A DNA stretch of 64,000 bases from Nonlabens dokdonensis DSW-6 (GTDB taxonomy: Bacteria; Bacteroidota; Bacteroidia; Flavobacteriales; Flavobacteriaceae): assembly GCF_000332115.1 (NCBI RefSeq), contig NC_020156.1, forward strand, positions 1,364,001 through 1,428,000. Reading direction: 5' to 3'. The first letter of the stretch is position 1; every line of letters starts with the position of its first letter. The notes beneath the pieces were generated by a model, which was given only the letters and a program-made list of their open reading frames with translations, had not been told where the DNA came from and ran no database searches. Below are positions 1 through 64,000 of this stretch, in pieces. A program made the translations under genes and the position numbers.

Positions 1-486
1 CTTGTAACTGATCAAGAGGTTTTGCTGCAATTCAAAACCTACAGGAACTTCGGTATATGTTTTAGAGAATAGCTTTTTAGTAACTTCTATTTCATATTGC
101 GGGACAAAGGATATCATGTCTAAAGAGAACTGTCCTTGAAAACCGTTGCTTTTCAGGTCTTTCTTTACGATCTCGATTTTATCGTTCATCAGTTTTGTAG
201 TTTCCTCAGCAGTTTTACCTACTTGAACGATATTAAAAACAGCCGTATAATCTGTTGCGTCTACATTGTACAAAGACCTCAGCTTTATTTGTAGCACATT
301 GCTAGGTTGTAGATTAACGTATTGTTGCGCATATTGATTTCCATAAGCAGCGCCGTTTCCCATGCTGGTCGCAATATTTGCTCTAGAAATATCCATATCG
401 GCAACCTTACTATTAAAGTTACCCATGTGTTGTGCGCTCATTACTAGAGCTGTGCACATTAAAATTGACGTGATGATCTTTTTCAT
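1..486 (-). CDS. SIMPL (DUF541)-like secreted protein, 3' part outside window
   Basis: The reading frame starts at the ATG at 486 and runs 162 codons off the left edge without a stop. It opens with a Lys-Lys signal peptide that ends near Ala-Gln (MKKIITSILMCTALVMSAQ). After about 60 residues comes a stretch like the repeated alpha/beta unit of SIMPL/DUF541 proteins: a beta strand with VFNIVQVGKTAEE, a long helix (TTKLMNDKIEIVKKDLKSNG), then another strand pair. SIMPL proteins are periplasmic or outer-membrane proteins of poorly defined role. The family call rests on this pattern only, because the second half is missing. It is divergent from the histidine kinase gene at 686, with a TCGCGA palindrome in the 200-bp gap. 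Confidence 0.6.
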   Translation of the reverse strand, partial: MKKIITSILMCTALVMSAQHMGNFNSKVADMDISRANIATSMGNGAAYGNQYAQQYVNLQPSNVLQIKLRSLYNVDATDYTAVFNIVQVGKTAEETTKLMNDKIEIVKKDLKSNGFQGQFSLDMISFVPQYEIEVTKKLFSKTYTEVPVGFELQQNLLISYK

Positions 487-588
487 TTTTCTTGATTTTG
501 ATCCAAATCTATCTGGAATAAAAACGTATTGATAATAGAAATGAGTGAAACACAGTTTTGAATGAGTGAAAGAAGTGTGCTGGTGAGT

Positions 589-606
589 CCGCTTTCGCGA
601 AAGCGG
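589..606. repeat. TCGCGA palindrome, copy 1 (intergenic)
   Basis: Perfect 18-bp palindrome CCGCTTTCGCGAAAGCGG in the gap between two divergent genes. It is one of 15 full copies in the window. Confidence 0.95.
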
Positions 607-685
607 AAAAAACACCATCTTAAATGCCTAAAACAAGCTATTTACAAACAGTCATATATTTTTTAATGACTAAGTTTACACCGAA

Positions 686-3046
686 ATGAAACATCTATTC
701 TTATTTATTTTCCTACTGTTTTGTGTGCAAATCAATTTTGCTCAAAACACTTCCAATCAAAAGTCTCGTACTTCTAGTACTAGTATGGTGCTAGAAGGTC
801 AAGTACTTACTGAAAATGGCTCACCTATTTCTGGTATTAACGTTGAAGGCGCAATGGGTAGATATACCACTACTGATGTATTAGGGAGATTTAGTTTGCC
901 TGCAAATATGGGTGAAGAAGTCATCATAAGAGGACTTGATTTTGAGACGGTTTATTATCGTATTAATAGTGACGATGACATTATAATACGTGTTCAAAAT
1001 CAAGAAAAAGATGCCAAAGAGTTGAGCGCCCTAAGCTATCAAGTGGCGATGGACAGTGCTCAAGAATACCTAAGAATAGACGCAAAAAAAACTGCCGATT
1101 TCCTTATCGCAGCTCTTTCAAATAATCCCAAATCATTAACTAAAACTCAAGAGAGCGCAGCTTATGAAAAGTTAGGTGATTTGTACTTTTTTAATAAACA
1201 ATACGATCTTGCTGTTTCCAATTACCATCAAGCTGCTCAGCTTGTTTCTAATACAGAGCTTGTTGTAAAAAAGGCAGATGCTTTGCGATTAAATGGTAAT
1301 TATCAAGAAGCGATCACCGCATATTTAAACGTAGATTCTTCTTCCATAGGAAGGTCAAAATCATCAGGTAATAATAATTCTGTTGACTTGAAAATAAGGC
1401 GATGGACCGGTTTAGGAGATGCTTATGCAAAAACCAATCAGGGCGATCTAGCATTAGAAACTTATAAGAACGTCTTACTACTTGCTCAAAAAGAGAAACG
1501 TACTCAACAGGTAACATCTATCAATTCTAAAATTGCTAAACTCTTAAATGATCTCGGTAGAGAAGATGATGCTGAGGTTTATTTTGACCAGGCAATAATT
1601 GAATCAAAGAAGGAAAGTCCTATTGTTAACGCACAAATACAATCTCAAACAGCAGATTTTTATAACAGCAACTCTAGATTTGATGAAGAAATCGCCTTAC
1701 GTAAGAATAATATCAAGTTGTTGGACAGCATAAATTCTAAAGATAAACGCCTTCAAAATAGTACGAGTAAGCCATCAAGTACTTCAGGTTTCTTAAATAA
1801 TACTGATATAGATCTGTCAGAGTCAGAAATTGCAGTAAGCGACCTAGATGAAGAAGTCGTTTCAGAAGATACTGTCGTTGCAGCGCCAACTATGGCAGTA
1901 GATGACAATATGCTAATAGAAGGCCTTTCTAAACAAAAAGAACAACTCAAAATTGCCGAAGCTTTTAAAGCTCAAAACAAAATTAGTGATGCCATAACTT
2001 ATTACGAGTCCAGTCTAGAAGAAGCAACCACAAACAATGATCTTGAAGTAAAAAAAGATGCTGCAAAAAACCTTTATGAGCTCAATAAAAAAGCTGGGAA
2101 TACTAAAAAAGCATTGGACTATAATGAGTTATACATCAATACAGTCGATGCACTTTATCTGGAAAAAGAAAACGAGTTAGAAGCTACAGCAAGAAGAGCA
2201 AAAGAACTTGTAGCTAAACAGACTAGAATTTTAACTTTAGAAAAGGACCGCGAGCTTACAGAAAATAAGCTGGCATTAGTAAACACAGAGCGCGAGCTCA
2301 CACAAGAAATGAATCAGCGCCAGCGCTGGATCATTTATTCACTTGTAGCGCTTAGTTTGTTGCTTCTTACCCTTGCCTATTTTATGTATCGCAATAATAA
2401 ACAGCAAAAGATCAACAACCATTTGCTAGCTTTAAAATCATTGCGCAGCCAGATGAATCCGCATTTTATATTTAATGCCTTGAATTCTGTAAATAATTAT
2501 ATCGCTCAAAATGATGAACGTGCAGCAAATAAATACCTTGCCGATTTCTCAAAACTCATGCGTAGTGTTTTAGAGAATAGTGAGCTGGACTTTATTCCGC
2601 TAGAGAAAGAGATTGATCTTTTAGGTTTGTATTTAAAACTAGAACACGAGCGATTCAAGGATAAATTTGATTATACCTTAGAAATCGATCCTTCATTGCG
2701 AGATACTAAATTGCAAGTACCGCCTATGTTGTTGCAACCTATCATTGAAAATGCGGTATGGCATGGATTGCGTTATAAAGAAGAAAAAGGCTTTTTAGAT
2801 GTTGCTTTCGCGAAAGCGGAAAAAGGAATCCAAGTGACCATAACAGATAACGGTATCGGGAGAGAAAAGTCCAAAGCCATAAAAACGGAACATCAAAAGA
2901 AACGCGATTCTAAAGGTTTGGGTAATATTAAAAATAGGGTTGCCTTATTAAACGAGTTGCACGATTGCGAGATTGATATTAAGGTAACCGACGCCGGATT
3001 GAGTCCTGATGTGGGAACTACTGTAGTTGTGACCATCAAAAGTTAA
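686..3046 (+). CDS. TPR-containing LytS-type sensor histidine kinase
   Basis: Sensor of a two-component system, 786 aa. In order: a signal peptide (about 1-20), a carboxypeptidase-regulatory-like beta-sandwich (about 33-105), TPR helices (about 130-490), a charged coiled coil, one membrane segment (about 548-570), then a His_kinase domain with MNPHFIFNALNS around residue 590 (phospho-acceptor His 593) and an HATPase with N-box ENAVWHG and TDNGIG near 720. This layout suits a protein with a periplasmic TPR sensor and a cytoplasmic kinase. The cognate LytTR regulator follows 32 bp downstream. The TCGCGA palindrome inside the HATPase region is read as AFAKAE. The signal sensed is unknown. Confidence 0.9.
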   Translation: MKHLFLFIFLLFCVQINFAQNTSNQKSRTSSTSMVLEGQVLTENGSPISGINVEGAMGRYTTTDVLGRFSLPANMGEEVIIRGLDFETVYYRINSDDDIIIRVQNQEKDAKELSALSYQVAMDSAQEYLRIDAKKTADFLIAALSNNPKSLTKTQESAAYEKLGDLYFFNKQYDLAVSNYHQAAQLVSNTELVVKKADALRLNGNYQEAITAYLNVDSSSIGRSKSSGNNNSVDLKIRRWTGLGDAYAKTNQGDLALETYKNVLLLAQKEKRTQQVTSINSKIAKLLNDLGREDDAEVYFDQAIIESKKESPIVNAQIQSQTADFYNSNSRFDEEIALRKNNIKLLDSINSKDKRLQNSTSKPSSTSGFLNNTDIDLSESEIAVSDLDEEVVSEDTVVAAPTMAVDDNMLIEGLSKQKEQLKIAEAFKAQNKISDAITYYESSLEEATTNNDLEVKKDAAKNLYELNKKAGNTKKALDYNELYINTVDALYLEKENELEATARRAKELVAKQTRILTLEKDRELTENKLALVNTERELTQEMNQRQRWIIYSLVALSLLLLTLAYFMYRNNKQQKINNHLLALKSLRSQMNPHFIFNALNSVNNYIAQNDERAANKYLADFSKLMRSVLENSELDFIPLEKEIDLLGLYLKLEHERFKDKFDYTLEIDPSLRDTKLQVPPMLLQPIIENAVWHGLRYKEEKGFLDVAFAKAEKGIQVTITDNGIGREKSKAIKTEHQKKRDSKGLGNIKNRVALLNELHDCEIDIKVTDAGLSPDVGTTVVVTIKS
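2804..2817. repeat. TCGCGA palindrome, copy 2 (in kinase gene)
   Basis: GCTTTCGCGAAAGC inside the kinase HATPase domain, read in frame as AFAKAE just before the ITDNGIG motif. Confidence 0.95.
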
Positions 3047-3078
3047 TAGAATTCTTAAGCAGCTTATAAATTCAAAAT

Positions 3079-3813
3079 ATGAAATTAAACGCCATAATTG
3101 TAGAAGACGAGCAAATATCAAGAGATATTTTGAAGAACTATATTGCCAAATATTGCAAGGACGTTAGCGTGTTGAATGAAGCGACTAACGTAGATGAGGC
3201 TTTTAAAATTCTTGAACATACTGAGGTAGATTTGGTTTTTCTAGATGTAGAAATGCCTTTTGGGACTGCGTTTGATTTGCTAGACAAATTACCTAATAGA
3301 ACCTTTGAAACCGTTTTTGTAACTGCTTATGATCAGTATGCAAAAGATGCTCTGAATCAGCAGGCGGCTTATTACTTGACTAAACCTATTGATATAGATG
3401 AGTTGATCAAAGCAGTAGAAATAGTACAAGCCATAAAAACACGAGAAAGTGAGGTGAACGTAGATTTAAGTATCAAAGAAGAAAACAGCTCACAACTTAC
3501 CGATAAAATCACCATTCCTACTCAAGAAGGTTTTGAAGTCTTGCCTATTAAAGACATCATCTATTGCAGTGCAGACGATAATTACACGCACATTTATCTA
3601 GAAAACGCCACAAAACTGGTTTCTAAAACCTTGAAACATTTTGATGATATGTTATCTGATAAAGGTTTTGCGCGTATTCATAAATCTCATTTGATTAATG
3701 TTTCTCATGTCACGGCTTATAAGAAAGGAAAAGGTGGTAGTGTGCTGTTAGGAAAAGTAGAGTTGCCCGTAAGTCCAAGTAAAAAGCTGGGGTTGTTTGA
3801 GTATTTTAGTTAG
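3079..3813 (+). CDS. LytTR-family response regulator
   Basis: 244-aa transcription regulator, partner of the upstream kinase. The receiver domain (about 1-120) has the acidic pair E9/D10, phospho-acceptor D56 in VFLDVEMP, a Thr in FVTAYD and Lys in LTKPID. A linker of about 25 residues leads to a LytTR DNA-binding domain (about 147-243), with ITIPTQEGFEVLPIKDI and the typical ARIHKSHLINVSHV segment. Phosphorylation by the LytS-type kinase should promote DNA binding. Target genes are not evident. Assignment to family is secure; no specific pathway can be named. Confidence 0.93.
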   Translation: MKLNAIIVEDEQISRDILKNYIAKYCKDVSVLNEATNVDEAFKILEHTEVDLVFLDVEMPFGTAFDLLDKLPNRTFETVFVTAYDQYAKDALNQQAAYYLTKPIDIDELIKAVEIVQAIKTRESEVNVDLSIKEENSSQLTDKITIPTQEGFEVLPIKDIIYCSADDNYTHIYLENATKLVSKTLKHFDDMLSDKGFARIHKSHLINVSHVTAYKKGKGGSVLLGKVELPVSPSKKLGLFEYFS

Positions 3814-3868
3814 AAGATTAGTTAGAAAGATCTTTTAAATAAAGTTTCACGAATAACAATTACGATAT

Positions 3869-4654
3869 CTAAAAATCCAGCAAATACACTTTTCTATTAG
3901 CAATCTCACTAGTTAAAGAGTTTAGTGTTTGTACTTGTAAGTTAGAATAAAGCACATGATCGCCAGGTTTTTCACTTTCATTCAGCATGTTTTTTGCTTT
4001 TAAAATGTTGAGCATTTGTCTTGCTACCGCTGCTCCAGAGTCTATAATTCGCACTCTGTTGGGTAACAATTCTTGTAATCGATCTTTAATGTAGGGATAA
4101 TGACTGCATCCCAAAACCAAATAATCTATTCCAGAAATCATGAACGGTTCTGTGATTTTAATAAGCAGGTCATACATCTCTTCAGAATCTTTTTTACCAG
4201 CTTCAATGAGTTCAACGATGCCTGTACCTACTATTTCAATGGTGTTAACGTCTTGAGCAAACTCTTTTTGGGTTTTATTAAATAACTCACTAGATAATGT
4301 TCCTTTGGTAGCAAGAATTCCTATTTTTTTTGTGTCGCTTTTAAGCGCCGCAGGCTTTATAGCTGGTTCTATCCCTATAAATGGCATATCATAATGCGAT
4401 CGTAAGTAACTTATCGCATTTGTAGTTGCAGTATTACATGGCACTGCAATGATTTTACAGTTTTGGCTCAATAAATACTCCGTATTTTTAATGCATAAAG
4501 CAATGATTTCTTCTCGAGACTTACGACCATAAGGCGCGTGTTTTGAATCGGCTAGGTAGATGGTATTCTCGTGAGGTAATAATTCTATTACTTCTTTCCA
4601 CACGCTTGTGCCGCCTACTCCAGAGTCAAAAAAGCCTATCGGATTCTTATTCAT
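3869..4654 (-). CDS. murI: Glutamate racemase
   Basis: Converts L-glutamate to D-glutamate for peptidoglycan. From the chosen ATG the protein has 261 residues, normal for the family. Both catalytic cysteines are present, in VPCNTATTNA (C73) and LGCSHYPY, with the N-terminal FDSGVGG holding the conserved Asp (D10). The frame is open upstream to a TTG at 4681. I chose the ATG at 4654 because MNKNPIGFFDSGVGG is the usual family start and a promoter-like TACTTTG lies across the TTG. The gene stands alone, convergent with the LytTR regulator. Confidence 0.95.
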   Translation of the reverse strand: MNKNPIGFFDSGVGGTSVWKEVIELLPHENTIYLADSKHAPYGRKSREEIIALCIKNTEYLLSQNCKIIAVPCNTATTNAISYLRSHYDMPFIGIEPAIKPAALKSDTKKIGILATKGTLSSELFNKTQKEFAQDVNTIEIVGTGIVELIEAGKKDSEEMYDLLIKITEPFMISGIDYLVLGCSHYPYIKDRLQELLPNRVRIIDSGAAVARQMLNILKAKNMLNESEKPGDHVLYSNLQVQTLNSLTSEIANRKVYLLDF

Positions 4655-4813
4655 TTTCTTAGTATCAAATACAAGATACAAAGTATTATAATGGTTCTAA
4701 AAAATAATTTGCTAGTTAGGATATTTTTGATGATTCCGCTTTCGTACTGAAACAAGTTCAGCATAAACTTCTATTTTCAAAAAATAAAATAGAAAGCGAG
4801 ATCAACACCTACT

Positions 4814-4945
4814 TTAATGACAGCCACAATCTCCATCGCCACAGTTTGACGAGTTGTATTTATTAGGAAATATAAATTTTCTAAGCAACCAAACCAATGC
4901 TATTACAGCTATTAAAACAACTAATATGGTTTGTGCGATATACAT
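4814..4945 (-). CDS. FeoB-associated Cys-rich membrane peptide
   Basis: 43-aa peptide starting MYIAQTILVVLIAVIALVWL, one membrane helix, then a short basic stretch and a cysteine-rich end (NCGDGDCGCH). Its ATG overlaps the feoB stop as TAATG, so it is probably translated by coupling. Small Cys-rich proteins after FeoB are a known family (FeoB_associated), thought to assist the Fe(II) transporter; the Cys/His tail could bind metal. The open frame extends to 5023, but that extension lies inside feoB and starts before the helix, so the short form is preferred. Confidence 0.85.
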   Translation of the reverse strand: MYIAQTILVVLIAVIALVWLLRKFIFPNKYNSSNCGDGDCGCH

Positions 4946-7065
4946 TATTTCAAAATTTGAAAAGCACCTAGTGCGGCAAAATAGGCAGCTGCGGTCATGA
5001 AGAAAAATTGAATTGCTGGCCATTTCCAGCTATTGGTTTCTCGTTTTACAATAGCAAGCGTACTCATACACTGCATGGCAAAGGCATAGAAAAGAAGCAA
5101 GGAAATACCGCTAGCAAAATTAAATAACGGACCACCTAAAATAGGATTAGTCTCGGCTGCCATACGGTTTTTAATAGTTTGCTCTTCTTCTCCATCGCTT
5201 TCTACACTATAAATAGTAGCTAGGGTACCTACAAAAACTTCACGAGCGGCAAAGGAACTTACAATAGCGATTCCTATTTTCCAGTCATAACCTAGAGGTC
5301 TTACAGCAGGTTCAATACCTTTTCCAATGTAACCTATAAAACTGTATTCTAGTTCATGAGAAGCGATTTTTTGAGCAAGCTCTTCTTCGCTCAAATTTTG
5401 ATCAGCATATTTTTCTGTAACGATTTGCTCAGCTCCGTTGAACTGGTCGCCTACTCCGTAACTAGCAAGAATCCACAAAACGATGGAGATCGCCATGATT
5501 ATTTTTCCTGCTCCTACGACAAAGCTTTTGGTTTTTTCTATAACCGTAATGGCTACGTTTTTAAACATAGGCAACTTATAAGCTGGCATTTCCATAACAA
5601 AAAATGCTTTACGTTTTATAGGCAACACTTTATTCAATACCCATGCTGAGAATATTGCAGCTCCAAAACCTAGTAGATACAACAGCATTAATGTAAGTCC
5701 TTGCAAGTTAAATGCGCCACCTAAAATGCGCTCATCTGGAATTACTAATGCGATAATGATCAAGTAAACGGGCAATCGAGCAGAACATGTTGTAAAAGGA
5801 ACTACCAGAATAGTAATCAATCGCTCTTTCCAGTCTTCAATATTTCTAGTTGCCATAACGGCTGGAATAGCACAAGCTGTCCCTGATACCAGTGGTACAA
5901 CACTTTTACCACTCAAACCAAATCGTTTCATAATATGATCCATGAGAAAAACCACTCGACTCATATAGCCACTTTCTTCGAGTATAGCAATAAATAAAAA
6001 TAAGAAAGCTATTTGCGGAATGAAAATTACAATACCACCTAAGCCTGGTATAATACCTTCGGCAAACAAGTCTGTAAATGGTCCTGCTGGAAAAGTAGTG
6101 TTGATCCAAGAACTTATACTAGCAAAAGTCCCATCAATCCAGTCCATAGGGTATGTACTCCAGTCATAAATAGCCTGGAAAATAAGCAAGAGAACCAAAA
6201 GGAAAATCAAATAACCCCAAACTTTATGAAGTAAAATACGATCTAGTCTTGACCTGAGATCTTTTGCATTTGCTGTGTCAACAGTAAGAACTTTTTTAAG
6301 TAAACCGTTTATAAACTGATAGCGCACAACTGTTTCTTTGTGTTGCATTTTCTTGAGATCGGCCTCAGACTTCACATCAAATTTATGCATCTTTAAATCT
6401 TCAATATCTCTATTGCGATCTAGTTTTCCGAAGTTTACATCTTGTGTAATGACCAGCCATAATTTGTAAACCAGCTGTTTAGGATATGTATTTCTAAGTG
6501 TGTTGAAATACTCCTTGTCAATTACCGAAGCATTCATGCAAGGCTCTGTTGTAAGCTGTTTGTAATTTGCAATCGCTTTTTTTAACTCATCAATTCCTTG
6601 GTTTTTGCGAGCACTTACTAGAACAACACTTGTATTGAGTTCTTTTTGCATCAAATCAATGTCAAGAGAAATCGCTTTGCGCTCCATACGATCTGCCATA
6701 TTGATGACAAGAATGGTAGGAATTTCAAGATCTTTAATCTGAGTAAAAACGAGAAGATTTCTTTTAAGATTTTCAATGTCAGACACCACTACAGCAACAT
6801 CTGGAAAGTCTTTAGAATTTCTATTGAGAAGTGTTTCTACCACTATACTCTCATCTATCGAGGTAGTATTTAAACTATACGTACCTGGCAAATCTAGAAT
6901 ATGAGCTTTAAGACCACGATCTATTTTACAGATTCCTTCCTTTTTCTCTACGGTAATACCAGGGTAGTTTCCTACTTGTTGATTTAAACCAGTAAGTCTA
7001 TTAAAAAGCGATGTTTTACCAGTATTGGGATTACCTATAAGGGAAACATTAATTGATTTACCCAT
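4945..7065 (-). CDS. feoB: Ferrous iron transport protein B
   Basis: 706-aa inner-membrane Fe(II) transporter. The N-terminal G domain has the P-loop GNPNTGKT at residues 11-18, the switch region with PGITVEKKEG, DLPGTYSL (G3) and NMAD (G4). A helical spacer domain (about 170-270) leads into the Gate-containing membrane region with about ten helices, including LEESGYMSRVVFLMD and the Cys-bearing SGTACAIPAVMATRN and FTTCSARLPVY. The start overlaps feoA by 8 bp and the stop overlaps the small Cys-rich gene. All expected motifs are present. Confidence 0.97.
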   Translation of the reverse strand: MGKSINVSLIGNPNTGKTSLFNRLTGLNQQVGNYPGITVEKKEGICKIDRGLKAHILDLPGTYSLNTTSIDESIVVETLLNRNSKDFPDVAVVVSDIENLKRNLLVFTQIKDLEIPTILVINMADRMERKAISLDIDLMQKELNTSVVLVSARKNQGIDELKKAIANYKQLTTEPCMNASVIDKEYFNTLRNTYPKQLVYKLWLVITQDVNFGKLDRNRDIEDLKMHKFDVKSEADLKKMQHKETVVRYQFINGLLKKVLTVDTANAKDLRSRLDRILLHKVWGYLIFLLVLLLIFQAIYDWSTYPMDWIDGTFASISSWINTTFPAGPFTDLFAEGIIPGLGGIVIFIPQIAFLFLFIAILEESGYMSRVVFLMDHIMKRFGLSGKSVVPLVSGTACAIPAVMATRNIEDWKERLITILVVPFTTCSARLPVYLIIIALVIPDERILGGAFNLQGLTLMLLYLLGFGAAIFSAWVLNKVLPIKRKAFFVMEMPAYKLPMFKNVAITVIEKTKSFVVGAGKIIMAISIVLWILASYGVGDQFNGAEQIVTEKYADQNLSEEELAQKIASHELEYSFIGYIGKGIEPAVRPLGYDWKIGIAIVSSFAAREVFVGTLATIYSVESDGEEEQTIKNRMAAETNPILGGPLFNFASGISLLLFYAFAMQCMSTLAIVKRETNSWKWPAIQFFFMTAAAYFAALGAFQILK

Positions 7066-7288
7066 ATCGTTCTACGCTTATTTTTACTGCCGTTTCTCTT
7101 CTTATGGCTAGATGTGTCCCGTTTATATCAAGGTAAATAGGATCTTTAAATGGAGCAGATTGCATCATGGTAACACGATTACCAGGTAAACATCCCATTT
7201 CTAGTAATTTTAAAGGAACGTCAATTTCATCAAATTCTTTGATAATAGCTGTTTCTCCACGTTTAAGATGTGCAATGGTGTTACTCAT
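7058..7288 (-). CDS. feoA: Ferrous iron transport protein A
   Basis: 76-aa SH3-like cytoplasmic protein that partners FeoB. The sequence shows the family pattern: LKRGETAIIKEF, LLEMGCLPGNRVTMMQSAPFKDP, then IRRETAVKISVE at the C-terminus. It is the first gene of the feoA-feoB-peptide operon, with overlapping ends. A TAnnTTTG box (TACTTTTG on the minus strand, 7315-7322) lies 26 bp before the ATG. Confidence 0.95.
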   Translation of the reverse strand: MSNTIAHLKRGETAIIKEFDEIDVPLKLLEMGCLPGNRVTMMQSAPFKDPIYLDINGTHLAIRRETAVKISVERYG

Positions 7289-7322
7289 TCTTATTTAGAA
7301 TAAATTTGAATAAGCAAAAGTA
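7289..7322 (-). promoter_or_regulatory. feo operon promoter with possible iron operator
   Basis: On the minus strand a TACTTTTG -7 box (7322-7315) fits the Bacteroidota TAnnTTTG consensus. Between it and the feoA ATG an AT-rich stretch forms a partial dyad of TTATTC/GAATAA units (7293-7314). This is where a Fur- or DtxR-type repressor could bind, but the match to known boxes is weak; the operator part is a guess. Confidence 0.4.
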
Positions 7323-7330
7323 AGCCATGA

Positions 7331-7726
7331 TTATGGTTTGGTAAAATATATGTTGTTAAAGAAGTATGAAGGTGTTAATACAGACGAAAAATCCGTATTC
7401 AAAATACCTATAGGTACTATATTTTGAGCTTCTTGTTCTAGTTGCCCGTCCAGTTGATCTAGATTAACAAATAAATTTTTGTTACTTGCGTTATGCATTT
7501 CCAGTAATGCCTGTTTGAAATATTTATAATTAGCGACATTAAAACCTTCTTCTCTATTGAAATTATAAAGATTGGCAAGTTGCATCGTACGCTCATAAAT
7601 AATCCCACTGCTTACCGCAGATTGATTAACATTATTTAGAGCAACATCCAAAGTAGGATCTTGATTTTGAGCAACACCATTGCATAATGATAGTACTAAT
7701 CCTACTATAAGAATTATTTTTTTCAT
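7331..7726 (-). CDS. Secreted protein of unknown function, possibly truncated
   Basis: 131 aa with a clear signal peptide (MKKIILIVGLVLSLCNGVAQ) and an Asn/Gln-rich mature part including VSSGIIYERTMQLANLYNF. I cannot name the family. I have the impression that this block occurs near the N-terminus of longer secreted flavobacterial proteins, so the protein may be a shortened form, with the frame ending 42 bp before feoA. A decayed relative of the same block lies at about 10455-10620. The gene follows the lipoprotein gene at 7802 on the same strand; the same lipoprotein-then-secreted-protein order is seen at the decayed copy. Confidence 0.6.
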   Translation of the reverse strand: MKKIILIVGLVLSLCNGVAQNQDPTLDVALNNVNQSAVSSGIIYERTMQLANLYNFNREEGFNVANYKYFKQALLEMHNASNKNLFVNLDQLDGQLEQEAQNIVPIGILNTDFSSVLTPSYFFNNIYFTKP

Positions 7727-7801
7727 AGATTTAATATGTTAAGTGATAAGGTTTCGTTAGTTGTTAAGCCTTCAAGGGCAGCCATTATTATGAGCAGCCT
7801 T

Positions 7802-8440
7802 TTAGTTAAAAGTGGTTTGTAATATTGTTATTGAGTTAATGTCAAATCGTCCTTTGTTAATTAAAACAGTGTCTTGTGGATTTAGAATGTTAGTCAACTT
7901 AGCATTAAAGGTTCCAGAGATGATATTACCGTTTACTGAATCTAAAAGCAGTTCCTCAATATAAATGTTTCCAGAATTGTCATAAGATGTGTAAAACGCC
8001 TGCTCATCAGTAAGAGGACTTTTGGTTGTACAATGAATGTAAGAATTGTTGTTACCATCTAAACTTCGTAAACCATTTGATGTGTTTACTTCATAAATAC
8101 CTTCACCAGATAATAGTAAATCCTCAACATGAATTATGAAGGTTCTAGCAACATTAGTTTTGAAATCATGGCTTTCAAACTCTATATTATTTGTTTCAGA
8201 TCGCAAAACCCTCAAACCTCTATTTGCTACATTAATTGAGGTGTCCCCATCCCTAGGTCTAAAAAACTTGCCATCGATTAAACAACCAAATGTGTTTTCT
8301 CCTGTCATGGTAATGGGTGGTAATAAACTTTCTTGAGATGGTGCGTCGTCGCTGTCGCAGGCGATTAAAAAACATAGCGATAGGATTATAGCGAAACCGC
8401 AATAAATGCGGTTTGACAAATCCTTAAAGGGATTTTTCAT
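7802..8440 (-). CDS. Lipoprotein with conserved GENTFGCLIDGKFF segment (paralog 1)
   Basis: 212-aa predicted lipoprotein: a hydrophobic signal ending LIACDSDD (lipobox Cys, Asp following), then SLLPPITMTGENTFGCLIDG and a beta-rich remainder. It resembles, from memory, the DUF6252-type flavobacterial lipoproteins; function is unknown. A paralog at 10622-11260 is nearly identical from the lipobox to about residue 65 and then only moderately similar. The hydrophobic core of the signal is preceded by residues (SNRIYCGF) encoded by an inverted repeat of the CCGC/GCGG hairpin type (8394-8414). Confidence 0.75.
   Translation of the reverse strand: MKNPFKDLSNRIYCGFAIILSLCFLIACDSDDAPSQESLLPPITMTGENTFGCLIDGKFFRPRDGDTSINVANRGLRVLRSETNNIEFESHDFKTNVARTFIIHVEDLLLSGEGIYEVNTSNGLRSLDGNNNSYIHCTTKSPLTDEQAFYTSYDNSGNIYIEELLLDSVNGNIISGTFNAKLTNILNPQDTVLINKGRFDINSITILQTTFN
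8394..8414. repeat. CCGC/GCGG hairpin inside lipoprotein signal-peptide codons
   Basis: AAACCGC, 7-nt loop, GCGGTTT. Same architecture and same position in the gene as the hairpin at 11214-11234 of the paralog. Confidence 0.8.
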
Positions 8441-8572
8441 AAGAGTACATTTGATATAATTGCTCAGGGAAGGGAAGTTGCAATTATTTGATCTTAAAGA
8501 TATATTTATTTGTAAGAAAACAACACCTTACAAAAAATAAATTACTCAACTTCAATTTATAAGAAGTTGTAA

Positions 8573-10447
8573 CTAATTACAATTCTCACAAAAACTACTT
8601 CTCAAATAAGTGTTTTTCAATAATTGAAAGGTTACACCTTCTTTTGTGCTAGCATTAAACAATTGACAAAACCGCTCTGGATTCTGACCGTAGGCATTAC
8701 TTAAGATAACTCGGTAATCATTTTGTGCTACCATGGTATTACTTACAATGGTTTGATTGATGTAGTAAAAAAGAAGATCCTCATTTGCATCTACCTTACT
8801 TACAACCGGATAAAGCAAGGCTTTTGAGCTTTCTACATTATCATAATAAGTAAGAAACTGGGCTAGACTTAAATAATCTGAATTAGATAGTTCAATCAAT
8901 TTGTAGGTATATTTTATTGATTTTACCGCAGCATCCTTTTCTTTGTATTTCTTCTCTCTACGTTTCTTTTCTGCTTTTATAATATCCATGTTAGTGAGCA
9001 TGCGCAGTATCAATTTATTATTGATTCCATACATTTTTAAACCTCTTATTTGAACCTTAAGGTCTCTTTCTTTTAATCCTTCAAAATCGTATCTATACAA
9101 ATAGATGTCAATTGCGGTGATGTTATACCTTACTTTTTTATTTTTAGGAGCTACTTCAAGTACTTCTTCTAATTCTCGCTTTGCTGTAAGCGCCTGACTG
9201 GCATCTTGATAATATCCAAATACAGCTTTATTATTATTAAAATCTGCATATTTTTTTTGTTGCGGAATTTCCATTTTTGCCAGCAAACTAGGGTCAGAAG
9301 CTTTTAACGCTCGGTCAAAAAGGGCCTTTTGAAGTATCATAGCATTTTCAAAATCTCCTTTCTTCAATGTAGAATTAAACGTTGATACTAACTCTTGATT
9401 ACTCATTCCTTTATAACGCACGATTTTAGAGAGTTCGATAGTTACAATTCCTTTTCTATGTTGAGCTAGGACAGGCTCTAATTCTGCACTCAAAGTCCCG
9501 ACCAGCTTTTCTTTTATTTCTTGCTTAGAAAGTTGAGCAAGATTTGCGTTTTCTGTGCCTTGTATGGATTCAAAAAATTCTGCCCAATTCTCAGAAGTCA
9601 CGACTTCGGTAATAACGTCGTTTTTGGTATATGATTTTAAGGAATTCACGATACTGTTTCCTCTTTCTTTTTGAAGTCTTTCATTTATTTCCTTACTTCC
9701 TTCTACAGATGCGTAAGCATTGATCTTTATTTTAGAAATTTTGTAATCTGTCAGATTTAAAGAATCATAGATAGGCTTTACATCTTCTGGATAATATTGA
9801 GACTTATTCTTTTCAAAAGGAATCGTAAAATTTAAAGTTTTAAACTTTTTTTCAGTGGTTTCTTTTTCAGCTATTGCACCGTCATTTTTATATTTTAATT
9901 CGTCTAGATAGATTCCCATGTCTAATAAATTCCATGGAAAAGATTCTAGATTATAAATATTATAATAACCGCACATGGTTTTGTTTCCTAAAAATAGAAT
10001 GTTGAATTCTAGATCTTTGTCTTTCAAATTTTCAGGAACTCTTCCTACTAGAGTTAGCCAGGAGTTAGAGCCTTTTTTCTTTAATCCTTGAAGGAGTTTT
10101 GCTTTGTAAACAGGCTTTAATAAAGTCCCTCGTATTTGAGTATCTGGCAACTCTACACCACATAAATAATTATCTCTCGGGATAACATCTACGGCAATTC
10201 CATCGGTTTTATTTTTAAGAACAGATTCAAACCATTCTTTATCAGTTACTCTTAAGAAAAGAGAATTTCCTTTACGTTCTATATTAAAGCCTATTTCTTT
10301 TGCTTTGGTGCTCATCATACGATTGTAATTAGAGCAATTATCTGGGTTTTCATCTTTGTCAAAAGTGACACCGTAGTTGTTTTGAGCATCGATAAATAAT
10401 GTGTTTACCAAAAAGAAGAGTAGGAATAGTAGAAACTTATTTTTCAT
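8573..10447 (-). CDS. Secreted protein with OmpA-like segment, function unknown
   Basis: 624 aa with a signal peptide (MKNKFLLFLLFFLVNTLFIDAQ). Around residues 225-290 the sequence resembles an OmpA/MotB-type fold: FTIPFEKNKSQYYPEDVKPI, then INAYASVEGSKEINERLQKER and a helix. The second half is Lys/Glu-rich and helical, with TPR-like tracts (about 350-600), and ends FCENCN. The OmpA-like segment could touch peptidoglycan, but I see no lipobox and no barrel. It lies between the two copies of a duplicated lipoprotein/secreted-protein pair. No specific function can be assigned. Confidence 0.7.
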   Translation of the reverse strand: MKNKFLLFLLFFLVNTLFIDAQNNYGVTFDKDENPDNCSNYNRMMSTKAKEIGFNIERKGNSLFLRVTDKEWFESVLKNKTDGIAVDVIPRDNYLCGVELPDTQIRGTLLKPVYKAKLLQGLKKKGSNSWLTLVGRVPENLKDKDLEFNILFLGNKTMCGYYNIYNLESFPWNLLDMGIYLDELKYKNDGAIAEKETTEKKFKTLNFTIPFEKNKSQYYPEDVKPIYDSLNLTDYKISKIKINAYASVEGSKEINERLQKERGNSIVNSLKSYTKNDVITEVVTSENWAEFFESIQGTENANLAQLSKQEIKEKLVGTLSAELEPVLAQHRKGIVTIELSKIVRYKGMSNQELVSTFNSTLKKGDFENAMILQKALFDRALKASDPSLLAKMEIPQQKKYADFNNNKAVFGYYQDASQALTAKRELEEVLEVAPKNKKVRYNITAIDIYLYRYDFEGLKERDLKVQIRGLKMYGINNKLILRMLTNMDIIKAEKKRREKKYKEKDAAVKSIKYTYKLIELSNSDYLSLAQFLTYYDNVESSKALLYPVVSKVDANEDLLFYYINQTIVSNTMVAQNDYRVILSNAYGQNPERFCQLFNASTKEGVTFQLLKNTYLRSSFCENCN

Positions 10448-10454
10448 GTAATTT

Positions 10455-10620
10455 TTTTAAAGTAGTATGTTGATTTTGAAAAATTTCTTTTTTTGAAATT
10501 ATTCAGATTAGCTAGTTGGAATATGCGGTCATAAATTATGCCACTTGTAACGGTGCATTAATTTACATCTTGCAATTTATCATCAAGGATTTTAGAGATA
10601 TTAGTGTTTAATGGTATTTC
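10455..10620 (-). pseudogene. Remnant of a paralog of the 7331-7726 secreted protein
   Basis: No open frame, yet on the minus strand the translation reads IPLNTNISKILDDKLQDVN, a stop, then TVTSGIIYDRIFQLANLNNF. This matches SSGIIYERTMQLANLYNF in the gene at 7331-7726. There is no start codon or signal peptide, an in-frame stop sits in the middle, and the downstream part no longer matches. It directly follows the lipoprotein paralog, just as the intact gene follows the other lipoprotein. Confidence 0.75.
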
Positions 10621-10621
10621 T

Positions 10622-11260
10622 TTAATTAAAACTTGTAGTTGACAATGTCACTGTATCAATATCAAACCTCCCCAAAGTTATTTTGATTGTATCTAATCGA
10701 TTATTGAAATTCACAAGTTTTCCTTTAAAAGTTCCAGAATAAATAAAACCTATGCTTGGAGCAGGTTCAGATTTTAATATTTCTATTTCTCCAGAATTAT
10801 CGTAGGACACATAGCCTTCGTAACTGTCAGTCTTATTACTCCAAATACGGCAATGCATATATGTATTGTTTTCACCATCAAGACCTCTCAATGAATTTGA
10901 GCGGTCTATTTGATAAATACCAGTACCATTAAGTCTTAAATTCTCAAGATCAAGAATTAGATTCCCTATTTTTTCACTTTTAAAATCATTGACTTCAATT
11001 TCTGTGTTTACAAGTTCTGAGACACGAGTTCTCATTCCTTTATTACCACTACTGATAAGATTACTACCATCTCTAGGCTTAAAGAATTTCCCATCGATCA
11101 AACAACCAAAGGTGTTTTCTCCTGTCATGGTTATGGGTGGTAATAAACTTTCTTGAGATGGTGTGTCGTCGCTGTCGCAGGCGATTAAAAGTATTGAGAA
11201 TAGTATCAAACAGATTCCGCATCGAGTGCGGAATGACAAGTGATCAAGGAGGTTTTTCAT
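10622..11260 (-). CDS. Lipoprotein with conserved GENTFGCLIDGKFF segment (paralog 2)
   Basis: 212 aa from the ATG at 11260; the frame is open further up to 11362, but only this start gives a signal peptide (MKNLLDHLSFRTRCGICLIL) with a lipobox ending LLIACDSDD. Same length as its paralog at 7802-8440. Both share the post-lipobox block SQESLLPPITMTGENTFGCL almost unchanged and diverge later. The codons for SFRTRCGI are a copy of an intergenic hairpin repeat: 24 bases are identical to 28938-28961. Function unknown; DUF6252-like from memory. Confidence 0.75.
   Translation of the reverse strand: MKNLLDHLSFRTRCGICLILFSILLIACDSDDTPSQESLLPPITMTGENTFGCLIDGKFFKPRDGSNLISSGNKGMRTRVSELVNTEIEVNDFKSEKIGNLILDLENLRLNGTGIYQIDRSNSLRGLDGENNTYMHCRIWSNKTDSYEGYVSYDNSGEIEILKSEPAPSIGFIYSGTFKGKLVNFNNRLDTIKITLGRFDIDTVTLSTTSFN
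11211..11234. repeat. Hairpin repeat inside signal-peptide codons, identical to 28938-28961
   Basis: Contains ATTCCGC, loop ATCGAGT, GCGGAAT. All 24 bases are repeated exactly at an intergenic site 17.7 kb away, yet here they are translated as part of a lipoprotein signal peptide. Confidence 0.9.
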
Positions 11261-11324
11261 AATTATATGATTTAGAACTTTACAAAGATCTTCTGTCAAA
11301 ATAAGTCTTTTGAATATAATAAAA

Positions 11325-11807
11325 CTAAAACAACCCTTTCTCTGCCGTTTCAAAACCTTCATCTACAAGATGTTTACTTTTATCCAGCGCTGCATTAACA
11401 GCAAGAGCATCACATCTTTCATTTATGGGGTGATCGTTATGACCTTTGATCCATTGCATTTTAGGCTGTGTACGATTGTAGATTTTAATGAATCTTTTCC
11501 ACAAATCTGGATTTTTAACGTTTTTCCACTTGCGCTTGATCCATCCTGCAATCCAGTTTTTATTTACCGCATCACTTACGTAACGGCTGTCAGTAAAAAC
11601 AGTGATAGCAACTTCATGATCTGGTTTAATTTTTTCTAGCGCTTCAATTACCGCTAGTAGTTCCATACGATTGTTAGTTGTTTTGCGATATCCTTGAGAA
11701 AATTCTTTTTTAAACTTCTTACCTACCGCGACCATAACTATGCCATAACCACCTGGTCCAGGATTACCTCGAGAAGAACCGTCTGTATAAATATGTACTT
11801 GATCCAT
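11325..11807 (-). CDS. rnhA: Ribonuclease HI
   Basis: 160-aa endonuclease that degrades RNA in RNA:DNA hybrids. The catalytic carboxylates are visible: Asp in IYTDGSSRGNPGPGGYG (D9), Glu in NNRMELLAVIEAL, Asp in TVFTDSRYV and Asp in ERCDALA, plus the His of KGHNDHP. Length is typical for the single-domain enzyme. Its ATG overlaps the purN stop as TAATG, indicating a two-gene unit purN-rnhA. Confidence 0.97.
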   Translation of the reverse strand: MDQVHIYTDGSSRGNPGPGGYGIVMVAVGKKFKKEFSQGYRKTTNNRMELLAVIEALEKIKPDHEVAITVFTDSRYVSDAVNKNWIAGWIKRKWKNVKNPDLWKRFIKIYNRTQPKMQWIKGHNDHPINERCDALAVNAALDKSKHLVDEGFETAEKGLF

Positions 11808-12370
11808 TATTTTAAAAGTTCAGCAATGACTGTAGGATAATATTCATGTTCTAATTGATGGATTTTGCTCGCGAGATCTTCAGCAGTATCATTTTGATCA
11901 ATTTGACAAGTAGCTTGCTTAATGATCGCGCCTTCATCATAATTTTCATTTACATAATGTATGGTAATACCGCTTTTTTGTTCTTTATTTTCAATAACCG
12001 AGCGATGAACATTCATACCGTACATTCCTTTGCCACCATATTGAGGTAATAAAGCAGGATGAATGTTAATAATTTTATTAGGATGGTCTTCGATTAAAAA
12101 ACTTGGGATTTTCCATAAGAATCCTGCCAAAACGATCAAATCGGGCTGTTCTTGATTTAAAATAGATTGTATTTGTCCCGCTTTCGCGAAAGCGTACCTA
12201 TTAAAACTCATTGCAGGTATACCAGCTAGTCGTGCTCTTTCTAACACATATGCTTGAGGTTTATTAGATAAAATCAAAGAAATTTGCACTTCATTAGAAC
12301 TGTTATATCTATCTATAATAGCCTGAGCATTAGTACCATTACCGCTAGCTAAAATTACTATTTTCTTCAT
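11807..12370 (-). CDS. purN: Phosphoribosylglycinamide formyltransferase
   Basis: 187-aa folate-dependent GAR transformylase, third step of purine synthesis. It shows the phosphate-binding ILASGNGTNAQAII, the DLIVLAGFLWKIP strand, the catalytic Asn/His in INIHPALLPQYGGKGMYG, and the Asp in YDEGAII. It starts the purN-rnhA pair and is divergent from acpP. A TCGCGA palindrome at 12179-12194 encodes YAFAKAG in a surface region (about residues 59-65) outside the catalytic motifs. Confidence 0.96.
   Translation of the reverse strand: MKKIVILASGNGTNAQAIIDRYNSSNEVQISLILSNKPQAYVLERARLAGIPAMSFNRYAFAKAGQIQSILNQEQPDLIVLAGFLWKIPSFLIEDHPNKIINIHPALLPQYGGKGMYGMNVHRSVIENKEQKSGITIHYVNENYDEGAIIKQATCQIDQNDTAEDLASKIHQLEHEYYPTVIAELLK
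12179..12194. repeat. TCGCGA palindrome, copy 3 (in purN)
   Basis: CGCTTTCGCGAAAGCG read as AFAKA on the minus strand. Confidence 0.95.
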
Positions 12371-12686
12371 AAAAATTAATGGCAGGCTTGTTGTAAACCG
12401 TGAGTTGAGTTAGTTAATTGAATAAAAATAAATGAAATTGCAAGTTAACTCAAATGACTAAAACATTGTACGATACCATTTCCACCTCAAAATAATTACA
12501 TAAAAAGCACTATTTCCCTTTCTACTTCATTTTTGAAAGAAACCGTAGCGATGGCTATGCTTGATTTCAATAACTCGTATAAAGACAAATATTATTTTTT
12601 TATTTTGTAGTTATTTTAAACTAGAAACGGTATTAACGCAAAGTTTGTTATTTTTGCGATTCATTTAAAATTAAAATTAGATTATT
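12371..12686. other. Intergenic region between purN and acpP
   Basis: 316 bp, AT-rich, between divergent genes. It holds a GAGTTAGTTAA...TTAACTC imperfect dyad near 12411-12455 and the acpP promoter at its right end. I see no gene. Confidence 0.6.
12649..12656 (+). promoter_or_regulatory. acpP promoter -7 box
   Basis: TATTTTTG matches TAnnTTTG, 30 bp before the acpP ATG. No clear -33 element is seen. Confidence 0.6.
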
Positions 12687-12923
12687 ATGTCAGACATTGC
12701 ATCAAGAGTAAAAGCAATTATCGTAGACAAATTAGGTGTTGACGAGAACGAAGTTGTTACAGAAGCAAGCTTCACAAATGACTTAGGCGCAGATTCACTC
12801 GATACAGTTGAGTTGATCATGGAATTTGAAAAGGAATTTGATATCCAGATCCCAGACGATCAAGCAGAGAACATCGCAACTGTAGGTCAAGCTGTTTCAT
12901 ACATCGAAGAAGCAAAAGCGTAA
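12687..12923 (+). CDS. acpP: Acyl carrier protein
   Basis: 78-aa acidic carrier of growing acyl chains. Ser37 in [13 protein letters not shown] is the phosphopantetheine site. Helix I ([17 protein letters not shown]) and helix IV ([13 protein letters not shown]) are canonical. fabF follows 87 bp downstream on the same strand, the usual arrangement, with a 13-bp inverted repeat in the gap. Confidence 0.98.
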
Positions 12924-12932
12924 TACTATTCT

Positions 12933-12990
12933 GAGCTTAAAAATATCTTAGGAGTCAATTTATTGATTTTTTAAAGGTATTTTTAAGCTC
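12933..12990 (+). promoter_or_regulatory. Inverted repeat between acpP and fabF
   Basis: GAGCTTAAAAATA (12933-12945) pairs perfectly with TATTTTTAAGCTC (12978-12990) across a 32-nt loop. It could be a processing or attenuation structure setting the acpP:fabF ratio, or protect the acpP 3' end. Only the inverted repeat is observed; the role is inference. Confidence 0.6.
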
Positions 12991-13010
12991 TTTAAGTAAA
13001 GTTACATTAC

Positions 13011-14258
13011 ATGGAATTAAAGCGAGTTGTCATTACAGGAATGGGTGCCCTTACTCCTATAGGGAATAACCTAGAGGAATATTGGGAAGCATTAAAAGCT
13101 GGTAAGAGCGGTTGTGCTCCTATCACATATTTTGATACAGAACATTTTAAGACAAAATTCGCTTGCGAGATCAAGAACTTTAACGTGACTGATTTCATCG
13201 ACCGCAAGGAAGCTAGACGCATGGATCGATTTGCCCAGTATGCACTGGTAGCAGGTGATGAAGCTATAGCCGACTCTGGACTGGACATAGACGCTATCGA
13301 TAAATTTAGGGTAGGTGTTATATGGGGTGCAGGAATAGGTGGTTTAGAAACTTTTCAGGAAGAGGTAAAATCGTTTGCAGCTGGAAATGGCGTGCCGCGT
13401 TTTAACCCTTTCTTTATACCAAAAATGATTGCAGATATAGCTCCGGCTCATATTTCTATAAAATATGGATTTATGGGACCTAACTATACTACAGTATCTG
13501 CTTGTGCTTCTAGTGCAAATGCAATGCTGGATGCAGTAAATTATATTAGACTAGGACATTGTGATGTCATAGTAACTGGTGGCTCTGAAGCTGCCGTTGC
13601 TCAAGCTGGAATGGGTGGTTTTAATGCCATGCATGCCTTATCTACTCGTAATGAAAGTCCAGAAACTGCAAGTCGCCCTTTTGATGCGACTCGTGACGGT
13701 TTTGTTCTAGGAGAAGGCGCTGGAGCCTTAGTCCTAGAAGATTATGAATATGCAAAGGCTCGTGGAGCAAAAATCTATGCTGAGGTGATAGGTGGAGGTT
13801 TTTCAAGTGATGCGTATCATATTACCGCTCCTGATCCTGAAGGTCGTGGTGTTATTGCAGTAATGAAAAATACATTACAAAACGCAGGAATCAATCCTGA
13901 AGATGTAGATCACATCAATACTCATGGAACGTCTACACCACTAGGTGACGTGGCAGAGTTAAAGGCTATTAAAGCTGTTTTTGGTGATCACGCACCTAAC
14001 ATTAGTATCAATTCTACGAAGTCCATGACAGGCCACCTTCTAGGTGCTGCTGGAGCAATTGAATCTATAGCAAGCGTTATGGCGATTAATGAAGGTATTG
14101 TGCCTCCTACAATCAACCATACTACAGTTGATGAGAATATTGATCCTTCTTTACGATTAATTCTTAATAAGCCTGAAAAGCGTGAGGTAAATGTTGCCTT
14201 GAGCAACACTTTCGGTTTTGGAGGTCATAACTGTTGCATTGCTTTCAGAAAGATCTAA
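13011..14258 (+). CDS. fabF: 3-oxoacyl-ACP synthase II
   Basis: 415-aa condensing enzyme of fatty-acid elongation, using malonyl-ACP. The catalytic triad is complete: Cys165 in TVSACASSANAM, His305 in INTHGTSTPLGD and His342 in KSMTGHLLGAAGA. It starts MELKRVVITGMGALTPIGN, typical for FabF, and ends FGFGGHNCCIAFRKI. It lies between acpP and rnc, only 18 bp before rnc, so cotranscription is likely. Confidence 0.98.
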   Translation: MELKRVVITGMGALTPIGNNLEEYWEALKAGKSGCAPITYFDTEHFKTKFACEIKNFNVTDFIDRKEARRMDRFAQYALVAGDEAIADSGLDIDAIDKFRVGVIWGAGIGGLETFQEEVKSFAAGNGVPRFNPFFIPKMIADIAPAHISIKYGFMGPNYTTVSACASSANAMLDAVNYIRLGHCDVIVTGGSEAAVAQAGMGGFNAMHALSTRNESPETASRPFDATRDGFVLGEGAGALVLEDYEYAKARGAKIYAEVIGGGFSSDAYHITAPDPEGRGVIAVMKNTLQNAGINPEDVDHINTHGTSTPLGDVAELKAIKAVFGDHAPNISINSTKSMTGHLLGAAGAIESIASVMAINEGIVPPTINHTTVDENIDPSLRLILNKPEKREVNVALSNTFGFGGHNCCIAFRKI

Positions 14259-14276
14259 CCTGGTCTTTAAGTTCCT

Positions 14277-15011
14277 ATGAATAGAATTCGCAAAATATTT
14301 AAATCTCGAAGTACTGTTCATACTAACGAGGAATTATCTAGTGCAATTAAAAACATAACTGGACTCAAACCTAAAGACATTTGTCTCTATGAGACCGCTT
14401 TCACCCATAAATCTATGGGTTTAAAAACTGATGTAGGATTCCCTCAAAGTTATGAGCGATTAGAATTTTTAGGTGATGCTATACTTGGAGCGGTCATTGC
14501 TGAATATATTTTTAATGAAGTACCTAGTGGCGACGAAGGTTATTTGACAAAAATGCGATCTAAAATTGTAAGTCGCGAGCATTTAAACGAATTAGGTCAG
14601 GACTTCGGTCTTATTAAATACGCCAAAACTCAGGTACCTACGCGCAATTTTGGTGCAAACATTCATGGCAATCTTTTTGAAGCCCTTGTAGGAGCAGTCT
14701 ACCTGGATAGAGGTTACGTTACCTGTAAAAAGTTTATTTGTAAAAAAGTGGTAGTGCCTTATGTTGATATCGAGAAGCTAGAAGGAAAGGTAATTTCTTA
14801 TAAAAGTCTACTGATCGAGTGGTGTCAAAAGCATAAAAAGAAATTTGACTACAATACTTACGAAGACTCTGGTGCAGACGATGTGAAACACTTCTCAGTA
14901 AAACTGACCATTGATAAAAAAGTAATTTCTAAAGCTAGAGCAACATCTAAAAAGAAAGCAGAGGAGAAAGCGAGTAAAAGAGCCTACTTTGCTCTTCAAG
15001 ATAAATTCTAA
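14277..15011 (+). CDS. rnc: Ribonuclease III
   Basis: 244-aa double-strand-specific endonuclease for rRNA and mRNA processing. The N-terminal nuclease domain has the signature ERLEFLGDAILGAVIAEYIF with the catalytic Glu/Asp, and downstream GNLFEALVGAVYLDRG with the second acidic pair. A double-stranded RNA-binding domain (about 170-240) ends with SKARATSKKKAEEKASKRAY. The order fabF-rnc-IPExxxVDY-pyk is a familiar Bacteroidota arrangement. Confidence 0.97.
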   Translation: MNRIRKIFKSRSTVHTNEELSSAIKNITGLKPKDICLYETAFTHKSMGLKTDVGFPQSYERLEFLGDAILGAVIAEYIFNEVPSGDEGYLTKMRSKIVSREHLNELGQDFGLIKYAKTQVPTRNFGANIHGNLFEALVGAVYLDRGYVTCKKFICKKVVVPYVDIEKLEGKVISYKSLLIEWCQKHKKKFDYNTYEDSGADDVKHFSVKLTIDKKVISKARATSKKKAEEKASKRAYFALQDKF

Positions 15012-15194
15012 TATTTTATTCCCTCTATAAATCCTTTGCTTAGTAATTGTTCTCATCAGAGTAAGATATTACGACATTATAATATTATTGTACAAACTAC
15101 CATCGTTTTCGTAAATATTTACCTTTATTTAAAGTTAATGCGCAATGAGTTTGCTCTTAGTCTTCTTAAATTAGCAAGGTTAAAGAGATAAGAA

Positions 15195-15683
15195 GTGGCG
15201 ATTCACAAATTAGCAGACTGGGAATTAGAAGAAGAGCCTTATATCTTGATTGCTATACATTCTACTTTAGAGCCTTATAGGATGGCTTATTTATTAAACA
15301 AGTATTTGCATAAGAGCTTTAGTAGAAGCATTAAAGATCAAGATATTTCACAACTTGCGTATACGGCAAATTATCCTGTGTACAAACACTTTGACCAAGA
15401 GCAAAATGCACCTTTCTATTTAATTCCTAATAAATATTGGGGTATTGCAACTCAGCAACCAGCAATAACTGGCTTATTTGATAGTAATGAGTCCGTGCGA
15501 GTAAAAACAGTATTGATAAAAGAATATGGAACGGTAGATTTTTTACTTAAGATTGAAAAAGATGAAGAAATTTTTCCACTTAAAAAGTTACTAAATTCCA
15601 TAGGGGAAATACCCCAAGTTATAAGTGTCTATCAAGTAGATACGTTTAAAATAAAACAACAAGATTATTTAATATTTGAATAA
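15195..15683 (+). CDS. IPExxxVDY-type protein of unknown function
   Basis: 162 aa. The position between rnc and pyk, the opening HKLADWELEEEPYILIAIHS, and VLIKEYGTVDFLLKI near residues 115-130 fit the Bacteroidota IPExxxVDY family; here the name motif reads IKEYGTVDF, a divergent version. No catalytic motif is visible. The start is GTG at 15195, the only candidate that keeps the conserved N-terminus. The stop overlaps the pyk ATG (TAATG), so translation of pyk is probably coupled to it. Confidence 0.8.
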   Translation: MAIHKLADWELEEEPYILIAIHSTLEPYRMAYLLNKYLHKSFSRSIKDQDISQLAYTANYPVYKHFDQEQNAPFYLIPNKYWGIATQQPAITGLFDSNESVRVKTVLIKEYGTVDFLLKIEKDEEIFPLKKLLNSIGEIPQVISVYQVDTFKIKQQDYLIFE

Positions 15684-17113
15684 TGCCAAACACTAAAAAA
15701 ACTAAAATCGTCGCAACCCTTGGTCCAGCTACTTCTAAGAAAGAAGTATTACTAGACATGATGAAAGCTGGCGTAAATGTATTTAGAATCAACTTCTCCC
15801 ATGCAGATCATGACGCTGTAAGAGAACGCGTGCAAATGATACGAGATTTAAATAAAGAACACGGTTTTGCTACTGGAATTTTAGGAGACCTTCAAGGTCC
15901 TAAATTGAGAGTAGGTGTGATGAAAGAAGAAGTAGTGGTAAATCCTGGAGATCGCATTACTATTTCTACTGGAGAGCCTTTCAAAGGAACTGCAGAGCGC
16001 GTTTACATGAATTACGAGCATTTTCCTCGCGATGTAAAAGCAGGAGAACGCATTCTTCTTGACGACGGTAAACTGATGTTTGAAGTAATTTCTACTGATG
16101 GAGTGAAAGACGTCGTTACTAAAGTTATTCAAGGAGGTCCTTTACGATCTAAAAAAGGAGTGAACTTACCTCAAACAGACATTTCTTTACCAGCATTAAC
16201 TGAGAAAGATGTTGTTGATGCTAAATTTGCTTGTGAACTTCAGGTAGACTGGATGGCATTATCTTTTGTACGTCATAGTAGAGACCTTATTGAGTTGCAA
16301 GACCTTATTAAAGAGCACTCAGAAAATAAGATCCCGATTATTGCAAAAATTGAGAAGCCAGAAGCGGTAGAAAACATTGATAAAATCGTTGCTTATTGTG
16401 ACGGGCTTATGGTAGCACGTGGAGATTTAGGTGTAGAAATTCCAGCACATGAAGTACCATTGATTCAAAAGCAACTAGTTCTTAAAGCTAAAAAAGCTCG
16501 TATTCCAGTGATCATCGCTACGCAAATGATGGAAACGATGATTACAAGTCTTACACCTACAAGAGCCGAAGTAAATGACGTTGCAAACTCCGTAATGGAT
16601 GGAGCGGATGCTGTGATGCTTTCTGGTGAAACATCTGTAGGACAATATCCCGTTCAGGTGATAGAAAAAATGGCGAGTATTTGTAAAACGGTAGAAAATA
16701 GTAGTTTGATATCAGTACCTCATTCTGCGCCGCATATTAAAACTAAAAGATACATCACAAAATCTGTTTGTTATCACGCGGCAAAAATGGCTGACGAGAT
16801 GAACGCAAAGGCCATTACAACCATGACTAATTCTGGTTATACTGCTTTTCAAATAAGCGCTTGGCGTCCAGATGCACATATCTTAACCTTTACTAGTAAC
16901 GAGCGCATCTTAACTCAATTGAGTTTACTTTGGGGTGTAAAAGCCTTCTTATACGATCGCTATGTGAGTACAGATGAAACTATTGAAGATGTAAACAAAT
17001 TTGCAAAAGATAAAAAGTTTGTAGAAAAAGGAGATTTTTTGATCAATCTAGTTTCTATGCCAGTTGCAAATCATGGTATGGTAAATACGCTTCGAGTATC
17101 TGAGGTAGAATAA
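15683..17113 (+). CDS. pyk: Pyruvate kinase
   Basis: 476-aa glycolytic enzyme transferring phosphate from PEP to ADP. Motifs in order: KIVATLGPATSKKEVL, VFRINFSHADHD, the B-domain, IPIIAKIEKPEAVENI (active-site Lys), MVARGDLGVEIP, IPVIIATQMMETMITS and the Mg/K-binding MLSGETSVGQYP. The C-terminal domain is present (about 350-476), for allosteric control. The start overlaps the preceding stop by one base. A strong hairpin terminator follows at 17138-17168. Confidence 0.98.
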   Translation: MPNTKKTKIVATLGPATSKKEVLLDMMKAGVNVFRINFSHADHDAVRERVQMIRDLNKEHGFATGILGDLQGPKLRVGVMKEEVVVNPGDRITISTGEPFKGTAERVYMNYEHFPRDVKAGERILLDDGKLMFEVISTDGVKDVVTKVIQGGPLRSKKGVNLPQTDISLPALTEKDVVDAKFACELQVDWMALSFVRHSRDLIELQDLIKEHSENKIPIIAKIEKPEAVENIDKIVAYCDGLMVARGDLGVEIPAHEVPLIQKQLVLKAKKARIPVIIATQMMETMITSLTPTRAEVNDVANSVMDGADAVMLSGETSVGQYPVQVIEKMASICKTVENSSLISVPHSAPHIKTKRYITKSVCYHAAKMADEMNAKAITTMTNSGYTAFQISAWRPDAHILTFTSNERILTQLSLLWGVKAFLYDRYVSTDETIEDVNKFAKDKKFVEKGDFLINLVSMPVANHGMVNTLRVSEVE

Positions 17114-17137
17114 ATAGATTTTTTTTATAATATGAAG

Positions 17138-17168
17138 AACCACTTATGGAATGATAAGTGGTTTTTTT
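17138..17168 (+). terminator. Rho-independent terminator after pyk
   Basis: AACCACTTAT, 6-nt loop, ATAAGTGGTT, then a T-tract. It ends the pyk transcript and lies just before the convergent PAS gene. Confidence 0.9.
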
Positions 17169-17176
17169 ATGCCTTT

Positions 17177-17680
17177 TTAAACCGAATAAGCTTGTTTAAA
17201 AGCAATGTAGTGGCACAATTTTCCCGACTTATTAAATATAGGAAAGGCTCGTGTTTCACATCCATATACGTTACCATCTCGATCATAATTTACTAACCTG
17301 CTGTGAAAAGGAATTTCTTCATCGATAGCAATCTTAGAAAGGAACTTACAGTCGGAGTTTGTAGCTGCACCATGTGAAAAATAAACCGCTTTACCTATCA
17401 TTTCATTGGATTCATATCCAGTTATCTTTTTAATATTAGGAGACGCTGCACAAATATTTAGCTCATGATCTACTAATACAATCGCATAGTTTTTAAAATG
17501 ACTGTAACCGTCTATAAAATATTTGAAATACCAATTATTACTAATTGCGATTTTATCCAAATCATGAAAAATAGTAGCATCAAGATCCCATAATAGTAAT
17601 TTCACAATATCCCATGATAACAAGGGTGTTGTGTTAATTTCGTTTTCGATAATAGTAAATTGGGAATATTGAAGTCGCAT
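17177..17680 (-). CDS. Stand-alone PAS domain protein
   Basis: 167 aa. The C-terminal two thirds form a PAS fold: IVLVDHELNICAASPNIKKI (first strands), TGYESNEMIGKAVY, and a PAC-like end with RDGNVYGCETRAFPIFNKSG. The N-terminal 50 residues are helical and unassigned. No kinase, cyclase or DNA-binding domain is attached, so it must signal through a partner or be a small-molecule sensor. It sits downstream of dinB on the same strand, 56 bp away. Function unknown. Confidence 0.75.
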   Translation of the reverse strand: MRLQYSQFTIIENEINTTPLLSWDIVKLLLWDLDATIFHDLDKIAISNNWYFKYFIDGYSHFKNYAIVLVDHELNICAASPNIKKITGYESNEMIGKAVYFSHGAATNSDCKFLSKIAIDEEIPFHSRLVNYDRDGNVYGCETRAFPIFNKSGKLCHYIAFKQAYSV

Positions 17681-17736
17681 AACTACACAAAGATGTATAA
17701 TTTAACAGTATCTTTATTATAAAGATCGTTAAACTT

Positions 17737-18825
17737 TTAGAACGAAAATCCTAACTGAACTTCAACAAAATCTTCTTCTTCCTCTTTTCCAGTATTTAAA
17801 TTACTAAGTGTAATGCCCAGTAGGCGTACGCTTTCGCGAAAACTTTCTTGCTCCATAAGCTCTATTGCAGTATTTAAAATTGTCTGCTTATCGCGTATGA
17901 AATACGGCAATGTTTTACTCCTAGTCTGAGTTTTAAAGTCTCGATATTTGATCTTAAGCGTGACTGTTTTACCAGATACATCAGATTTTGCAATGCGTTT
18001 TTCAATCTCTTCAGCAATTTGAATCAATCGCTCTTTCATGAAAACTTCGCTCGATATATTCTCAGAAAAAGTTCGTTCTGCACCTAGTGATTTTCTAATT
18101 CGATCTGGTTTTACAGGACTTTTATGAATACCTCTCACTATTTTATAATAATGACTACCACTCTTACCAAAATTCTCTACTAAAAATTCTAGAGACTTTC
18201 TTTTGAGATCCTTTCCTGTAAAAATGCCAAATTGGTACATTTTCTCTGCAGTAACTTTTCCTATGCCATGAAATTTGCGGATTTCTAGCTCTTCTAAAAA
18301 CTCAATAATTTCTTCGGGCACGATTGTTTTCTGGCCGTTAGGTTTGTTGTAATCGCTAGCTATTTTGGCAATAAATTTATTGACTGATATTCCTGCACTG
18401 GCAGTAATTCCTGTAGTCTCGTAAATGCGCCTTCTTATTTCATATGCAATAATCGTTGCGCTGGGGAAATCATACTTATTCTCTGTTACGTCTAGATAAG
18501 CTTCATCTAAGGAAAGCGGCTCTACAAGATCTGTATAATCATGAAAAATCTCTCTTATCTGCGCAGATACCTCTCGGTACCTATCAAATCTGGACTTGAC
18601 AAAGATGAGATCTGGACACAAACGTTTTGCCGTGACGCTAGGCATCGCACTACGCACGCCATATTTACGTGCTTCATAACTAGCCGCTGCCACAACACCA
18701 CGATCACTGCCGCCACCTACAGCAATTGGTTTACCGCGCAAGTCTGGATCATCATGCTGCTCTACAGATGCATAAAACGCATCCATATCTACATGTATAA
18801 TTTTTCTGTCTGCCAGTTCGTGCAT
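17737..18825 (-). CDS. dinB: DNA polymerase IV (Y family)
   Basis: 362-aa translesion polymerase. The catalytic carboxylates are in IIHVDMDAFYASVEQ and EPLSLDEAYLDVT, with the VVAAASYEARKYGVRSAMP finger motif, the helix-hairpin-helix thumb (FHGIGKVTAEKMYQFGI) and the little-finger domain. It ends LGFSF without an obvious extended clamp-binding peptide; QLGFSF may serve. A decayed TCGCGA palindrome (17832-17841) encodes SFRES near the C-terminus. It is divergent from the NAD(P)-binding gene by 56 bp. Confidence 0.96.
   Translation of the reverse strand: MHELADRKIIHVDMDAFYASVEQHDDPDLRGKPIAVGGGSDRGVVAAASYEARKYGVRSAMPSVTAKRLCPDLIFVKSRFDRYREVSAQIREIFHDYTDLVEPLSLDEAYLDVTENKYDFPSATIIAYEIRRRIYETTGITASAGISVNKFIAKIASDYNKPNGQKTIVPEEIIEFLEELEIRKFHGIGKVTAEKMYQFGIFTGKDLKRKSLEFLVENFGKSGSHYYKIVRGIHKSPVKPDRIRKSLGAERTFSENISSEVFMKERLIQIAEEIEKRIAKSDVSGKTVTLKIKYRDFKTQTRSKTLPYFIRDKQTILNTAIELMEQESFRESVRLLGITLSNLNTGKEEEEDFVEVQLGFSF
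17829..17843. repeat. Decayed TCGCGA palindrome (in dinB)
   Basis: CGCTTTCGCGAAAAC keeps the left arm and the TTTCGCGAAA core but has lost the right arm. Here it is read in the RFRES-type frame. Confidence 0.7.
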
Positions 18826-18881
18826 AACTCAAAATTACTACCTTTCACAAAGAAAACGATACACATTAACATACTTCTCAA

Positions 18882-19556
18882 ATGGGTTTTACAGCAATTA
18901 TAATTGGCGCAACAGGTTTAACCGGTGGAGTTCTACTAGATCAGTTATTAGAAGATTCTAGATATGATAAGGTAGTTACGCTTTCGCGAAAGCGAATTGA
19001 AAACAATCACCCAAAACATAAAAATCACCTAGCTGATTTATTTGATCCTACAACCTATCAAGAGCAATTAAAAGGCGATCATTTATTTATTTGTACAGGA
19101 ACGACGCAAGCCAAAACACCTGATAAAGAAACCTATTATAAAATTGAACACGATTTACCGCTACAAGTTGCTGAAGTGGCTTTAAAAAATGGGGTAGAAA
19201 AAGTAGTTGCCATCTCTGCATTAGGTGCCAATCCAGATAGCCGCTTTATATACAATCGTGGCAAAGGAGCAATGGAACGAGACATAGAAGCATTAGGCTT
19301 TTCTGAATCCTATTTTGTACAGCCAGCTTTAATAGGTGGTGATCGAGAGGAAAAGAGAACCTTTGAAAGTGCTTGGAAAAAATTTCAAAAACTTATCGAT
19401 CCATTACTAATAGGATTTCTGAAAAAATACCGTACTATAGAGCCAGAAACCATTGCACAAGCGATGATTTATATAGCTGTAAATGGATATGAGAAAGTAA
19501 GAATTGAAAGTGATGAGTTAAAAACAGTAGCCAGTCGCAGTTTTAAGTCTCAGTAG
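18882..19556 (+). CDS. NAD(P)-binding oxidoreductase-like protein (TIP30/HTATIP2-like)
   Basis: 224-aa Rossmann-fold protein. It begins FTAIIIGATGLTGGVLLDQL, the dinucleotide-binding Gly-rich loop, followed by VVAISALGANPDSRFIYNRG and KGAMERDIEALGF, which resembles the Tyr-x3-Lys region of atypical short-chain dehydrogenases. The shape is close to the TIP30-like NAD(P)-binding group. The substrate cannot be told. The TCGCGA palindrome at 18979-18994 is read here as TLSRKR, directly after the second beta strand, unlike the AFAKA frame used in most genes. Confidence 0.8.
   Translation: MGFTAIIIGATGLTGGVLLDQLLEDSRYDKVVTLSRKRIENNHPKHKNHLADLFDPTTYQEQLKGDHLFICTGTTQAKTPDKETYYKIEHDLPLQVAEVALKNGVEKVVAISALGANPDSRFIYNRGKGAMERDIEALGFSESYFVQPALIGGDREEKRTFESAWKKFQKLIDPLLIGFLKKYRTIEPETIAQAMIYIAVNGYEKVRIESDELKTVASRSFKSQ
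18979..18994. repeat. TCGCGA palindrome, copy 4 (in NAD(P)-binding gene)
   Basis: CGCTTTCGCGAAAGCG read in the LSRKR frame. Confidence 0.95.
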
Positions 19557-19626
19557 TCAGAATTCGTTTTTTGCTGACTCAAAACTTTAGTAGCTAGTTC
19601 TTTTAATAGTGCTATTAAAATTTAAA

Positions 19627-19885
19627 AACTCCTTTCCTTGGCAAAGGAAAGGTGGGCAAAGCGAACGGTAGAGAGCTTTGGTCGGAAAGGATCGGTGTGG
19701 TGCTTGAATAATATCAGAATCTTTTTTATAAATAACTTCCCGAACATATTTAAACAATGCCAACACAAATAGTTGGCATGTCAAATCTCAAAAACTTTAT
19801 CAAATGAAACACTCATAAACTCCTTTCCTTGGCAAAGGAAAGGTGGGCAAAGCGAACGGTAGAGAGCTTTGGTCGGAAAGGATCG
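19627..19885. repeat. Composite intergenic repeat, locus A (two exact 68-bp copies)
   Basis: Two identical 68-bp units, 19627-19694 and 19818-19885, start AACTCCTTTCCTTGGCAAAG and end GGTCGGAAAGGATCG. Each begins with a small hairpin (CTTTCCTT...AAGGAAAG). They are offset by 191 bp. Between them (19754-19789) lies a second element with the inverted repeat TGCCAAC...GTTGGCA. The 477-bp gap to the next gene start holds no convincing gene. Confidence 0.9.
19754..19789. repeat. TGCCAAC/GTTGGCA hairpin element, copy 1
   Basis: ACAATGCCAACACAAATAGT followed by TGGCATGTCAAATCTC. Related copies at 24989, 25143, 25330 and, inverted, at 30613. Confidence 0.85.
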
Positions 19886-20032
19886 ATACGATGTTAAAAA
19901 CAAATCTAATTGACTCAAACATTCGACCAACAGATCCCAGATAAATTTGGAATAAACCGCTTGTACTTATTAAAATTATGAAACGCTAAATTTTCTGAGA
20001 TGACAATCCATTCAAAATCTTACCTTGCAACC

Positions 20033-20494
20033 ATGACAGAAATAGAACGTAAATTCCTTCTCAAAACAACCGATTTCCTAAAAGACAAAACAGGAAAACG
20101 CATCACGCAAGGTTATCTATCTACTGATCCTGAAAGAACCGTTCGCGTACGAGTAAAAGGTGATCAAGGTTTCTTAACCATAAAAGGAAAATCAAACGAC
20201 AGCGGCCTGTCTCGTTATGAATGGGAAAAAGAAATTACTACTCAAGAAGCTGAGAAACTTCTACAACTCTGTTTACCAGGTGTGATCGATAAAACCAGAT
20301 ATGAAATTCAAATAGGACAACATACTTGGGAAATAGATATTTTTCACGGAGAAAACAACGGCCTTAACCTGGCCGAAATTGAACTACAATCAGAAACAGA
20401 AACCTTCTCAAAACCAGATTGGATCGGTCAAGAAGTAACAGGAGATAAACGTTATTATAATTCTTACTTAAGCAAAAACCCTTACGCCTTATGA
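20033..20494 (+). CDS. CYTH-domain protein (triphosphate tunnel fold)
   Basis: 153 aa from the ATG at 20033. It opens with the diagnostic ExExK motif (MTEIERKFLL), followed by the basic strands of the triphosphate tunnel: RVRVKGDQGFLTIKGK, YEWEKEI, TRYEIQIG and the acidic WEIDIFHGENNGLNLAEIEL. Small bacterial CYTH proteins usually hydrolyse tripolyphosphate or other organic triphosphates. The frame is open to 20000, but a TACCTTG promoter-like box just before 20033 and the family N-terminus favour the shorter form. It overlaps the next gene by 4 bp. Confidence 0.88.
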   Translation: MTEIERKFLLKTTDFLKDKTGKRITQGYLSTDPERTVRVRVKGDQGFLTIKGKSNDSGLSRYEWEKEITTQEAEKLLQLCLPGVIDKTRYEIQIGQHTWEIDIFHGENNGLNLAEIELQSETETFSKPDWIGQEVTGDKRYYNSYLSKNPYAL

Positions 20495-20973
20495 AACAAC
20501 TATCTTTAATCTTGCTTTCTTTTTTATTTATTTCTTGTAACAATGAATTAAATAAACCTGTAAAAGATGATACAATTATTACTGAAAAAATAGATATAAC
20601 AGCACAGGCAGACTCATTGAAACAATTAGGTTATAACGTTTTTGTTTATAGTGAAGACGACACTGAATTTCTAATGCAAGAATATTTTATGGTGCAGCTT
20701 TTATCTGGTGATAATGACTCTATTCCTAAAGTAGAACGTGATCGTTTACAAAAGGAACATTTAAAACACCTGTCTAGAATGTATGATGAAGGCTACGCTA
20801 GTTTAATTGGCCCCATGAATAATGGCAATGAATGGCGCGGAATAGTAGTCTACAATACTAAAAATATTGCTATTGCAGATAGTCTCGCTAGGTTAGATCC
20901 ATTTGTAAAAAGTGGTGCTTTGAAAGTAAAAACGACAGGTTGGTGGACACAAAAAGGAGGACAATTGCGATAG
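20491..20973 (+). CDS. Lipoprotein with YCII-like domain
   Basis: 160 aa. The signal peptide ends in a lipobox (FLFISCNNE). The mature part, about 50-160, resembles the YCII/YciI ferredoxin-like fold: a first strand (FLMQEYFMVQLLSG), a helix with RLQKEHLKHLSRMYDEGY, LIGPMNNGNEWRGIVVYN, then IADSLARLDPFVKSGALKV. YCII-type proteins have no agreed function; some act as lyases or dehalogenases. Its ATG overlaps the CYTH gene stop (ATGA), so the two are cotranslated. Confidence 0.75.
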   Translation: MKQLSLILLSFLFISCNNELNKPVKDDTIITEKIDITAQADSLKQLGYNVFVYSEDDTEFLMQEYFMVQLLSGDNDSIPKVERDRLQKEHLKHLSRMYDEGYASLIGPMNNGNEWRGIVVYNTKNIAIADSLARLDPFVKSGALKVKTTGWWTQKGGQLR

Positions 20974-21091
20974 ATATTTTAATAAAATAAAAAACTGAAA
21001 TTCTTTTTCCTTTTATTATTTACTTTGATAAGCATTATAATTTCTAATTAGGTTTGTTTATTCCTGAACTGGAACTCAAAACAAAATAAAT

Positions 21092-22372
21092 TTAAAACTT
21101 TATTCCTACACCGATTCTCAGTACGTTGCGTTTTGCATTTTCTAGCCCAAAGAAGTTTTCATTGAAATGTTCCGTAAAACCTACACCGTATCTCGCTTCT
21201 ATAAAAAAGTCTTTTGGTAAATCATATTGTAAACCGAAGTCCAATCCGATTCCAAAGTTCTTGTCAACGGAATCAGCATAATCAAAAACGTACATCAAGT
21301 TGGGTCCAGCAAAAGCAGACCATTTTTCACTAAAACGTCTTTTTAAAAGCACTGGTGATTCAACATAAGTATACACATCTGTAAAAGAAAAAGTCAATTC
21401 ATTTTGAATACTCCATTTACTAGCGATTTTAGTGTCTATAAAAAAGCTACCATAAGGGGCAGTACCAGCATATCCAGAATCTTCTTGTGTTTCGATATCT
21501 GTTGCTGGAACATCAGAGAAATTAACTCCAGCTTTAAAACCAAAACGGCTAGAACCAACTTCATTGTTTCTTTCCTTTTTAATTCTCGTTTCGTTGATCT
21601 TTTGTTCTTTTTTATTTGGATCTCCATTGTTAAAAGGGAAGAAAGCTACTGACAATCCTGCTCGATGACCTTACATTTCAAAATCACCTCGTTGTGATTC
21701 TCCGTTAAAAACATTTTCATATTGATACGTACCACTGTATTGATTTGTTAAACTATAAGAGAAAAAAGCTTGTGCCCTTACTGGTAAATTACCAAACCTA
21801 GTTTTATAACTTACAGCGAGTAATGCTGATGGTCTAAAAACTGTATTGTCAAATTCTACCTCGTCGTACCTCAAAACAGAATCTCCTAGTCCAAAACCAC
21901 CACCTTCAAATACTTTTTGAAAATTAAAATTCAACTCGGGACCAAATGCGACTCCTAACTGACTATTATTTTTATTGACAAGATGATAATTAAATGGCAA
22001 CGAAATTGTGTACTGTAAATCACTGTTAGAACTAAATTGAGAACCAACACCTACTGTTCTATCAAATCCTGTTGCTGATGGTTCTGCTCTATATTCATTA
22101 ACACTTCTGATCCAATCCAATTCTAGAGCTGCTTGTAAGGTCCATTTTTCAGAAAACTCAAAGTCCTTTCCTAAACCTACTCTAAAGGTTCCGTTTGTAG
22201 GTGTGAAATATTCAAAGCCTGTAACATTTAAATCTGTTTTGTAGCCAAAATTGTTTCCATAACCTACTTTGATGTTTAGATCACTAGTCCAGTGCTTTTC
22301 TTCTTGAGAAAAAATAGAAATAGGAGAAATTAAAAAAACAATAAGAGTGAGAAATAATAGGTTCTTTTTCAT
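21092..22372 (-). pseudogene. Double beta-barrel outer-membrane protein gene, interrupted by an in-frame TAA
   Basis: The first open part (22372-21671, 233 aa) has a signal peptide (MKKNLLFLTLIVFLISPISI) and barrel strands, ending GESQRGDFEM. A TAA at 21673-21671 follows, and the same frame continues GHRAGLSVAFFPFNN, the expected last strand, then a charged linker and a second barrel (RFGFKAGVNFSDV ... NVLRIGVGIKF). The second part has no usable start: its first codon in the open frame is TTG inside the strand, and it has no signal peptide. One base change (e.g. AAA to TAA) would explain it. If the stop is real, only the first barrel, lacking its last strand, is made. Confidence 0.7.
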
Positions 22373-22505
22373 TTTATAATGAGTTGGTTAGCTATTATAA
22401 ACATACGATAACTAACCAATAAGAAAATGCATCATTCTATAACTTTAACTATAATTAGTACTAAAAAAAGTTATGTTAACACAATCTGAAAATGGATAAA
22501 ACAAT

Positions 22506-24875
22506 TCACTCAAAAATCACATAAATCCGCACATCATTACCATCTTCATCAACTGCAGTAATTAATCGTTTTCCTTTTTTACCAGAAATGGCTAGTTCAT
22601 GAAAATTCTTGGTAGCTCCTAAAAACTCATCATCCATATACCAATAAACTTCTGTATCACTTTTTTTATGAGCGATTTCAAAAATGGCGCTGTTCAACTC
22701 GCCTTCCACATTTTTAGTTAAAGTAATTGTAGTATTGTGTTTTGGTTTTATAAAACGCATTACATCATCTGTGTAAGGCACACAATCTGCTCTGTAATCT
22801 GGTAATGGTTGGTAACTAGGGTTGGCTCTTGAATAATAGTAGGACATCACTGGCGGCAAAGTAAACCACGACTGTGTAATTATTTGTGATGCTGGCTCGC
22901 AGTCGGCATTTACTTGATAGGTTTTTGTAGCGTCTAGATTAATGGCTTTATGGTACGGACACGACGCATATTTCTCACCTACGACAGGAATATATTGGTT
23001 GATAGCTTCACATAATGGCGTGGCGAGATAACCAGACTGCTTACAAGTTTGTACTTCTAGCATATCGTCATAAGGTGGCGCAAACCATTGTTGTGCGGGC
23101 AATCGATTGAATAAATCAAAAAGTACCGGTGCTGCGCTGTCTATTCCAGTCATTTCTGCACGTCCTTCTCCGTCGGCATTTCCTGTCCAGACGCCTATGA
23201 TGTATTTTGGTGTAACGCCTATCGCCCATGCATCTCGATTTCCAAAACTCGTTCCTGTTTTCCAGGCGATTTCTCTATCAGGATTAAAGAAGTGCCAGAT
23301 TTCCTCGCCTTCTGGTCGGTTTACCTTTTTCATCGCTTCAAATGTGTGGTAAATGCTTCCTGCACCATAGATGGATGGTTCTAAAGACCAGCTTATTTCT
23401 TTATTGTTTGATGGTTGTTCCGCTTTCGCGAAAGCGAGATCCACACTATTATCGAGATAACTCAACCTATTCATAATCTCCGGATCGTACTGACTGCTGT
23501 TGTCTGTGTAAAGTTCTAAGGTTTTAGCCATTCCTAAATAGGCGCGGCTCATGTCCCAAAGGCTGCTCTCGCCACCGCCAATTATCAAACTCAATCCGTA
23601 AGTTCCTGCGCCGCGATTAAGATGAGAAAGTTTTAGATCTTGTAACTTATTATAAAATCGTGGTACCGTATGTTCTCGTAGCAGTCGCACCGCAGGAACA
23701 TTTAAAGACCTGGATAAAGCTTGCGATGCAGGAATTGCTCCTGTGTATTTCTTATCATAATTTTCTGTAGAAAATCCGTCAATTATGGTAGGCGTATCTT
23801 TTACAAGACTGTGCGGCAACAATTCTCCATCTTCCAGCATCGCAGCATATAAGAAAGGCTTTAGAACACTGCCTGTAGACCGCGGTGCAGTGATAATATC
23901 TACATCTTTACTATGTTCTCTAGTAGTAGGTGCGTTTCCTACGTAAGCGGCAACGGTTTGGGATTCTACGTCCAGAACCAGCATGGCAAGGTTGTTCACA
24001 CCGTTTTGCTGCAAGATTCTATGATGATTTTTTACAATACGATTCACCGTTTCTTGCATCTCATAATCAATACTGGTGCGTAGTTTTTTGGTACCGTATT
24101 CCTTGTTAGCTCTTTGTAATAAATGTGGCGCCAGTTGCGGTACTCTAAAATCTTGAGTCGGCACGTTTTCAGAAATAGCGAGTTCGTAATCCATTTCTGT
24201 AATAATGTTTTCTTCTTTTAATTTGAGTAAGACTTGATCACGTTTTTCTTTAAGTAGACTTTCTCGTTTTCCAGGATAGACCAATCCTGGCGCATTAGGT
24301 AAAACGGCAAGCGTAGCACTTTCTGCCCAACTTAATTCGTGAGGTTTTCTACCAAAATAACGCCACGCCGCCATATCCAGACCAATAACATTACCACCAT
24401 AAGGAGCATGACTGGCATAGAGTTCAAGAATCTCTTCTTTAGAAAGCCGAAACTCCAATCGTGTCGCCCAAATCAGCTCTATAAATTTCTCGTAGTATTT
24501 ACGTTCTTTCTTACGCGCTAGCCGGATCACTTGTTGTGTAATCGTACTTCCACCACGTACTACTTTCCCAGCCGAAATATTATCTGCCAGGGCTTTCCCT
24601 ATAGAAACTGGATTGAATCCTGGATGACTGTAAAAATGTGCATCTTCATATTGCAACAGACTTTGTTTGTACCGGTAAGGAACAGAGTCTACTGCAGGGA
24701 AACGCCACTGTTCATCTCTAGCAATATGTGCATCGAGCAGCCTGCCATCCTTACTTTCTATTACTGTAGAATAAGGAACATCAAATAGTTTTTCTGGTAA
24801 ACATACCACATACCAAACGAGTAGAACCGTTAAGACGCTGAGTTTGATCTTATGTTTAAAAAGAAATTTTTTCAA
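22506..24875 (-). CDS. pbpC: Penicillin-binding protein 1C
   Basis: 789-aa bifunctional peptidoglycan enzyme. An N-terminal membrane anchor (about 10-27) is followed by a glycosyltransferase domain with the catalytic Glu in YEDAHFYSHPGFNPVSIGKA and RGGSTITQQVIRLARK. The transpeptidase has SxxK in STGSVLKPFLY, SRSLN and KTGTSFGNRDAWAIG. The C-terminal BiPBP-type domain (about 690-789) is present. The start appears to be TTG at 24875: a stop lies two codons upstream and no ATG occurs early in the frame. A TCGCGA palindrome encodes LAFAKAEQPS in the transpeptidase domain, away from its catalytic motifs. Confidence 0.95.
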   Translation of the reverse strand: MKKFLFKHKIKLSVLTVLLVWYVVCLPEKLFDVPYSTVIESKDGRLLDAHIARDEQWRFPAVDSVPYRYKQSLLQYEDAHFYSHPGFNPVSIGKALADNISAGKVVRGGSTITQQVIRLARKKERKYYEKFIELIWATRLEFRLSKEEILELYASHAPYGGNVIGLDMAAWRYFGRKPHELSWAESATLAVLPNAPGLVYPGKRESLLKEKRDQVLLKLKEENIITEMDYELAISENVPTQDFRVPQLAPHLLQRANKEYGTKKLRTSIDYEMQETVNRIVKNHHRILQQNGVNNLAMLVLDVESQTVAAYVGNAPTTREHSKDVDIITAPRSTGSVLKPFLYAAMLEDGELLPHSLVKDTPTIIDGFSTENYDKKYTGAIPASQALSRSLNVPAVRLLREHTVPRFYNKLQDLKLSHLNRGAGTYGLSLIIGGGESSLWDMSRAYLGMAKTLELYTDNSSQYDPEIMNRLSYLDNSVDLAFAKAEQPSNNKEISWSLEPSIYGAGSIYHTFEAMKKVNRPEGEEIWHFFNPDREIAWKTGTSFGNRDAWAIGVTPKYIIGVWTGNADGEGRAEMTGIDSAAPVLFDLFNRLPAQQWFAPPYDDMLEVQTCKQSGYLATPLCEAINQYIPVVGEKYASCPYHKAINLDATKTYQVNADCEPASQIITQSWFTLPPVMSYYYSRANPSYQPLPDYRADCVPYTDDVMRFIKPKHNTTITLTKNVEGELNSAIFEIAHKKSDTEVYWYMDDEFLGATKNFHELAISGKKGKRLITAVDEDGNDVRIYVIFE
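23421..23436. repeat. TCGCGA palindrome, copy 5 (in pbpC)
   Basis: CGCTTTCGCGAAAGCG read as AFAKA on the minus strand. Confidence 0.95.
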
Positions 24876-24928
24876 AGATTATTTTGAGAACATTGATAGT
24901 TTAAAGAACGTGAAAACCTCCAAATATT

Positions 24929-24967
24929 TCATCATAAGGGGCGGAATTAATTCCGCCACTTATGAAA
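24929..24967. repeat. Hairpin with GGCGGAATTAATTCCGCC core
   Basis: Imperfect long inverted repeat around the 18-bp perfect core GGCGGAATTAATTCCGCC, flanked by TTTCAT...ATGAAA. Probable bidirectional terminator or REP-like hairpin downstream of the next minus-strand gene. Confidence 0.75.
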
Positions 24968-24988
24968 GAATAGGGTTGATATAAATAT

Positions 24989-25020
24989 CAAGAACAGATT
25001 TAGACAATGCCAACACAAAT
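24989..25020. repeat. TGCCAAC/GTTGGCA hairpin element, copy 2 (left half only)
   Basis: TTTAGACAATGCCAACACAA is present, but the right arm is replaced by a different repeat (25021-25100) with GGGAAAGAG and AAGGGTTTTATGCGGTGC. Confidence 0.65.
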
Positions 25021-25125
25021 AAAAGAATTTCCCATCAGATGAAGGGAAAGAGATTTGGAAGCGACAGCGACAAACGAAAAGGGTTTTATGCGGTGCAGTT
25101 TTTTTATTTCAAGAATCTAGACCAG

Positions 25126-25420
25126 TTCAATCATCAAGAAAAGATTTAGACAATGCCGTCACAAATAGTTGGCATGTCAAATCTCTATAAAATCAAATAA
25201 CCAAAGCTCCTTTCCTTACTTTCAAGGAAAGGTGGGCAAATTGGAGCTTGCGGAAGTTGGGTCGGAAAGGTTGCCGTGCTGGTTATTGCTTTGAATTTTT
25301 TGTTTTGATCCATTCAATCATCAAGAACAGATTTAGACAATGCCAACACAAATAGTTGGCATGTCAAATCTCTATAAAATCAAACAACTAGAACTCCTTT
25401 CCTTATTTTCAAGGAAAGGT
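25126..25420. repeat. Composite intergenic repeat, locus B (108-bp direct repeats)
   Basis: Two 108-bp near-identical blocks, 25126-25233 and 25313-25420, offset by 187 bp. Each starts TTCAATCATCAAGAA, contains the TGCCAAC/GTTGGCA element (25143-25185 and 25330-25372), and ends with CTCCTTTCCTT...AAGGAAAGGT. The first continues into a 25207-25274 unit related to the 68-bp unit of locus A. The whole 24876-25533 gap (658 bp) is made of such repeats and holds no gene I can support. Confidence 0.85.
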
Positions 25421-25448
25421 CCCTATTTAAAAATAAATACCGTAAACA

Positions 25449-25485
25449 CCCTTTGTCCTGCGGACGTTTCCCTCAAGGGAAAAAC
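25449..25485. repeat. GTCCTGCGGAC repeat, copy 1
   Basis: CCCTTTGTCCTGCGGACGTT then TCCCTCAAGGGAAAAAC. Related copies at 28807-28848 and 28880-28915. Confidence 0.7.
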
Positions 25486-25507
25486 AATTTAAAAAGCTTC
25501 CTTTATT

Positions 25508-25537
25508 ATAAGAGGCGGAATAAATTCCGCCTCTTAT
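25508..25537. terminator. 30-bp perfect hairpin across a stop codon
   Basis: ATAAGAGGCGGAAT, 2-nt loop, ATTCCGCCTCTTAT. The right arm contains the stop codon of the minus-strand gene ending at 25534. It probably acts as terminator for that gene. Confidence 0.75.
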
Positions 25538-26316
25538 GATGATGAAATAGTTGAAACTATTCTCTTCCCAACACTACTTTCTTCTTTCTTAAAAACCGGC
25601 TTTTCTAGCCCAAATTCTTCTGCGGTTTTTTGATAATAAACTTCACGGCTAGCGTGAGGTTCACTGATGGCATGAATCACAGGAGCATCGAGCTCACCAA
25701 CAATTACTTTAATGATTAAAGAATTCACATGATCTCGAGTAACTAGATTTACCGGAGCGTCTGAGTTTTTGATTCCGCTTTTACCAGCTAGCATTTTAAT
25801 AGGATGACGATCTTCTCCTATCAAACCGCATGGTCTAACGATCGTGGATTTTTGTGCCATCTTTTGAATTCCTTCTTCGGCTGCGATGATTTTTTTACCA
25901 CTATTGCTGGTAGCGTTAGGAATAGAATGTTCGTCATAAGATGGAATGTCTTCTCGATCTTCAAAAACAGAAGTGGAAGAAATAAAAATGACATGAGGTA
26001 TTTCATAAACCTGTACAAATCGCATCAACATTCTCATGCGATAAGCAAAATCACTCTCTGGATTCTTGCGCAATCCTGGTGGGATATCAATAACGAGTTT
26101 ATCCAGATGTTCTAGAAAACTTTGTAAATCGCCATAGATTTTATCTTCAGTAAGATCTATTTCAAAAGCTTGAATACCATTTTGCCTAAGCTGATCTAAT
26201 TTTTCTTGGGATCGAGATGTGCCTCTTACCTGATAATTTTGCTCATGTAACTTTAACGCAAGGTCATAACCTAACCAGCCACAACCTAAGATACCGATTG
26301 TTTTCTTACTCTGCAT
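25534..26316 (-). CDS. NAD(P)-binding epimerase-like protein (YeeZ type)
   Basis: 260 aa from the ATG at 26316. It opens SKKTIGILGCGWLGYDLAL, a Rossmann Gly-rich loop, followed by VRGTSRSQEKL, LVIDIPPGLRKNP, HVIFISSTSVF and STIVRPCGLIGEDRHPI. This matches short NAD(P)-binding proteins of the extended SDR type such as YeeZ. The substrate is unknown. The ATG overlaps the end of the M28 peptidase gene by 11 bp; the frame is open to a TTG at 26325, judged less likely. It forms a two-gene unit with the peptidase. Confidence 0.8.
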   Translation of the reverse strand: MQSKKTIGILGCGWLGYDLALKLHEQNYQVRGTSRSQEKLDQLRQNGIQAFEIDLTEDKIYGDLQSFLEHLDKLVIDIPPGLRKNPESDFAYRMRMLMRFVQVYEIPHVIFISSTSVFEDREDIPSYDEHSIPNATSNSGKKIIAAEEGIQKMAQKSTIVRPCGLIGEDRHPIKMLAGKSGIKNSDAPVNLVTRDHVNSLIIKVIVGELDAPVIHAISEPHASREVYYQKTAEEFGLEKPVFKKEESSVGKRIVSTISSS

Positions 26317-28723
26317 TTGGCTCAACTAATTCGTAGGTTACGTCATCATTAGGTTGCTTGAAGTCTCTTGAAAGCTTTACAGTTCGTTTTCTCAATACTG
26401 CATCATTTAACACAAAAGGCATCGACATCTGGTCTAGCGGTCGTTGTGACACATTAAATTGTTCTTGTTCTAGTAAATCAAATGACGCTGCATAAATGAT
26501 AATTTCAGGTTCCGTATCTGCGTTAAAGGTCAGTTCTAGTTCTAATGGTGCATTTTCCTTTACATAATAACTCAAAAATCGGTTGCCCCATCGGTTTGCA
26601 AAGGGTTTTTTAGATTTACCGCTAGGCTCGATTTCTAATCCGTTTACCATTGCTTTTTCAAATTGATATTTAGAATCTGCAAAAACTTCGTATCTATGCA
26701 CATCGCTCACACTGGAGATCTTAAACCTAACTGTACGTAAATCATTTACTGTAGAATCTCCAACTAATTCCAGAGCTACTTCTGGTAAATCTTGATAGAT
26801 GGTTTTTGCCGCGTAAGTGAATCCTGTTCCGTATTTTGAATCTATGGAGTTGGCATTTAATTCTTTGGCAAGTTGTGGTTTTTCGCCCAGTTTTTCCTTG
26901 GTCCAATCTGACAATGCACGATCGTAGGTTGCCCATTGTGCAGTCTGGTTGTCTTGATTTTGAACGTAGATCAAGCTGGTAGGTTTGGGTTGGGTTTGTG
27001 AGAATTCCGCTTTCGCGAAAGCGAAACACAAACAAACTATGGTAACCAATAAAGAACCAAAAGCCAGCAATCCTTTCTTGCGGTAATGTCCTAAAATTGG
27101 AATCAGTAATCCAAATAAAAGCGTACTTAAAACAGCAGCAACGAAAAGAATACTCATTCCCAAAGCCACTGGAAAAGCTTTAATAAATGGAGCGAAAACA
27201 AAAATCGCAGGAACAGCAAGGAGTAATAACAGAATATAACTAGGTCGTTTTTGATAAATATTGAGCCACAACATAATTAATCCAGCAAATAACGGAATCA
27301 AAAAGAAACCTGCGCCGCCTAAATAAACATCGGGAATTAAACCGCCATCGCCTACTGGAAAGGCTATCGCCACACTAATGACCCATAACAAGATCAAAGG
27401 CGCAACACTCAAACTAGCAATGCGATCGCGATGGTAATATTTATGATATAAGAAAAAACAAATGGTGACAGCTGCAAATGCAGATGCTGCAAGAAGCCAG
27501 TAACCGTTATAAGGAAAACCGTGCAGCTGATCTATGTAAAAGCTACCAGACCGGATGCCTTCCCAACCATATTTGCTCAATAAAAAACCGATAACTAAAC
27601 TACCAAGGAATGGAATAAAACCACCGAATAAATGTTTTGCAGTAATACGTCTTTTACGGATTCCTAAAATGATCAAAAACAAAAGAAATATACCACTAAC
27701 TATGATCATGGCTGCTAGCCAACTGAATGGAAAACTAACCATTTTTACAATAGGTAACGGAAAGTAAACCAGGTCATCACCTTGAGCTACCATCACACGA
27801 TCTGTCATGTCAAGATCGCTAAAATGATTCAATAACGGCATTAAATAAGAACCTTGATGTGCAAGCGTATTACGGTCAAGTCTTTCATAAGAATCCAGCT
27901 CTGTATGGTAATCAAAATGATCTCCTATAAAAGCAAAGTTGAGACCGTTGATATCACCATCTTCTCTAAAAATAGTTAGGTCGGTATCATTTGGGATCAT
28001 TTGGTAGATGCTATAAGCGAGCGAATTTGCCACAGGATAATCTGTTCCAGCCGCCATAAACTCTTCCATGATTTTGCGATTACCACCATTAGTTTCTACC
28101 AGAACATAACTAGGACCACCGCTACCACGAGCTTCAAAATTGAGTACAAAACCTATGTTTTTTGCCCAAGGGTGTTTATTTACAAAAAGGCTGGCGCCAT
28201 TTAATCCTAATTCCTCACCATCTGTAATGCAAATAATTATATCGTTTTTTGGAGTTTTGTTTGCAGCAAGAAAAGCTCTTACTCCTTCTAGAATAGTTGC
28301 TACACCACTACCTGCATCGCTGGCTCCTTTACTAGAATGTGGATCGCTATCGTAATGAGTCAACAAAATCAATGCTTTATTTCCTGGTTCAGAACCTTTA
28401 ATGCGAGCGAGAATATTTTCTGGTTGTGACATGTTTGCATTCCAGCTGATGTCGTAGCCTTTTTGAGTGGTGACACTCAATCCCATTTTTTTGAGCTCAT
28501 CTATGACATAATCTCTTACTTCGTTATGCGCATTGCTTCCTACATAATGAGGTTTTAAAGACATGGCTTTTACATGTTCTAATGCACGAGCAGTAGACCA
28601 TTCTGTTTCTGGTAAATTATCTTTCACATCAGAAGAAGGTGTCTGACTATGGAATGCGTACCAAATCATTGCTATTAAAACTAGAAAAGAGGCTGCAGAA
28701 GAAATGTGAGATTTAGGTCTCAT
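26306..28723 (-). CDS. M28-family zinc aminopeptidase with membrane domain
   Basis: 805 aa. An N-terminal membrane segment (about 7-25) leads to an M28 peptidase domain with the metal ligands in LLTHYDSDPHSSKGASDAGSG, CITDGEELGLNG and NFEARGSGGPS, and a His in GDHFDYHTELDSYE. From about residue 330 there are eight or nine membrane helices, then a periplasmic beta-rich C-terminal domain. The plan resembles the vacuolar-type membrane proteases (Pff1-like). A TCGCGA palindrome encodes FAFAKAEFSQ at the junction between the last helix and the C-terminal domain. Confidence 0.9.
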   Translation of the reverse strand: MRPKSHISSAASFLVLIAMIWYAFHSQTPSSDVKDNLPETEWSTARALEHVKAMSLKPHYVGSNAHNEVRDYVIDELKKMGLSVTTQKGYDISWNANMSQPENILARIKGSEPGNKALILLTHYDSDPHSSKGASDAGSGVATILEGVRAFLAANKTPKNDIIICITDGEELGLNGASLFVNKHPWAKNIGFVLNFEARGSGGPSYVLVETNGGNRKIMEEFMAAGTDYPVANSLAYSIYQMIPNDTDLTIFREDGDINGLNFAFIGDHFDYHTELDSYERLDRNTLAHQGSYLMPLLNHFSDLDMTDRVMVAQGDDLVYFPLPIVKMVSFPFSWLAAMIIVSGIFLLFLIILGIRKRRITAKHLFGGFIPFLGSLVIGFLLSKYGWEGIRSGSFYIDQLHGFPYNGYWLLAASAFAAVTICFFLYHKYYHRDRIASLSVAPLILLWVISVAIAFPVGDGGLIPDVYLGGAGFFLIPLFAGLIMLWLNIYQKRPSYILLLLLAVPAIFVFAPFIKAFPVALGMSILFVAAVLSTLLFGLLIPILGHYRKKGLLAFGSLLVTIVCLCFAFAKAEFSQTQPKPTSLIYVQNQDNQTAQWATYDRALSDWTKEKLGEKPQLAKELNANSIDSKYGTGFTYAAKTIYQDLPEVALELVGDSTVNDLRTVRFKISSVSDVHRYEVFADSKYQFEKAMVNGLEIEPSGKSKKPFANRWGNRFLSYYVKENAPLELELTFNADTEPEIIIYAASFDLLEQEQFNVSQRPLDQMSMPFVLNDAVLRKRTVKLSRDFKQPNDDVTYELVEPNAE
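27008..27023. repeat. TCGCGA palindrome, copy 6 (in M28 peptidase gene)
   Basis: CGCTTTCGCGAAAGCG read as AFAKA on the minus strand. Confidence 0.95.
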
Positions 28724-28937
28724 GTTTGGAGGTTTTATGGGAGATGGGAAAGTTAAGGAAAAAAGGAGAAAGTGCTATTTTAATTACATTTAGATTGAAC
28801 TGGCAAGCCCCATTGTCCTGCGGACATTTCCCCAAAGGGGAAAATTGTCGTGATTCGATTCGCTCTTGATCTGATTGACCATTGTCCAACGGACATATTC
28901 TTAAAAGGGAAAACAAGCCTTTTTTAAAAAGTTATAA

Positions 28938-28961
28938 CAGATTCCGCATCGAGTGCGGAAT
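28938..28961. repeat. ATTCCGC/GCGGAAT hairpin, identical to 11211-11234
   Basis: Intergenic copy of the 24-base sequence that is translated in the lipoprotein signal peptide at 11211-11234. Confidence 0.9.
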
Positions 28962-29013
28962 AATCATTCCTTATTTAACAATACCACCATTCTCAACTTC
29001 TCAATTAAAATCT

Positions 29014-29021
29014 TACCTTTG
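29014..29021 (+). promoter_or_regulatory. -7 box of flavin reductase gene
   Basis: TACCTTTG, an exact TAnnTTTG match, 20 bp before the TTG start at 29042. It supports that start rather than a later ATG. Confidence 0.7.
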
Positions 29022-29041
29022 TAACTTACAAAAAAAACGAT

Positions 29042-29893
29042 TTGAAACTCAATCCAAAAGACATAGAAACGGCTCAACTTCATAGTATTATGCTAGGAGC
29101 AGTACAGCCGCGTCCTATTGCTTTTGCAAGTACAGTGGACGAGAATGGAAAGGTAAATTTATCGCCATACTCGTTTTTTAATGTGTTTAGTGCAAATCCT
29201 CCAGTGATGATATTTTCTCCTGCGCGACGTGTGAGAAACAATACCGTAAAACATACTTTGCTCAATGCAAAAGCTACTGGAGAAGTGGTGATCAATATTG
29301 TAAATTACGATATCGTTCAACAAATGTCGTTGTCTAGTACAGAGTATGCTGAAGGTGTGAATGAGTTTGAAAAAGCTGGTCTTACCGCGGTAAAAAGTGA
29401 TATCGTCGTACCGCCGCGAGTAGGTGAAAGTCCGGTGCAGTTTGAGTGTAAAGTAAAAGAAATTGTAGAACTAGGCCAGGAAGGTGGCGCTGGTAACCTC
29501 ATCATTTGTGAAGTGGTTATGGTGCATGTAAATGACGACGTTCTTGATGCCGATCATAAGATTGATCCTTTTAAGATCGATACGGTAGCAAGAATGGGTG
29601 GCAACTGGTATTGTCGTTCTAAAGATGCAATGTTTGAGGTAGCAAAACCGCTATCTACTTTAGGTGTAGGCGTTGATGCCTTACCAGAACATGCTAGAAA
29701 TAGCGATATACTTACAGGAAATGATCTTGGTAAACTAGGAAATATTGAAAAGATCCCGGAGAAGGAAGAAGTGTTAGCTTTCGCGAAAGCGGAACAATTA
29801 TTCAACCTCTCTACAACAGATAAACATAACGGAGCCAAAGAGCTCATCGCAAAGGGAGAAATCCTTAATGCGTGGAATTATTTATTATTATAG
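29042..29893 (+). CDS. Flavin reductase-like protein (FMN-binding split barrel)
   Basis: 283 aa. The first 190 residues form a split-barrel flavin-binding domain: LGAVQPRPIAFASTVDENG, NLSPYSFFNVFSANPPVMIF, then VINIVNYD and FEKAGLTAVKS. Such proteins reduce free FMN with NAD(P)H or use bound FMN. The start is TTG at 29042, chosen because LNPKDIETAQLHS is the usual family opening and a promoter box lies right upstream. The C-terminal 90 residues carry LAFAKAEQLFN, from a TCGCGA palindrome. The DUF3127 gene follows after 3 bp. Confidence 0.87.
   Translation: MKLNPKDIETAQLHSIMLGAVQPRPIAFASTVDENGKVNLSPYSFFNVFSANPPVMIFSPARRVRNNTVKHTLLNAKATGEVVINIVNYDIVQQMSLSSTEYAEGVNEFEKAGLTAVKSDIVVPPRVGESPVQFECKVKEIVELGQEGGAGNLIICEVVMVHVNDDVLDADHKIDPFKIDTVARMGGNWYCRSKDAMFEVAKPLSTLGVGVDALPEHARNSDILTGNDLGKLGNIEKIPEKEEVLAFAKAEQLFNLSTTDKHNGAKELIAKGEILNAWNYLLL
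29777..29790. repeat. TCGCGA palindrome, copy 7 (in flavin reductase gene)
   Basis: GCTTTCGCGAAAGC read as AFAKAE near the C-terminus. Confidence 0.95.
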
Positions 29894-29896
29894 ACT

Positions 29897-30271
29897 ATGG
29901 AAGTACAAGGAAAAATTAAAGTAATCGGTGAAACAAAGTCCTTTGGGGCAAGCGGTTTTCAAAAAAGAGATTTAGTTGTAACGACTGAAGAACAATATCC
30001 ACAACATTTAAACTTAGAGTTTTTACAAGACAAGGCTAGTTTATTAGATGCTTTTCAAGTAGGTGATTCGGTGAAAGTAGGAATCAACTTAAGAGGTAGA
30101 GAATGGACCAGCCCACAAAATGAGGTAAAATATTTCAACTCTATCGTAGGATGGAGAATTGAAAAAGTAGGTGCAATCGCACCAGCTGGTGCTCCAGAAG
30201 TACCACCATTTGATGAGTACGAACCAGTTCAAAACTCAAAGAATGAAGATCATGATGATTTGCCTTTTTAG
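29897..30271 (+). CDS. DUF3127 protein (OB-fold-like)
   Basis: 124 aa, starting MEVQGKIKVIGETKSFGASG, with the beta-strand series FQKRDLVVTTEEQYPQ, VGDSVKVGINLRGREW and YFNSIVGWRIEKV. A Pro-rich, acidic tail ends DHDDLPF, like the acidic tip of single-strand-binding proteins. DUF3127 has an OB-fold-like pattern, and a DNA-related role has been suggested but not shown. It is 3 bp downstream of the flavin reductase gene, so cotranscribed. Confidence 0.88.
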   Translation: MEVQGKIKVIGETKSFGASGFQKRDLVVTTEEQYPQHLNLEFLQDKASLLDAFQVGDSVKVGINLRGREWTSPQNEVKYFNSIVGWRIEKVGAIAPAGAPEVPPFDEYEPVQNSKNEDHDDLPF

Positions 30272-30303
30272 AAGGAGTTGATATTTGAAATCTGAATGTC
30301 AGT

Positions 30304-30433
30304 CTGAGCACTTCGATAAACTCAGCACAAGCCAGTCGAAGACCGTATTTAGAACCTAAATAGCTTGATTCAAGTCGCACTTCGATACTTCGATACTTCG
30401 ATAAACTTAGTACAAGCAAAGCTCAGTATGACA
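30304..30433. repeat. CACTTCGATAAACTCAG intergenic repeats
   Basis: Two versions of a repeat familiar from flavobacterial intergenic DNA: GAGCACTTCGATAAACTCAG at 30306, and a second with the short tandem ACTTCGAT three times (about 30381-30403) then AAACTTAGTACAAGC. No coding potential beyond spurious frames. Confidence 0.7.
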
Positions 30434-30445
30434 CAAGCAATTGAT

Positions 30446-30473
30446 AAAAGCAGCAGGTTTACTTGCTGCTTTT
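30446..30473 (+). terminator. Terminator-like hairpin
   Basis: AAAAGCAGCA, 8-nt loop, TGCTGCTTTT, followed by TATATTT. Probably ends the flavin reductase-DUF3127 transcript. Confidence 0.75.
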
Positions 30474-30482
30474 TATATTTAC

Positions 30483-30524
30483 ATCATTCATAGGTACGGA
30501 CTTAAGTCCGCACCTATGAATGAT
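30483..30524. repeat. 42-bp near-perfect palindrome
   Basis: ATCATTCATAGGT, one mismatched base, CGGACTTAAGTCCG, one mismatched base, ACCTATGAATGAT. The core GGACTTAAGTCCGCACC recurs at 31703-31719. The gap 30272-30698 holds only repeats and hairpins. Confidence 0.85.
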
Positions 30525-30612
30525 TAAAAGCATTTTGATATTTTTTTTTAGTAAGCGATTGCGACTTTTGATGGTCACATTGATACTGTAAATTATTTTA
30601 AAAAAGCTTATA

Positions 30613-30653
30613 GATTTGACATGCCAACTATTTTTGTTGGCATTGTCAAAATC
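30613..30653. repeat. TGCCAAC/GTTGGCA hairpin element, inverted copy
   Basis: GATTTGACATGCCAAC ... GTTGGCATTGTCAAAATC, the reverse complement of the copies near 19.8 and 25.2 kb. This shows the element occurs in both orientations. Confidence 0.85.
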
Positions 30654-30698
30654 TTATCGAAAACTTAATTTTGAAGTTAAAAGTAGTTTTTAAAACCT

Positions 30699-31241
30699 AT
30701 GCCTAAAATAATTAAAAGAGCTTTCATCATTATTATTTTTACGCTATTAGCTATAATGACGGCTGCTTTATATGGTGCACTACATGATCAAATTTCATAT
30801 TCTATCTCTCCTGAGTATTTTACGAAATTAAAATTCCAGCAATTTGGATTAAATGAGTATGGTTTAGGTTCTGATAGGATGAATGCAGCTGTTGTTGGAA
30901 TTTTATCGACATGGTGGACTGGTTTATTTGGCGGACTTATTCAAGGTTTAGTTGGTCTCATTCAACCTAAAGAGATGTTCTGGAAAAGTGTTTTTGGAGC
31001 AATCATTCGAACTTTTATTTTTGCAATTTGTTTAGGTCTTCTAGGTATTGTTTTAGGATGGTTTGTAATATCAGAGTTCAACACTCAATGGCTCATTCCT
31101 GAATCAGTAATAGATAGAAAAGCGTTTTTAACGGTAGGCACTATGCATACTTCTAGTTATGCTGGTGGGCTGATAGGTTTAATGATAGGAATAATATATC
31201 AAGTAAAACTAAAGATAAAATATAAATCAAACTCTTTGTGA
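30699..31241 (+). CDS. Predicted membrane protein, function unknown
   Basis: 180 aa with about four hydrophobic helices: AFIIIIFTLLAIMTAALYGA near the N-terminus, then around 70-95, 100-125 and 150-170. The periplasmic loop includes LHDQISYSISPEYFTKLKFQ, which I recognise as a recurrent motif in an unnamed bacterial membrane protein family. No catalytic or binding motif is clear. Its TGA overlaps the following GTG start (GTGA), so the acetyltransferase gene is coupled to it. Confidence 0.75.
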   Translation: MPKIIKRAFIIIIFTLLAIMTAALYGALHDQISYSISPEYFTKLKFQQFGLNEYGLGSDRMNAAVVGILSTWWTGLFGGLIQGLVGLIQPKEMFWKSVFGAIIRTFIFAICLGLLGIVLGWFVISEFNTQWLIPESVIDRKAFLTVGTMHTSSYAGGLIGLMIGIIYQVKLKIKYKSNSL

Positions 31242-31687
31242 TAATTCTCAAACGCACCACATCAAAAAATAATGATTTCCAGCAACTGGTAAAAGATCTC
31301 GATGCCTTTCTAGCTGTGACGGATGGTGATGAGCATGATTTCTATAACCAGTTTAATAAAATTGAAGGATTACAGCACGTAATAGTTGCCTATCTAAATG
31401 ATGTTGCTGTAGGTTGTGGCGCACTACGACCATTTGATAAAGAAACTATGGAAGTGAAACGCATGTTTACTTTAGTTGATTATCGAGGTAAAGGAATAGC
31501 ATCACAAATTCTTACAGAACTAGAAAGCTGGTCTCAAGAGTTGGGTTATAAAAAGTGTGTTTTAGAAACTGGAATACGCCAAACTGAAGCGATTGCTCTT
31601 TACGAGAAAAATAGCTACAAATTGATTCCTTGTTATGGACAGTATTTGAATGTGGAGAATAGCAGGTGTTATGCTAAGGAGTTATAA
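31238..31687 (+). CDS. GNAT-family N-acetyltransferase
   Basis: 149 aa. The acetyl-CoA-binding motif A is VKRMFTLVDYRGKGIASQIL (R/Q-x2-G-x-G/A), preceded by VAVGCGALRPFD and followed by KKCVLETGIRQTEAIALYEK and YKLIPCYGQY. These are standard for small GNAT enzymes; the acceptor is unknown. The start is GTG at 31238, overlapping the preceding stop. A good terminator follows at 31748-31778. Confidence 0.9.
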   Translation: MIILKRTTSKNNDFQQLVKDLDAFLAVTDGDEHDFYNQFNKIEGLQHVIVAYLNDVAVGCGALRPFDKETMEVKRMFTLVDYRGKGIASQILTELESWSQELGYKKCVLETGIRQTEAIALYEKNSYKLIPCYGQYLNVENSRCYAKEL

Positions 31688-31693
31688 CGTACT

Positions 31694-31724
31694 TAAAGAT
31701 GTGGACTTAAGTCCGCACCCTTAA
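31694..31724. repeat. GGACTTAAGTCC hairpin
   Basis: Perfect 12-bp core GGACTTAAGTCC (31703-31714) in a longer imperfect inverted repeat bounded by TTAA; shares GGACTTAAGTCCGCACC with the element at 30498. Confidence 0.75.
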
Positions 31725-31747
31725 ATTACTAAAAATTTGAATCATAA

Positions 31748-31778
31748 AAAATCCCGACTTTCTCAAGATCGGGATTTT
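31748..31778 (+). terminator. Rho-independent terminator after acetyltransferase
   Basis: AAAATCCCGA, 11-nt loop, TCGGGATTTT. Confidence 0.85.
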
Positions 31779-31841
31779 CGTTTTCAATAGGTTGGTCCTC
31801 AAACAAACTCAAAAAAAAAGCAATGATGAAATAAATTTAAA

Positions 31842-31872
31842 TTTGAAGACCATTCAAATATTGTTAATTTTG
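31842..31872 (+). promoter_or_regulatory. aat promoter (-33 and -7)
   Basis: TTTG at 31842-31845, a 19-nt spacer, and TAATTTTG at 31865-31872. This is a full match to the Bacteroidota -33/-7 promoter pattern and lies 32 bp before the aat start. Confidence 0.75.
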
Positions 31873-31904
31873 AGGGCTTTTCCAAACATAATTCACTATT
31901 TCTC

Positions 31905-32552
31905 TTGTATTTACTTGACGAGTCTTTATTTTTTCCTGATCCTATTGTTGCTCCAGATCATGGACTTGCTGCAATAGGTGGTGATTTAAGCATAGAACGA
32001 CTGTTACTTGCTTATCATTCAGGCTATTTCCCTTGGTATAATGATGGCGAGCCTATTTGCTGGTGGAGCCCAGATCCTCGAATGGTTTTTGACTTAAAAT
32101 CTGAGAGACCTATGCGTATTACGAAGTCTATGAGACAAAGTAAACGCAATCGCGGCTACGAAATAAGAGAAAATACTTGTTTTACTGATGTTATGAAACA
32201 TTGCGGCACGGTAAAACGCAACGATCAAGATGGTACCTGGATCAATGAAGACATGCTTGATGCCTATTCAAAGCTTCATGAATTAGGTCATGCAAAAAGT
32301 GTAGAAGTTTTTAAAGACAATCAATTGGTCGGAGGATTATACGGTATTGATGTTCCTGATAAAAAAATATTTTGCGGAGAAAGCATGTTTTCACTAGCTA
32401 CAGATGCTAGTAAAATAGCCTTTATGCATCTGGTAGAAAAGCTGCAACAACTCGATTACCATCTTATAGACGCACAAGTTTATAACGATCATCTAGCAAG
32501 CTTAGGTGGCGTAGAGATGGATCGAGAGGTGTTTTTGAGTTATTTGAGGTAA
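31905..32552 (+). CDS. aat: Leucyl/phenylalanyl-tRNA-protein transferase
   Basis: 215-aa enzyme that adds Leu or Phe to proteins with N-terminal Arg/Lys, marking them for ClpAP-type degradation (N-degron pathway). Conserved segments: FFPDPIVAPDHGLAAIGGDL, LLLAYHSGYFPWYNDGEPIC, WWSPDPRMVF, TWINEDMLDAYSKLHELGHA and GLYGIDVPDKKIFCGESMFS. The start is TTG at 31905 (MYLLDE in the family register), supported by the promoter just upstream; no ATG is near. Confidence 0.95.
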   Translation: MYLLDESLFFPDPIVAPDHGLAAIGGDLSIERLLLAYHSGYFPWYNDGEPICWWSPDPRMVFDLKSERPMRITKSMRQSKRNRGYEIRENTCFTDVMKHCGTVKRNDQDGTWINEDMLDAYSKLHELGHAKSVEVFKDNQLVGGLYGIDVPDKKIFCGESMFSLATDASKIAFMHLVEKLQQLDYHLIDAQVYNDHLASLGGVEMDREVFLSYLR

Positions 32553-32580
32553 TGGTTCAATTTAAAACATTATCGAGCAT

Positions 32581-32610
32581 AAAAAATCCCAACCATTACT
32601 GATTGGGATT
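32581..32610 (-). terminator. Terminator downstream of tRNA-Asn
   Basis: On the minus strand AATCCCAA ... TTGGGATT followed by six T. It lies 3 bp past the tRNA 3' end and may also stop aat transcription from the other side. Confidence 0.8.
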
Positions 32611-32613
32611 ATG

Positions 32614-32687
32614 CTCCTCTTCTTGGGCTCGAACCAAGGACCCTCTGATTAACAGTCAGATGCTCTAACCAACTGAGCTAAAGAGGA
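32614..32687 (-). tRNA. tRNA-Asn (GTT)
   Basis: 74-nt cloverleaf on the minus strand. Acceptor TCCTCTT/AAGAGGA with discriminator G, D-arm GCTC...GAGC, anticodon stem TCTGA/TCAGA around loop CTGTTAA (anticodon GTT at 32653-32651), and T-arm CTTGG-TTCGAGC-CCAAG. CCA is not encoded. All arms pair, so the identity is firm. Confidence 0.95.
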
Positions 32688-32794
32688 CTGTGATATACAC
32701 AAACTCAAGCTATTTGCTTAAGCGATGGCAAATTTAATACGTTTTTTATTTATGGCAAACTTTTAAGAGAGAAATATTACTTAAAAGCGTGAAA

Positions 32795-34171
32795 TTATCC
32801 GAATAGGGCTTTAAATAAGTCGTTACCATTAGCATACAGCATCAGTGATAACAATATTACTATTCCTATAATTTGTGCTCGTTCTAAGAATTTATCTCCT
32901 GGTTTACGACCAGTGATTATTTCATATAACAAAAACATAACGTGTCCACCGTCCAAAGCAGGAATAGGCAGGATATTCATAATCGCTAGAATAAAAGAAA
33001 TAAAAGCCGTCGTTGCCCAGAATGCTGTCCAGTCAAAAGTATCAGGATATAGCTTTGCAATAGTTCCAAAACCACCTAACTGGCTCGCACCTTTTGCTGT
33101 AAACACATACTTAAACTGCACAATATAATCGTGCATAGTCCAGTAGCCTCTTGAAATACCTGCAGAAATGCTTTCAGAAAAAGAGTATTGTTTACGAGTA
33201 ACCTTAGCATATCCTTTTTCAGTAGGTTTTTTGATTATTCCTAAAACCTTAGGCTCGTCCACTTCTTTGGTAAAGAAAAAGAATGTCTTCTTTTCAATAG
33301 TAGTAAAAGTAACTTCTTTATTGTAACGCTCGCCGTTGTATTCCCATACCACTTCAAACGGTTCTTCATGCTTCACCTTATGATTCATCGCATAACTGTA
33401 GTCTGTATTGAATTCAATAGGATATCCAGCTACAGAGATAATTTTAGAACCATCTTTTATTCCTATTTTATATGCTTTGGAATCTACAACGACAGAATCT
33501 ACAGTAAATGGTACTCGAGCTTCTAATGAAGTGGAAACTCCAGCCTCAAACATTCTACTACCTATATCTTCTGGAATCGCTACTTCTACTTTCTCACCGT
33601 TTCTTAAAACAGTCACAGTTTCAATGTCTCTAAAGATGAGTTTTTGATTTAATGTTGGCGCAAAGTCTATAGTATCTTGATCGATAAGCAATATTTGATC
33701 TCCTTTTCTAAAACCTACTTCCTCTAAAGTTTCTGGAAAACCAAAACCGTATTTAAAGTCGGCGCCGCTGGCTTCATTAGTCCCGTTATAGGCAATTAAT
33801 CCTATGTAAATTACAAAACCTAGAACTACGTTCACAATTACACCACCTAACATAATAATCAAGCGTTGCCATGCTGGCTTAGATCTAAATTCCCATTCTT
33901 TAGGCTCTTGAGCCATTTGCTCTTTGTCCATGCTTTCATCGATCATTCCAGAGATCTTTACGTATCCTCCTAACGGTAACCATCCTATACCGTAAACGGT
34001 TTCTCCTATTTTCTTTTTGAAAAGAGAGTACTTAATATCAAAGAATAAATAAAACTTTTCTACTCGAGTTTTAAAAAGTCTAGCAGGAATAAAATGGCCC
34101 AGCTCATGAAGAACAATAAGCAAGGAAAGACTCATTAAGAAATTTATAATTAGAACAACCGTAGGGTGCAT
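32795..34171 (-). CDS. rseP: Site-2 membrane zinc protease RseP
   Basis: 458-aa intramembrane metalloprotease. The zinc motif HELGH is at residues 22-26 in the first helix, the third ligand in NILPIPALDGGHVMF near residue 405. Two PDZ-like regions lie between (about 125-300). Family members cut anti-sigma factors and remnant signal peptides; the substrate here is not apparent. The insert after the first helix (KKIGETVYGIGWLPLGGYV) is typical for the bacterial enzyme. Confidence 0.95.
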   Translation of the reverse strand: MHPTVVLIINFLMSLSLLIVLHELGHFIPARLFKTRVEKFYLFFDIKYSLFKKKIGETVYGIGWLPLGGYVKISGMIDESMDKEQMAQEPKEWEFRSKPAWQRLIIMLGGVIVNVVLGFVIYIGLIAYNGTNEASGADFKYGFGFPETLEEVGFRKGDQILLIDQDTIDFAPTLNQKLIFRDIETVTVLRNGEKVEVAIPEDIGSRMFEAGVSTSLEARVPFTVDSVVVDSKAYKIGIKDGSKIISVAGYPIEFNTDYSYAMNHKVKHEEPFEVVWEYNGERYNKEVTFTTIEKKTFFFFTKEVDEPKVLGIIKKPTEKGYAKVTRKQYSFSESISAGISRGYWTMHDYIVQFKYVFTAKGASQLGGFGTIAKLYPDTFDWTAFWATTAFISFILAIMNILPIPALDGGHVMFLLYEIITGRKPGDKFLERAQIIGIVILLSLMLYANGNDLFKALFG

Positions 34172-34237
34172 ATATTTTTATTTTAAGAGCCGCAAAAATA
34201 GGTCATTCACGACAGTTTGCATAATAGGTTTTGAGAT

Positions 34238-36223
34238 TTACAACACGATAAGCTTCTCCGTAAAAATCCCCATGTTAGTACTAAGTTGAATGAGGTATAT
34301 ACCACCCATTTCTGGAGTCGGCAAAATGTGGTCTGGATTATTTTGTAATTCGCTTTTGTAATTCTTAATTATCCTTCCATTTAAATCAAATATTTTGACT
34401 TGATTCACCTCTATATTTGAAGTGGTTATTTGAAAATAGTCTCGTGCAGGATTAGGAGCTATTTGAAATTCCGCTTTCGCGAAAGCGTCACTAGTACCCA
34501 AAGTAGTATTGTTATTCTTACTTATCGTCTCCACATCTGGATCGATCTCAATGGTTGCAGCAATAAACGGAATGCTCACATTAAAGTTCTCGTTATTATT
34601 ATCAATAGCCAACATAAAGCGTTGCTCCTGACCGTTAATGCCAGTTATTTTTATGGGAAGTTGGACTTCAAATAAATTCACCGAAGGATGGCTGGTGAAC
34701 TGCTGGTAAATAATATTCACGCCGTTAGGTTCTTGCCTCCATTCTATTTGATGTTCTGGATATCCTTCTCCATAGATCCAATCGTTAAAAAATTCGGTTA
34801 AATTCTCGCCACTTGTACTTTCGGCAATTGCTTTAAAATCGGTAGTTACAGCGTAATCAAATGCCAGTTGCGGATCATCAAGATAGTTTCTTAGTGTTTG
34901 ATTGAAATTAGTCTCACCTATTTTCTTGCGCAACATATGCAATACCATCGCTCCTTTGTTATAGGAAAGATTGCCGTTAAAAACGCGTCCCACATTCAAT
35001 GTGTCTTGAGCGGCTACATAAACACTACCGCTAGTAGGAGTTGTTGCCCGATTATTTGCATTTACGCGCCAGTTTTTAAAAGTAGCAGCACCGTCCAAAT
35101 GTTCTACTGTCATTCCTGTCAGGTAGGTGGCAAAACTCTCATTGAGCCATATGTCTTGCCAGCTACCGCAAGTTACTTTATTTCCAAACCACTGGTGTCC
35201 TAACTCGTGAGCGATCAGCCCACGACTAAAACCTCCCATAAAGCTAATAGTCGTATGTTCCATGCCGCCGCCCCAACCGAATTGCGCATGACCATATTTC
35301 TCATTTCTAAACGGATAGGGTCCAAAGCTACTTTCAAAGAAATTCATGATAGGAACGGTAACGGCAGTACTTGCCTGCGCGGTAACAAGATCTTCTGGAT
35401 ATACATAATTATCTATAGGCAAGGCCGTTGCGCCACTACCTACGGTGTCTGTATATTTCACATAGTTAGTAACCGCGATAGCGATGAGGTATGCTGGAAT
35501 AGGGTAATTGTGCATCCATCGGTAACGTTTTCCTGTCGTCGTTGAGGTCTCAGATATTAAAAGACCGTTAGAAACTCCAGTGTTTCCCGCTGGTGTGTTT
35601 AAAATGACCTCAGTCACATCAATTTTATCGTTGAGGTCTTGTTTACATGGCCACCAGGCTTTGGCACCATAAGGTTCAGAAAGAGTCCAGATAATTCCTG
35701 CATTGTTGTGTGTGGTTTGTGCAAAACTTCCAAAACCGCTCGCTATAGGATTACCACTATATGTAACACTAAGGCTATCTAAGACTCCGCTATTTTGTAT
35801 TGAGGGAAGATCTATAACCAGCTCGTCATTTCCGTTATTCATGAAATTAAGAGCAACACCTCTTTGTGTTACCTGGCTGACTGTCATATTAGAAGCAAGT
35901 TCAAAAATCACCTCATCGATATCGCCTACTGCTTCAAAATGAGAGGTTACTGTTCCTGAGATTTGCGCTACATCAGGATCTGTGTCTAATTCTAAGCGTA
36001 CGTATTTTAAATCATAGTTTGCAGTAGATTGATTGATGACGCGCATTTCTGGTTGTAGGATACTTGATTTTAATAAACAGGCGTCTACTCCAGGTTGTGT
36101 AGGTGGAGACTGTTGTGATTCCGCTCTGGTACCGTGTCGTTGCACAGCATAGACTTCATTGCTAAAAGGGGCAATGAAAGCGAGAACAAAACCCACAAAT
36201 AATACCCATTTATTATGCTTCAT
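34238..36223 (-). CDS. Secreted M1 aminopeptidase with type IX sorting domain
   Basis: 661 aa. Signal peptide, then the M1 N-terminal beta domain (about 65-240), and the catalytic domain with the substrate motif GGMEHTT and zinc site HELGHQWFGNK-x18-E (in IWLNESFATYL). The C-terminal 80 residues form a T9SS type A sorting domain: IAPNPARDYFQI, VKIFDLNGRII, and the end GIFTEKLIVL. The enzyme should cross the outer membrane via the type IX system and trim peptides outside. The TCGCGA palindrome encodes SDAFAKAEFQIAPNP, exactly in the linker before the sorting domain. Confidence 0.95.
   Translation of the reverse strand: MKHNKWVLFVGFVLAFIAPFSNEVYAVQRHGTRAESQQSPPTQPGVDACLLKSSILQPEMRVINQSTANYDLKYVRLELDTDPDVAQISGTVTSHFEAVGDIDEVIFELASNMTVSQVTQRGVALNFMNNGNDELVIDLPSIQNSGVLDSLSVTYSGNPIASGFGSFAQTTHNNAGIIWTLSEPYGAKAWWPCKQDLNDKIDVTEVILNTPAGNTGVSNGLLISETSTTTGKRYRWMHNYPIPAYLIAIAVTNYVKYTDTVGSGATALPIDNYVYPEDLVTAQASTAVTVPIMNFFESSFGPYPFRNEKYGHAQFGWGGGMEHTTISFMGGFSRGLIAHELGHQWFGNKVTCGSWQDIWLNESFATYLTGMTVEHLDGAATFKNWRVNANNRATTPTSGSVYVAAQDTLNVGRVFNGNLSYNKGAMVLHMLRKKIGETNFNQTLRNYLDDPQLAFDYAVTTDFKAIAESTSGENLTEFFNDWIYGEGYPEHQIEWRQEPNGVNIIYQQFTSHPSVNLFEVQLPIKITGINGQEQRFMLAIDNNNENFNVSIPFIAATIEIDPDVETISKNNNTTLGTSDAFAKAEFQIAPNPARDYFQITTSNIEVNQVKIFDLNGRIIKNYKSELQNNPDHILPTPEMGGIYLIQLSTNMGIFTEKLIVL
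34472..34487. repeat. TCGCGA palindrome, copy 8 (in M1 peptidase gene)
   Basis: CGCTTTCGCGAAAGCG read as AFAKA in the linker between catalytic and sorting domains. Confidence 0.95.
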
Positions 36224-36293
36224 TTAGAACTGATTTTTAGTAAGGAAAGTTACGAAAGCTTCACCAATATAATGTCAACCGATTATTAGGTCG

Positions 36294-36301
36294 TAATTTT
36301 G
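36294..36301 (+). promoter_or_regulatory. -7 box of SCO1 gene
   Basis: TAATTTTG, matching TAnnTTTG, 16 bp before the ATG. Confidence 0.6.
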
Positions 36302-36317
36302 TAAAAAAGTATCACAA

Positions 36318-37004
36318 ATGCTGCAATTCTTAGATAAAAACAAATGGCGTATTCTGTTCATGGTTATTTTGTGTGGTGGTATTTTGGCATCATTTCAATA
36401 TGCACTTACACCAGAAAAAACGTTGCCAATAAGACAACCAGATGAATTTGATCCATCGCTGGTAGATGACTCTATGCTTTTTGTAAAAAAGTACCATAAG
36501 ATCGCTCCATTTGAACTAGTTAATCAAAATGGTGATACCATAACGCAAGATGATTACACAGGTAAAATTTATGTAGCAGATTTCTTTTTTACTACTTGTC
36601 CTACTATTTGTCCTGTCATGACAAAGAATATGATGCTGGTTCAAGAAGAGTTTAAAGATGATCCAGAGATCCTGATTCTTTCCCACAGTGTGACTCCAGA
36701 AATAGACTCTGTAGAGGTTTTAAAAAAATATGCAGTTAAAAAAGGTGTGCTGGATCACAAATGGAATCTTGTTACCGGCGATCGCAAGCAAATTTATGAT
36801 CTTGCTCGCAAATCATACCTTGCTGCAAAAGAGAATAAATACGGTGGTGAATACGCTCTAGTGCATACAGAAAATTTTTTATTAGTAGACAAAGAAGGTA
36901 GATTGCGCAGCCGCTCCTACGATGGTACAGATGCAGAAGATGTTGAAAAACTGATAGAAGATATCTACATTTTGAAAGATATGTACAAGAGGCAGCGCGA
37001 TTGA
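36318..37004 (+). CDS. SCO1/SenC copper-chaperone family protein
   Basis: 228-aa thioredoxin-fold protein anchored by one N-terminal helix (WRILFMVILCGGILASF). The copper-binding CPTICPVM (CxxxC) is around residue 95-100 and the third ligand His is in EYALVHTENFLLVDKEG. Family members deliver copper to the CuA centre of cytochrome oxidase or act as redox chaperones. No oxidase gene is adjacent here. The next gene is 100 bp downstream with its own promoter. Confidence 0.93.
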   Translation: MLQFLDKNKWRILFMVILCGGILASFQYALTPEKTLPIRQPDEFDPSLVDDSMLFVKKYHKIAPFELVNQNGDTITQDDYTGKIYVADFFFTTCPTICPVMTKNMMLVQEEFKDDPEILILSHSVTPEIDSVEVLKKYAVKKGVLDHKWNLVTGDRKQIYDLARKSYLAAKENKYGGEYALVHTENFLLVDKEGRLRSRSYDGTDAEDVEKLIEDIYILKDMYKRQRD

Positions 37005-37076
37005 TCTTAATAATGGGTTATTGATCGGTATTAGCGCTAACTTTTTATTTCTTTCTTAGATTATAATAGGGTTAAT

Positions 37077-37084
37077 TACCTTTG
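37077..37084 (+). promoter_or_regulatory. -7 box of DUF3078 gene
   Basis: TACCTTTG, exact TAnnTTTG, 20 bp before the ATG. Confidence 0.65.
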
Positions 37085-37104
37085 CTGCATTAATCGATTC
37101 TATT

Positions 37105-38037
37105 ATGAAAAAAATATTACTATCTCTTGTGATACTATTCACTGCTAGTATTGCAATGGCACAAACTGAGGCTGAGTTAAAGGCCTTAAAGAAAACTAAA
37201 ACAGATTCTATTGCACAAATTCAAGCTCGTGCAAACGCTATTCAATCTAAAATTGATGCACTTCCGGGCTGGAAGAAAGGTGCTTTTGGAACTGTAGGTG
37301 TCAATTTATCTGAATTTAGTAACTGGTATTCTCAAGGAAGTGCAGATGTTTCTTCCGGTAACATAGCGCTTATTGCAAATGCTTATGCTAATTTAAAGCA
37401 ACCAAAGTATTTCTGGAGAAACTCTTTAAACATCAATTTAGGATGGGTAAAATTTGACGATAAAAATGACCCAACTGATGATGACAGCTTTCAAGAGGCT
37501 ACTGATGTTTTCAATATTTCTTCTCTTTATGGTTACCGCTTGAATGAGAAGTTAGCCGTATCAGCTTTAGGAGAATACCGTACAACTCTATTAAACAACT
37601 TTAACGATCCTGGTTATCTTGATATAGGAGTCGGTGGTACCTGGACGCCTGACGATTATCTGGTTGTTGTCGTGCATCCATTGAACTACAACTTTGTATT
37701 TGCTGAGGACGATACTGTTTTCAATTCTTCTCTAGGAGCAAAGGTAGTTGCAGATTATACACGCAGCATAGGTAAAATCAGTTTTAAGTCCAATCTCTCA
37801 ATGTTTTACAGCTATGAAAGTAGTGACCTTTCTAACTATACGTGGATCAACTCTTTTGGTTATACGTTATGGAAAAATATCGGTATCGGTTTTGAATTTG
37901 GTTTAAGAGGTAACAAGCAAGAAGCGCTTAATTTTGCTAATAACAACCTAGCACCTATGGCAGACCCTTTTACCTTTGAGAATGTAGATAATGAATTGCA
38001 GTCCTATTATTTAATAGGTGTGAATTATAAGTTTTAA
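37105..38037 (+). CDS. DUF3078 outer-membrane protein
   Basis: 310 aa. A signal peptide (MKKILLSLVILFTASIAMAQ), a short coiled coil (about 25-52), then GWKKGAFGTVGVNLSEFSNW, which is diagnostic for DUF3078, and about ten amphipathic strands ending YYLIGVNYKF with a terminal aromatic, as in outer-membrane barrels. Function unknown. It ends with a strong hairpin terminator at 38061-38090. Confidence 0.88.
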   Translation: MKKILLSLVILFTASIAMAQTEAELKALKKTKTDSIAQIQARANAIQSKIDALPGWKKGAFGTVGVNLSEFSNWYSQGSADVSSGNIALIANAYANLKQPKYFWRNSLNINLGWVKFDDKNDPTDDDSFQEATDVFNISSLYGYRLNEKLAVSALGEYRTTLLNNFNDPGYLDIGVGGTWTPDDYLVVVVHPLNYNFVFAEDDTVFNSSLGAKVVADYTRSIGKISFKSNLSMFYSYESSDLSNYTWINSFGYTLWKNIGIGFEFGLRGNKQEALNFANNNLAPMADPFTFENVDNELQSYYLIGVNYKF

Positions 38038-38060
38038 AAAATACTTTTAGATAAATTTAA

Positions 38061-38090
38061 AAAAGGCTTCTCTTTATTGGGAAGCCTTTT
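38061..38090 (+). terminator. Rho-independent terminator after DUF3078 gene
   Basis: AAAAGGCTTC, 10-nt loop, GAAGCCTTTT, then TTG. Confidence 0.9.
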
Positions 38091-38169
38091 TTGTTGTTTA
38101 ATTGAAAAATTTAATTATAGAAAATAAAGATATACATTCACCTAACATTATAATTTAAAATTTGAACAT

Positions 38170-38382
38170 ATGAACAATTTAAAAAAGTTTACACTTCCAT
38201 TATTTTTTGTGTTTGGGATTGCGTTAGCAGCTACAGCAACTCAAACTACTTATGAAAATGCACCTGAATCGACTAGTATTGATAAACATTTAGTTACATG
38301 TCAAAATTCAAGTTGTAGTTATAAAGGGCATCCTAGGAATAAAATAAAAGAACTTAAGCCATTTCAGAACATCGTAGAGTAA
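38170..38382 (+). CDS. Small secreted protein, unknown
   Basis: 70 aa. Residues 1-23 form a signal peptide (LKKFTLPLFFVFGIALAATA). The mature peptide of about 45 residues is polar and carries two cysteines five residues apart (TCQNSSCSYKGHP), which could form a small disulphide loop or bind metal. An ATG and a downstream terminator-like hairpin (38431-38472) support a real gene. I do not recognise a family. Confidence 0.6.
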   Translation: MNNLKKFTLPLFFVFGIALAATATQTTYENAPESTSIDKHLVTCQNSSCSYKGHPRNKIKELKPFQNIVE

Positions 38383-38715
38383 AAATTAATCGATGTAGAG
38401 TTTTAGCAAATCAAGTACTTATTGATTATTAAATTCTTTTAATCTCTAGAATCAATGAGGTTAAAAGAATTTTTTGATTGGTCATTATTGAAGCATCTTT
38501 ATCTTAATAATTTTATTCATCACAGTAACTTATTCCTATTATGGAAACTAGCTCTTTCTGACCCAACGTTCATTGGAACTTTGATAAGTAGTGAATAAAA
38601 TAAGTATTCACTTAAAATGATCCGTATTCTTAATTTTTCAAAAAACAGTTTTTTACCTCAGAAATATATGTAGTTGTAAAATGTTGTTCTTTAATTAAAT
38701 AATTATTTTAAAGTT
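38383..38715. other. Intergenic region
   Basis: 333 bp of AT-rich DNA between convergent genes. Apart from the hairpin at 38431-38472 I see no gene, repeat or site. Confidence 0.6.
38431..38472 (+). terminator. Terminator-like hairpin after small secreted protein
   Basis: AAATTCTTTTAA, 18-nt loop, TTAAAAGAATTT, followed by TTTG. Confidence 0.7.
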
Positions 38716-41127
38716 CTAGAACCCTTTTGTTTTTTTACCAGTACGCTCTTGTTCTTCTGGAGTCTCAGTGCTGCGATTTTCAAGCCTAAAGTTTCCAAAT
38801 TTATAAGTGAATCCTAAACTGAATAATTGAGTTTCAAGTAAGCTCAACTCTATATTATCTTGATTTTGATACCTAGAAACAAACGGTTGATTTGCAGAAA
38901 GGAAAATATCACTATAACTAGCAGTAAACACAGCTCTTTTGTCCCATAAAGTTTTAGAGAACCCTATACGGCTAGTGAATAAGTTCTCGTATTTATAAGT
39001 ACCGAAAAGTATGCTGGAAAGATAAGTGGCGCTTATCGTCATGTCTAAACTACCATCTTCTGATAAATTAATAAGGTTATTAGTATCAACATAATATCCT
39101 GTGGTGTTGGTTTGTTGCACCCTGCTGGCAGACTGTAGTGCATCAACTTCATTCTCCATATAAAATGCTCCAAACGTTGTGCTGGTGAGCCAGCTCTCAT
39201 TTAAGTAATTATAAAATGTTGCATCTACACTATATTGAAATTCATAATTTAAGTTTATAGACCTTAAAATCAGTGTGTTGGTATCATTATTCTGGAACGA
39301 TATACTATTTATCATATCATTTGTGTTGATATAATATACATCAACAAATAGCTGGTTTTTATAATTCCAGCCTAAGTTAATTTTGTCAGTAAAAGCAGGA
39401 ACTAAATCTGGTGCTCCAGTGCTTACAATATTATCGTTTGTAAAATTGTTAAATGGATTCAAATCTCCAGAACCAGGTCTGTCTATGGATCTTTTATAAC
39501 TTAAGGTCAAATCATTACTATCATTTAAAATATGATTGATAGATAAATTAGGAAAAACACCTAGGTAGTTTTGATTATTTACTAGACCTAAAGACTGACT
39601 ATCACCTTTAACATCTGTCTGTTCTAATCGCAATCCTGCAATGAATCCCCATTTAGTCCAATCTCTTGAAACCTGCGTATAAGCTGCATAAATACGCTCA
39701 TCGTACAAATATGTATCAGATAATGATGGGTCTATGATAGCACCCATGTCTGTATCTAAAAAATCTTGATCGCTTTTATTTGATATACTAGTAAACTTTA
39801 ATCCTGAAACAAAATTATAAGAACCAAACACATCCTCATAATCTATTTTCCCTGTAAAAATATCGGCTTCTTGAATCCCATTAGTTCTAAAGCTGTTTGT
39901 TCCAGTAGTCGTTTGAGTGTCATCAAAAAATACACTTGAAAAGTTTTGATTATTGTCGGTATCAGTAAATATATAAGTTCCTTCAACACTTAAAAAGCCA
40001 CCATTATCATTAAGAATTCTCTGCCAACTTAGGTTCATATGTCCACTTGAGTAATCTTGTTCTGTTTTAGAGTTTGTATCAAAACCACTGAAAGTTGTTG
40101 CTCCTTGAGGTAAAATTAATGTATTTACATCGTTATCTATTTTTTTGCCATTGTTTATTCCTAAATACCCCATGAAGGACAAAGTGTTTTTTTCATCGAG
40201 TGTAATATCTATAATACTGTTAAAGGCATGAGCATCACTTCTAGACACGGACTCTACATCTGTAAACCAACGAGAGTTTCTAGAACCATCACTATTAAAA
40301 AAACCTACCTCGGACTCTTGCAGCGTTAAATCTTTACGTGGATTATAATTGTAATTCGCATAAACATTAATCCAGTCGTTCTTATAGGAATGTCCAGTCC
40401 CTAATTGATATTTTGCAAATGTATCTACTGACCAATTACTAGTTACTAAGCCTTTATAACCTAAAGAGATGCTTTTACTTGTTATAATATTAATTACTGC
40501 GCCGCCATCTGCATCGTAGCGAGCTGGTGGATTAAAAATTACTTCAACGCTTTTTACATTATCGCCACTATAACCTCTTAGTAATTGTTGCAACTCTTCG
40601 TCACTTAAAAAAACTCTCTTATTGTTAATGTAAACCTGAGCGACACTACCTTTTACCATATAAGAGCCATTCATTTCAAAAACTCCTGGGGTAGATTGTA
40701 AAATTTGAGACGTGTTCCCTGTACTTAGCGAGCTGTTTTCAACGTTAAAAATTAATCTATCAGCTTTTCGCTGTATAGTAGGTCGTGCCGCATTTACTAC
40801 AACAGCATCTAGTTCTTCTTGATTTGCATTTAAAACAACAGCTCCTATGTCTGTAGATTTATTAAGTGTTAGCTTTCGCGAAAGCGGAACATAACCAACT
40901 GATGATACTTGCAATGTATAATCACCAGCAGCACAATTTGCTATCTTAAACTTCCCTTTTTCATCAGAATAAGATGCTTTATAGAACACACTATCGGGCA
41001 TTTTAAATAACACAACATTACTGTAAGCTAGTGGCTCTTCACTATTATTAATAATAGTTCCTGTAAGATCGTTTTGTGCAGTCGTACTAAGAGCTAGGAT
41101 AAAGATAAAAAACTGTAAATATTTCAT
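38716..41127 (-). CDS. TonB-receptor-like outer-membrane beta-barrel protein
   Basis: 803 aa. Signal peptide, then a carboxypeptidase-regulatory-like domain (about 18-100; DLTGTIINNSEEPLAYSNVV), a plug-like domain (about 115-220; VNAARPTIQRKADRLIFNVE), and a large barrel with repeated amphipathic strands ending GFTYKFGNFRLENRSTE. It matches the OMP_b-brl_3 type of outer-membrane receptor. No TonB box is seen and no SusD partner is next to it, so the cargo is unknown. The palindrome at 40872-40885 encodes PLSRKLTLN in the N-terminal domain. Confidence 0.88.
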   Translation of the reverse strand: MKYLQFFIFILALSTTAQNDLTGTIINNSEEPLAYSNVVLFKMPDSVFYKASYSDEKGKFKIANCAAGDYTLQVSSVGYVPLSRKLTLNKSTDIGAVVLNANQEELDAVVVNAARPTIQRKADRLIFNVENSSLSTGNTSQILQSTPGVFEMNGSYMVKGSVAQVYINNKRVFLSDEELQQLLRGYSGDNVKSVEVIFNPPARYDADGGAVINIITSKSISLGYKGLVTSNWSVDTFAKYQLGTGHSYKNDWINVYANYNYNPRKDLTLQESEVGFFNSDGSRNSRWFTDVESVSRSDAHAFNSIIDITLDEKNTLSFMGYLGINNGKKIDNDVNTLILPQGATTFSGFDTNSKTEQDYSSGHMNLSWQRILNDNGGFLSVEGTYIFTDTDNNQNFSSVFFDDTQTTTGTNSFRTNGIQEADIFTGKIDYEDVFGSYNFVSGLKFTSISNKSDQDFLDTDMGAIIDPSLSDTYLYDERIYAAYTQVSRDWTKWGFIAGLRLEQTDVKGDSQSLGLVNNQNYLGVFPNLSINHILNDSNDLTLSYKRSIDRPGSGDLNPFNNFTNDNIVSTGAPDLVPAFTDKINLGWNYKNQLFVDVYYINTNDMINSISFQNNDTNTLILRSINLNYEFQYSVDATFYNYLNESWLTSTTFGAFYMENEVDALQSASRVQQTNTTGYYVDTNNLINLSEDGSLDMTISATYLSSILFGTYKYENLFTSRIGFSKTLWDKRAVFTASYSDIFLSANQPFVSRYQNQDNIELSLLETQLFSLGFTYKFGNFRLENRSTETPEEQERTGKKTKGF
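40872..40885. repeat. TCGCGA palindrome, copy 9 (in receptor gene)
   Basis: GCTTTCGCGAAAGC read in the LSRK frame on the minus strand. Confidence 0.95.
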
Positions 41128-41191
41128 TATAAGAATTTAATGAAAAGCTAAAATACCAAAGATCGGGAAAACTAAACGCGATGTTTTAGAT

Positions 41192-41199
41192 TATATTTG
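41192..41199 (+). promoter_or_regulatory. -7 box of lepA
   Basis: TATATTTG, matching TAnnTTTG. Its closeness to the ATG at 41207 makes the next ATG at 41219 the better start. Confidence 0.6.
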
Positions 41200-41218
41200 C
41201 ACACCTATGGAAAGGAAT

Positions 41219-43018
41219 ATGAAGAACATACGTAATTTTTGTATCATTGCTCACATTGACCACGGTAAAAGTACTCTGGCAGACAGGCTTTTAGATGCGA
41301 CACACACGGTTACTAAAAGAGAATCACAAGCACAACTTTTAGATAATATGGACCTGGAGCGAGAGCGTGGTATAACGATAAAATCACACGCTATCCAGAT
41401 GGATTATACGGCTCCAGATGGTGAGCAATATATTCTCAATCTAATTGACACTCCTGGTCACGTAGACTTCTCTTATGAGGTATCTCGTTCTATTGCTGCA
41501 TGTGAAGGTGCATTGCTTATAGTAGATGCAGCTCAAAGTATTCAAGCGCAAACTATTTCAAATTTATACTTAGCGCTAGAAAATGATCTAGAGATCATTC
41601 CAGTTCTCAATAAAGTAGACTTGCCTAGTGCAAATCCTGAAGAGGTAACCGACGATATTGTAGACCTTTTAGGTTGTGATCCTAGTGAAGTAATTCCTGC
41701 TAGTGCAAAAACTGGTTTAGGAATACAAGATATTCTTGATGCGATTGTAGAAAGAGTTCCTGCTCCTAAAGGAGATCCAGATGAGCCTTTACAAGCACTA
41801 GTTTTTGACTCACAGTACAATCAGTTCCGTGGTGTGGAGACTATTTTTAGAGTCATCAATGGTTCTATTAAAAAAGGTCAGCATATTAAATTTGTTGCCA
41901 CAGGAGAAAGCTATTATGCAGACGAGATAGGAACTCTGAAATTGAATCAAGTTCCTAAAAAAGAAATAAGTGCAGGTGACGTAGGTTACCTAATTACTGG
42001 AATTAAAGAAGCCAAAGAAGTTAAAGTAGGTGATACAATTACTGACCATGCTAATCCTACTACAAATCCCATCGGTGGTTTTGAAGACGTGAAACCTATG
42101 GTATTTGCTGGTATTTATCCTGTAGATACTGAAGATTACGAAGACTTGCGATCTAGTATGGAAAAGCTACAGCTTAACGATGCTTCATTAGTGTTTACAG
42201 CAGAAAGTAGTGCAGCACTTGGTTTTGGTTTCCGATGTGGATTCTTAGGAATGTTGCATTTAGAGATCATTCAAGAGCGACTAGAACGCGAGTTTGATAT
42301 GACTGTGATCACTACCGTACCTAACGTATCTTACTATGCTTACACTAATAAAGAACCGGATGAGCGCATCATTGTAAATAATCCAAGTGATTTACCAGAA
42401 CCATCGACTTTAAACAGAGTAGAAGAGCCTTACATCAAGGCAACTATCATTACAAAATCTGAATTTGTAGGTAATGTAATGTCGCTTTGTATAGAAAAAC
42501 GTGGGATTGTAACTAATCAAACGTATTTAACTACCGAAAGAGTAGAACTTACCTTTGATATGCCACTTGCCGAGATTGTATTTGATTTCTACGACAGGTT
42601 GAAAACGGTCTCCAAAGGTTATGCTTCTTTTGACTATGCTCCTATAGGAATGCGAGTTTCCAAATTAGTACGATTAGATGTTCTTCTAAATGCGCAAACT
42701 GTAGATGCTTTGAGCGCGTTGATTCACTTTGACAATGCCTATACCATAGGAAAGAAGATGGTAGAAAAGTTACGTGAGTTAATCCCTAGACAGCAATTTG
42801 ATATTCCTGTTCAAGCGGCGATAGGTGCAAAAATTATTGCTCGTGAAACGATTAAAGCATTGCGTAAAGACGTTACTGCAAAATGTTACGGTGGAGATAT
42901 TTCTCGTAAACGTAAACTTCTTGAAAAGCAAAAGAAAGGTAAAAAACGTATGCGTCAGGTAGGAAACGTAGAGATCCCACAACAAGCATTTATGGCGGTT
43001 CTTAAATTGAACGATTAA
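41219..43018 (+). CDS. lepA: Elongation factor 4 (LepA)
   Basis: 599-aa translational GTPase acting on stalled ribosomes. G motifs: [16 protein letters not shown] (G1), [10 protein letters not shown] (G2), [14 protein letters not shown] (G3), NKVDLPSA (G4) and SAKTGLGI (G5). The LepA-specific C-terminal domain is present (about 490-599; [41 protein letters not shown]). The frame also has an ATG 12 bp upstream (41207), but the promoter would leave almost no leader there and [16 protein letters not shown] is the usual start. The stop abuts that of the convergent hydrolase. Confidence 0.97.
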
Positions 43019-43852
43019 TTAGTACCTCAAAAAATTAATCATACACTGCACGGCTTGTCTTAAATCTTCTGGCAACCGATCTTGATGCCATGGATGTGAT
43101 GCGCCCAAAACATGGTTTGCATCCCTGATCAATTTCAGTTGAGAGTTAGGACTTGCCTTATGCAGTTTATGCGCATCATTTACATGAACTGCTTCGTCGT
43201 TATCTCCATGAAGAATTAAGTGTGGTTGAGTGATTTTTTGAGCTTGTTTCAAGATGGTTAAATCTTCTTCATTATTTTTAAAGTCTTCAAAAAACTGATA
43301 TAAATGCGGCATATCCTGTCCGGTACGACCATTTTTAACGTGCATGACTCCTTTTTCTTTCCACTCTTCAAGTGCTTTCCCTGACGGGAAACGCTCTGCA
43401 TAGTCAGCTACTCCTGCTAGGGTGATTAACTTAGAAACTCTGCTATCATTTGCAGTAACTATGGTGGTGATTCCGCCGGCTCTGGAATGGCCTATTAAAT
43501 TAATTTTTGTTTTATCGATAGGTAATTGTGAGCTCTCGATCCAATCCAAAACTAATTTTGTTTCTCGTACTTCCATGCTGTAATTATTCTTTGAGAAAGC
43601 ATCTAGATCTGGAAAATCGATAGGCTCTTCTACCGTACCACCATTGTGTGAATAGTTAAACTTTATGAATAGAAATCCCGCTTTCGCGAAAGCGGAACCC
43701 ATTAAACTCCACGCACCCCAATCTTTAAATCCTTTATAACCATGGCAAAAAACCACAACTGGTAATTGCTGGTCAGATTCTAGATATTGATAATCAAGTA
43801 AAATAGCTCGATTATTTTCTCCTTTCAAAACATTGTTGTTACTCGTAATCAT
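43019..43852 (-). CDS. Alpha/beta hydrolase
   Basis: 277 aa. VVVFCHGYKGFKDWG holds the oxyanion-hole HG motif, INLIGHSRAGGI the nucleophile Ser, HLILHGDNDEAVHV the acid, and RDANHVLGASHPW the His. The length fits the S9/dienelactone-type hydrolases. Substrate unknown. Its ATG overlaps the nuclease gene stop by 4 bp (ATGA). The palindrome encodes GSAFAKAGFLF early in the protein, between the first two strands. Confidence 0.88.
   Translation of the reverse strand: MITSNNNVLKGENNRAILLDYQYLESDQQLPVVVFCHGYKGFKDWGAWSLMGSAFAKAGFLFIKFNYSHNGGTVEEPIDFPDLDAFSKNNYSMEVRETKLVLDWIESSQLPIDKTKINLIGHSRAGGITTIVTANDSRVSKLITLAGVADYAERFPSGKALEEWKEKGVMHVKNGRTGQDMPHLYQFFEDFKNNEEDLTILKQAQKITQPHLILHGDNDEAVHVNDAHKLHKASPNSQLKLIRDANHVLGASHPWHQDRLPEDLRQAVQCMINFLRY
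43678..43695. repeat. TCGCGA palindrome, copy 10 (in hydrolase gene)
   Basis: CCGCTTTCGCGAAAGCGG, perfect over 18 bp, read as AFAKA on the minus strand. Confidence 0.95.
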
Positions 43853-46575
43853 ACTGGTTTTTCTATGAGGTCAATTTCTTTATTATATAATTCTTGAATC
43901 AAAGCAAAAAGCTCTTGTTCAAACTTTTCTAATACCGCTGCATCGATCATTTTTTCATTGTATCGATGCTTGCCGTAAGAAAACGGAATATAGCCTTGAT
44001 CAAAGTTCTTAAAACTAATGATTCCTGCGCTAGCTTCTGTGAACGGATCGTTAAGACTGTGCAAATAAGTGTACATGAGCACTTGAAATGCTTTGGCCTT
44101 TTTGTAGTCTTCTCTAAGAATAGTAAAGTCATCTGGATCGATACCTACGTTACCTTTATCAGTCGCGCCTGATTTGTAATCAATGATACGCAATTTACCG
44201 TCCAGCTGGTCGATGCGATCTACCATACCGTGGATTTTCACCTTCCCTATTTGCGATACATCGATAACAGCCTCCAGCTTGCGCTCGACACTTTTGATGA
44301 TTAATTCTTGATCGTTTTTAACGAGTTCTAAATCACTTTCTACCATTTTCTTTATGTAGTGTAAAGAAACTTCGTAAATGATCTTATTCTTACCTAATGG
44401 AGCAGAATCTGAGGTATAACATTCTTTATAAGCGATGTCTAATTCTGTCTTAATTTGCTTCTTTATCGTGTCAAAATCTTCTTTGATCAAAATCTTACCT
44501 ACAAAAGGCTGATACAATTTATCAAGCGCCTCATGAATGATGGAACCCATAGTATTTGCAGCGATGTTTTCTTCTACATCTTCCATGTCTGAAATACGTA
44601 ATATCTTGCTCGCGTAAAAATCGATTGGGTTGCGCACATAACTGGTCAATGCCGATGGACTAAAACCGCTTGCTGCTATTTGATCCAGTCGTTCAAAATA
44701 AGATGGTTCTTTTTTAATGATCATCAACTCGTCTTTAATGGCACTATTTTTAAAAATATAGTGTTTGTGAGTGACGATGTGATTACAATTTTGATCTGTT
44801 TCTAGTTGAGTCAAGAATCGGCTTTTCTCGCCGCCGCCTAATGTATCACCTTCTGTATTGTAAATAAAAGCAGCCTTCTCTACTCGATGCAACAATCTAT
44901 AAAAGTGATAGGCATAAACGCTGTCTTTCTCTGAATAAGTAGGAAGCTCAAACTGATATTTCATATCATTTGAAATATAGGAAGCCGTAGATTTACCAGC
45001 AGGCAAAATACCTTCATTTACTGAAAGCATGATGGTATTTTTATAATCTAAAGCCCGCGTTTCTAGCAATCCCATAATTTGAAGACCGCGCACTGGTTCA
45101 CCTATAAAATCAAGATTCTTAAGAGGCACAAGTTGTTTATATAAATAAGCTACAGTTTTTAAATCTTTAATTTCTTGATTATTATCAATAATGGTTGCTA
45201 GGTTTTGAACAACTTCAGTGATGCCTAGCAATTGCTCGATTTCTAATCGTCTATTTTCCTCATTAAAAAGAGCTTTTTTTAACTCATTAAGTAAATACTG
45301 AACTAACTCGATAAGCGCTCCTACCGTTTCCACTGGTTTTAAAATAGTGTTTAATAAATCGATTTCAGTCACTTCTTCAAAACTAGAAGGCGTGATATAT
45401 ATCAGGTTGTTTTCTCTTATAAACTTTATTAATTGACGTGATTTCTCTGCGATTAACAAGTGTGCAAAACTAGATTCTAAAATATTTACAACTCCTTTGT
45501 AATAATACTCTCTATCAATAGCGTCTGTATGCATTTTAATAACATCATAGATAAAAGCAGATAGCGGCAATTGATCGAGTGCCAGTCCCATGGTTACATT
45601 AAAATGCTGGATGTTTTGTGGAATAGCGTCTAGTAATGGTAATAGCAATCGCTCATCTGCAAGAATGACTGCGGTATCTTCTAATTCTTCTTGAGGTATT
45701 TGCGCCATTAATTGTGCAGCCACCTGTATCATACTCAAGTTACCTGCTGCACCGTGTATGTCTATTTTTTTCGCTGATTGATAGAAATTACTGTAAATAT
45801 CTAATTCCCTATTGTTATAATATTTCCATTCTTTTTTAAACCTGCGTATAAACTTTCCAGATTCATGATAAGGTAATTCCATCAAATAGGAATCCATATC
45901 CCAGTAAACATGTCCTTTTTCTTCTTCAAGTAGCTTCTGTATGATCTTAGACTCCGCCGTATTGAGTGCATTTAGTCCCAAAAATATGGTGGTTTCCACT
46001 TGATTTGAAGTGAAGGATCGTTGTTCCGCTTTCGCGAAAGCGAGCCTATAAGCCATCCCTTGATACACCATTTTATTCTCCAAACATAATTTTTGAAAAG
46101 CGTCGTAATACAGATGGAGTTTCTTCCAAAACCTTAAGTATTTTGATACCATCAAGGTAGGATTTTGACTCAACGCCCAGTGATCCATTTCTTTGATACT
46201 TCCCAAATAATTGAAAAACTGTTCTGGATCTACTAAATAGCGATCCATTTCATTAAAGTCTTTAAGGATAGTAGTCGCCCAGCCTATAAACTCATCAAAG
46301 CTATCTAGATTTTCTCCATTTTCAACACTTTTATAGGCTTGATAAAATAAAGGCAAAAGGTCTAGATCGTTTACAATCTCTACTTGGGACAGATGTTCTA
46401 TATATTCTTCTACACTATAAATTTTAGGTAAGAAAATAGGTTGATCAATACGTTGTGCAACATATCTACTTAGGAAAATTCCAACACGTCGCGATGGAAC
46501 TACGTAGTTTACTTTAGTAATATCTATTTGCTTCTTCTCGAGATCAATTAGGATGTTTTCTAAAAATGAATTCAT
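43849..46575 (-). CDS. PD-(D/E)XK nuclease, AddB-like
   Basis: 908 aa. The N-terminal two thirds resemble the inactivated helicase fold of AddB (NYVVPSRRVGIFLSRYV, VYWDMDSYLM, GLLETRALDYKNTIMLSVNEG). The C-terminal nuclease has FSPSALTSYVRNPIDFYASK, MGSIIHEALDKLY, and the active-site RIDQLDGKLRIIDYKSGA. The four-cysteine iron-sulfur motif of classical AddB is not apparent. It probably helps process DNA ends for recombination. The AddA helicase partner is not in this window. The TCGCGA palindrome encodes RLAFAKAEQRS at about 185. Confidence 0.85.
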   Translation of the reverse strand: MNSFLENILIDLEKKQIDITKVNYVVPSRRVGIFLSRYVAQRIDQPIFLPKIYSVEEYIEHLSQVEIVNDLDLLPLFYQAYKSVENGENLDSFDEFIGWATTILKDFNEMDRYLVDPEQFFNYLGSIKEMDHWALSQNPTLMVSKYLRFWKKLHLYYDAFQKLCLENKMVYQGMAYRLAFAKAEQRSFTSNQVETTIFLGLNALNTAESKIIQKLLEEEKGHVYWDMDSYLMELPYHESGKFIRRFKKEWKYYNNRELDIYSNFYQSAKKIDIHGAAGNLSMIQVAAQLMAQIPQEELEDTAVILADERLLLPLLDAIPQNIQHFNVTMGLALDQLPLSAFIYDVIKMHTDAIDREYYYKGVVNILESSFAHLLIAEKSRQLIKFIRENNLIYITPSSFEEVTEIDLLNTILKPVETVGALIELVQYLLNELKKALFNEENRRLEIEQLLGITEVVQNLATIIDNNQEIKDLKTVAYLYKQLVPLKNLDFIGEPVRGLQIMGLLETRALDYKNTIMLSVNEGILPAGKSTASYISNDMKYQFELPTYSEKDSVYAYHFYRLLHRVEKAAFIYNTEGDTLGGGEKSRFLTQLETDQNCNHIVTHKHYIFKNSAIKDELMIIKKEPSYFERLDQIAASGFSPSALTSYVRNPIDFYASKILRISDMEDVEENIAANTMGSIIHEALDKLYQPFVGKILIKEDFDTIKKQIKTELDIAYKECYTSDSAPLGKNKIIYEVSLHYIKKMVESDLELVKNDQELIIKSVERKLEAVIDVSQIGKVKIHGMVDRIDQLDGKLRIIDYKSGATDKGNVGIDPDDFTILREDYKKAKAFQVLMYTYLHSLNDPFTEASAGIISFKNFDQGYIPFSYGKHRYNEKMIDAAVLEKFEQELFALIQELYNKEIDLIEKPV
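46027..46042. repeat. TCGCGA palindrome, copy 11 (in AddB-like gene)
   Basis: CGCTTTCGCGAAAGCG read as AFAKA on the minus strand. Confidence 0.95.
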
Positions 46576-46638
46576 CTGGTTAAGATAATTAATAGTATGA
46601 TTTTAAAACGTCTAATTAGGTCAGTTTTACCAATAAAA

Positions 46639-46668
46639 AAAGTCCATTTGCTAGTGCAAATGGACTTT
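46639..46668 (-). terminator. Rho-independent terminator after PorE-like gene
   Basis: On the minus strand AAAGTCCATTTGC, 4-nt loop, GCAAATGGACTTT then a T-tract. The 13-bp perfect stem ends the PorP-PorE transcript. Confidence 0.9.
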
Positions 46669-46696
46669 ATAAGCATTGGTTAGTTAATAATCTTGC

Positions 46697-48565
46697 TTAT
46701 CTTTTTGTAATTGTAAACTCAGATCTACGAGATAATTCATATTCTGCAGGTGTACATTTTTTAGCCTTACAATCTACAACAGGATTTGCTTCTCCGCGTC
46801 CTGCAGCTGAAAGCCTAGAACCGTCAATTCCCTGAGATTTTACATACTCAATAATGCTATTAGCACGTCTTTCTGTAAGCGCTAAGTTGTAAGAATCAGA
46901 ACCTCTAATATCAGCATAAGTTTCTGCCATTACTTCTAGAGTTGGATACTTTTTCATTAAACCTACTAAGCGATCTAATTCAAGTGCAGCATCTGGACGT
47001 ATGTTAGACTTATCTAAATCAAAATAAATTTTATTAAGAATAATCTTGTCTTCTACGATTTCTGGTTCTGGTGTCATCATAACTTCTACCATGGCAGTTT
47101 CTTCTTCAGCAACAGATAATGTTGCTTCACCGCTTTCGTATTTGTCTTTTGCTCCTCTTGCAGTAAGCTCAAGGTTACAGTCAGTTTTGAAAACTGCCAT
47201 ACCATTTGCATCAGTAGTTTGTCCTGGCATGCTGTTTCCAGCATCGTCTTGCAAAGAAACTATTGCACCTGATATAGGCATTCCTGTTTCAGAATCAACT
47301 GCCTTAACCGTAACCGCAACTTCACAAACCTCAATTTTTTCTACTTGGTAAATATCGTCACCACCTTGTCCACCTTTACGGTTAGAAGACAGATAACCTT
47401 TTCCTGTAGCTTCAGAATAACTAAAACCGAAATCGTCTAAAGGGCTATTAATCGGAGAGCCCATATTAGTCACCTTTCCGTCTTTATATTTAAATACATC
47501 AAGACCTCCAAGACCTAAGTGGCCGTTACTTGAAAAGTAAAGTGTCCCATCGTCTGCAATATACGGGAAAGAATCATCTCCTGATGTATTTACAGTAGGT
47601 CCTAAATTTACTGGATTAGAGATTTTACCATCTTTGAGTGTAGCTTTATAAATATCAGTCCCACCTTGTCCACCTGGTGCTTCACTGGCAAAAAAGATTG
47701 CTTTTCCATCTTTAGTAATAGAAGGATGACCTACACCATATTCTTTAGATTCTAAAGAAGTAGTTGCGACATCTCTCCATTCTCCACCAGCATTTAAGGC
47801 TCTATAAATATTTAATTTACTTTCTCCATCAGATGCTTTTTCATAATCTCCTTTAAAATAATCTACTCGTGTAAAGAACATGTATTTATTATCTGGTGTA
47901 ATATCTAAGGTACCTTCATGGTATTTAGTATTTACCTCTCCTTCTAAAAGTTCAGGCTTACTAACTACACCAGCTTCATCAATAGTTGCTACATAAATAT
48001 CAAGGTATGGCTGCTTATTCCAACTGTAATTACCTCTGTTTTCATTACGTGCACTAGAAAAATAAAGTTTATTACCCACTTTAACAGCAGAGAAATCACT
48101 AGCCTCGGTATTGAATTTATCTGCCTTTGTAGTAAAGGCATCCTTCATTTCTTGAATTTTCATCAAGTAATTAGGGTTTGCTTTGAATTGCTTTGCACGG
48201 TCATCTCCCGGCTTTAAGCTAGCAAACTGCTTCATAATTGTATTAGAAAGATCATATTTTTCCGAAGCCTTTAAAGATTGTGCATAACGATAAAGAGTCT
48301 CTGGTTGAGGATCACGTTTCACCGCTCTTGCATAATTTCTTTCGGCGTTTTTAAACTCACTGTTATAGAAGTAAGAATCTCCTAGCCTTGTATAAACATG
48401 CTGAGTTCTCACACCATTATTTAATAGCTTCTCATAAGCTTTAGCCGCATCTACGTAACGTAGCTGTTCAAATAATTTATCTGCTTTTGCAGTTTTATCG
48501 CTTTGTGCTTGCGCGGACATTGCAACACCAACGAATAATATAAAAAGTATATATAGTTTTTTCAT
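46697..48565 (-). CDS. OmpA-family protein with TPR, PD40 propeller and CRD (PorE-like)
   Basis: 622 aa. Signal peptide, TPR repeats (about 22-110), a PD40-type beta-propeller (about 150-405; repeated LYFSSNGHLGLGGLDVFK-like blades), a carboxypeptidase-regulatory domain (about 415-495) and a C-terminal OmpA domain (KIYFDLDKSNIRPDAALELD ... NLALTERRANSIIEYVKSQG). This domain order is that of PorE, the type IX component that binds peptidoglycan. It lies 26 bp after a PorP/SprF gene, the standard pair. Several paralogs usually occur per genome, so equivalence to PorE itself is not certain. Confidence 0.88.
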   Translation of the reverse strand: MKKLYILFILFVGVAMSAQAQSDKTAKADKLFEQLRYVDAAKAYEKLLNNGVRTQHVYTRLGDSYFYNSEFKNAERNYARAVKRDPQPETLYRYAQSLKASEKYDLSNTIMKQFASLKPGDDRAKQFKANPNYLMKIQEMKDAFTTKADKFNTEASDFSAVKVGNKLYFSSARNENRGNYSWNKQPYLDIYVATIDEAGVVSKPELLEGEVNTKYHEGTLDITPDNKYMFFTRVDYFKGDYEKASDGESKLNIYRALNAGGEWRDVATTSLESKEYGVGHPSITKDGKAIFFASEAPGGQGGTDIYKATLKDGKISNPVNLGPTVNTSGDDSFPYIADDGTLYFSSNGHLGLGGLDVFKYKDGKVTNMGSPINSPLDDFGFSYSEATGKGYLSSNRKGGQGGDDIYQVEKIEVCEVAVTVKAVDSETGMPISGAIVSLQDDAGNSMPGQTTDANGMAVFKTDCNLELTARGAKDKYESGEATLSVAEEETAMVEVMMTPEPEIVEDKIILNKIYFDLDKSNIRPDAALELDRLVGLMKKYPTLEVMAETYADIRGSDSYNLALTERRANSIIEYVKSQGIDGSRLSAAGRGEANPVVDCKAKKCTPAEYELSRRSEFTITKR

Positions 48566-48591
48566 GGTTTGTATTCTTTGCTGTTTTTGAA

Positions 48592-49512
48592 TTAGAAGAA
48601 ACGTGGTGACTGCATCACTTTACGTGGGAAGTTAAGACCGAAAGATAAAAATACCTCGTGAGAGCTATTAGAAACTACCGAAATGTCAGATACTACTCGG
48701 TCATAGGCATAACCTACCTTGATATTATCTGTTACATTCATTCCTATTAAACCACTAAAAGAGTCTTCATAACGGTAAGAAACTCCTACTTCAAATTTAT
48801 TATTGAATAGTACGTTTGTATTCAAATCAAAACTTACTGGAGAATCAAAAGCTCCTTTTACCAATACGTGTGGCTTTAATTTAATATTATCTGCAACGTC
48901 AAATACGTAACCACCAGCAAGAAAGTAATGTTGTGTCTCACTACCGAATTCTAAACCATTTTCATCAAGGTGAGTGCTGTTCAACATATTAGGAACGGAG
49001 AAACCAGCATACCAGTTTGTACCGTATAAAAATGCTCCAGCACCTAGATTAAGATAGGTCTCATTAAGTTCTTGTGAAAAAAGTGGATCTCCTGGGACTG
49101 TGGTTTGAACAGTATTAAGGTTTACGTCAAAAAACGTTAGACCAGCTTTAAGCCCTAATGCAAGGGTGGTTTTTTCACCTACTTGTAATCGATAAGAAAA
49201 GTCTCCGTAAGTATTTGTTTCACCTACTGGACCTATATTATCTGCGATTACAGATAGTCCTACACCTAACCTGTCGCCTATTGATGTACTACCAGAAAGA
49301 GTAATAGTTTCAGGAGCTCCGTTTATTCCAGACCATTGTTGTCTGTAGAGAGCAGTGATGTTAAAACCATCTTGGGTACCTGCGTAGGCTGGGTTAATAA
49401 TATTTTGATTGTACATGTACTGTGTGTACTGAGGATCTTGTTGTGCATGTACTACGCTTGTAGCTGCAAAGGTAATGAAGAGCCCCATTGCAAGTAATTT
49501 TCTCATTCTCAC
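48592..49512 (-). CDS. Type IX secretion membrane protein, PorP/SprF family
   Basis: 306-aa outer-membrane barrel. Signal peptide ending AQQDPQYTQYMYNQNIINPA, the hallmark opening of PorP/SprF proteins, then GTQDGFNITALYRQQWSGI and amphipathic strands up to HEVFLSFGLNFP. Members anchor type IX secreted adhesins or form part of the secretion complex. It is cotranscribed with the PorE-like gene. Usually a giant adhesin gene precedes such pairs, but here the upstream neighbour is an unrelated nuclease-like gene. Confidence 0.92.
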   Translation of the reverse strand: MRMRKLLAMGLFITFAATSVVHAQQDPQYTQYMYNQNIINPAYAGTQDGFNITALYRQQWSGINGAPETITLSGSTSIGDRLGVGLSVIADNIGPVGETNTYGDFSYRLQVGEKTTLALGLKAGLTFFDVNLNTVQTTVPGDPLFSQELNETYLNLGAGAFLYGTNWYAGFSVPNMLNSTHLDENGLEFGSETQHYFLAGGYVFDVADNIKLKPHVLVKGAFDSPVSFDLNTNVLFNNKFEVGVSYRYEDSFSGLIGMNVTDNIKVGYAYDRVVSDISVVSNSSHEVFLSFGLNFPRKVMQSPRFF

Positions 49513-49601
49513 AAGGTTAATTTTTAGGTTGTGTTAATAATTTTAGATGGCTAAATATAGCACGAATCTATTTATGATTAATCAATTATTTATGGTTATT
49601 C

Positions 49602-49617
49602 CGCTTTCGCGAAAGCG
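49602..49617. repeat. TCGCGA palindrome, copy 12 (intergenic)
   Basis: CGCTTTCGCGAAAGCG, 90 bp upstream of the PorP/SprF start and 133 bp past the end of the preceding gene. Confidence 0.95.
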
Positions 49618-49750
49618 AAACTACCAAAAATCTAGAAAACTTAATTATTTTAAAAGGATTCTAGAACGGTGAATATATAAAAAATTTAAGCCACATTTGT
49701 TTAACATATCCTTAATAGACGAATCGATACGTTTAACGGACAAAAGACGA

Positions 49751-50743
49751 TTAATTTCTACGAAAAACTGCAAATACTGGAAAATGGTCGCTATATCCTC
49801 CTTTATAATTTTTACCAACAAAGGTGCGAGCTGGTTGCCCTCGATATTTTCCTTTCCACTGTCGCAACATGATATCGTCAAAGATATCTGCCTTATGAAA
49901 ATATAAGGAATCTGGGACATCATTATGCAAGCTTTTACTGATTAAAATCTGGTCAAATAAATTCCACTTAAACTGATGATTTAATGAACCACGGTGAAAG
50001 TTTTTTAAACCTGCGGTAGGGTTATCAAACCCATTAGGTAAAATTCCTTCTTTTATGCTGTCGTTTTCTGGATCATCATTAAAATCTCCCATGATTATAA
50101 CATGATGAGAATCGTGAATAGGTAAATTATTTAAGATACGTTTACGCTCTCGATCTACTTTTTCTATATGCTCCATGAGTTGTCTCGCAACCTCAACTCT
50201 CTTATTATTTGTAGCTTCTACTCCGTCGCGCCTTGATGGCCAGTGGTTCACATAGATATGAACTGGTGTTCCTGCCAAAATTCCATTTACATATAAAATA
50301 TCTCTCGTGGTGTCGCGCTCGCCTTGCTCATTTTCTAAAAGAATTTGCAAAGGTTCTGAATGTGATGGCTCAAAAACTCTAGTGTCATAAAGAAAAGCAA
50401 CATCAATCCCTCTTTCATCTGGACTATTGTAGTGTATAAAGTCGTAATGTCCCTTTTCTAGTTTAGGCTGTTGAATAAGGTCGTTTAAAACTTTTTTGTT
50501 TTCAATTTCGGCTAGACCTACGATTGCTGGTAATTTTCCTGTAGACTCAAAACCTATTTTACTTATCGCCTCACTGATTTTTAAAAGCTTTTTTTCATAC
50601 CTATTTCTCGTCCAGTTTTGACGACCAAACTCTGTAAAATCCTCATCTAAAAAAACATGAGGATCATCAACAACGTCAAACAAGTTTTCTACGTTATAAA
50701 AAGCAATGGTGTGTTGTTCAAAAGCGTGAGAAGGTATAGACAA
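49751..50743 (-). CDS. Endonuclease/exonuclease/phosphatase-family protein
   Basis: 330 aa with the full fold: IAFYNVENLFD (Asn), VGLAEIENKKVL (Glu), VNHWPSRRDG (His), IMGDFNDDPEND (Asp/Asn) and GGYSDHFPVFA (Asp/His). These catalyse metal-dependent phosphodiester hydrolysis; the substrate could be nucleic acid or a phospholipid. No signal peptide is obvious. The start appears to be TTG at 50743 (MSIPSHAFEQHTIAFYN), as no ATG precedes the first strand; the true start is therefore uncertain. Confidence 0.87.
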   Translation of the reverse strand: MSIPSHAFEQHTIAFYNVENLFDVVDDPHVFLDEDFTEFGRQNWTRNRYEKKLLKISEAISKIGFESTGKLPAIVGLAEIENKKVLNDLIQQPKLEKGHYDFIHYNSPDERGIDVAFLYDTRVFEPSHSEPLQILLENEQGERDTTRDILYVNGILAGTPVHIYVNHWPSRRDGVEATNNKRVEVARQLMEHIEKVDRERKRILNNLPIHDSHHVIIMGDFNDDPENDSIKEGILPNGFDNPTAGLKNFHRGSLNHQFKWNLFDQILISKSLHNDVPDSLYFHKADIFDDIMLRQWKGKYRGQPARTFVGKNYKGGYSDHFPVFAVFRRN

Positions 50744-50828
50744 TGGTGTGTGTTTTAATCTCCAAAAATAAGTGATAAGTTTCCATGATTGTCCAATTTT
50801 GGAATTACCAATTCAAAATCCTAATGTT

Positions 50829-51653
50829 TTACGCGTGGTCTAAAAAGCCGATAGTTCGATCTATTACTTTTTTATCCAGTAAGTTGTGACCTAATCCTGA
50901 TGTAAAAAATGTTATAACATCTTCATTATAAGCCACTGCTGTTTCTATATATGTGATAGGACAAACTTTATCATCATGATCATGAATAACTAAAACTGGT
51001 TGCTTCACCTCTTTTAAAAAATTTGAGATATTTATTTCGTTTGCATTAACCAAAGTAATATTTCTATTAATATAACTATCCATATTAGCAATCACCTTAT
51101 CATTTAAGTGCATTATTCTTTTAAAAAATACATAAATAGAATTCATTCCAGCTGGAGCTCCTGTTATGACGTATCGATCAATTGGCAATCTAGGATCTTC
51201 TAAGTAAGTATAAGCAGTAACCAATGATCCTAAAGAATGACCTATTACTGCATGCGCTGTTCCTAAAGACTTTAAAAGGTCAGTCAAAAATATTCTATAT
51301 ATCTCAAGATTAAGATTATTTCCTTTACTACGACCATGTCCAGGAGCATCAACTAAATAACAAGAATAGACCTCAAGATCTATTGCTTGTATTGTTTCTC
51401 TCCAGCGTTCTGAATTACTTAACCAACCGTGTAAAAAGATTAAATTTTTAGAACCATTTCCATATCGGTAGACAGTAGCCTCATATTTATCATGGTTCAA
51501 TTTAGTTTCTGTTGCCGCATCGAGAAATTCATTTCCTTTATGTGAAATCTCAATTCTTTGTACTTTACATAATAAGCTAAAGGCTAGCTTTCCATTCCAA
51601 GATGGTGCTAAATTTGCTGTTTTATTGAGTACAAACGTTAGTAGCTTTTTCAT
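50829..51653 (-). CDS. Alpha/beta hydrolase under TetR control
   Basis: 274 aa. LIFLHGWLSNSERWRETI carries the oxyanion loop, HAVIGHSLGSLVTAYTY the nucleophile Ser, VLVIHDHDDKVCPI the Asp and TSGLGHNLLDKKV the His. Its ATG is 42 bp downstream of the TetR gene stop, and an ATACCGATCGGTAT operator fills that gap. Hydrolases in such pairs often clear small hydrophobic esters; the real substrate is unknown. Confidence 0.88.
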   Translation of the reverse strand: MKKLLTFVLNKTANLAPSWNGKLAFSLLCKVQRIEISHKGNEFLDAATETKLNHDKYEATVYRYGNGSKNLIFLHGWLSNSERWRETIQAIDLEVYSCYLVDAPGHGRSKGNNLNLEIYRIFLTDLLKSLGTAHAVIGHSLGSLVTAYTYLEDPRLPIDRYVITGAPAGMNSIYVFFKRIMHLNDKVIANMDSYINRNITLVNANEINISNFLKEVKQPVLVIHDHDDKVCPITYIETAVAYNEDVITFFTSGLGHNLLDKKVIDRTIGFLDHA

Positions 51654-51661
51654 ATTTACAA

Positions 51662-51675
51662 ATACCGATCGGTAT
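51662..51675. promoter_or_regulatory. TetR operator upstream of hydrolase
   Basis: ATACCGATCGGTAT, a perfect 14-bp palindrome in the 42-bp gap between the TetR gene and the hydrolase. The half-sites ATACC/GGTAT match those of the site upstream of the TetR gene. Confidence 0.75.
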
Positions 51676-51695
51676 CTTTTTGATTAAAAAAATAG

Positions 51696-52286
51696 TTATA
51701 TTATTATTTCCTTGTTTATTTTCTTTAAAAAATCGATACACATGGCAATAGCGTCATTATTACGTTCTAGTTTGCTCATCATAATGCCACCTTCTAATGT
51801 TGCAATAAATACATGAACCATTTGTTCTACATCTGTATCAGGTTTAATTTGTTTGCGTTTTTTAGCATTTTCCAAAACTCGGCGTAAAGAGGATTTCAAA
51901 TTCACTAACATTCCAAATGACTGCTGTCTCAACCCAGGATTTGCATCATCACTCTCTACAGCACTATTAAGTAAAGGACAACCTCCTTGATAGGGTGGAT
52001 TTAATAAATAGTTTTCAAAAAAACTAAAAACGACTTCCATTTTAGCTTCATAGTCTTTAGCTACTTTAATCTCCTTACCTAAAATATCAAACATCGTACG
52101 ACCCAAACTGCGCAAAGCTTGCTGTTCAAGATCTTCTTTATTATTAAAATGTTTATAGATTGCTCCTTTTGTAAATCCAGTTGCAGTAGTAATATCACTT
52201 AAGGATGTCGCCTTATAACCCTTTGTATTGAACAAGTTTGCGCTTTCTTTAAGTATTGTGGCTTTAGTTTGTTCTGGATTTCTCAT
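51696..52286 (-). CDS. TetR/AcrR-family transcriptional regulator
   Basis: 196 aa. The N-terminal DNA-binding domain has the TetR helix-turn-helix: TLFNTKGY-like opening (LFNTKGYKATSLSDITTATG) then FTKGAIYKHFNNKEDLEQQA. The C-terminal ligand/dimer domain is less conserved and includes NPPYQGGCPLLNSAVES. Operator-like ATACC-N4-GGTAT sites lie before this gene and before the hydrolase downstream, so it probably represses itself and the hydrolase. Ligand unknown. Confidence 0.93.
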   Translation of the reverse strand: MRNPEQTKATILKESANLFNTKGYKATSLSDITTATGFTKGAIYKHFNNKEDLEQQALRSLGRTMFDILGKEIKVAKDYEAKMEVVFSFFENYLLNPPYQGGCPLLNSAVESDDANPGLRQQSFGMLVNLKSSLRRVLENAKKRKQIKPDTDVEQMVHVFIATLEGGIMMSKLERNNDAIAMCIDFLKKINKEIII

Positions 52287-52290
52287 ACAG

Positions 52291-52321
52291 TAAAGATACC
52301 ACTTGGTATTTAATCCTCAAA
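52291..52321 (-). promoter_or_regulatory. tetR promoter and overlapping operator
   Basis: On the minus strand TTTG (52321-52318), 19-nt spacer, then TATCTTTA (52298-52291), close to -33/-7 consensus. The dyad ATACC-ACTT-GGTAT (52296-52309) overlaps the spacer and the first bases of the -7 box, so a bound repressor would block it. Same half-sites as 51662-51675. Confidence 0.72.
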
Positions 52322-52347
52322 ATTAATTATAATAATGTAGTCTACCG

Positions 52348-53700
52348 TTAATTACAACCTAGGTCAATTATACTTTGATCATCTGCATTAGGAAAGCAAT
52401 TACCAGATTTTACAGCGTCAGGAACGTAACGTAATAACTCTGCATCATAGAGGCTATTTTCCAAGAAGTAAGTTAGGTCGGCTATTTCTTCTTCTGTAAG
52501 CTGGATAGCACCCATCTCTTGTGCAATGTTTGTAGTTGCGTTTTGGTCTTGCAATGTTGACCCATTTTTGTAACGTATCACTTCTTCAATACTTGTAAAA
52601 GTAGAACCATGTCCATAAAAAGCAGCGTCACGTAAATTATATAAAGTAGGTGTTTTAAACTTGTAATCATCTGCAGTAGATCCTGTAAAACCACCACGAC
52701 CTTTTTTCACAGTTTCAAACCCAGTATCATCCAGCACCACAGCATCATTTGAATCGTCAAAGTGTCCAAAACCAAATGCGTGAAACTCTTGATCTTTTAA
52801 TGCTGGACCGGTATGGCAGTTCATACATTGACCTTTACCAGCAAATAATATAGCACCTCTTTTTTCTTTTTCTGAAAGCGCATCATAGTCTCCTTTAAGA
52901 TAGTATTGCCATGGAGAACGATTTGCCAATAAAGTTCTATTAAAAGCTGCAATTGCTAAAGCTGCATTTTGCGGCGTGTACCGTTGTGATTCACTTACAT
53001 TTTCAAAGGCTTTATTAAATAGCCAGCGATAGCCGTTTTCATTTATGAATTCTTCATCAATCTTTAACCTATGCATTTTTTGACCCACGATTCCTTGCGT
53101 TTCTAATCCTTGGAAGCCTAAATTGTTCTCTGAAACACCAGCTGTTGCCCATTGTGATTCTGTTCCTGAATTAGGACCAGTTGCACCTAACATACCATTC
53201 CATAAAGCTGTTTCTTGATAAGCAACATTTAATAAAGTAGGTGGCCTCACTGGCTGAAGATCTACGGAGTCTAACGGCATACTTAAATCGATTTGTCTTC
53301 CTTCTCCCGCAAACCCAAAACCTGTCCCACCTTCTCCTATACCTTGTCTGCGTCCTGCATAAAAACTTGATGCCACTGGATGACAAGTCGCACAAGAATA
53401 AGTGGACTCCATTTGACTCATTTTTGGAATACCACCAGTAGCCGTTTCATGAAGTAATAATTGACCCAACGCTACTTTATATGTATTTATAGGGTTTAAT
53501 GGGTCTTGAGGAATTGCTGCAAAATCATCGCTATCTGGCAGAATAAAGAACGATTTGCCTTGACCATCAGAATTTTGTTCCAGTAATTCTTCTATACGTA
53601 TATCTAATTCTGATTTTGCCAGTTCATAAGTATCATTATCCTCACAAGAGGTTAAAAACAACAATGATATAAAGCTGATATATAGTAGTTTTCTAATCAT
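52348..53700 (-). CDS. Di-haem cytochrome c peroxidase-family lipoprotein
   Basis: 450 aa. Lipobox in LLFLTSCEDND, so an anchored periplasmic lipoprotein. Two haem c motifs: CATCH in STYSCATCHPVASSFYAG and CMNCH in GKGQCMNCHTGPALKD. VRPPTLLNVAYQETALWNG, FNRTLLANRSPW and FKTPTLYNLRDAAFYGHGS are typical of the CcpA/MauG family. It may reduce hydrogen peroxide or oxidise a substrate. The frame extends to a TTG at 53706, but the ATG at 53700 gives the normal signal peptide. It precedes the TetR gene on the same strand. Confidence 0.9.
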   Translation of the reverse strand: MIRKLLYISFISLLFLTSCEDNDTYELAKSELDIRIEELLEQNSDGQGKSFFILPDSDDFAAIPQDPLNPINTYKVALGQLLLHETATGGIPKMSQMESTYSCATCHPVASSFYAGRRQGIGEGGTGFGFAGEGRQIDLSMPLDSVDLQPVRPPTLLNVAYQETALWNGMLGATGPNSGTESQWATAGVSENNLGFQGLETQGIVGQKMHRLKIDEEFINENGYRWLFNKAFENVSESQRYTPQNAALAIAAFNRTLLANRSPWQYYLKGDYDALSEKEKRGAILFAGKGQCMNCHTGPALKDQEFHAFGFGHFDDSNDAVVLDDTGFETVKKGRGGFTGSTADDYKFKTPTLYNLRDAAFYGHGSTFTSIEEVIRYKNGSTLQDQNATTNIAQEMGAIQLTEEEIADLTYFLENSLYDAELLRYVPDAVKSGNCFPNADDQSIIDLGCN

Positions 53701-53772
53701 ATCCAAATGCTAAATTAACAAAAAATTCACAGTCGTGATAGATTTGTGATAATTAATAGATTTACTAGTTCT

Positions 53773-53780
53773 TACCTTTG
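53773..53780 (+). promoter_or_regulatory. -7 box upstream of hydrolase gene
   Basis: TACCTTTG, exact TAnnTTTG, 4 bp before the ATG at 53785, giving a very short or no leader; the second ATG (53788) is an alternative start. Confidence 0.6.
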
Positions 53781-53784
53781 TTGA

Positions 53785-54540
53785 ATGATGCACATCCATT
53801 ATAATCTTAGTGATAATAAAAAACCTGTCCTTCTATTAATTCATGGTTTTTTAGGGAGTATGCAACAATGGGAGCATATAGAGCATCAACTGCTTGTGCA
53901 CTACTCTATTTTAAAGATTGATTTACCAGGTCATGGATCAAGCCATGAATCTAAGACACCATTTACCGCAGCAGATTTTATCGAAGCCTTAAACTTTATA
54001 TTAAAGCAGGAACATATAGATAGACTTACTATACTAGGTCATAGTATGGGTGGATATTTAGGTGCCGCTTTCGCGAAAGCGAATCCTAAAAAAATTATAT
54101 CGCTTATTATGTTGAATAGTATTGCTGGAAAAGATCCTAAAGAAAAAAGACTTCTTAGAGACAGAGCCATACAACTCATTCAAAAGCATAAGGAAGCTTA
54201 CGTGAGCATGGCGGTAAATAACTTGTTTACTAAAGTTGAATTAGAAGAGTTTAAGGAGCGAATTCATAAAATGAAGATGAAAGCACAAACTATCTCGATA
54301 GAAAGTATTGTTCATTCCTTACTATACATGCGAGATAGAGAAAGTTCATTACAAGAATTGAAAAATCTAGATATCAGGGTTATTTACATCTTCAGTTTAC
54401 AAGATGATATTATAGAACCAGCGCTCATCAAAACGGAATGCGATTATTTAAATATTCAAGGAAAAACAATTGATTGCGGACACATGTCATTGTTAACAAA
54501 CCCTGCTAATATTCTAGAAAAAATGTATTTCATCGAATAA
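53785..54540 (+). CDS. Alpha/beta hydrolase (MenH/YbfF-like)
   Basis: 251 aa. VLLLIHGFLGSMQQWEHI, LPGHGSSHES, LTILGHSMGGYLGAAFAKA with the nucleophile Ser, a cap-type helical insert, IYIFSLQDDIIEP (Asp) and IDCGHMSLLTNP (His) complete the catalytic set. The length and GHG/SMGG loops fit the MenH-like group, but no menaquinone genes are adjacent. A TCGCGA palindrome encodes AFAKANPKK, directly after the nucleophile elbow helix. Confidence 0.87.
   Translation: MMHIHYNLSDNKKPVLLLIHGFLGSMQQWEHIEHQLLVHYSILKIDLPGHGSSHESKTPFTAADFIEALNFILKQEHIDRLTILGHSMGGYLGAAFAKANPKKIISLIMLNSIAGKDPKEKRLLRDRAIQLIQKHKEAYVSMAVNNLFTKVELEEFKERIHKMKMKAQTISIESIVHSLLYMRDRESSLQELKNLDIRVIYIFSLQDDIIEPALIKTECDYLNIQGKTIDCGHMSLLTNPANILEKMYFIE
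54066..54081. repeat. TCGCGA palindrome, copy 13 (in hydrolase gene)
   Basis: CGCTTTCGCGAAAGCG read as AFAKA. Confidence 0.95.
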
Positions 54541-54629
54541 TTATGCGTTTTAGCATTATTTATTAACATTTTGTGTACATTTAGAATCCTAATAATTTAG
54601 TAGTATAAATTTCCCCTAAATAGATTTAA

Positions 54630-54869
54630 ATGTCAAATAATTTTTCTCCCTTAAAAGCTGTAGGCTGCTCACTTACAAGACATCATTTTAAAACATCGCG
54701 TGTTGTAAATGAACGAATAGAAGAACTATGCTGTTCAAAATGTGGAAAACAAATGACCAAAACTATTTATGGTGATTTCGTTCCTCTTAACGATCGTTAT
54801 GCACAAATTAATCGTGCGCTAAATGATGTTGCTCAAAAAAGAAAAAGGGCTGGACTTGTACCTGCATAA
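54630..54869 (+). CDS. Small protein with one CxxC pair, unknown
   Basis: 79 aa, basic. CCSKCGKQM near residues 34-42 gives a CxxC knuckle, with earlier Cys13 and His18/His19 in VGCSLTRHHFKTS as possible further ligands, so a small zinc-ribbon-like fold is possible. The C-terminal half is helical (RYAQINRALNDVAQKRKRAG). I believe similar short proteins occur in other flavobacteria, but no function is known. It is convergent with thiL, 10 bp apart. Confidence 0.65.
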   Translation: MSNNFSPLKAVGCSLTRHHFKTSRVVNERIEELCCSKCGKQMTKTIYGDFVPLNDRYAQINRALNDVAQKRKRAGLVPA

Positions 54870-54879
54870 TTAGGACTAC

Positions 54880-55926
54880 CTAATCTTCTTTAAGACTATT
54901 CCATCCCATTGCTTTAATGGGGATTTGTTCTCCGCCTCTAGTAACTAAATTCATACCGTAAGAAGCGTCAACTACGTGACCTATTACCGATAGACTAGGG
55001 TTTGCTTTAATCTTAGGAAAATCTTCTTGCTTTACTGTAAATAACAGCTCATAATCTTCGCCGCCGCTCAGTGCGATAGTTGTACTGTCAAGATTGAACT
55101 CTTCACAGGCGGTAATCACTGTAGGATCTAAAGGTATTTTATCTTCATAAATGGTCATTCCTACCTCACTATGTTTACATAAATGCACAATTTCAGAACT
55201 CAAACCATCTGACAAATCAATCATACTCGTAGGTTGTACTTCAAGATCCTCTAGCAATTTTACAATGTCCTTTCTTGCCTCTGGCTTTAATTGTCTTTCT
55301 AATAAATAGCTATACGTTTCTATATCTGGCTGATTTTGTGGATTTGCTTTAAAAACCGCTTTCTCTCTTTCCAGTATTTGAAGCCCCATATAGGCGGCTC
55401 CTATATCGCCAGAAACTACTAATAGATCTCCATCTCCTGCGCCTTTTCTATAAACTATCTTTTCTTCATTTTGCTCACCTATCGCGGTCACAGAAATAAT
55501 AAGACCGCTTCTTGAAGCAGTAGTATCACCACCTATTAGATCTACGCCGTATGTTTTACATGCTAGTCGTATTCCATCATACAATTCTTCTACAGCCTCA
55601 ACAGGAAAACGATTTGAAATAGCAATAGAAACAGTTACCTGAGTCGCCCTGGCATTCATCGCATATACATCTGATAAATTTACCATAACAGACTTATAGC
55701 CTAAATGCTTTAATGGAACGTAGCTCAAATCAAAATGAACACCTTCCACAAGCATATCGGTAGTTACTACCGTAAATTGGTCGTGCTTTAAAACAGCAGC
55801 ATCATCTCCTATTCCTTTGATGGTGGAATCATGAGAAATATCAAAGTTTTTGGTTATAAAATCTATTAAACCAAATTCTCCTAAGTTTTCTATAGGAGTG
55901 CGTGCAGGGTTTTTATCTTCTATCAT
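54880..55926 (-). CDS. thiL: Thiamine-monophosphate kinase
   Basis: 348-aa enzyme phosphorylating thiamine monophosphate to the active diphosphate. It shows STIKGIGDDAAVL with the N-terminal metal/ATP Asp pair, VVTTDMLVEGVHFDLSY, LGYKSVMVNLSDVYAMNARA, DLIGGDTTAS, and SMIDLSDGLSSE plus LSGGEDYELLFTV in the C-terminal half. The organisation is that of the PurM/ThiL fold. It is divergent from sufA, 185 bp between starts. Confidence 0.95.
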   Translation of the reverse strand: MIEDKNPARTPIENLGEFGLIDFITKNFDISHDSTIKGIGDDAAVLKHDQFTVVTTDMLVEGVHFDLSYVPLKHLGYKSVMVNLSDVYAMNARATQVTVSIAISNRFPVEAVEELYDGIRLACKTYGVDLIGGDTTASRSGLIISVTAIGEQNEEKIVYRKGAGDGDLLVVSGDIGAAYMGLQILEREKAVFKANPQNQPDIETYSYLLERQLKPEARKDIVKLLEDLEVQPTSMIDLSDGLSSEIVHLCKHSEVGMTIYEDKIPLDPTVITACEEFNLDSTTIALSGGEDYELLFTVKQEDFPKIKANPSLSVIGHVVDASYGMNLVTRGGEQIPIKAMGWNSLKED

Positions 55927-56077
55927 TTTGCAAAACTACAATGATTTCAACTTTTTGAACCGTCTTATTTGTTTACATTATTACATCAACCTATAAAGAA
56001 TTGTTAAACTATAGGCAATCGATATAGAATAATATGTTTTATAAATAGAATCATTCAAGGTTGACAAATCGCTGTCG

Positions 56078-56085
56078 TATATTTG
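56078..56085 (+). promoter_or_regulatory. -7 box of suf operon
   Basis: TATATTTG, matching TAnnTTTG, 26 bp before the sufA ATG. No clear -33 and no recognised IscR- or Fur-type site. Confidence 0.6.
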
Positions 56086-56111
56086 TAACCATTTTAAATA
56101 AGCTATTTTAT

Positions 56112-56441
56112 ATGATAAGTGTATCAGAAACTGCAAAGGTTAAACTCGCTCAACTCATGAGCGAGGAAGGCTATACCATAGGTAAAGACTTTGTACGCGT
56201 AGGTGTAAAAAGCGGCGGCTGTAGTGGCCTTTCTTACGATCTCAAATTTGATAATCAATCTGTTGAAACTGATAAGGTTTTTGAAGCAAATAATGTGAAA
56301 ATTGCTGTGGATAAAAAGAGTTTTCTCTACTTAGTAGGAACTACCTTAGAATTCAGTGGTGGATTAAATGGTAAAGGCTTTGTTTTTAATAATCCTAATG
56401 CACAAAGAACTTGCGGTTGTGGAGAATCTTTCAGTTTATAG
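56112..56441 (+). CDS. sufA: Fe-S cluster assembly A-type carrier
   Basis: 109 aa from the ATG at 56112. The three cluster-ligand cysteines of the IscA/SufA family are in KSGGCSGLSYDLKF and RTCGCGESFSL. The open frame extends to 56061, but there it starts with TTG and the extension overlaps the promoter; MISVSETAKVKLAQLM is the normal N-terminus. It is the first gene of the suf operon and should pass clusters from SufBCD to apo-proteins. Confidence 0.93.
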   Translation: MISVSETAKVKLAQLMSEEGYTIGKDFVRVGVKSGGCSGLSYDLKFDNQSVETDKVFEANNVKIAVDKKSFLYLVGTTLEFSGGLNGKGFVFNNPNAQRTCGCGESFSL

Positions 56442-56458
56442 GGAGATTTTATAAATAA

Positions 56459-56474
56459 CGCTTTCGCGAAAGCG
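56459..56474. repeat. TCGCGA palindrome, copy 14 (15 nt before sufB)
   Basis: CGCTTTCGCGAAAGCG in the sufA-sufB gap, followed by 15 AT-rich bases and the sufB ATG. Same spacing as the copy before sufD. Confidence 0.95.
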
Positions 56475-56489
56475 TAATTAAAAAAAATT

Positions 56490-57938
56490 ATGTCAAAATA
56501 TACAGAAGAACAATTAGAAAAAGAACTCAAAGGAAAAGAGTACGAGTACGGCTTCTATACAGATATTAAATCTGATAAAATACCGATAGGTCTAAGTGAA
56601 GAGGTGATTCGCATTATTTCTGCAAAGAAAAATGAACCACAATGGATGCTGGACTGGAGACTGGAATCATACCGTATTTTCATGCAAATGGAAGAGCCAG
56701 ACTGGTCAAATGTGAGATATGATAAACCAGACCTACAAGCTATTTCTTACTACTCGGCACCTAATTCTAAGCCTAAATATGATAGCCTAGACGAGGTAGA
56801 CCCTGAATTGTTAGAGACTTTTAAGAAATTAGGTATTTCTCTAGATGAGCAAAAAAAACTAGCTGGTGTTGCAATGGATATCGTGGTAGATTCTGTTTCT
56901 GTAGCGACTACTTTTAAGAAAAACCTCGCTGAAAAGGGAATTATTTTCTGTCCTATCTCTGAGGCTATTCAAGAACATCCAGAATTAGTTAAAAAATATT
57001 TAGGAACGGTTATCCCACAAAAAGACAATTACTATGCGGCACTAAACAGCGCGGTATTCTCTGATGGCTCTTTTTGCTACATTCCTAAAGGAGTGAAGTG
57101 TCCTATGGAACTTTCTACCTACTTCCGTATTAATGAAGGTGGCACAGGGCAATTTGAAAGAACTCTTGTAATTGCAGATGAAGGTAGTTACGTTTCTTAT
57201 CTAGAAGGATGTACTGCTCCTAGTCGTGATGAAAATCAGTTGCACGCAGCATGTGTGGAGTTAATTGCACTTGACGATGCAGAGATCAAGTATTCTACTG
57301 TACAAAACTGGTATCCAGGAAACAGTGAAGGAAAAGGTGGCGTATTTAATTTTGTAACTAAAAGAGGTCTTTGCGAGAAGAATTCAAAGATTTCATGGAC
57401 TCAAGTAGAAACTGGTAGTGCTGTTACCTGGAAGTACCCTAGCTGTATTCTCAAAGGAGACAATTCTGTAGGAGAATTTTATTCTATAGCGGTAACTAAC
57501 AACTACCAGCAAGCAGATACAGGAACTAAAATGATACACTTAGGTAAAAACACTAAGTCTACTATCATTTCTAAAGGAATAAGCGCTGGTAAATCTCAAA
57601 ATTCTTATCGTGGACTGGTTAAGGTAGGACCTCGCGCAACTAATGCCCGCAACTTCTCACAATGTGATAGTTTACTTATGGGTAACGAGTGTGGTGCGCA
57701 TACTTTTCCATACATAGAAAATAGCAACAGCAGTTCTAAGATTGAACATGAAGCTACAACAAGTAAGATAGGTGAAGATCAAATATTTTACTGTAATCAA
57801 CGTGGTATAGACACAGAAAAAGCAATCGCACTAATTGTTAATGGTTTTTCTAAAGAGGTGTTAAACAAGCTGCCTATGGAATTTGCTGTAGAAGCACAAA
57901 AACTTCTAGAGATAAGCTTAGAAGGTTCCGTAGGATAA
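56490..57938 (+). CDS. sufB: Fe-S cluster scaffold protein SufB
   Basis: 482-aa scaffold, subunit of SufBCD, where the cluster is built. The N-terminus ([20 protein letters not shown]) and the conserved core are typical: [40 protein letters not shown] and [17 protein letters not shown]. The functional Cys is among [20 protein letters not shown], and [20 protein letters not shown] is near the end. The gene follows sufA by 48 bp with a TCGCGA palindrome in between. Confidence 0.97.
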
Positions 57939-57968
57939 TATCAAATTTTATCAAACAACATTTTGATT

Positions 57969-58409
57969 ATGAAGCAATTAATTATTTTGAGCTTTTTAGT
58001 TTTAAGTCTTATTTCATGTAAAAACGATCAAAACTCTTCGCAAGAAGAAGAGGTAGTGATCAAAGAAATAGAACAAGAACCTCTTGCAGATGGTGAAGAA
58101 ATCTTCAGAGGTGAGTTTATCTACTATGATGATACTGCTGTTTTAAATACAAGTAGGGAGCTTTACGCGGTAAAAGTAGATGACAAAATGAGGGAACTTG
58201 TTGATGTTGCTAAAGCCATAAAAAAATCAGAATACGACATGGCAAATGTTGTGATTCATGGAACATTAGGACCTAATCCACGTCACCTAGAAACTGGTGA
58301 CGCCTGGGAAGAAATGATTACCATTACTAAAATTATAGAAGTATCTCCAGCAAAAAGCGCTAACGTAATAACGACTGGAAAAACATTAGATATTAAAGAA
58401 GTTAAATAA
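57969..58409 (+). CDS. Lipoprotein inside suf operon (NlpE C-terminal-like)
   Basis: 146 aa from the ATG at 57969 (the frame also has a TTG at 57963). Signal with lipobox LSLISCKNDQ, a Glu-rich linker, then a beta-rich domain: EIFRGEFIYYDDTAVLNTSR, ELYAVKVDDKM, and VVIHGTLGPNPRHLETGD. The last part resembles the C-terminal OB-like domain of NlpE, but the match is weak. It lies 30 bp after sufB and 5 bp before sufC, so it is almost surely cotranscribed with them. Role unknown. Confidence 0.75.
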   Translation: MKQLIILSFLVLSLISCKNDQNSSQEEEVVIKEIEQEPLADGEEIFRGEFIYYDDTAVLNTSRELYAVKVDDKMRELVDVAKAIKKSEYDMANVVIHGTLGPNPRHLETGDAWEEMITITKIIEVSPAKSANVITTGKTLDIKEVK

Positions 58410-58414
58410 CAGAT

Positions 58415-59167
58415 ATGTTAAAAATTAAAGATCTTCAAGCAAATATAGAAGGGAAAGAAATCTTAAGAGGTATTAATCTAGAAGTTAATGCTGGCGAGGT
58501 GCACGCAATAATGGGACCTAACGGTTCTGGTAAATCTACTCTAGCAAATGTTATCGCTGGACGAGAAGAATATGAAATTACCGGTGGAGAAATTTCATTA
58601 GAAGGTGAGGACATAGAAGATTTAGATCCAGAGGAAAGAGCTCATAGAGGTGTTTTTCTCTCTTTTCAATATCCTGTAGAAATTCCTGGAGTATCAGTTA
58701 CAAACTTCATGAAAACTGCCATTAATGAAACGCGCAAAGCTCAAGGTAAAGATGACATGGCCGCAAAGGACATGCTTAAAATGATACGTGAGAAATCTGA
58801 GCTACTAGAAATAGATCGCAAATTCCTTTCTAGATCACTTAATGAAGGGTTTTCTGGTGGAGAGAAAAAACGTAACGAGATTTTTCAAATGGCCATGTTA
58901 GAGCCTAAACTTGCTATACTAGATGAAACTGACTCTGGTCTAGACATTGATGCATTGCGCATCGTTGCAAATGGCGTAAATAAACTTAAGACTAAGGATA
59001 ACGCAACTATAGTAATCACTCACTACCAGCGCCTTCTCGATTATATTGTTCCAGATTACGTACACGTACTATATAATGGTCGTATCGTTAAATCTGGTGG
59101 CAAAGAACTGGCACAAGAGTTAGAGAAACGTGGTTATGACTGGATCAAAGAAGAAGTAGAGGCTTAA
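58415..59167 (+). CDS. sufC: Fe-S cluster assembly ATPase SufC
   Basis: 250-aa ABC-type ATPase that energises the SufBCD scaffold. Walker A GPNGSGKSTLANVIAG, the Q-loop in VFLSFQYPVEIPGVS, the signature FSGGEKKRNEIFQM, Walker B plus D-loop LAILDETDSGLDIDAL, and the switch His in VITHYQRLL are all present. LDETDSGLD is typical of SufC rather than transporter ATPases. It starts 5 bp after the lipoprotein gene. Confidence 0.97.
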   Translation: MLKIKDLQANIEGKEILRGINLEVNAGEVHAIMGPNGSGKSTLANVIAGREEYEITGGEISLEGEDIEDLDPEERAHRGVFLSFQYPVEIPGVSVTNFMKTAINETRKAQGKDDMAAKDMLKMIREKSELLEIDRKFLSRSLNEGFSGGEKKRNEIFQMAMLEPKLAILDETDSGLDIDALRIVANGVNKLKTKDNATIVITHYQRLLDYIVPDYVHVLYNGRIVKSGGKELAQELEKRGYDWIKEEVEA

Positions 59168-59225
59168 GAACACTATAATTTTCTAGCTATACTGCTGTCC
59201 CTTATTATAAATGAACTTTTTAGTT

Positions 59226-59241
59226 CGCTTTCGCGAAAGCG
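59226..59241. repeat. TCGCGA palindrome, copy 15 (15 nt before sufD)
   Basis: CGCTTTCGCGAAAGCG in the sufC-sufD gap, followed by 15 AT-rich bases and the sufD ATG. Confidence 0.95.
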
Positions 59242-59256
59242 AGAAAAAAAATAATT

Positions 59257-60570
59257 ATGAGTTTTAAAGATCATATCCTATCTTCATTCATTGCCCTAGA
59301 AAACGAAGTCGATACTAACAGCTACGTGCACAATTTACGTAGTGAGGCGATTAATGAATTTGAAAAATTAGGAATACCTCAACGTAAAGAAGAGACCTAT
59401 AAGTACACCTCATTAAAATCGGTTTTCAATAAAGAATACAGTCTTTTCCCTAAAAAAGAATCGGCTATTTCTTATAGTGACATCAAGAAATATCTGGTAC
59501 ACCAGATAGATTCTTATCGAGTGATTTTTATTGATGGTATTTACAGCTCGCATTTATCACAAACTACTCACGATAAATTTGATGTTTGTTTGATGTCTAG
59601 CGCATTAAATAACCCAAAATATAGTGATGTAATTAAGGAATACTATAATCGTCTTGCTGTTAAAGATGGATTAGTATCATTAAATACCGCATTTGCAAAA
59701 GAAGGAGCTTACATCAACATAGGTAAGAATATAGTAGTCGAGAAGCCTATTGAAATTGTTTATTTCTCTACAGGAAATGAAGATCAATTAATGACACAAC
59801 CACGTAATCTTGTTGTGGCAGGAGAGAATTCTCAAGTTCAAATCATTGAAAGACATCAAAGTTTAAGCGATAATGCAGTTTTAACTAATAGCGTTACTGA
59901 AATATTCAGTGCAAAACGTGCTTTAGTTGATTGGTACAAAATCCAAAATGACCATTTAAGCGCTTCACTTATCGACCATACTTTTGTTGAGCAAAAAGAT
60001 AATTCTGAGGTACGAATTCATACTTTTTCTTTTGGAGGAAAATTAACTCGTAATAACTTGAATTTCTACCAGAGAGGCGAGCACTGTAATTCTGTTCTTA
60101 ATGGCGTTACTATTATAGAGGGAAAACAGCACGTAGATCATTCTACATTAGTACATCATACTGCTCCTAACTGTGAAAGCTTCCAAGAGTATAAACAGAT
60201 TTTTGATGAGCGTGCCGTAGGTGTTTTTAACGGTAAAGTTCTTGTAGATAAAATTGCTCAAAAAATTAACGCTTACCAGCAAAACAATAACATTCTTGTA
60301 AGTGATACGGCGACTATTAACGCAAAACCTCAACTAGAAATTTTTGCAGATGATGTGAGATGTTCTCATGGTTGTACCATAGGTCAACTAGATGATGAAG
60401 CTTTATTTTACATGCAATCTCGTGGAATTCCTAAAAAAGAGGCACGTGCATTATTGATGTTTGCCTTTGCAAATAGTGTATTAGAATCGGTTAAAATTCC
60501 AGAAATAAAATCTCGAATAACTAAATTGATAGCTAAAAAATTAGGAGTTGAGATTGGGTTTGACTTGTAA
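59257..60570 (+). CDS. sufD: Fe-S cluster assembly protein SufD
   Basis: 437-aa partner of SufB and SufC. It begins with a helical region (IPQRKEETYKYTSLKSVF), then the parallel beta-helix core with YINIGKNIVVEKPIEIVYFS, and ends with FADDVRCSHGCTIGQLDDEA, ALFYMQSRGIPKKEARALLM, the C-terminal helices that contact SufC. The conserved His in RCSHGCTIG, implicated in cluster assembly, is present. A terminator follows at 60663-60693, so sufS is not in the same transcript. Confidence 0.96.
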   Translation: MSFKDHILSSFIALENEVDTNSYVHNLRSEAINEFEKLGIPQRKEETYKYTSLKSVFNKEYSLFPKKESAISYSDIKKYLVHQIDSYRVIFIDGIYSSHLSQTTHDKFDVCLMSSALNNPKYSDVIKEYYNRLAVKDGLVSLNTAFAKEGAYINIGKNIVVEKPIEIVYFSTGNEDQLMTQPRNLVVAGENSQVQIIERHQSLSDNAVLTNSVTEIFSAKRALVDWYKIQNDHLSASLIDHTFVEQKDNSEVRIHTFSFGGKLTRNNLNFYQRGEHCNSVLNGVTIIEGKQHVDHSTLVHHTAPNCESFQEYKQIFDERAVGVFNGKVLVDKIAQKINAYQQNNNILVSDTATINAKPQLEIFADDVRCSHGCTIGQLDDEALFYMQSRGIPKKEARALLMFAFANSVLESVKIPEIKSRITKLIAKKLGVEIGFDL

Positions 60571-60662
60571 AATGAACTAAAACCACATTTCGAAGTCCTC
60601 AATTCTTGTTCTAGTTTCATAAGCGAGGACTGAGGTTCTCGAAGTCCGATTTTTAATATTTG

Positions 60663-60693
60663 AAAATGCCTTTTCTTGTAGATAGGGCATTTT
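60663..60693 (+). terminator. Rho-independent terminator after sufD
   Basis: AAAATGCC, 15-nt loop, GGCATTTT then TTATT. A second inverted repeat (AGTCCTC/GAGGACT, 60593-60631) lies between sufD and this hairpin. Confidence 0.8.
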
Positions 60694-60724
60694 TTATTTC
60701 TCTACAATTATAAGCTTCAAATAG

Positions 60725-63187
60725 CTACTCGTACTTAGAAGCAGGAAGCGCCATTGCTTGGGAATAATTCTTAAGACGACTCTTTTTATAATCTGCTTTT
60801 GCCTTTTCTAGTTGACCTAATTGTTCATAACAGTAACCGCGACTGTACTCTGCTTTACCATCAGTAAAAGCGTTTGCTTTTATGACTTTAGTGAGACTCT
60901 TGATTGCTTCTTCATAATTCTTTTGAACAAGATCAATAATTCCTATATTTTGGATGGAAAGATAATCTTTAGGATTAGTTATAAGAATTTCCTCAAATAC
61001 ATCTTTTGCCTTATCATAATCCTGAGTAGCAAAATAATCAAATGCCTCTTGATGTTTTGCCTTCACTTCTTTATCGGTCAAATAGGATTTAAACTTTAGT
61101 TTATCTAGAACTTCTTTCTTTGCTTCTAGAAGTTTTATACTTGAAGGGTTATAGGCAATTCCTGTATCTAATACTTTTAATAAAAGTTCACTGTTGCCAG
61201 TGTAATCATAAACAGTATTTGCTTTTGATTGCCATTCATTAACATCTGCAAAATTATATTTTGTATAAATGTTCATAATGCGCATGATACTGGCAGTATC
61301 CTTTTCTTTTCTATAGATTTTTTTTAGAAGATTATAGTTGGTTTTAAAAGAAGGATAAATATCAAAAACATCTTCTGAATAGTGCTTAGCACTATCAATT
61401 TTATCATAAATATTTAAATATATCTCTGATTTGAAGGATTTTACCAGTAAAGCATCTTTGTTAACAGTATTAGACCTGTTTAGAATCTCTAAAGCTTCCT
61501 CGTATTTCTTTTCCTTAATCGCATAATTAGCTAAATATACATTGTTAGCTGTCCCTACATAGCTTAATTCTGGATAGTTTATCCATTGTTCTTTAATACT
61601 TTGATAAGTATTATTCAATTTTTGATCTGTAAATAATCTTTTCCCTTTTAAATCTTCCATCATTGAGCGTTGTAATTGATAGGAATTTAATACCGCATAA
61701 TTTGATGCTATAGATGAAAAAGTACACAAAAAAAGTATCAAAATTAATGGTACATGATATACAGACTTTGTTTTTGACACAACCTCATCATTCTTTTTGA
61801 AATTAATCAGAATGAATATAACAATTATCGAAAAAAGTAACTGTATTGGGGCTCTTTCCAGAGGGAAATTAAAAAAAGCATCAACCAAATATGCAGAAGT
61901 AGCTAAAAAAATTGAAATATATAAAAAACGTCTTTCAAATTGTTTCTCTTTTATTAAAATACGGATTATTAAAATTAAAGGGTACAGTAAAAGTATCGCA
62001 TATAATAAAAACCCAATGACACCTGTCTCTGCAAGTTTTTCGAAGAGATCGTTATGAGCTCTTCTTGGGTTTTTGAAAACACCAACTCTAGCGCTTCTAT
62101 AGTATTCTTTTTTAGCGGTAGCTTTATAATTTCCGTAACCTATTCCTAATAACGGATTGTGTTTAAAATTTCTATAAGCTAAGTTCCATAGTGAAATTCT
62201 TGCTTCAGCGAAATTATTTGGTCGGCCTACACCTTCTAAATCGGCTACTAAATGACTAAGATTTTCATCATCTTCCTGAAGTTTAATTGAATCTTCATAA
62301 TTTTCCTTTGATATTAAAATAAAAATATCAGTGAAACTATTAGAGCTATTGTTGTCAAGTCTATTGACATTTAAAACCATTATTAGTGATAAAATCGGTA
62401 AAAGCAATAATAACAAAGCTTCTTTTTTTATACCTATTTTTAATTTTATTAAACCATGTAACGTAGTTATTATAAGAAATATGTATATGATAAATAATGA
62501 TAAAAGAGCGGCTCTTGATCCAACAAAAATCAAAGCATATGTGGTTAAAAATAAGGAAACTATAGCCGCATATTTCCAAATTTTCTTAAAAAAGTATGAA
62601 CCATATATTGCGAATGGTAATTGAATAACAATAAAAGCGGTGTATATATTACCGTTAGAAAAAGAATGAGGTAAAGCATTGATAAAATTTTGCGTTCTGG
62701 GGCTTTCATAATTGCCAAGACTATAAGAAAAAGCTTTCCAACTATAGAACAGCAACAATAAAACAGTTATTTTACAAAAAAAATCAAAAAAGCCTTTAGG
62801 GTTCAGTCTTATAAAAACATAAAGGCAGTACATAGCCACGATCATACTTACTAATCGAGCAAGTTGGACTAAACTTTCACTCACATTTATTGCAGTAATA
62901 ATTGATAAGCAACTAATAAAGAAAAAACCTAGATAAACTAAAAAAAATATTTTTATATGCTTAGGAATAATAAATACTTTAAAGTCCTCCTTGTTTTTGA
63001 AAATAAAAACTAGCGATACTGCATTTAATAACGATACGTACAACCATTCTGGCGCATCATAATCTACTGCTCCGAATAAGGGTACAAAACTTACCAATAA
63101 ATAAAGTAAAACTAAAACATATGAAATAGTATGTGCAGAAGTCGTTGGTACTTTCAACTGAGAAGGCTTTTTATTCTTTTGCATCAT
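60725..63187 (-). CDS. O-antigen ligase-like membrane protein with TPR tail
   Basis: 820 aa. The first 480 residues hold about twelve membrane helices, with the periplasmic loop motifs of the Wzy_C/WaaL superfamily: RISLWNLAYRNFKHNPLLGI, GYGNYKATAKKEYYRSAR, and RRAHNDLFEKLAETGVIGFL (RxxxHN...E). The C-terminal part (about 510-815) is TPR-like (YEEALEILNRSN, YDKAKDVFEEILITNPKD, YEEAIKSLTKVIKA). Such proteins ligate or polymerise glycans. No other glycan gene is nearby. It sits between sufD and sufS in opposite orientation and looks more AT-rich than its neighbours. Confidence 0.87.
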   Translation of the reverse strand: MMQKNKKPSQLKVPTTSAHTISYVLVLLYLLVSFVPLFGAVDYDAPEWLYVSLLNAVSLVFIFKNKEDFKVFIIPKHIKIFFLVYLGFFFISCLSIITAINVSESLVQLARLVSMIVAMYCLYVFIRLNPKGFFDFFCKITVLLLLFYSWKAFSYSLGNYESPRTQNFINALPHSFSNGNIYTAFIVIQLPFAIYGSYFFKKIWKYAAIVSLFLTTYALIFVGSRAALLSLFIIYIFLIITTLHGLIKLKIGIKKEALLLLLLPILSLIMVLNVNRLDNNSSNSFTDIFILISKENYEDSIKLQEDDENLSHLVADLEGVGRPNNFAEARISLWNLAYRNFKHNPLLGIGYGNYKATAKKEYYRSARVGVFKNPRRAHNDLFEKLAETGVIGFLLYAILLLYPLILIIRILIKEKQFERRFLYISIFLATSAYLVDAFFNFPLERAPIQLLFSIIVIFILINFKKNDEVVSKTKSVYHVPLILILFLCTFSSIASNYAVLNSYQLQRSMMEDLKGKRLFTDQKLNNTYQSIKEQWINYPELSYVGTANNVYLANYAIKEKKYEEALEILNRSNTVNKDALLVKSFKSEIYLNIYDKIDSAKHYSEDVFDIYPSFKTNYNLLKKIYRKEKDTASIMRIMNIYTKYNFADVNEWQSKANTVYDYTGNSELLLKVLDTGIAYNPSSIKLLEAKKEVLDKLKFKSYLTDKEVKAKHQEAFDYFATQDYDKAKDVFEEILITNPKDYLSIQNIGIIDLVQKNYEEAIKSLTKVIKANAFTDGKAEYSRGYCYEQLGQLEKAKADYKKSRLKNYSQAMALPASKYE

Positions 63188-63379
63188 TAAGTAATTTGGA
63201 GATGTTGTATTTTATATGAAGCAAATTAAGTGAAAATCTTGGAATCAGTAATTTAGTTTGAAAAAATAGTTTTTATCATTTTAAAGACAGCATATATTGA
63301 ATTAGCTAGTTGATTTTTTGAATTATAATTCTATAAGAATATCTAGCAACACTTTAACAATGTCTTCACGCCTAGATCG

Positions 63380-63387
63380 TACCTTTG
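63380..63387 (+). promoter_or_regulatory. -7 box of sufS
   Basis: TACCTTTG, exact TAnnTTTG, 5 bp before the ATG at 63393; sufS therefore has its own promoter and a very short leader. Confidence 0.6.
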
Positions 63388-63392
63388 CAAGT

Positions 63393-64000
63393 ATGCTAGA
63401 CATCAAGAAAATAAGAGCAGATTTCCCGATTCTCAATAGAGAGGTAAATGGTCGTCCATTGATCTATTTTGATAATGCAGCCACTTCTCAAAAGCCTATT
63501 CAGGTAATTGATAAGATCGTGGAGTATTACACTATGTACAATGCAAATATTCATCGTGGAGTACATGCTTTAAGTCAGGAGGCAACAGATCTTTTTGAAC
63601 AATCTCGTGGAAAAATTAGAGCCTTTTTTAATATTCCATTAGCAAAACAAGTCATCTTCACTTCTGGAAACACTCACTCTATAAATGCCGTCGCAAGTGG
63701 CGCACATGTTTTTGTAAAAAAAGGTGATGAAGTAATAGTGAGCGCTGTAGAACATCATTCTAATATCGTTCCATGGCAAATGCTTTGCGAGCGAGTAGGT
63801 GCCACACTTAAAGTCATTCCTGTTCTAGATAACGGTCAATTGGATATGGAGGCATATCATAAATTGCTTAATGATAAAACAGCTTTTGTAGTAGTAAATC
63901 ATGTTTCTAACGCACTAGGAGTTACTAATCCTGTTAAAGAAATAATTGACGCTGCTCATGAGTTTGATGCCATGACACTTATAGATGGTGCACAATCTTG
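63393..64000 (+). CDS. sufS: Cysteine desulfurase SufS, 5' part
   Basis: 202 codons to the window edge, no stop. The sequence starts MLDIKKIRADFPILNREVNG, then LIYFDNAATSQKP (typical of class II desulfurases), ANIHRGVHALSQEATDLFE, VIFTSGNTHSINAVA, VIVSAVEHHSNIVPWQML and LIDGAQS at the edge. It uses PLP to take sulfur from cysteine and give it to the Suf scaffold. The PLP Lys and active Cys lie past the edge. ATG at 63393 chosen because the promoter box ends just before it. Confidence 0.94.
   Translation, partial: MLDIKKIRADFPILNREVNGRPLIYFDNAATSQKPIQVIDKIVEYYTMYNANIHRGVHALSQEATDLFEQSRGKIRAFFNIPLAKQVIFTSGNTHSINAVASGAHVFVKKGDEVIVSAVEHHSNIVPWQMLCERVGATLKVIPVLDNGQLDMEAYHKLLNDKTAFVVVNHVSNALGVTNPVKEIIDAAHEFDAMTLIDGAQS

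What the first reader, a model, noticed from the sequence alone, without database searches (positions are those of the whole stretch)
589..59241. A 14-18 bp TCGCGA palindrome occurs 15 times and is mostly translated as AFAKA
GCTTTCGCGAAAGC occurs at 589, 2804, 12179, 18979, 23421, 27008, 29777, 34472, 40872, 43678, 46027, 49602, 54066, 56459 and 59226. Chance expectation for one given 14-mer in 64 kb is far below one. Eleven copies are in genes, on both strands and in unrelated families; nine are read in the same frame (A-F-A-K-A) and two as LSRK. They avoid catalytic motifs and often sit in linkers. This recalls the HIP1 palindrome of cyanobacteria. The role (replication, repair, methylation, nucleoid binding) is open.
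Basis: partly seen in the sequence, partly recalled or inferred. Interest (0 to 1): 0.75.

Follow-up and report, generated by a model that had tools for sequence, protein, structure and literature searches.

The report
Evenly spaced genome-wide palindrome in Nonlabens
An exact 14-16 bp palindrome is repeated about 860 times, roughly every 4 kb, through the chromosome of a marine bacterium (genus Nonlabens) and, mostly at other places, through Dokdonia; it is kept for a DNA reason and not a protein reason, and points to an undescribed chromosome-wide binding-site system whose reader is unknown.

Summary
The window has 15 exact GCTTTCGCGAAAGC; the 3.91-Mb genome has 857. All 22 same-genus genomes searched (288-787), all 18 Dokdonia-genus genomes searched (369-905) and one genome of a third genus (408) are full of it. 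The rest of 397 family genomes have 0-19; 394 other phylum-sampled genomes at most 6. Near-copies are rare. Copies lie in all frames, are about 6-fold denser outside ORFs, and carry a symmetric flank preference (~50 bp overall) without arm covariation: a dimer-like duplex site, not a peptide, hairpin or insertion. They arise by substitution; at 79% identity 47 of 78 aligned copies stay exact (control 5.4%), 46 of 47 in reverse. Four of 331 intervals are under 1 kb (63 expected). Dokdonia copies mostly sit elsewhere. ParB, RecC-type Chi, pilus-type uptake and short-motif methylation were tested, some indirectly, and not supported. Best reading: sites of an unidentified dimeric reader that organises or marks the chromosome; the function is inferred.

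The parts
591..604 (.). palindrome copy, outside ORFs
   Evidence: ORFs
2804..2817 (.). palindrome copy, AFAKA frame of a histidine-kinase gene (686-3046 +)
12180..12193 (.). palindrome copy, AFAKA frame of a formyltransferase gene (11807-12370 -)
17830..17843 (.). only near-copy in the window (one mismatch, GCTTTCGCGAAAAC), inside ORF 17737-18825 (-)
18980..18993 (.). palindrome copy, LSRK frame of an epimerase-like gene (18882-19556 +)
23422..23435 (.). palindrome copy, AFAKA frame of a penicillin-binding-protein (transglycosylase/transpeptidase) gene (22506-24875 -)
27009..27022 (.). palindrome copy, AFAKA frame of an M28 peptidase gene (26306-28723 -)
29777..29790 (.). palindrome copy, AFAKA frame of a flavin-reductase-like gene (29042-29893 +)
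34473..34486 (.). palindrome copy, AFAKA frame of an M1 peptidase gene (34238-36223 -)
40872..40885 (.). palindrome copy, LSRK frame of an outer-membrane beta-barrel gene (38716-41127 -)
43680..43693 (.). palindrome copy, AFAKA frame of an alpha/beta-hydrolase gene (43019-43852 -); exact in 9 of 19 same-genus loci with an unbroken alignment, base-substituted in 10; the alignment of a 20th locus (L316) breaks inside the site
46028..46041 (.). palindrome copy, AFAKA frame of an AddB-like PD-(D/E)XK nuclease gene (43849-46575 -); exact in 11 of 14 same-genus loci aligned there
49603..49616 (.). palindrome copy, intergenic
54067..54080 (.). palindrome copy, AFAKA frame of ORF 53785-54540 (+)
56460..56473 (.). 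palindrome copy, intergenic, just upstream of sufB (56490 +)
59227..59240 (.). palindrome copy, intergenic, just upstream of sufD (59257 +)

Best explanation
The palindromes are binding sites for one dedicated, still unidentified sequence-specific DNA-binding protein that acts as a symmetric dimer (core CGCTTTCGCGAAAGCG, footprint about 50 bp, T/G-rich 5' and A/C-rich 3' of the core on each strand). Selection acts on the DNA: it keeps one exact site about every 4 kb along the chromosome, wherever it costs least (between genes, or in genes where AFAKA, LSRK or FRES is tolerated). Sites arise by point substitution, are kept for long times, and decay where upkeep weakens (relative G004). The most likely job is chromosome-wide: organising or marking the cell's own DNA for nucleoid structure, or for a DNA repair/recombination machine. 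Shown: exactness, lack of close neighbours, similar density in four sampled stretches (1.6 of 3.9 Mb) including the presumed origin region and its opposite, positional conservation in the genus, substitution origin, frame independence, lack of arm covariation, lineage restriction, mostly different positions in Dokdonia (small sample). Inferred: the reader protein, its dimeric form, and the function.
For: Genome count 857 against 0 for the reversed control; within two mismatches 956 (control 15), so 99 near-copies. In 1.6 Mb: 335 exact, 32 one-mismatch, 10 two-mismatch. Spacing, 331 intervals: 4 under 1 kb against 63.1 in random placement (lowest of 2000: 44); CV of the 327 intervals under 15 kb 0.50 against 0.85 with the same truncation (lowest 0.75). 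Dokdonia G439 (first 100 listed sites): CV 0.74, 4 under 1 kb against 22.7; Nonlabens G003 (61 listed sites): CV 0.68, 4 against 14.5; CV reached in 1 of 2000 simulations each. Density outside gaps over 15 kb: 1/4.0 kb near parS and 1/4.8 kb opposite. 0.79 per kb outside ORFs against 0.135 inside, with little difference by gene orientation. Broadly the same flank preferences in non-genic and genic copies; arms do not covary. 47 of 78 aligned copies exact in G004 against 123 of 2262 GC-matched 14-mers, one gap in 78; 46 of 47 aligned G004 copies exact in the own genome. Dokdonia: 1 of 14 genic copies at the homologous position against 8 of 13 for other Nonlabens loci (Fisher p 0.004). G004 has more near-copies (16 one-mismatch per 55 exact against 32 per 335, p 0.0016).
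Against: No reader protein was found; gene presence/absence could not be screened without bias. If the long gaps are kept in, the CV of all 331 intervals is 1.16, because of a 91-kb gap and three others over 15 kb; so evenness holds between gaps. Two isolated Nonlabens phages have 0 copies, whereas some viral contigs of unknown host have up to about 1 per 5 kb, which a purely chromosomal role does not predict unless these are temperate. Even spacing and retention are also expected under uptake drive. Flank preference at some positions is weaker in the FRES and LSRK frames (for example T at -10: 37% and 49% against 82% in AFAKA).
Confidence: 0.5

Rival explanations
1. DNA uptake sequence: cells preferentially take up DNA with the palindrome, and transformation drives it through the genome.
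For: Accumulation by substitution, position independence, lack of close neighbours, flank preferences and absence from a 91-kb NRPS/PKS region fit uptake drive. Weak sign of more copies in shared DNA: in the own 1.22-1.62 Mb stretch 78 of 94 copies fall in parts aligned to one 0.4-Mb stretch of G004. Self-preferring transformation is reported in the same family for Riemerella columbina (PMC7965970, passages).
Against: The pilus/type II secretion ATPase PF00437 passes its cut-off in only 3 of 13 Nonlabens tested, not in this genome, G250 or G234; the three with it do not have more copies. DUS and USS are not palindromic (recalled). Viral contigs carry copies.
Confidence: 0.2
2. Chi-like signal: a bidirectional (palindromic) site that tells a recombination nuclease-helicase to stop degrading and load RecA, so that self DNA is spared.
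For: Density (1 per 4.57 kb) is like that of Chi in E. coli (recalled); T/G-rich DNA lies 5' of the core on each strand; some viral contigs carry copies, while two isolated phages without copies are annotated with their own ERF and YqaJ recombination genes.
Against: RecC (PF04257), which reads Chi in E. coli (recalled), is absent from all 19 copy-rich genomes tested. A 14-16 bp symmetric core with symmetric flanks is unlike any Chi that I know (5-8 nt, asymmetric; recalled). AddAB was not tested.
Confidence: 0.15
3. HIP1-like: an orphan methyltransferase recognises part of the palindrome, and methylation-directed repair creates and maintains it.
For: It is a highly iterated palindrome in genes and confined to lineages, as HIPs are (PMC4390886). 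Outside exact copies, longer parts are enriched (TTTCGCGAAA 12 against 2.3, CGAAAGCG 29 against 9-12), though near-copies probably account for this.
Against: Short sub-palindromes outside exact copies are not enriched: CGCG 1052 observed against 1492 expected, TCGCGA 93 against 111-120. Of 32 one-mismatch copies 7 are C-to-T or G-to-A at the CpG bases, as many as T-to-C at one other base. I know of no methyltransferase that reads 14-16 contiguous bases (recalled).
Confidence: 0.07
4. A mobile or selfish short element that inserts into DNA.
For: Very uniform copies, and copies in an island shared across genera.
Against: Orthologs without the palindrome show substitutions at the same place: 1 of 78 aligned copies has a gap. 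46 of 47 aligned G004 copies are shared. No larger repeated unit; flanks are degenerate preferences.
Confidence: 0.02
5. A conserved peptide (AFAKA) or codon usage produces the repeat.
For: 89 of 154 genic copies read AFAKA, some in signal-peptide-like starts.
Against: Three frames, genes on both strands, unrelated families; 143 of 335 copies are not wholly inside ORFs, which leave 11% of bases free.
Confidence: 0.01

Closest known systems
HIP1 and alternate HIPs of cyanobacteria
   Same: Palindrome iterated genome-wide, inside genes, lineage-restricted, role unsettled (PMC4390886, abstract and section 14 part 1).
   Different: 14-16 bp with ~50-bp flank preferences against the 5-8 bp HIPs named there; about 219 per Mb against 1000-2000 per Mb; no enriched short sub-palindrome; different phylum.
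DNA uptake sequences of Neisseriaceae and Pasteurellaceae (DUS/USS)
   Same: Over-representation that falls steeply from exact to one-mismatch copies and gradual origin by point mutation (PMC1939737, passages).
   Different: Palindromic; no pilus-type ATPase in most copy-rich genomes tested; no comparable 12-14 bp palindrome in 20 kb from each of 20 other family genomes.
parS/ParB and Noc sites (Noc recalled)
   Same: 14-16 bp palindrome with TTTC/GAAA arms, a dimer-bound site on the chromosome.
   Different: These genomes keep two ordinary parS and ParB is not multiplied; copies here are about 860 and have another core spacing.
matS/MatP and SlmA sites (chromosome-organising palindromes; recalled)
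   Same: 12-13 bp palindromes, also inside genes, read by a dimeric protein.
   Different: Tens of regionally biased sites against about 860 at similar density near the presumed origin and opposite it.
Chi of RecBCD/AddAB (recalled)
   Same: Similar density and genome-wide spread.
   Different: Symmetric, about twice as long; RecC absent.

Membership tests
HIP1-type sequence | GCGATCGC or alternate 5-8 bp GC-rich palindrome | tested here: not met
   Unit is GCTTTCGCGAAAGC; CGCG and TCGCGA not enriched outside it
HIP1-type sequence | about 1000-2000 copies per Mb | tested here: not met
   857 per 3.91 Mb; HIP range from PMC4390886
HIP1-type sequence | cognate orphan methyltransferase in the genome | not tested
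   no methyltransferase family was searched
DNA uptake sequence | massive over-representation with steep fall at one mismatch | tested here: met
   335 exact, 32 one-mismatch, 10 two-mismatch in 1.6 Mb
DNA uptake sequence | pilus-type uptake ATPase present | tested here: not met
   PF00437 over cut-off in 3 of 13 Nonlabens and 0 of 2 other copy-rich genomes tested; 6 of 40 genomes in all
DNA uptake sequence | preferential uptake of DNA that carries it | not testable with these tools
   needs an assay
parS (ParB) | palindrome replaces parS or goes with an extra ParB | tested here: not met
   canonical parS, two in each of the 15 copy-rich genomes and two or three in 25 controls; one ParB match in 13 of 15 copy-rich genomes, two in G014 and G019
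Chi read by RecBCD | RecC present | tested here: not met
   PF04257 in 1 of 60 genomes, none of the 19 copy-rich
Chi (any) | arrests and switches the recombination nuclease | not testable with these tools
   needs biochemistry
Inserted element (REP/MITE) | presence/absence as insertion at empty sites | tested here: not met
   1 gap in 78 aligned copies
Stem-loop RNA or cruciform element | compensatory pairing of the arms beyond the core | tested here: not met
   observed complementarity close to expected at all 27 flank positions, 335 copies

The most novel reading that the evidence does not exclude
Nonlabens, Dokdonia and at least one more genus share an undescribed chromosome-addressing system: an acquired dimeric reader protein plus roughly 300-900 evenly spread exact sites with a ~50-bp footprint that built up by substitution at mostly different positions in each genus, are also carried by some viruses, and mark or organise self DNA. 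Lineage G004 is a natural case of the system weakening or being lost.
Probability: 0.45. Interest if true: 0.92.

Novelty: new variant of a known kind. Interest (0 to 1): 0.8.

Why it matters
A 14-16 bp exact sequence held at hundreds of spread-out places by selection implies a strong, genome-wide, sequence-specific process, and the four known explanations tested here (ParB, RecC, pilus ATPase, short-motif methylation) do not account for it. That would make a long-standing question (why some genomes carry highly iterated palindromes) testable in marine bacteria. The palindrome may also trace DNA that has passed through these genera (metal-efflux islands, viruses); that use is an inference.

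Tried and rejected
Peptide or codon-usage origin: rejected. Hairpin, terminator or cruciform: arms do not covary, and intergenic copies show little preference for convergent, divergent or same-strand gaps (1.00, 0.84, 0.68 and 0.92 per kb). Insertion: rejected. ParB as reader: not supported. RecC-type Chi: not supported. Other 'dialects' in relatives: in 20 kb from each of 20 other family genomes no 12- or 14-mer palindrome occurs three times (only runs of N in L384) and no 10-mer palindrome does so at over 20 times expectation; two 8-mer palindromes pass that mark (L377, L381) and non-palindromic repeats occur in L372, L377, L381, L383, L384 and L391. One own 20-kb stretch (L352) showed nothing either, so a single sample can miss the signal. 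A mobile-element origin of the 933-bp spaced pairs in other genera: they lie in a heavy-metal efflux island, not in a repeat of their own. A tree of the three copy-rich genera was not made; RpoC identity to the own protein is 83-84% for G234 and four Dokdonia-genus genomes and 78-85% for the other genera tested, so a clade is neither shown nor excluded. Print: in the open-licence PMC library found no paper on this palindrome; the ten papers holding TTTCGCGAAA were judged incidental from the listing alone. Subscription papers and preprints were not searched.
Full report
Observation. The window holds 15 exact GCTTTCGCGAAAGC against none in 100 shuffles, one single-mismatch copy, and none with two or three mismatches. 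Eleven copies are in ORFs (nine AFAKA, two LSRK) and four are not. The genes are unrelated: histidine kinase, formyltransferase, epimerase, penicillin-binding protein, M28 and M1 peptidases, flavin reductase, outer-membrane barrel, hydrolase, AddB-like nuclease (one more ORF was not searched).

Genome and lineage. The window lies at 1,364,001-1,428,000 of a single 3,914,632-bp contig with 857 copies; the reversed pattern has none. All 22 same-genus genomes searched have 288-787 copies; of 13 other-genus genomes of the family 12 have none and one has six; 23 genomes of other families have none. In 397 family genomes (237 genera), hundreds of copies occur only in the own genus, G250 (857) and G234 (408); everything else has 19 or fewer. 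G250's first contig has the length of a named Dokdonia sinensis contig, and all 18 genomes searched of its genus have 369-905. In 395 phylum-wide genomes nothing but the own genome exceeds six (no other genome of the own genus or of G250's genus was drawn).

Anatomy. C precedes and G follows the core in 92% (252 copies, arms pooled). Further preferences peak at 4, 10 and 12-13 bases outside the core and fade around 18, giving about 50 bp overall (335 copies); 5' of the core each strand is T/G-rich and C-poor. Non-genic copies and genic copies show broadly the same preferences, weaker at some positions in the FRES and LSRK frames, so they are DNA-level. Arms do not covary, so the palindrome is better read as a symmetric duplex than as a hairpin. 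Dokdonia loci show the same core with a somewhat different inner flank (T at -3, A at -2; 76 copies, most of them from loci chosen by the 16-mer).

Exactness and placement. Genome-wide 99 places differ from the core by one or two bases, against 857 exact (reversed control 15). Density is 0.79 per kb outside ORFs and 0.135 inside (simple ORF caller, copies not wholly inside an ORF counted as outside). Of 331 intervals 4 are under 1 kb against 63.1 in random placement (lowest of 2000: 44). The 327 intervals under 15 kb have CV 0.50 against 0.85 in random placement cut the same way (lowest 0.75); with the four longer gaps kept in, the CV is 1.16. The largest gap, 91 kb, contains NRPS and PKS genes (two ORFs tested; others by size). 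Density is similar near the presumed origin (two parS at 1.526-1.528 Mb) and opposite to it. Two relatives also show few close pairs.

Evolution. Against G004 (78.7% identity over 267 kb), 78 own copies were aligned with 20-base flanks (of 252 in the sampled 1.2 Mb; the others had no full alignment to the 0.4 Mb of G004 held): 47 exact, 30 substituted, 1 with a gap; GC-matched control 14-mers are identical in 123 of 2262, all 14-mers in 2140 of 38161. In the core the least conserved bases are the sixth and ninth (0.82), third codon positions in the AFAKA frame. In the other direction 46 of 47 aligned G004 copies (of 55) are exact in the own genome. At window site 46028, 10 of 10 far relatives keep the exact site and 3 of 4 loci of G004's group (L302-L305) do not; at 43680, 8 of 14 far relatives with an unbroken alignment keep it and 4 of 4 of G004's group do not. 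G004 has three times as many near-copies per exact copy. Upkeep thus looks weaker in that group; the direction of change is inferred. Dokdonia copies are at the homologous place in 1 of 14 comparable cases (of 55 genic copies examined), other Nonlabens in 8 of 13 (of 35); taking only matches of at least 45% amino-acid identity, 1 of 9 against 7 of 9. The matches are best hits in 1.2 Mb, not proven orthologs. So sites are kept in place within the genus but were mostly gained, or turned over, separately between genera.

Elsewhere. Low-copy genera often carry the palindrome in a shared heavy-metal efflux island (RND pump, outer-membrane factor, metal P-type ATPases, Fur-like regulator), where the outer-membrane factor starts with a signal-like SAFAKAQ; one island site (8364 of L169) stays exact in six of the seven further homologs aligned there. 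Two isolated Nonlabens phages have none in 71 kb (15.6 expected at the host's mean density). Viral contigs of unknown host carry copies: seven in the pieces held of a 37-kb contig and four of a 30-kb contig, both with head or tail genes, and five in a 27-kb contig whose only searched gene is a DnaG-type primase. Whether these viruses are temperate is not known.

Reader and function. Tested and not supported: ParB, RecC, pilus-type uptake ATPase, and, indirectly, short-motif methylation. Not tested: methyltransferase gene content, long-read modification, AddAB, any binding. I commit to a dimeric reader with a chromosome-wide role as the best explanation, with uptake and Chi-like action as the main rivals; the function step is inference. 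Compared with known systems it works most like a chromosome-organising palindrome (matS, Noc sites; recalled) scaled up to the whole genome, and resembles HIP1 as a phenomenon without meeting the defining features tested.

Noticed in passing
G000:C1:131700-222900 (L015-L020): 91-kb stretch without any palindrome, with NRPS and PKS genes (two ORFs tested by Pfam); two ORFs (201498-207575 and 207877-213981) start with the same 30 residues.
   Followed up: partly
L169-L182 (several genomes of other genera): A heavy-metal efflux island shared across Flavobacteriaceae at about 64-97% identity by segment carries the palindrome; a pair exactly 933 bp apart is listed in G122, G131, G145, G259 and G204 (the last seen by spacing only).
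   Followed up: partly
   Followed up: partly
G000:C1:1525833 and 1527726, and 39 other genomes: All 40 genomes tested have two or three parS matches; listed Nonlabens sites mostly read GTTTCACGTGAAAC, most listed sites of other genera GTTCCACGTGGAAC.
   Followed up: no
G085:C159:33059-34000 (L438): RecC-like gene in one Flavobacteriaceae genome, absent from the 59 others tested.
   Followed up: no
L391 (G220), L383 (G390), L377 (G259): Other repeated 10-mers (for example CATGCTGAGG six times in 20 kb), perhaps repeat elements or gene repeats.
   Followed up: no
window 8573-10447 (-): A 624-aa ORF without any NCBIfam match at E 0.001.
   Followed up: no
window 43849-46575 (-): AddB-like PD-(D/E)XK nuclease, well below the curated AddB cut-off, carries one of the palindromes.
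   Followed up: partly
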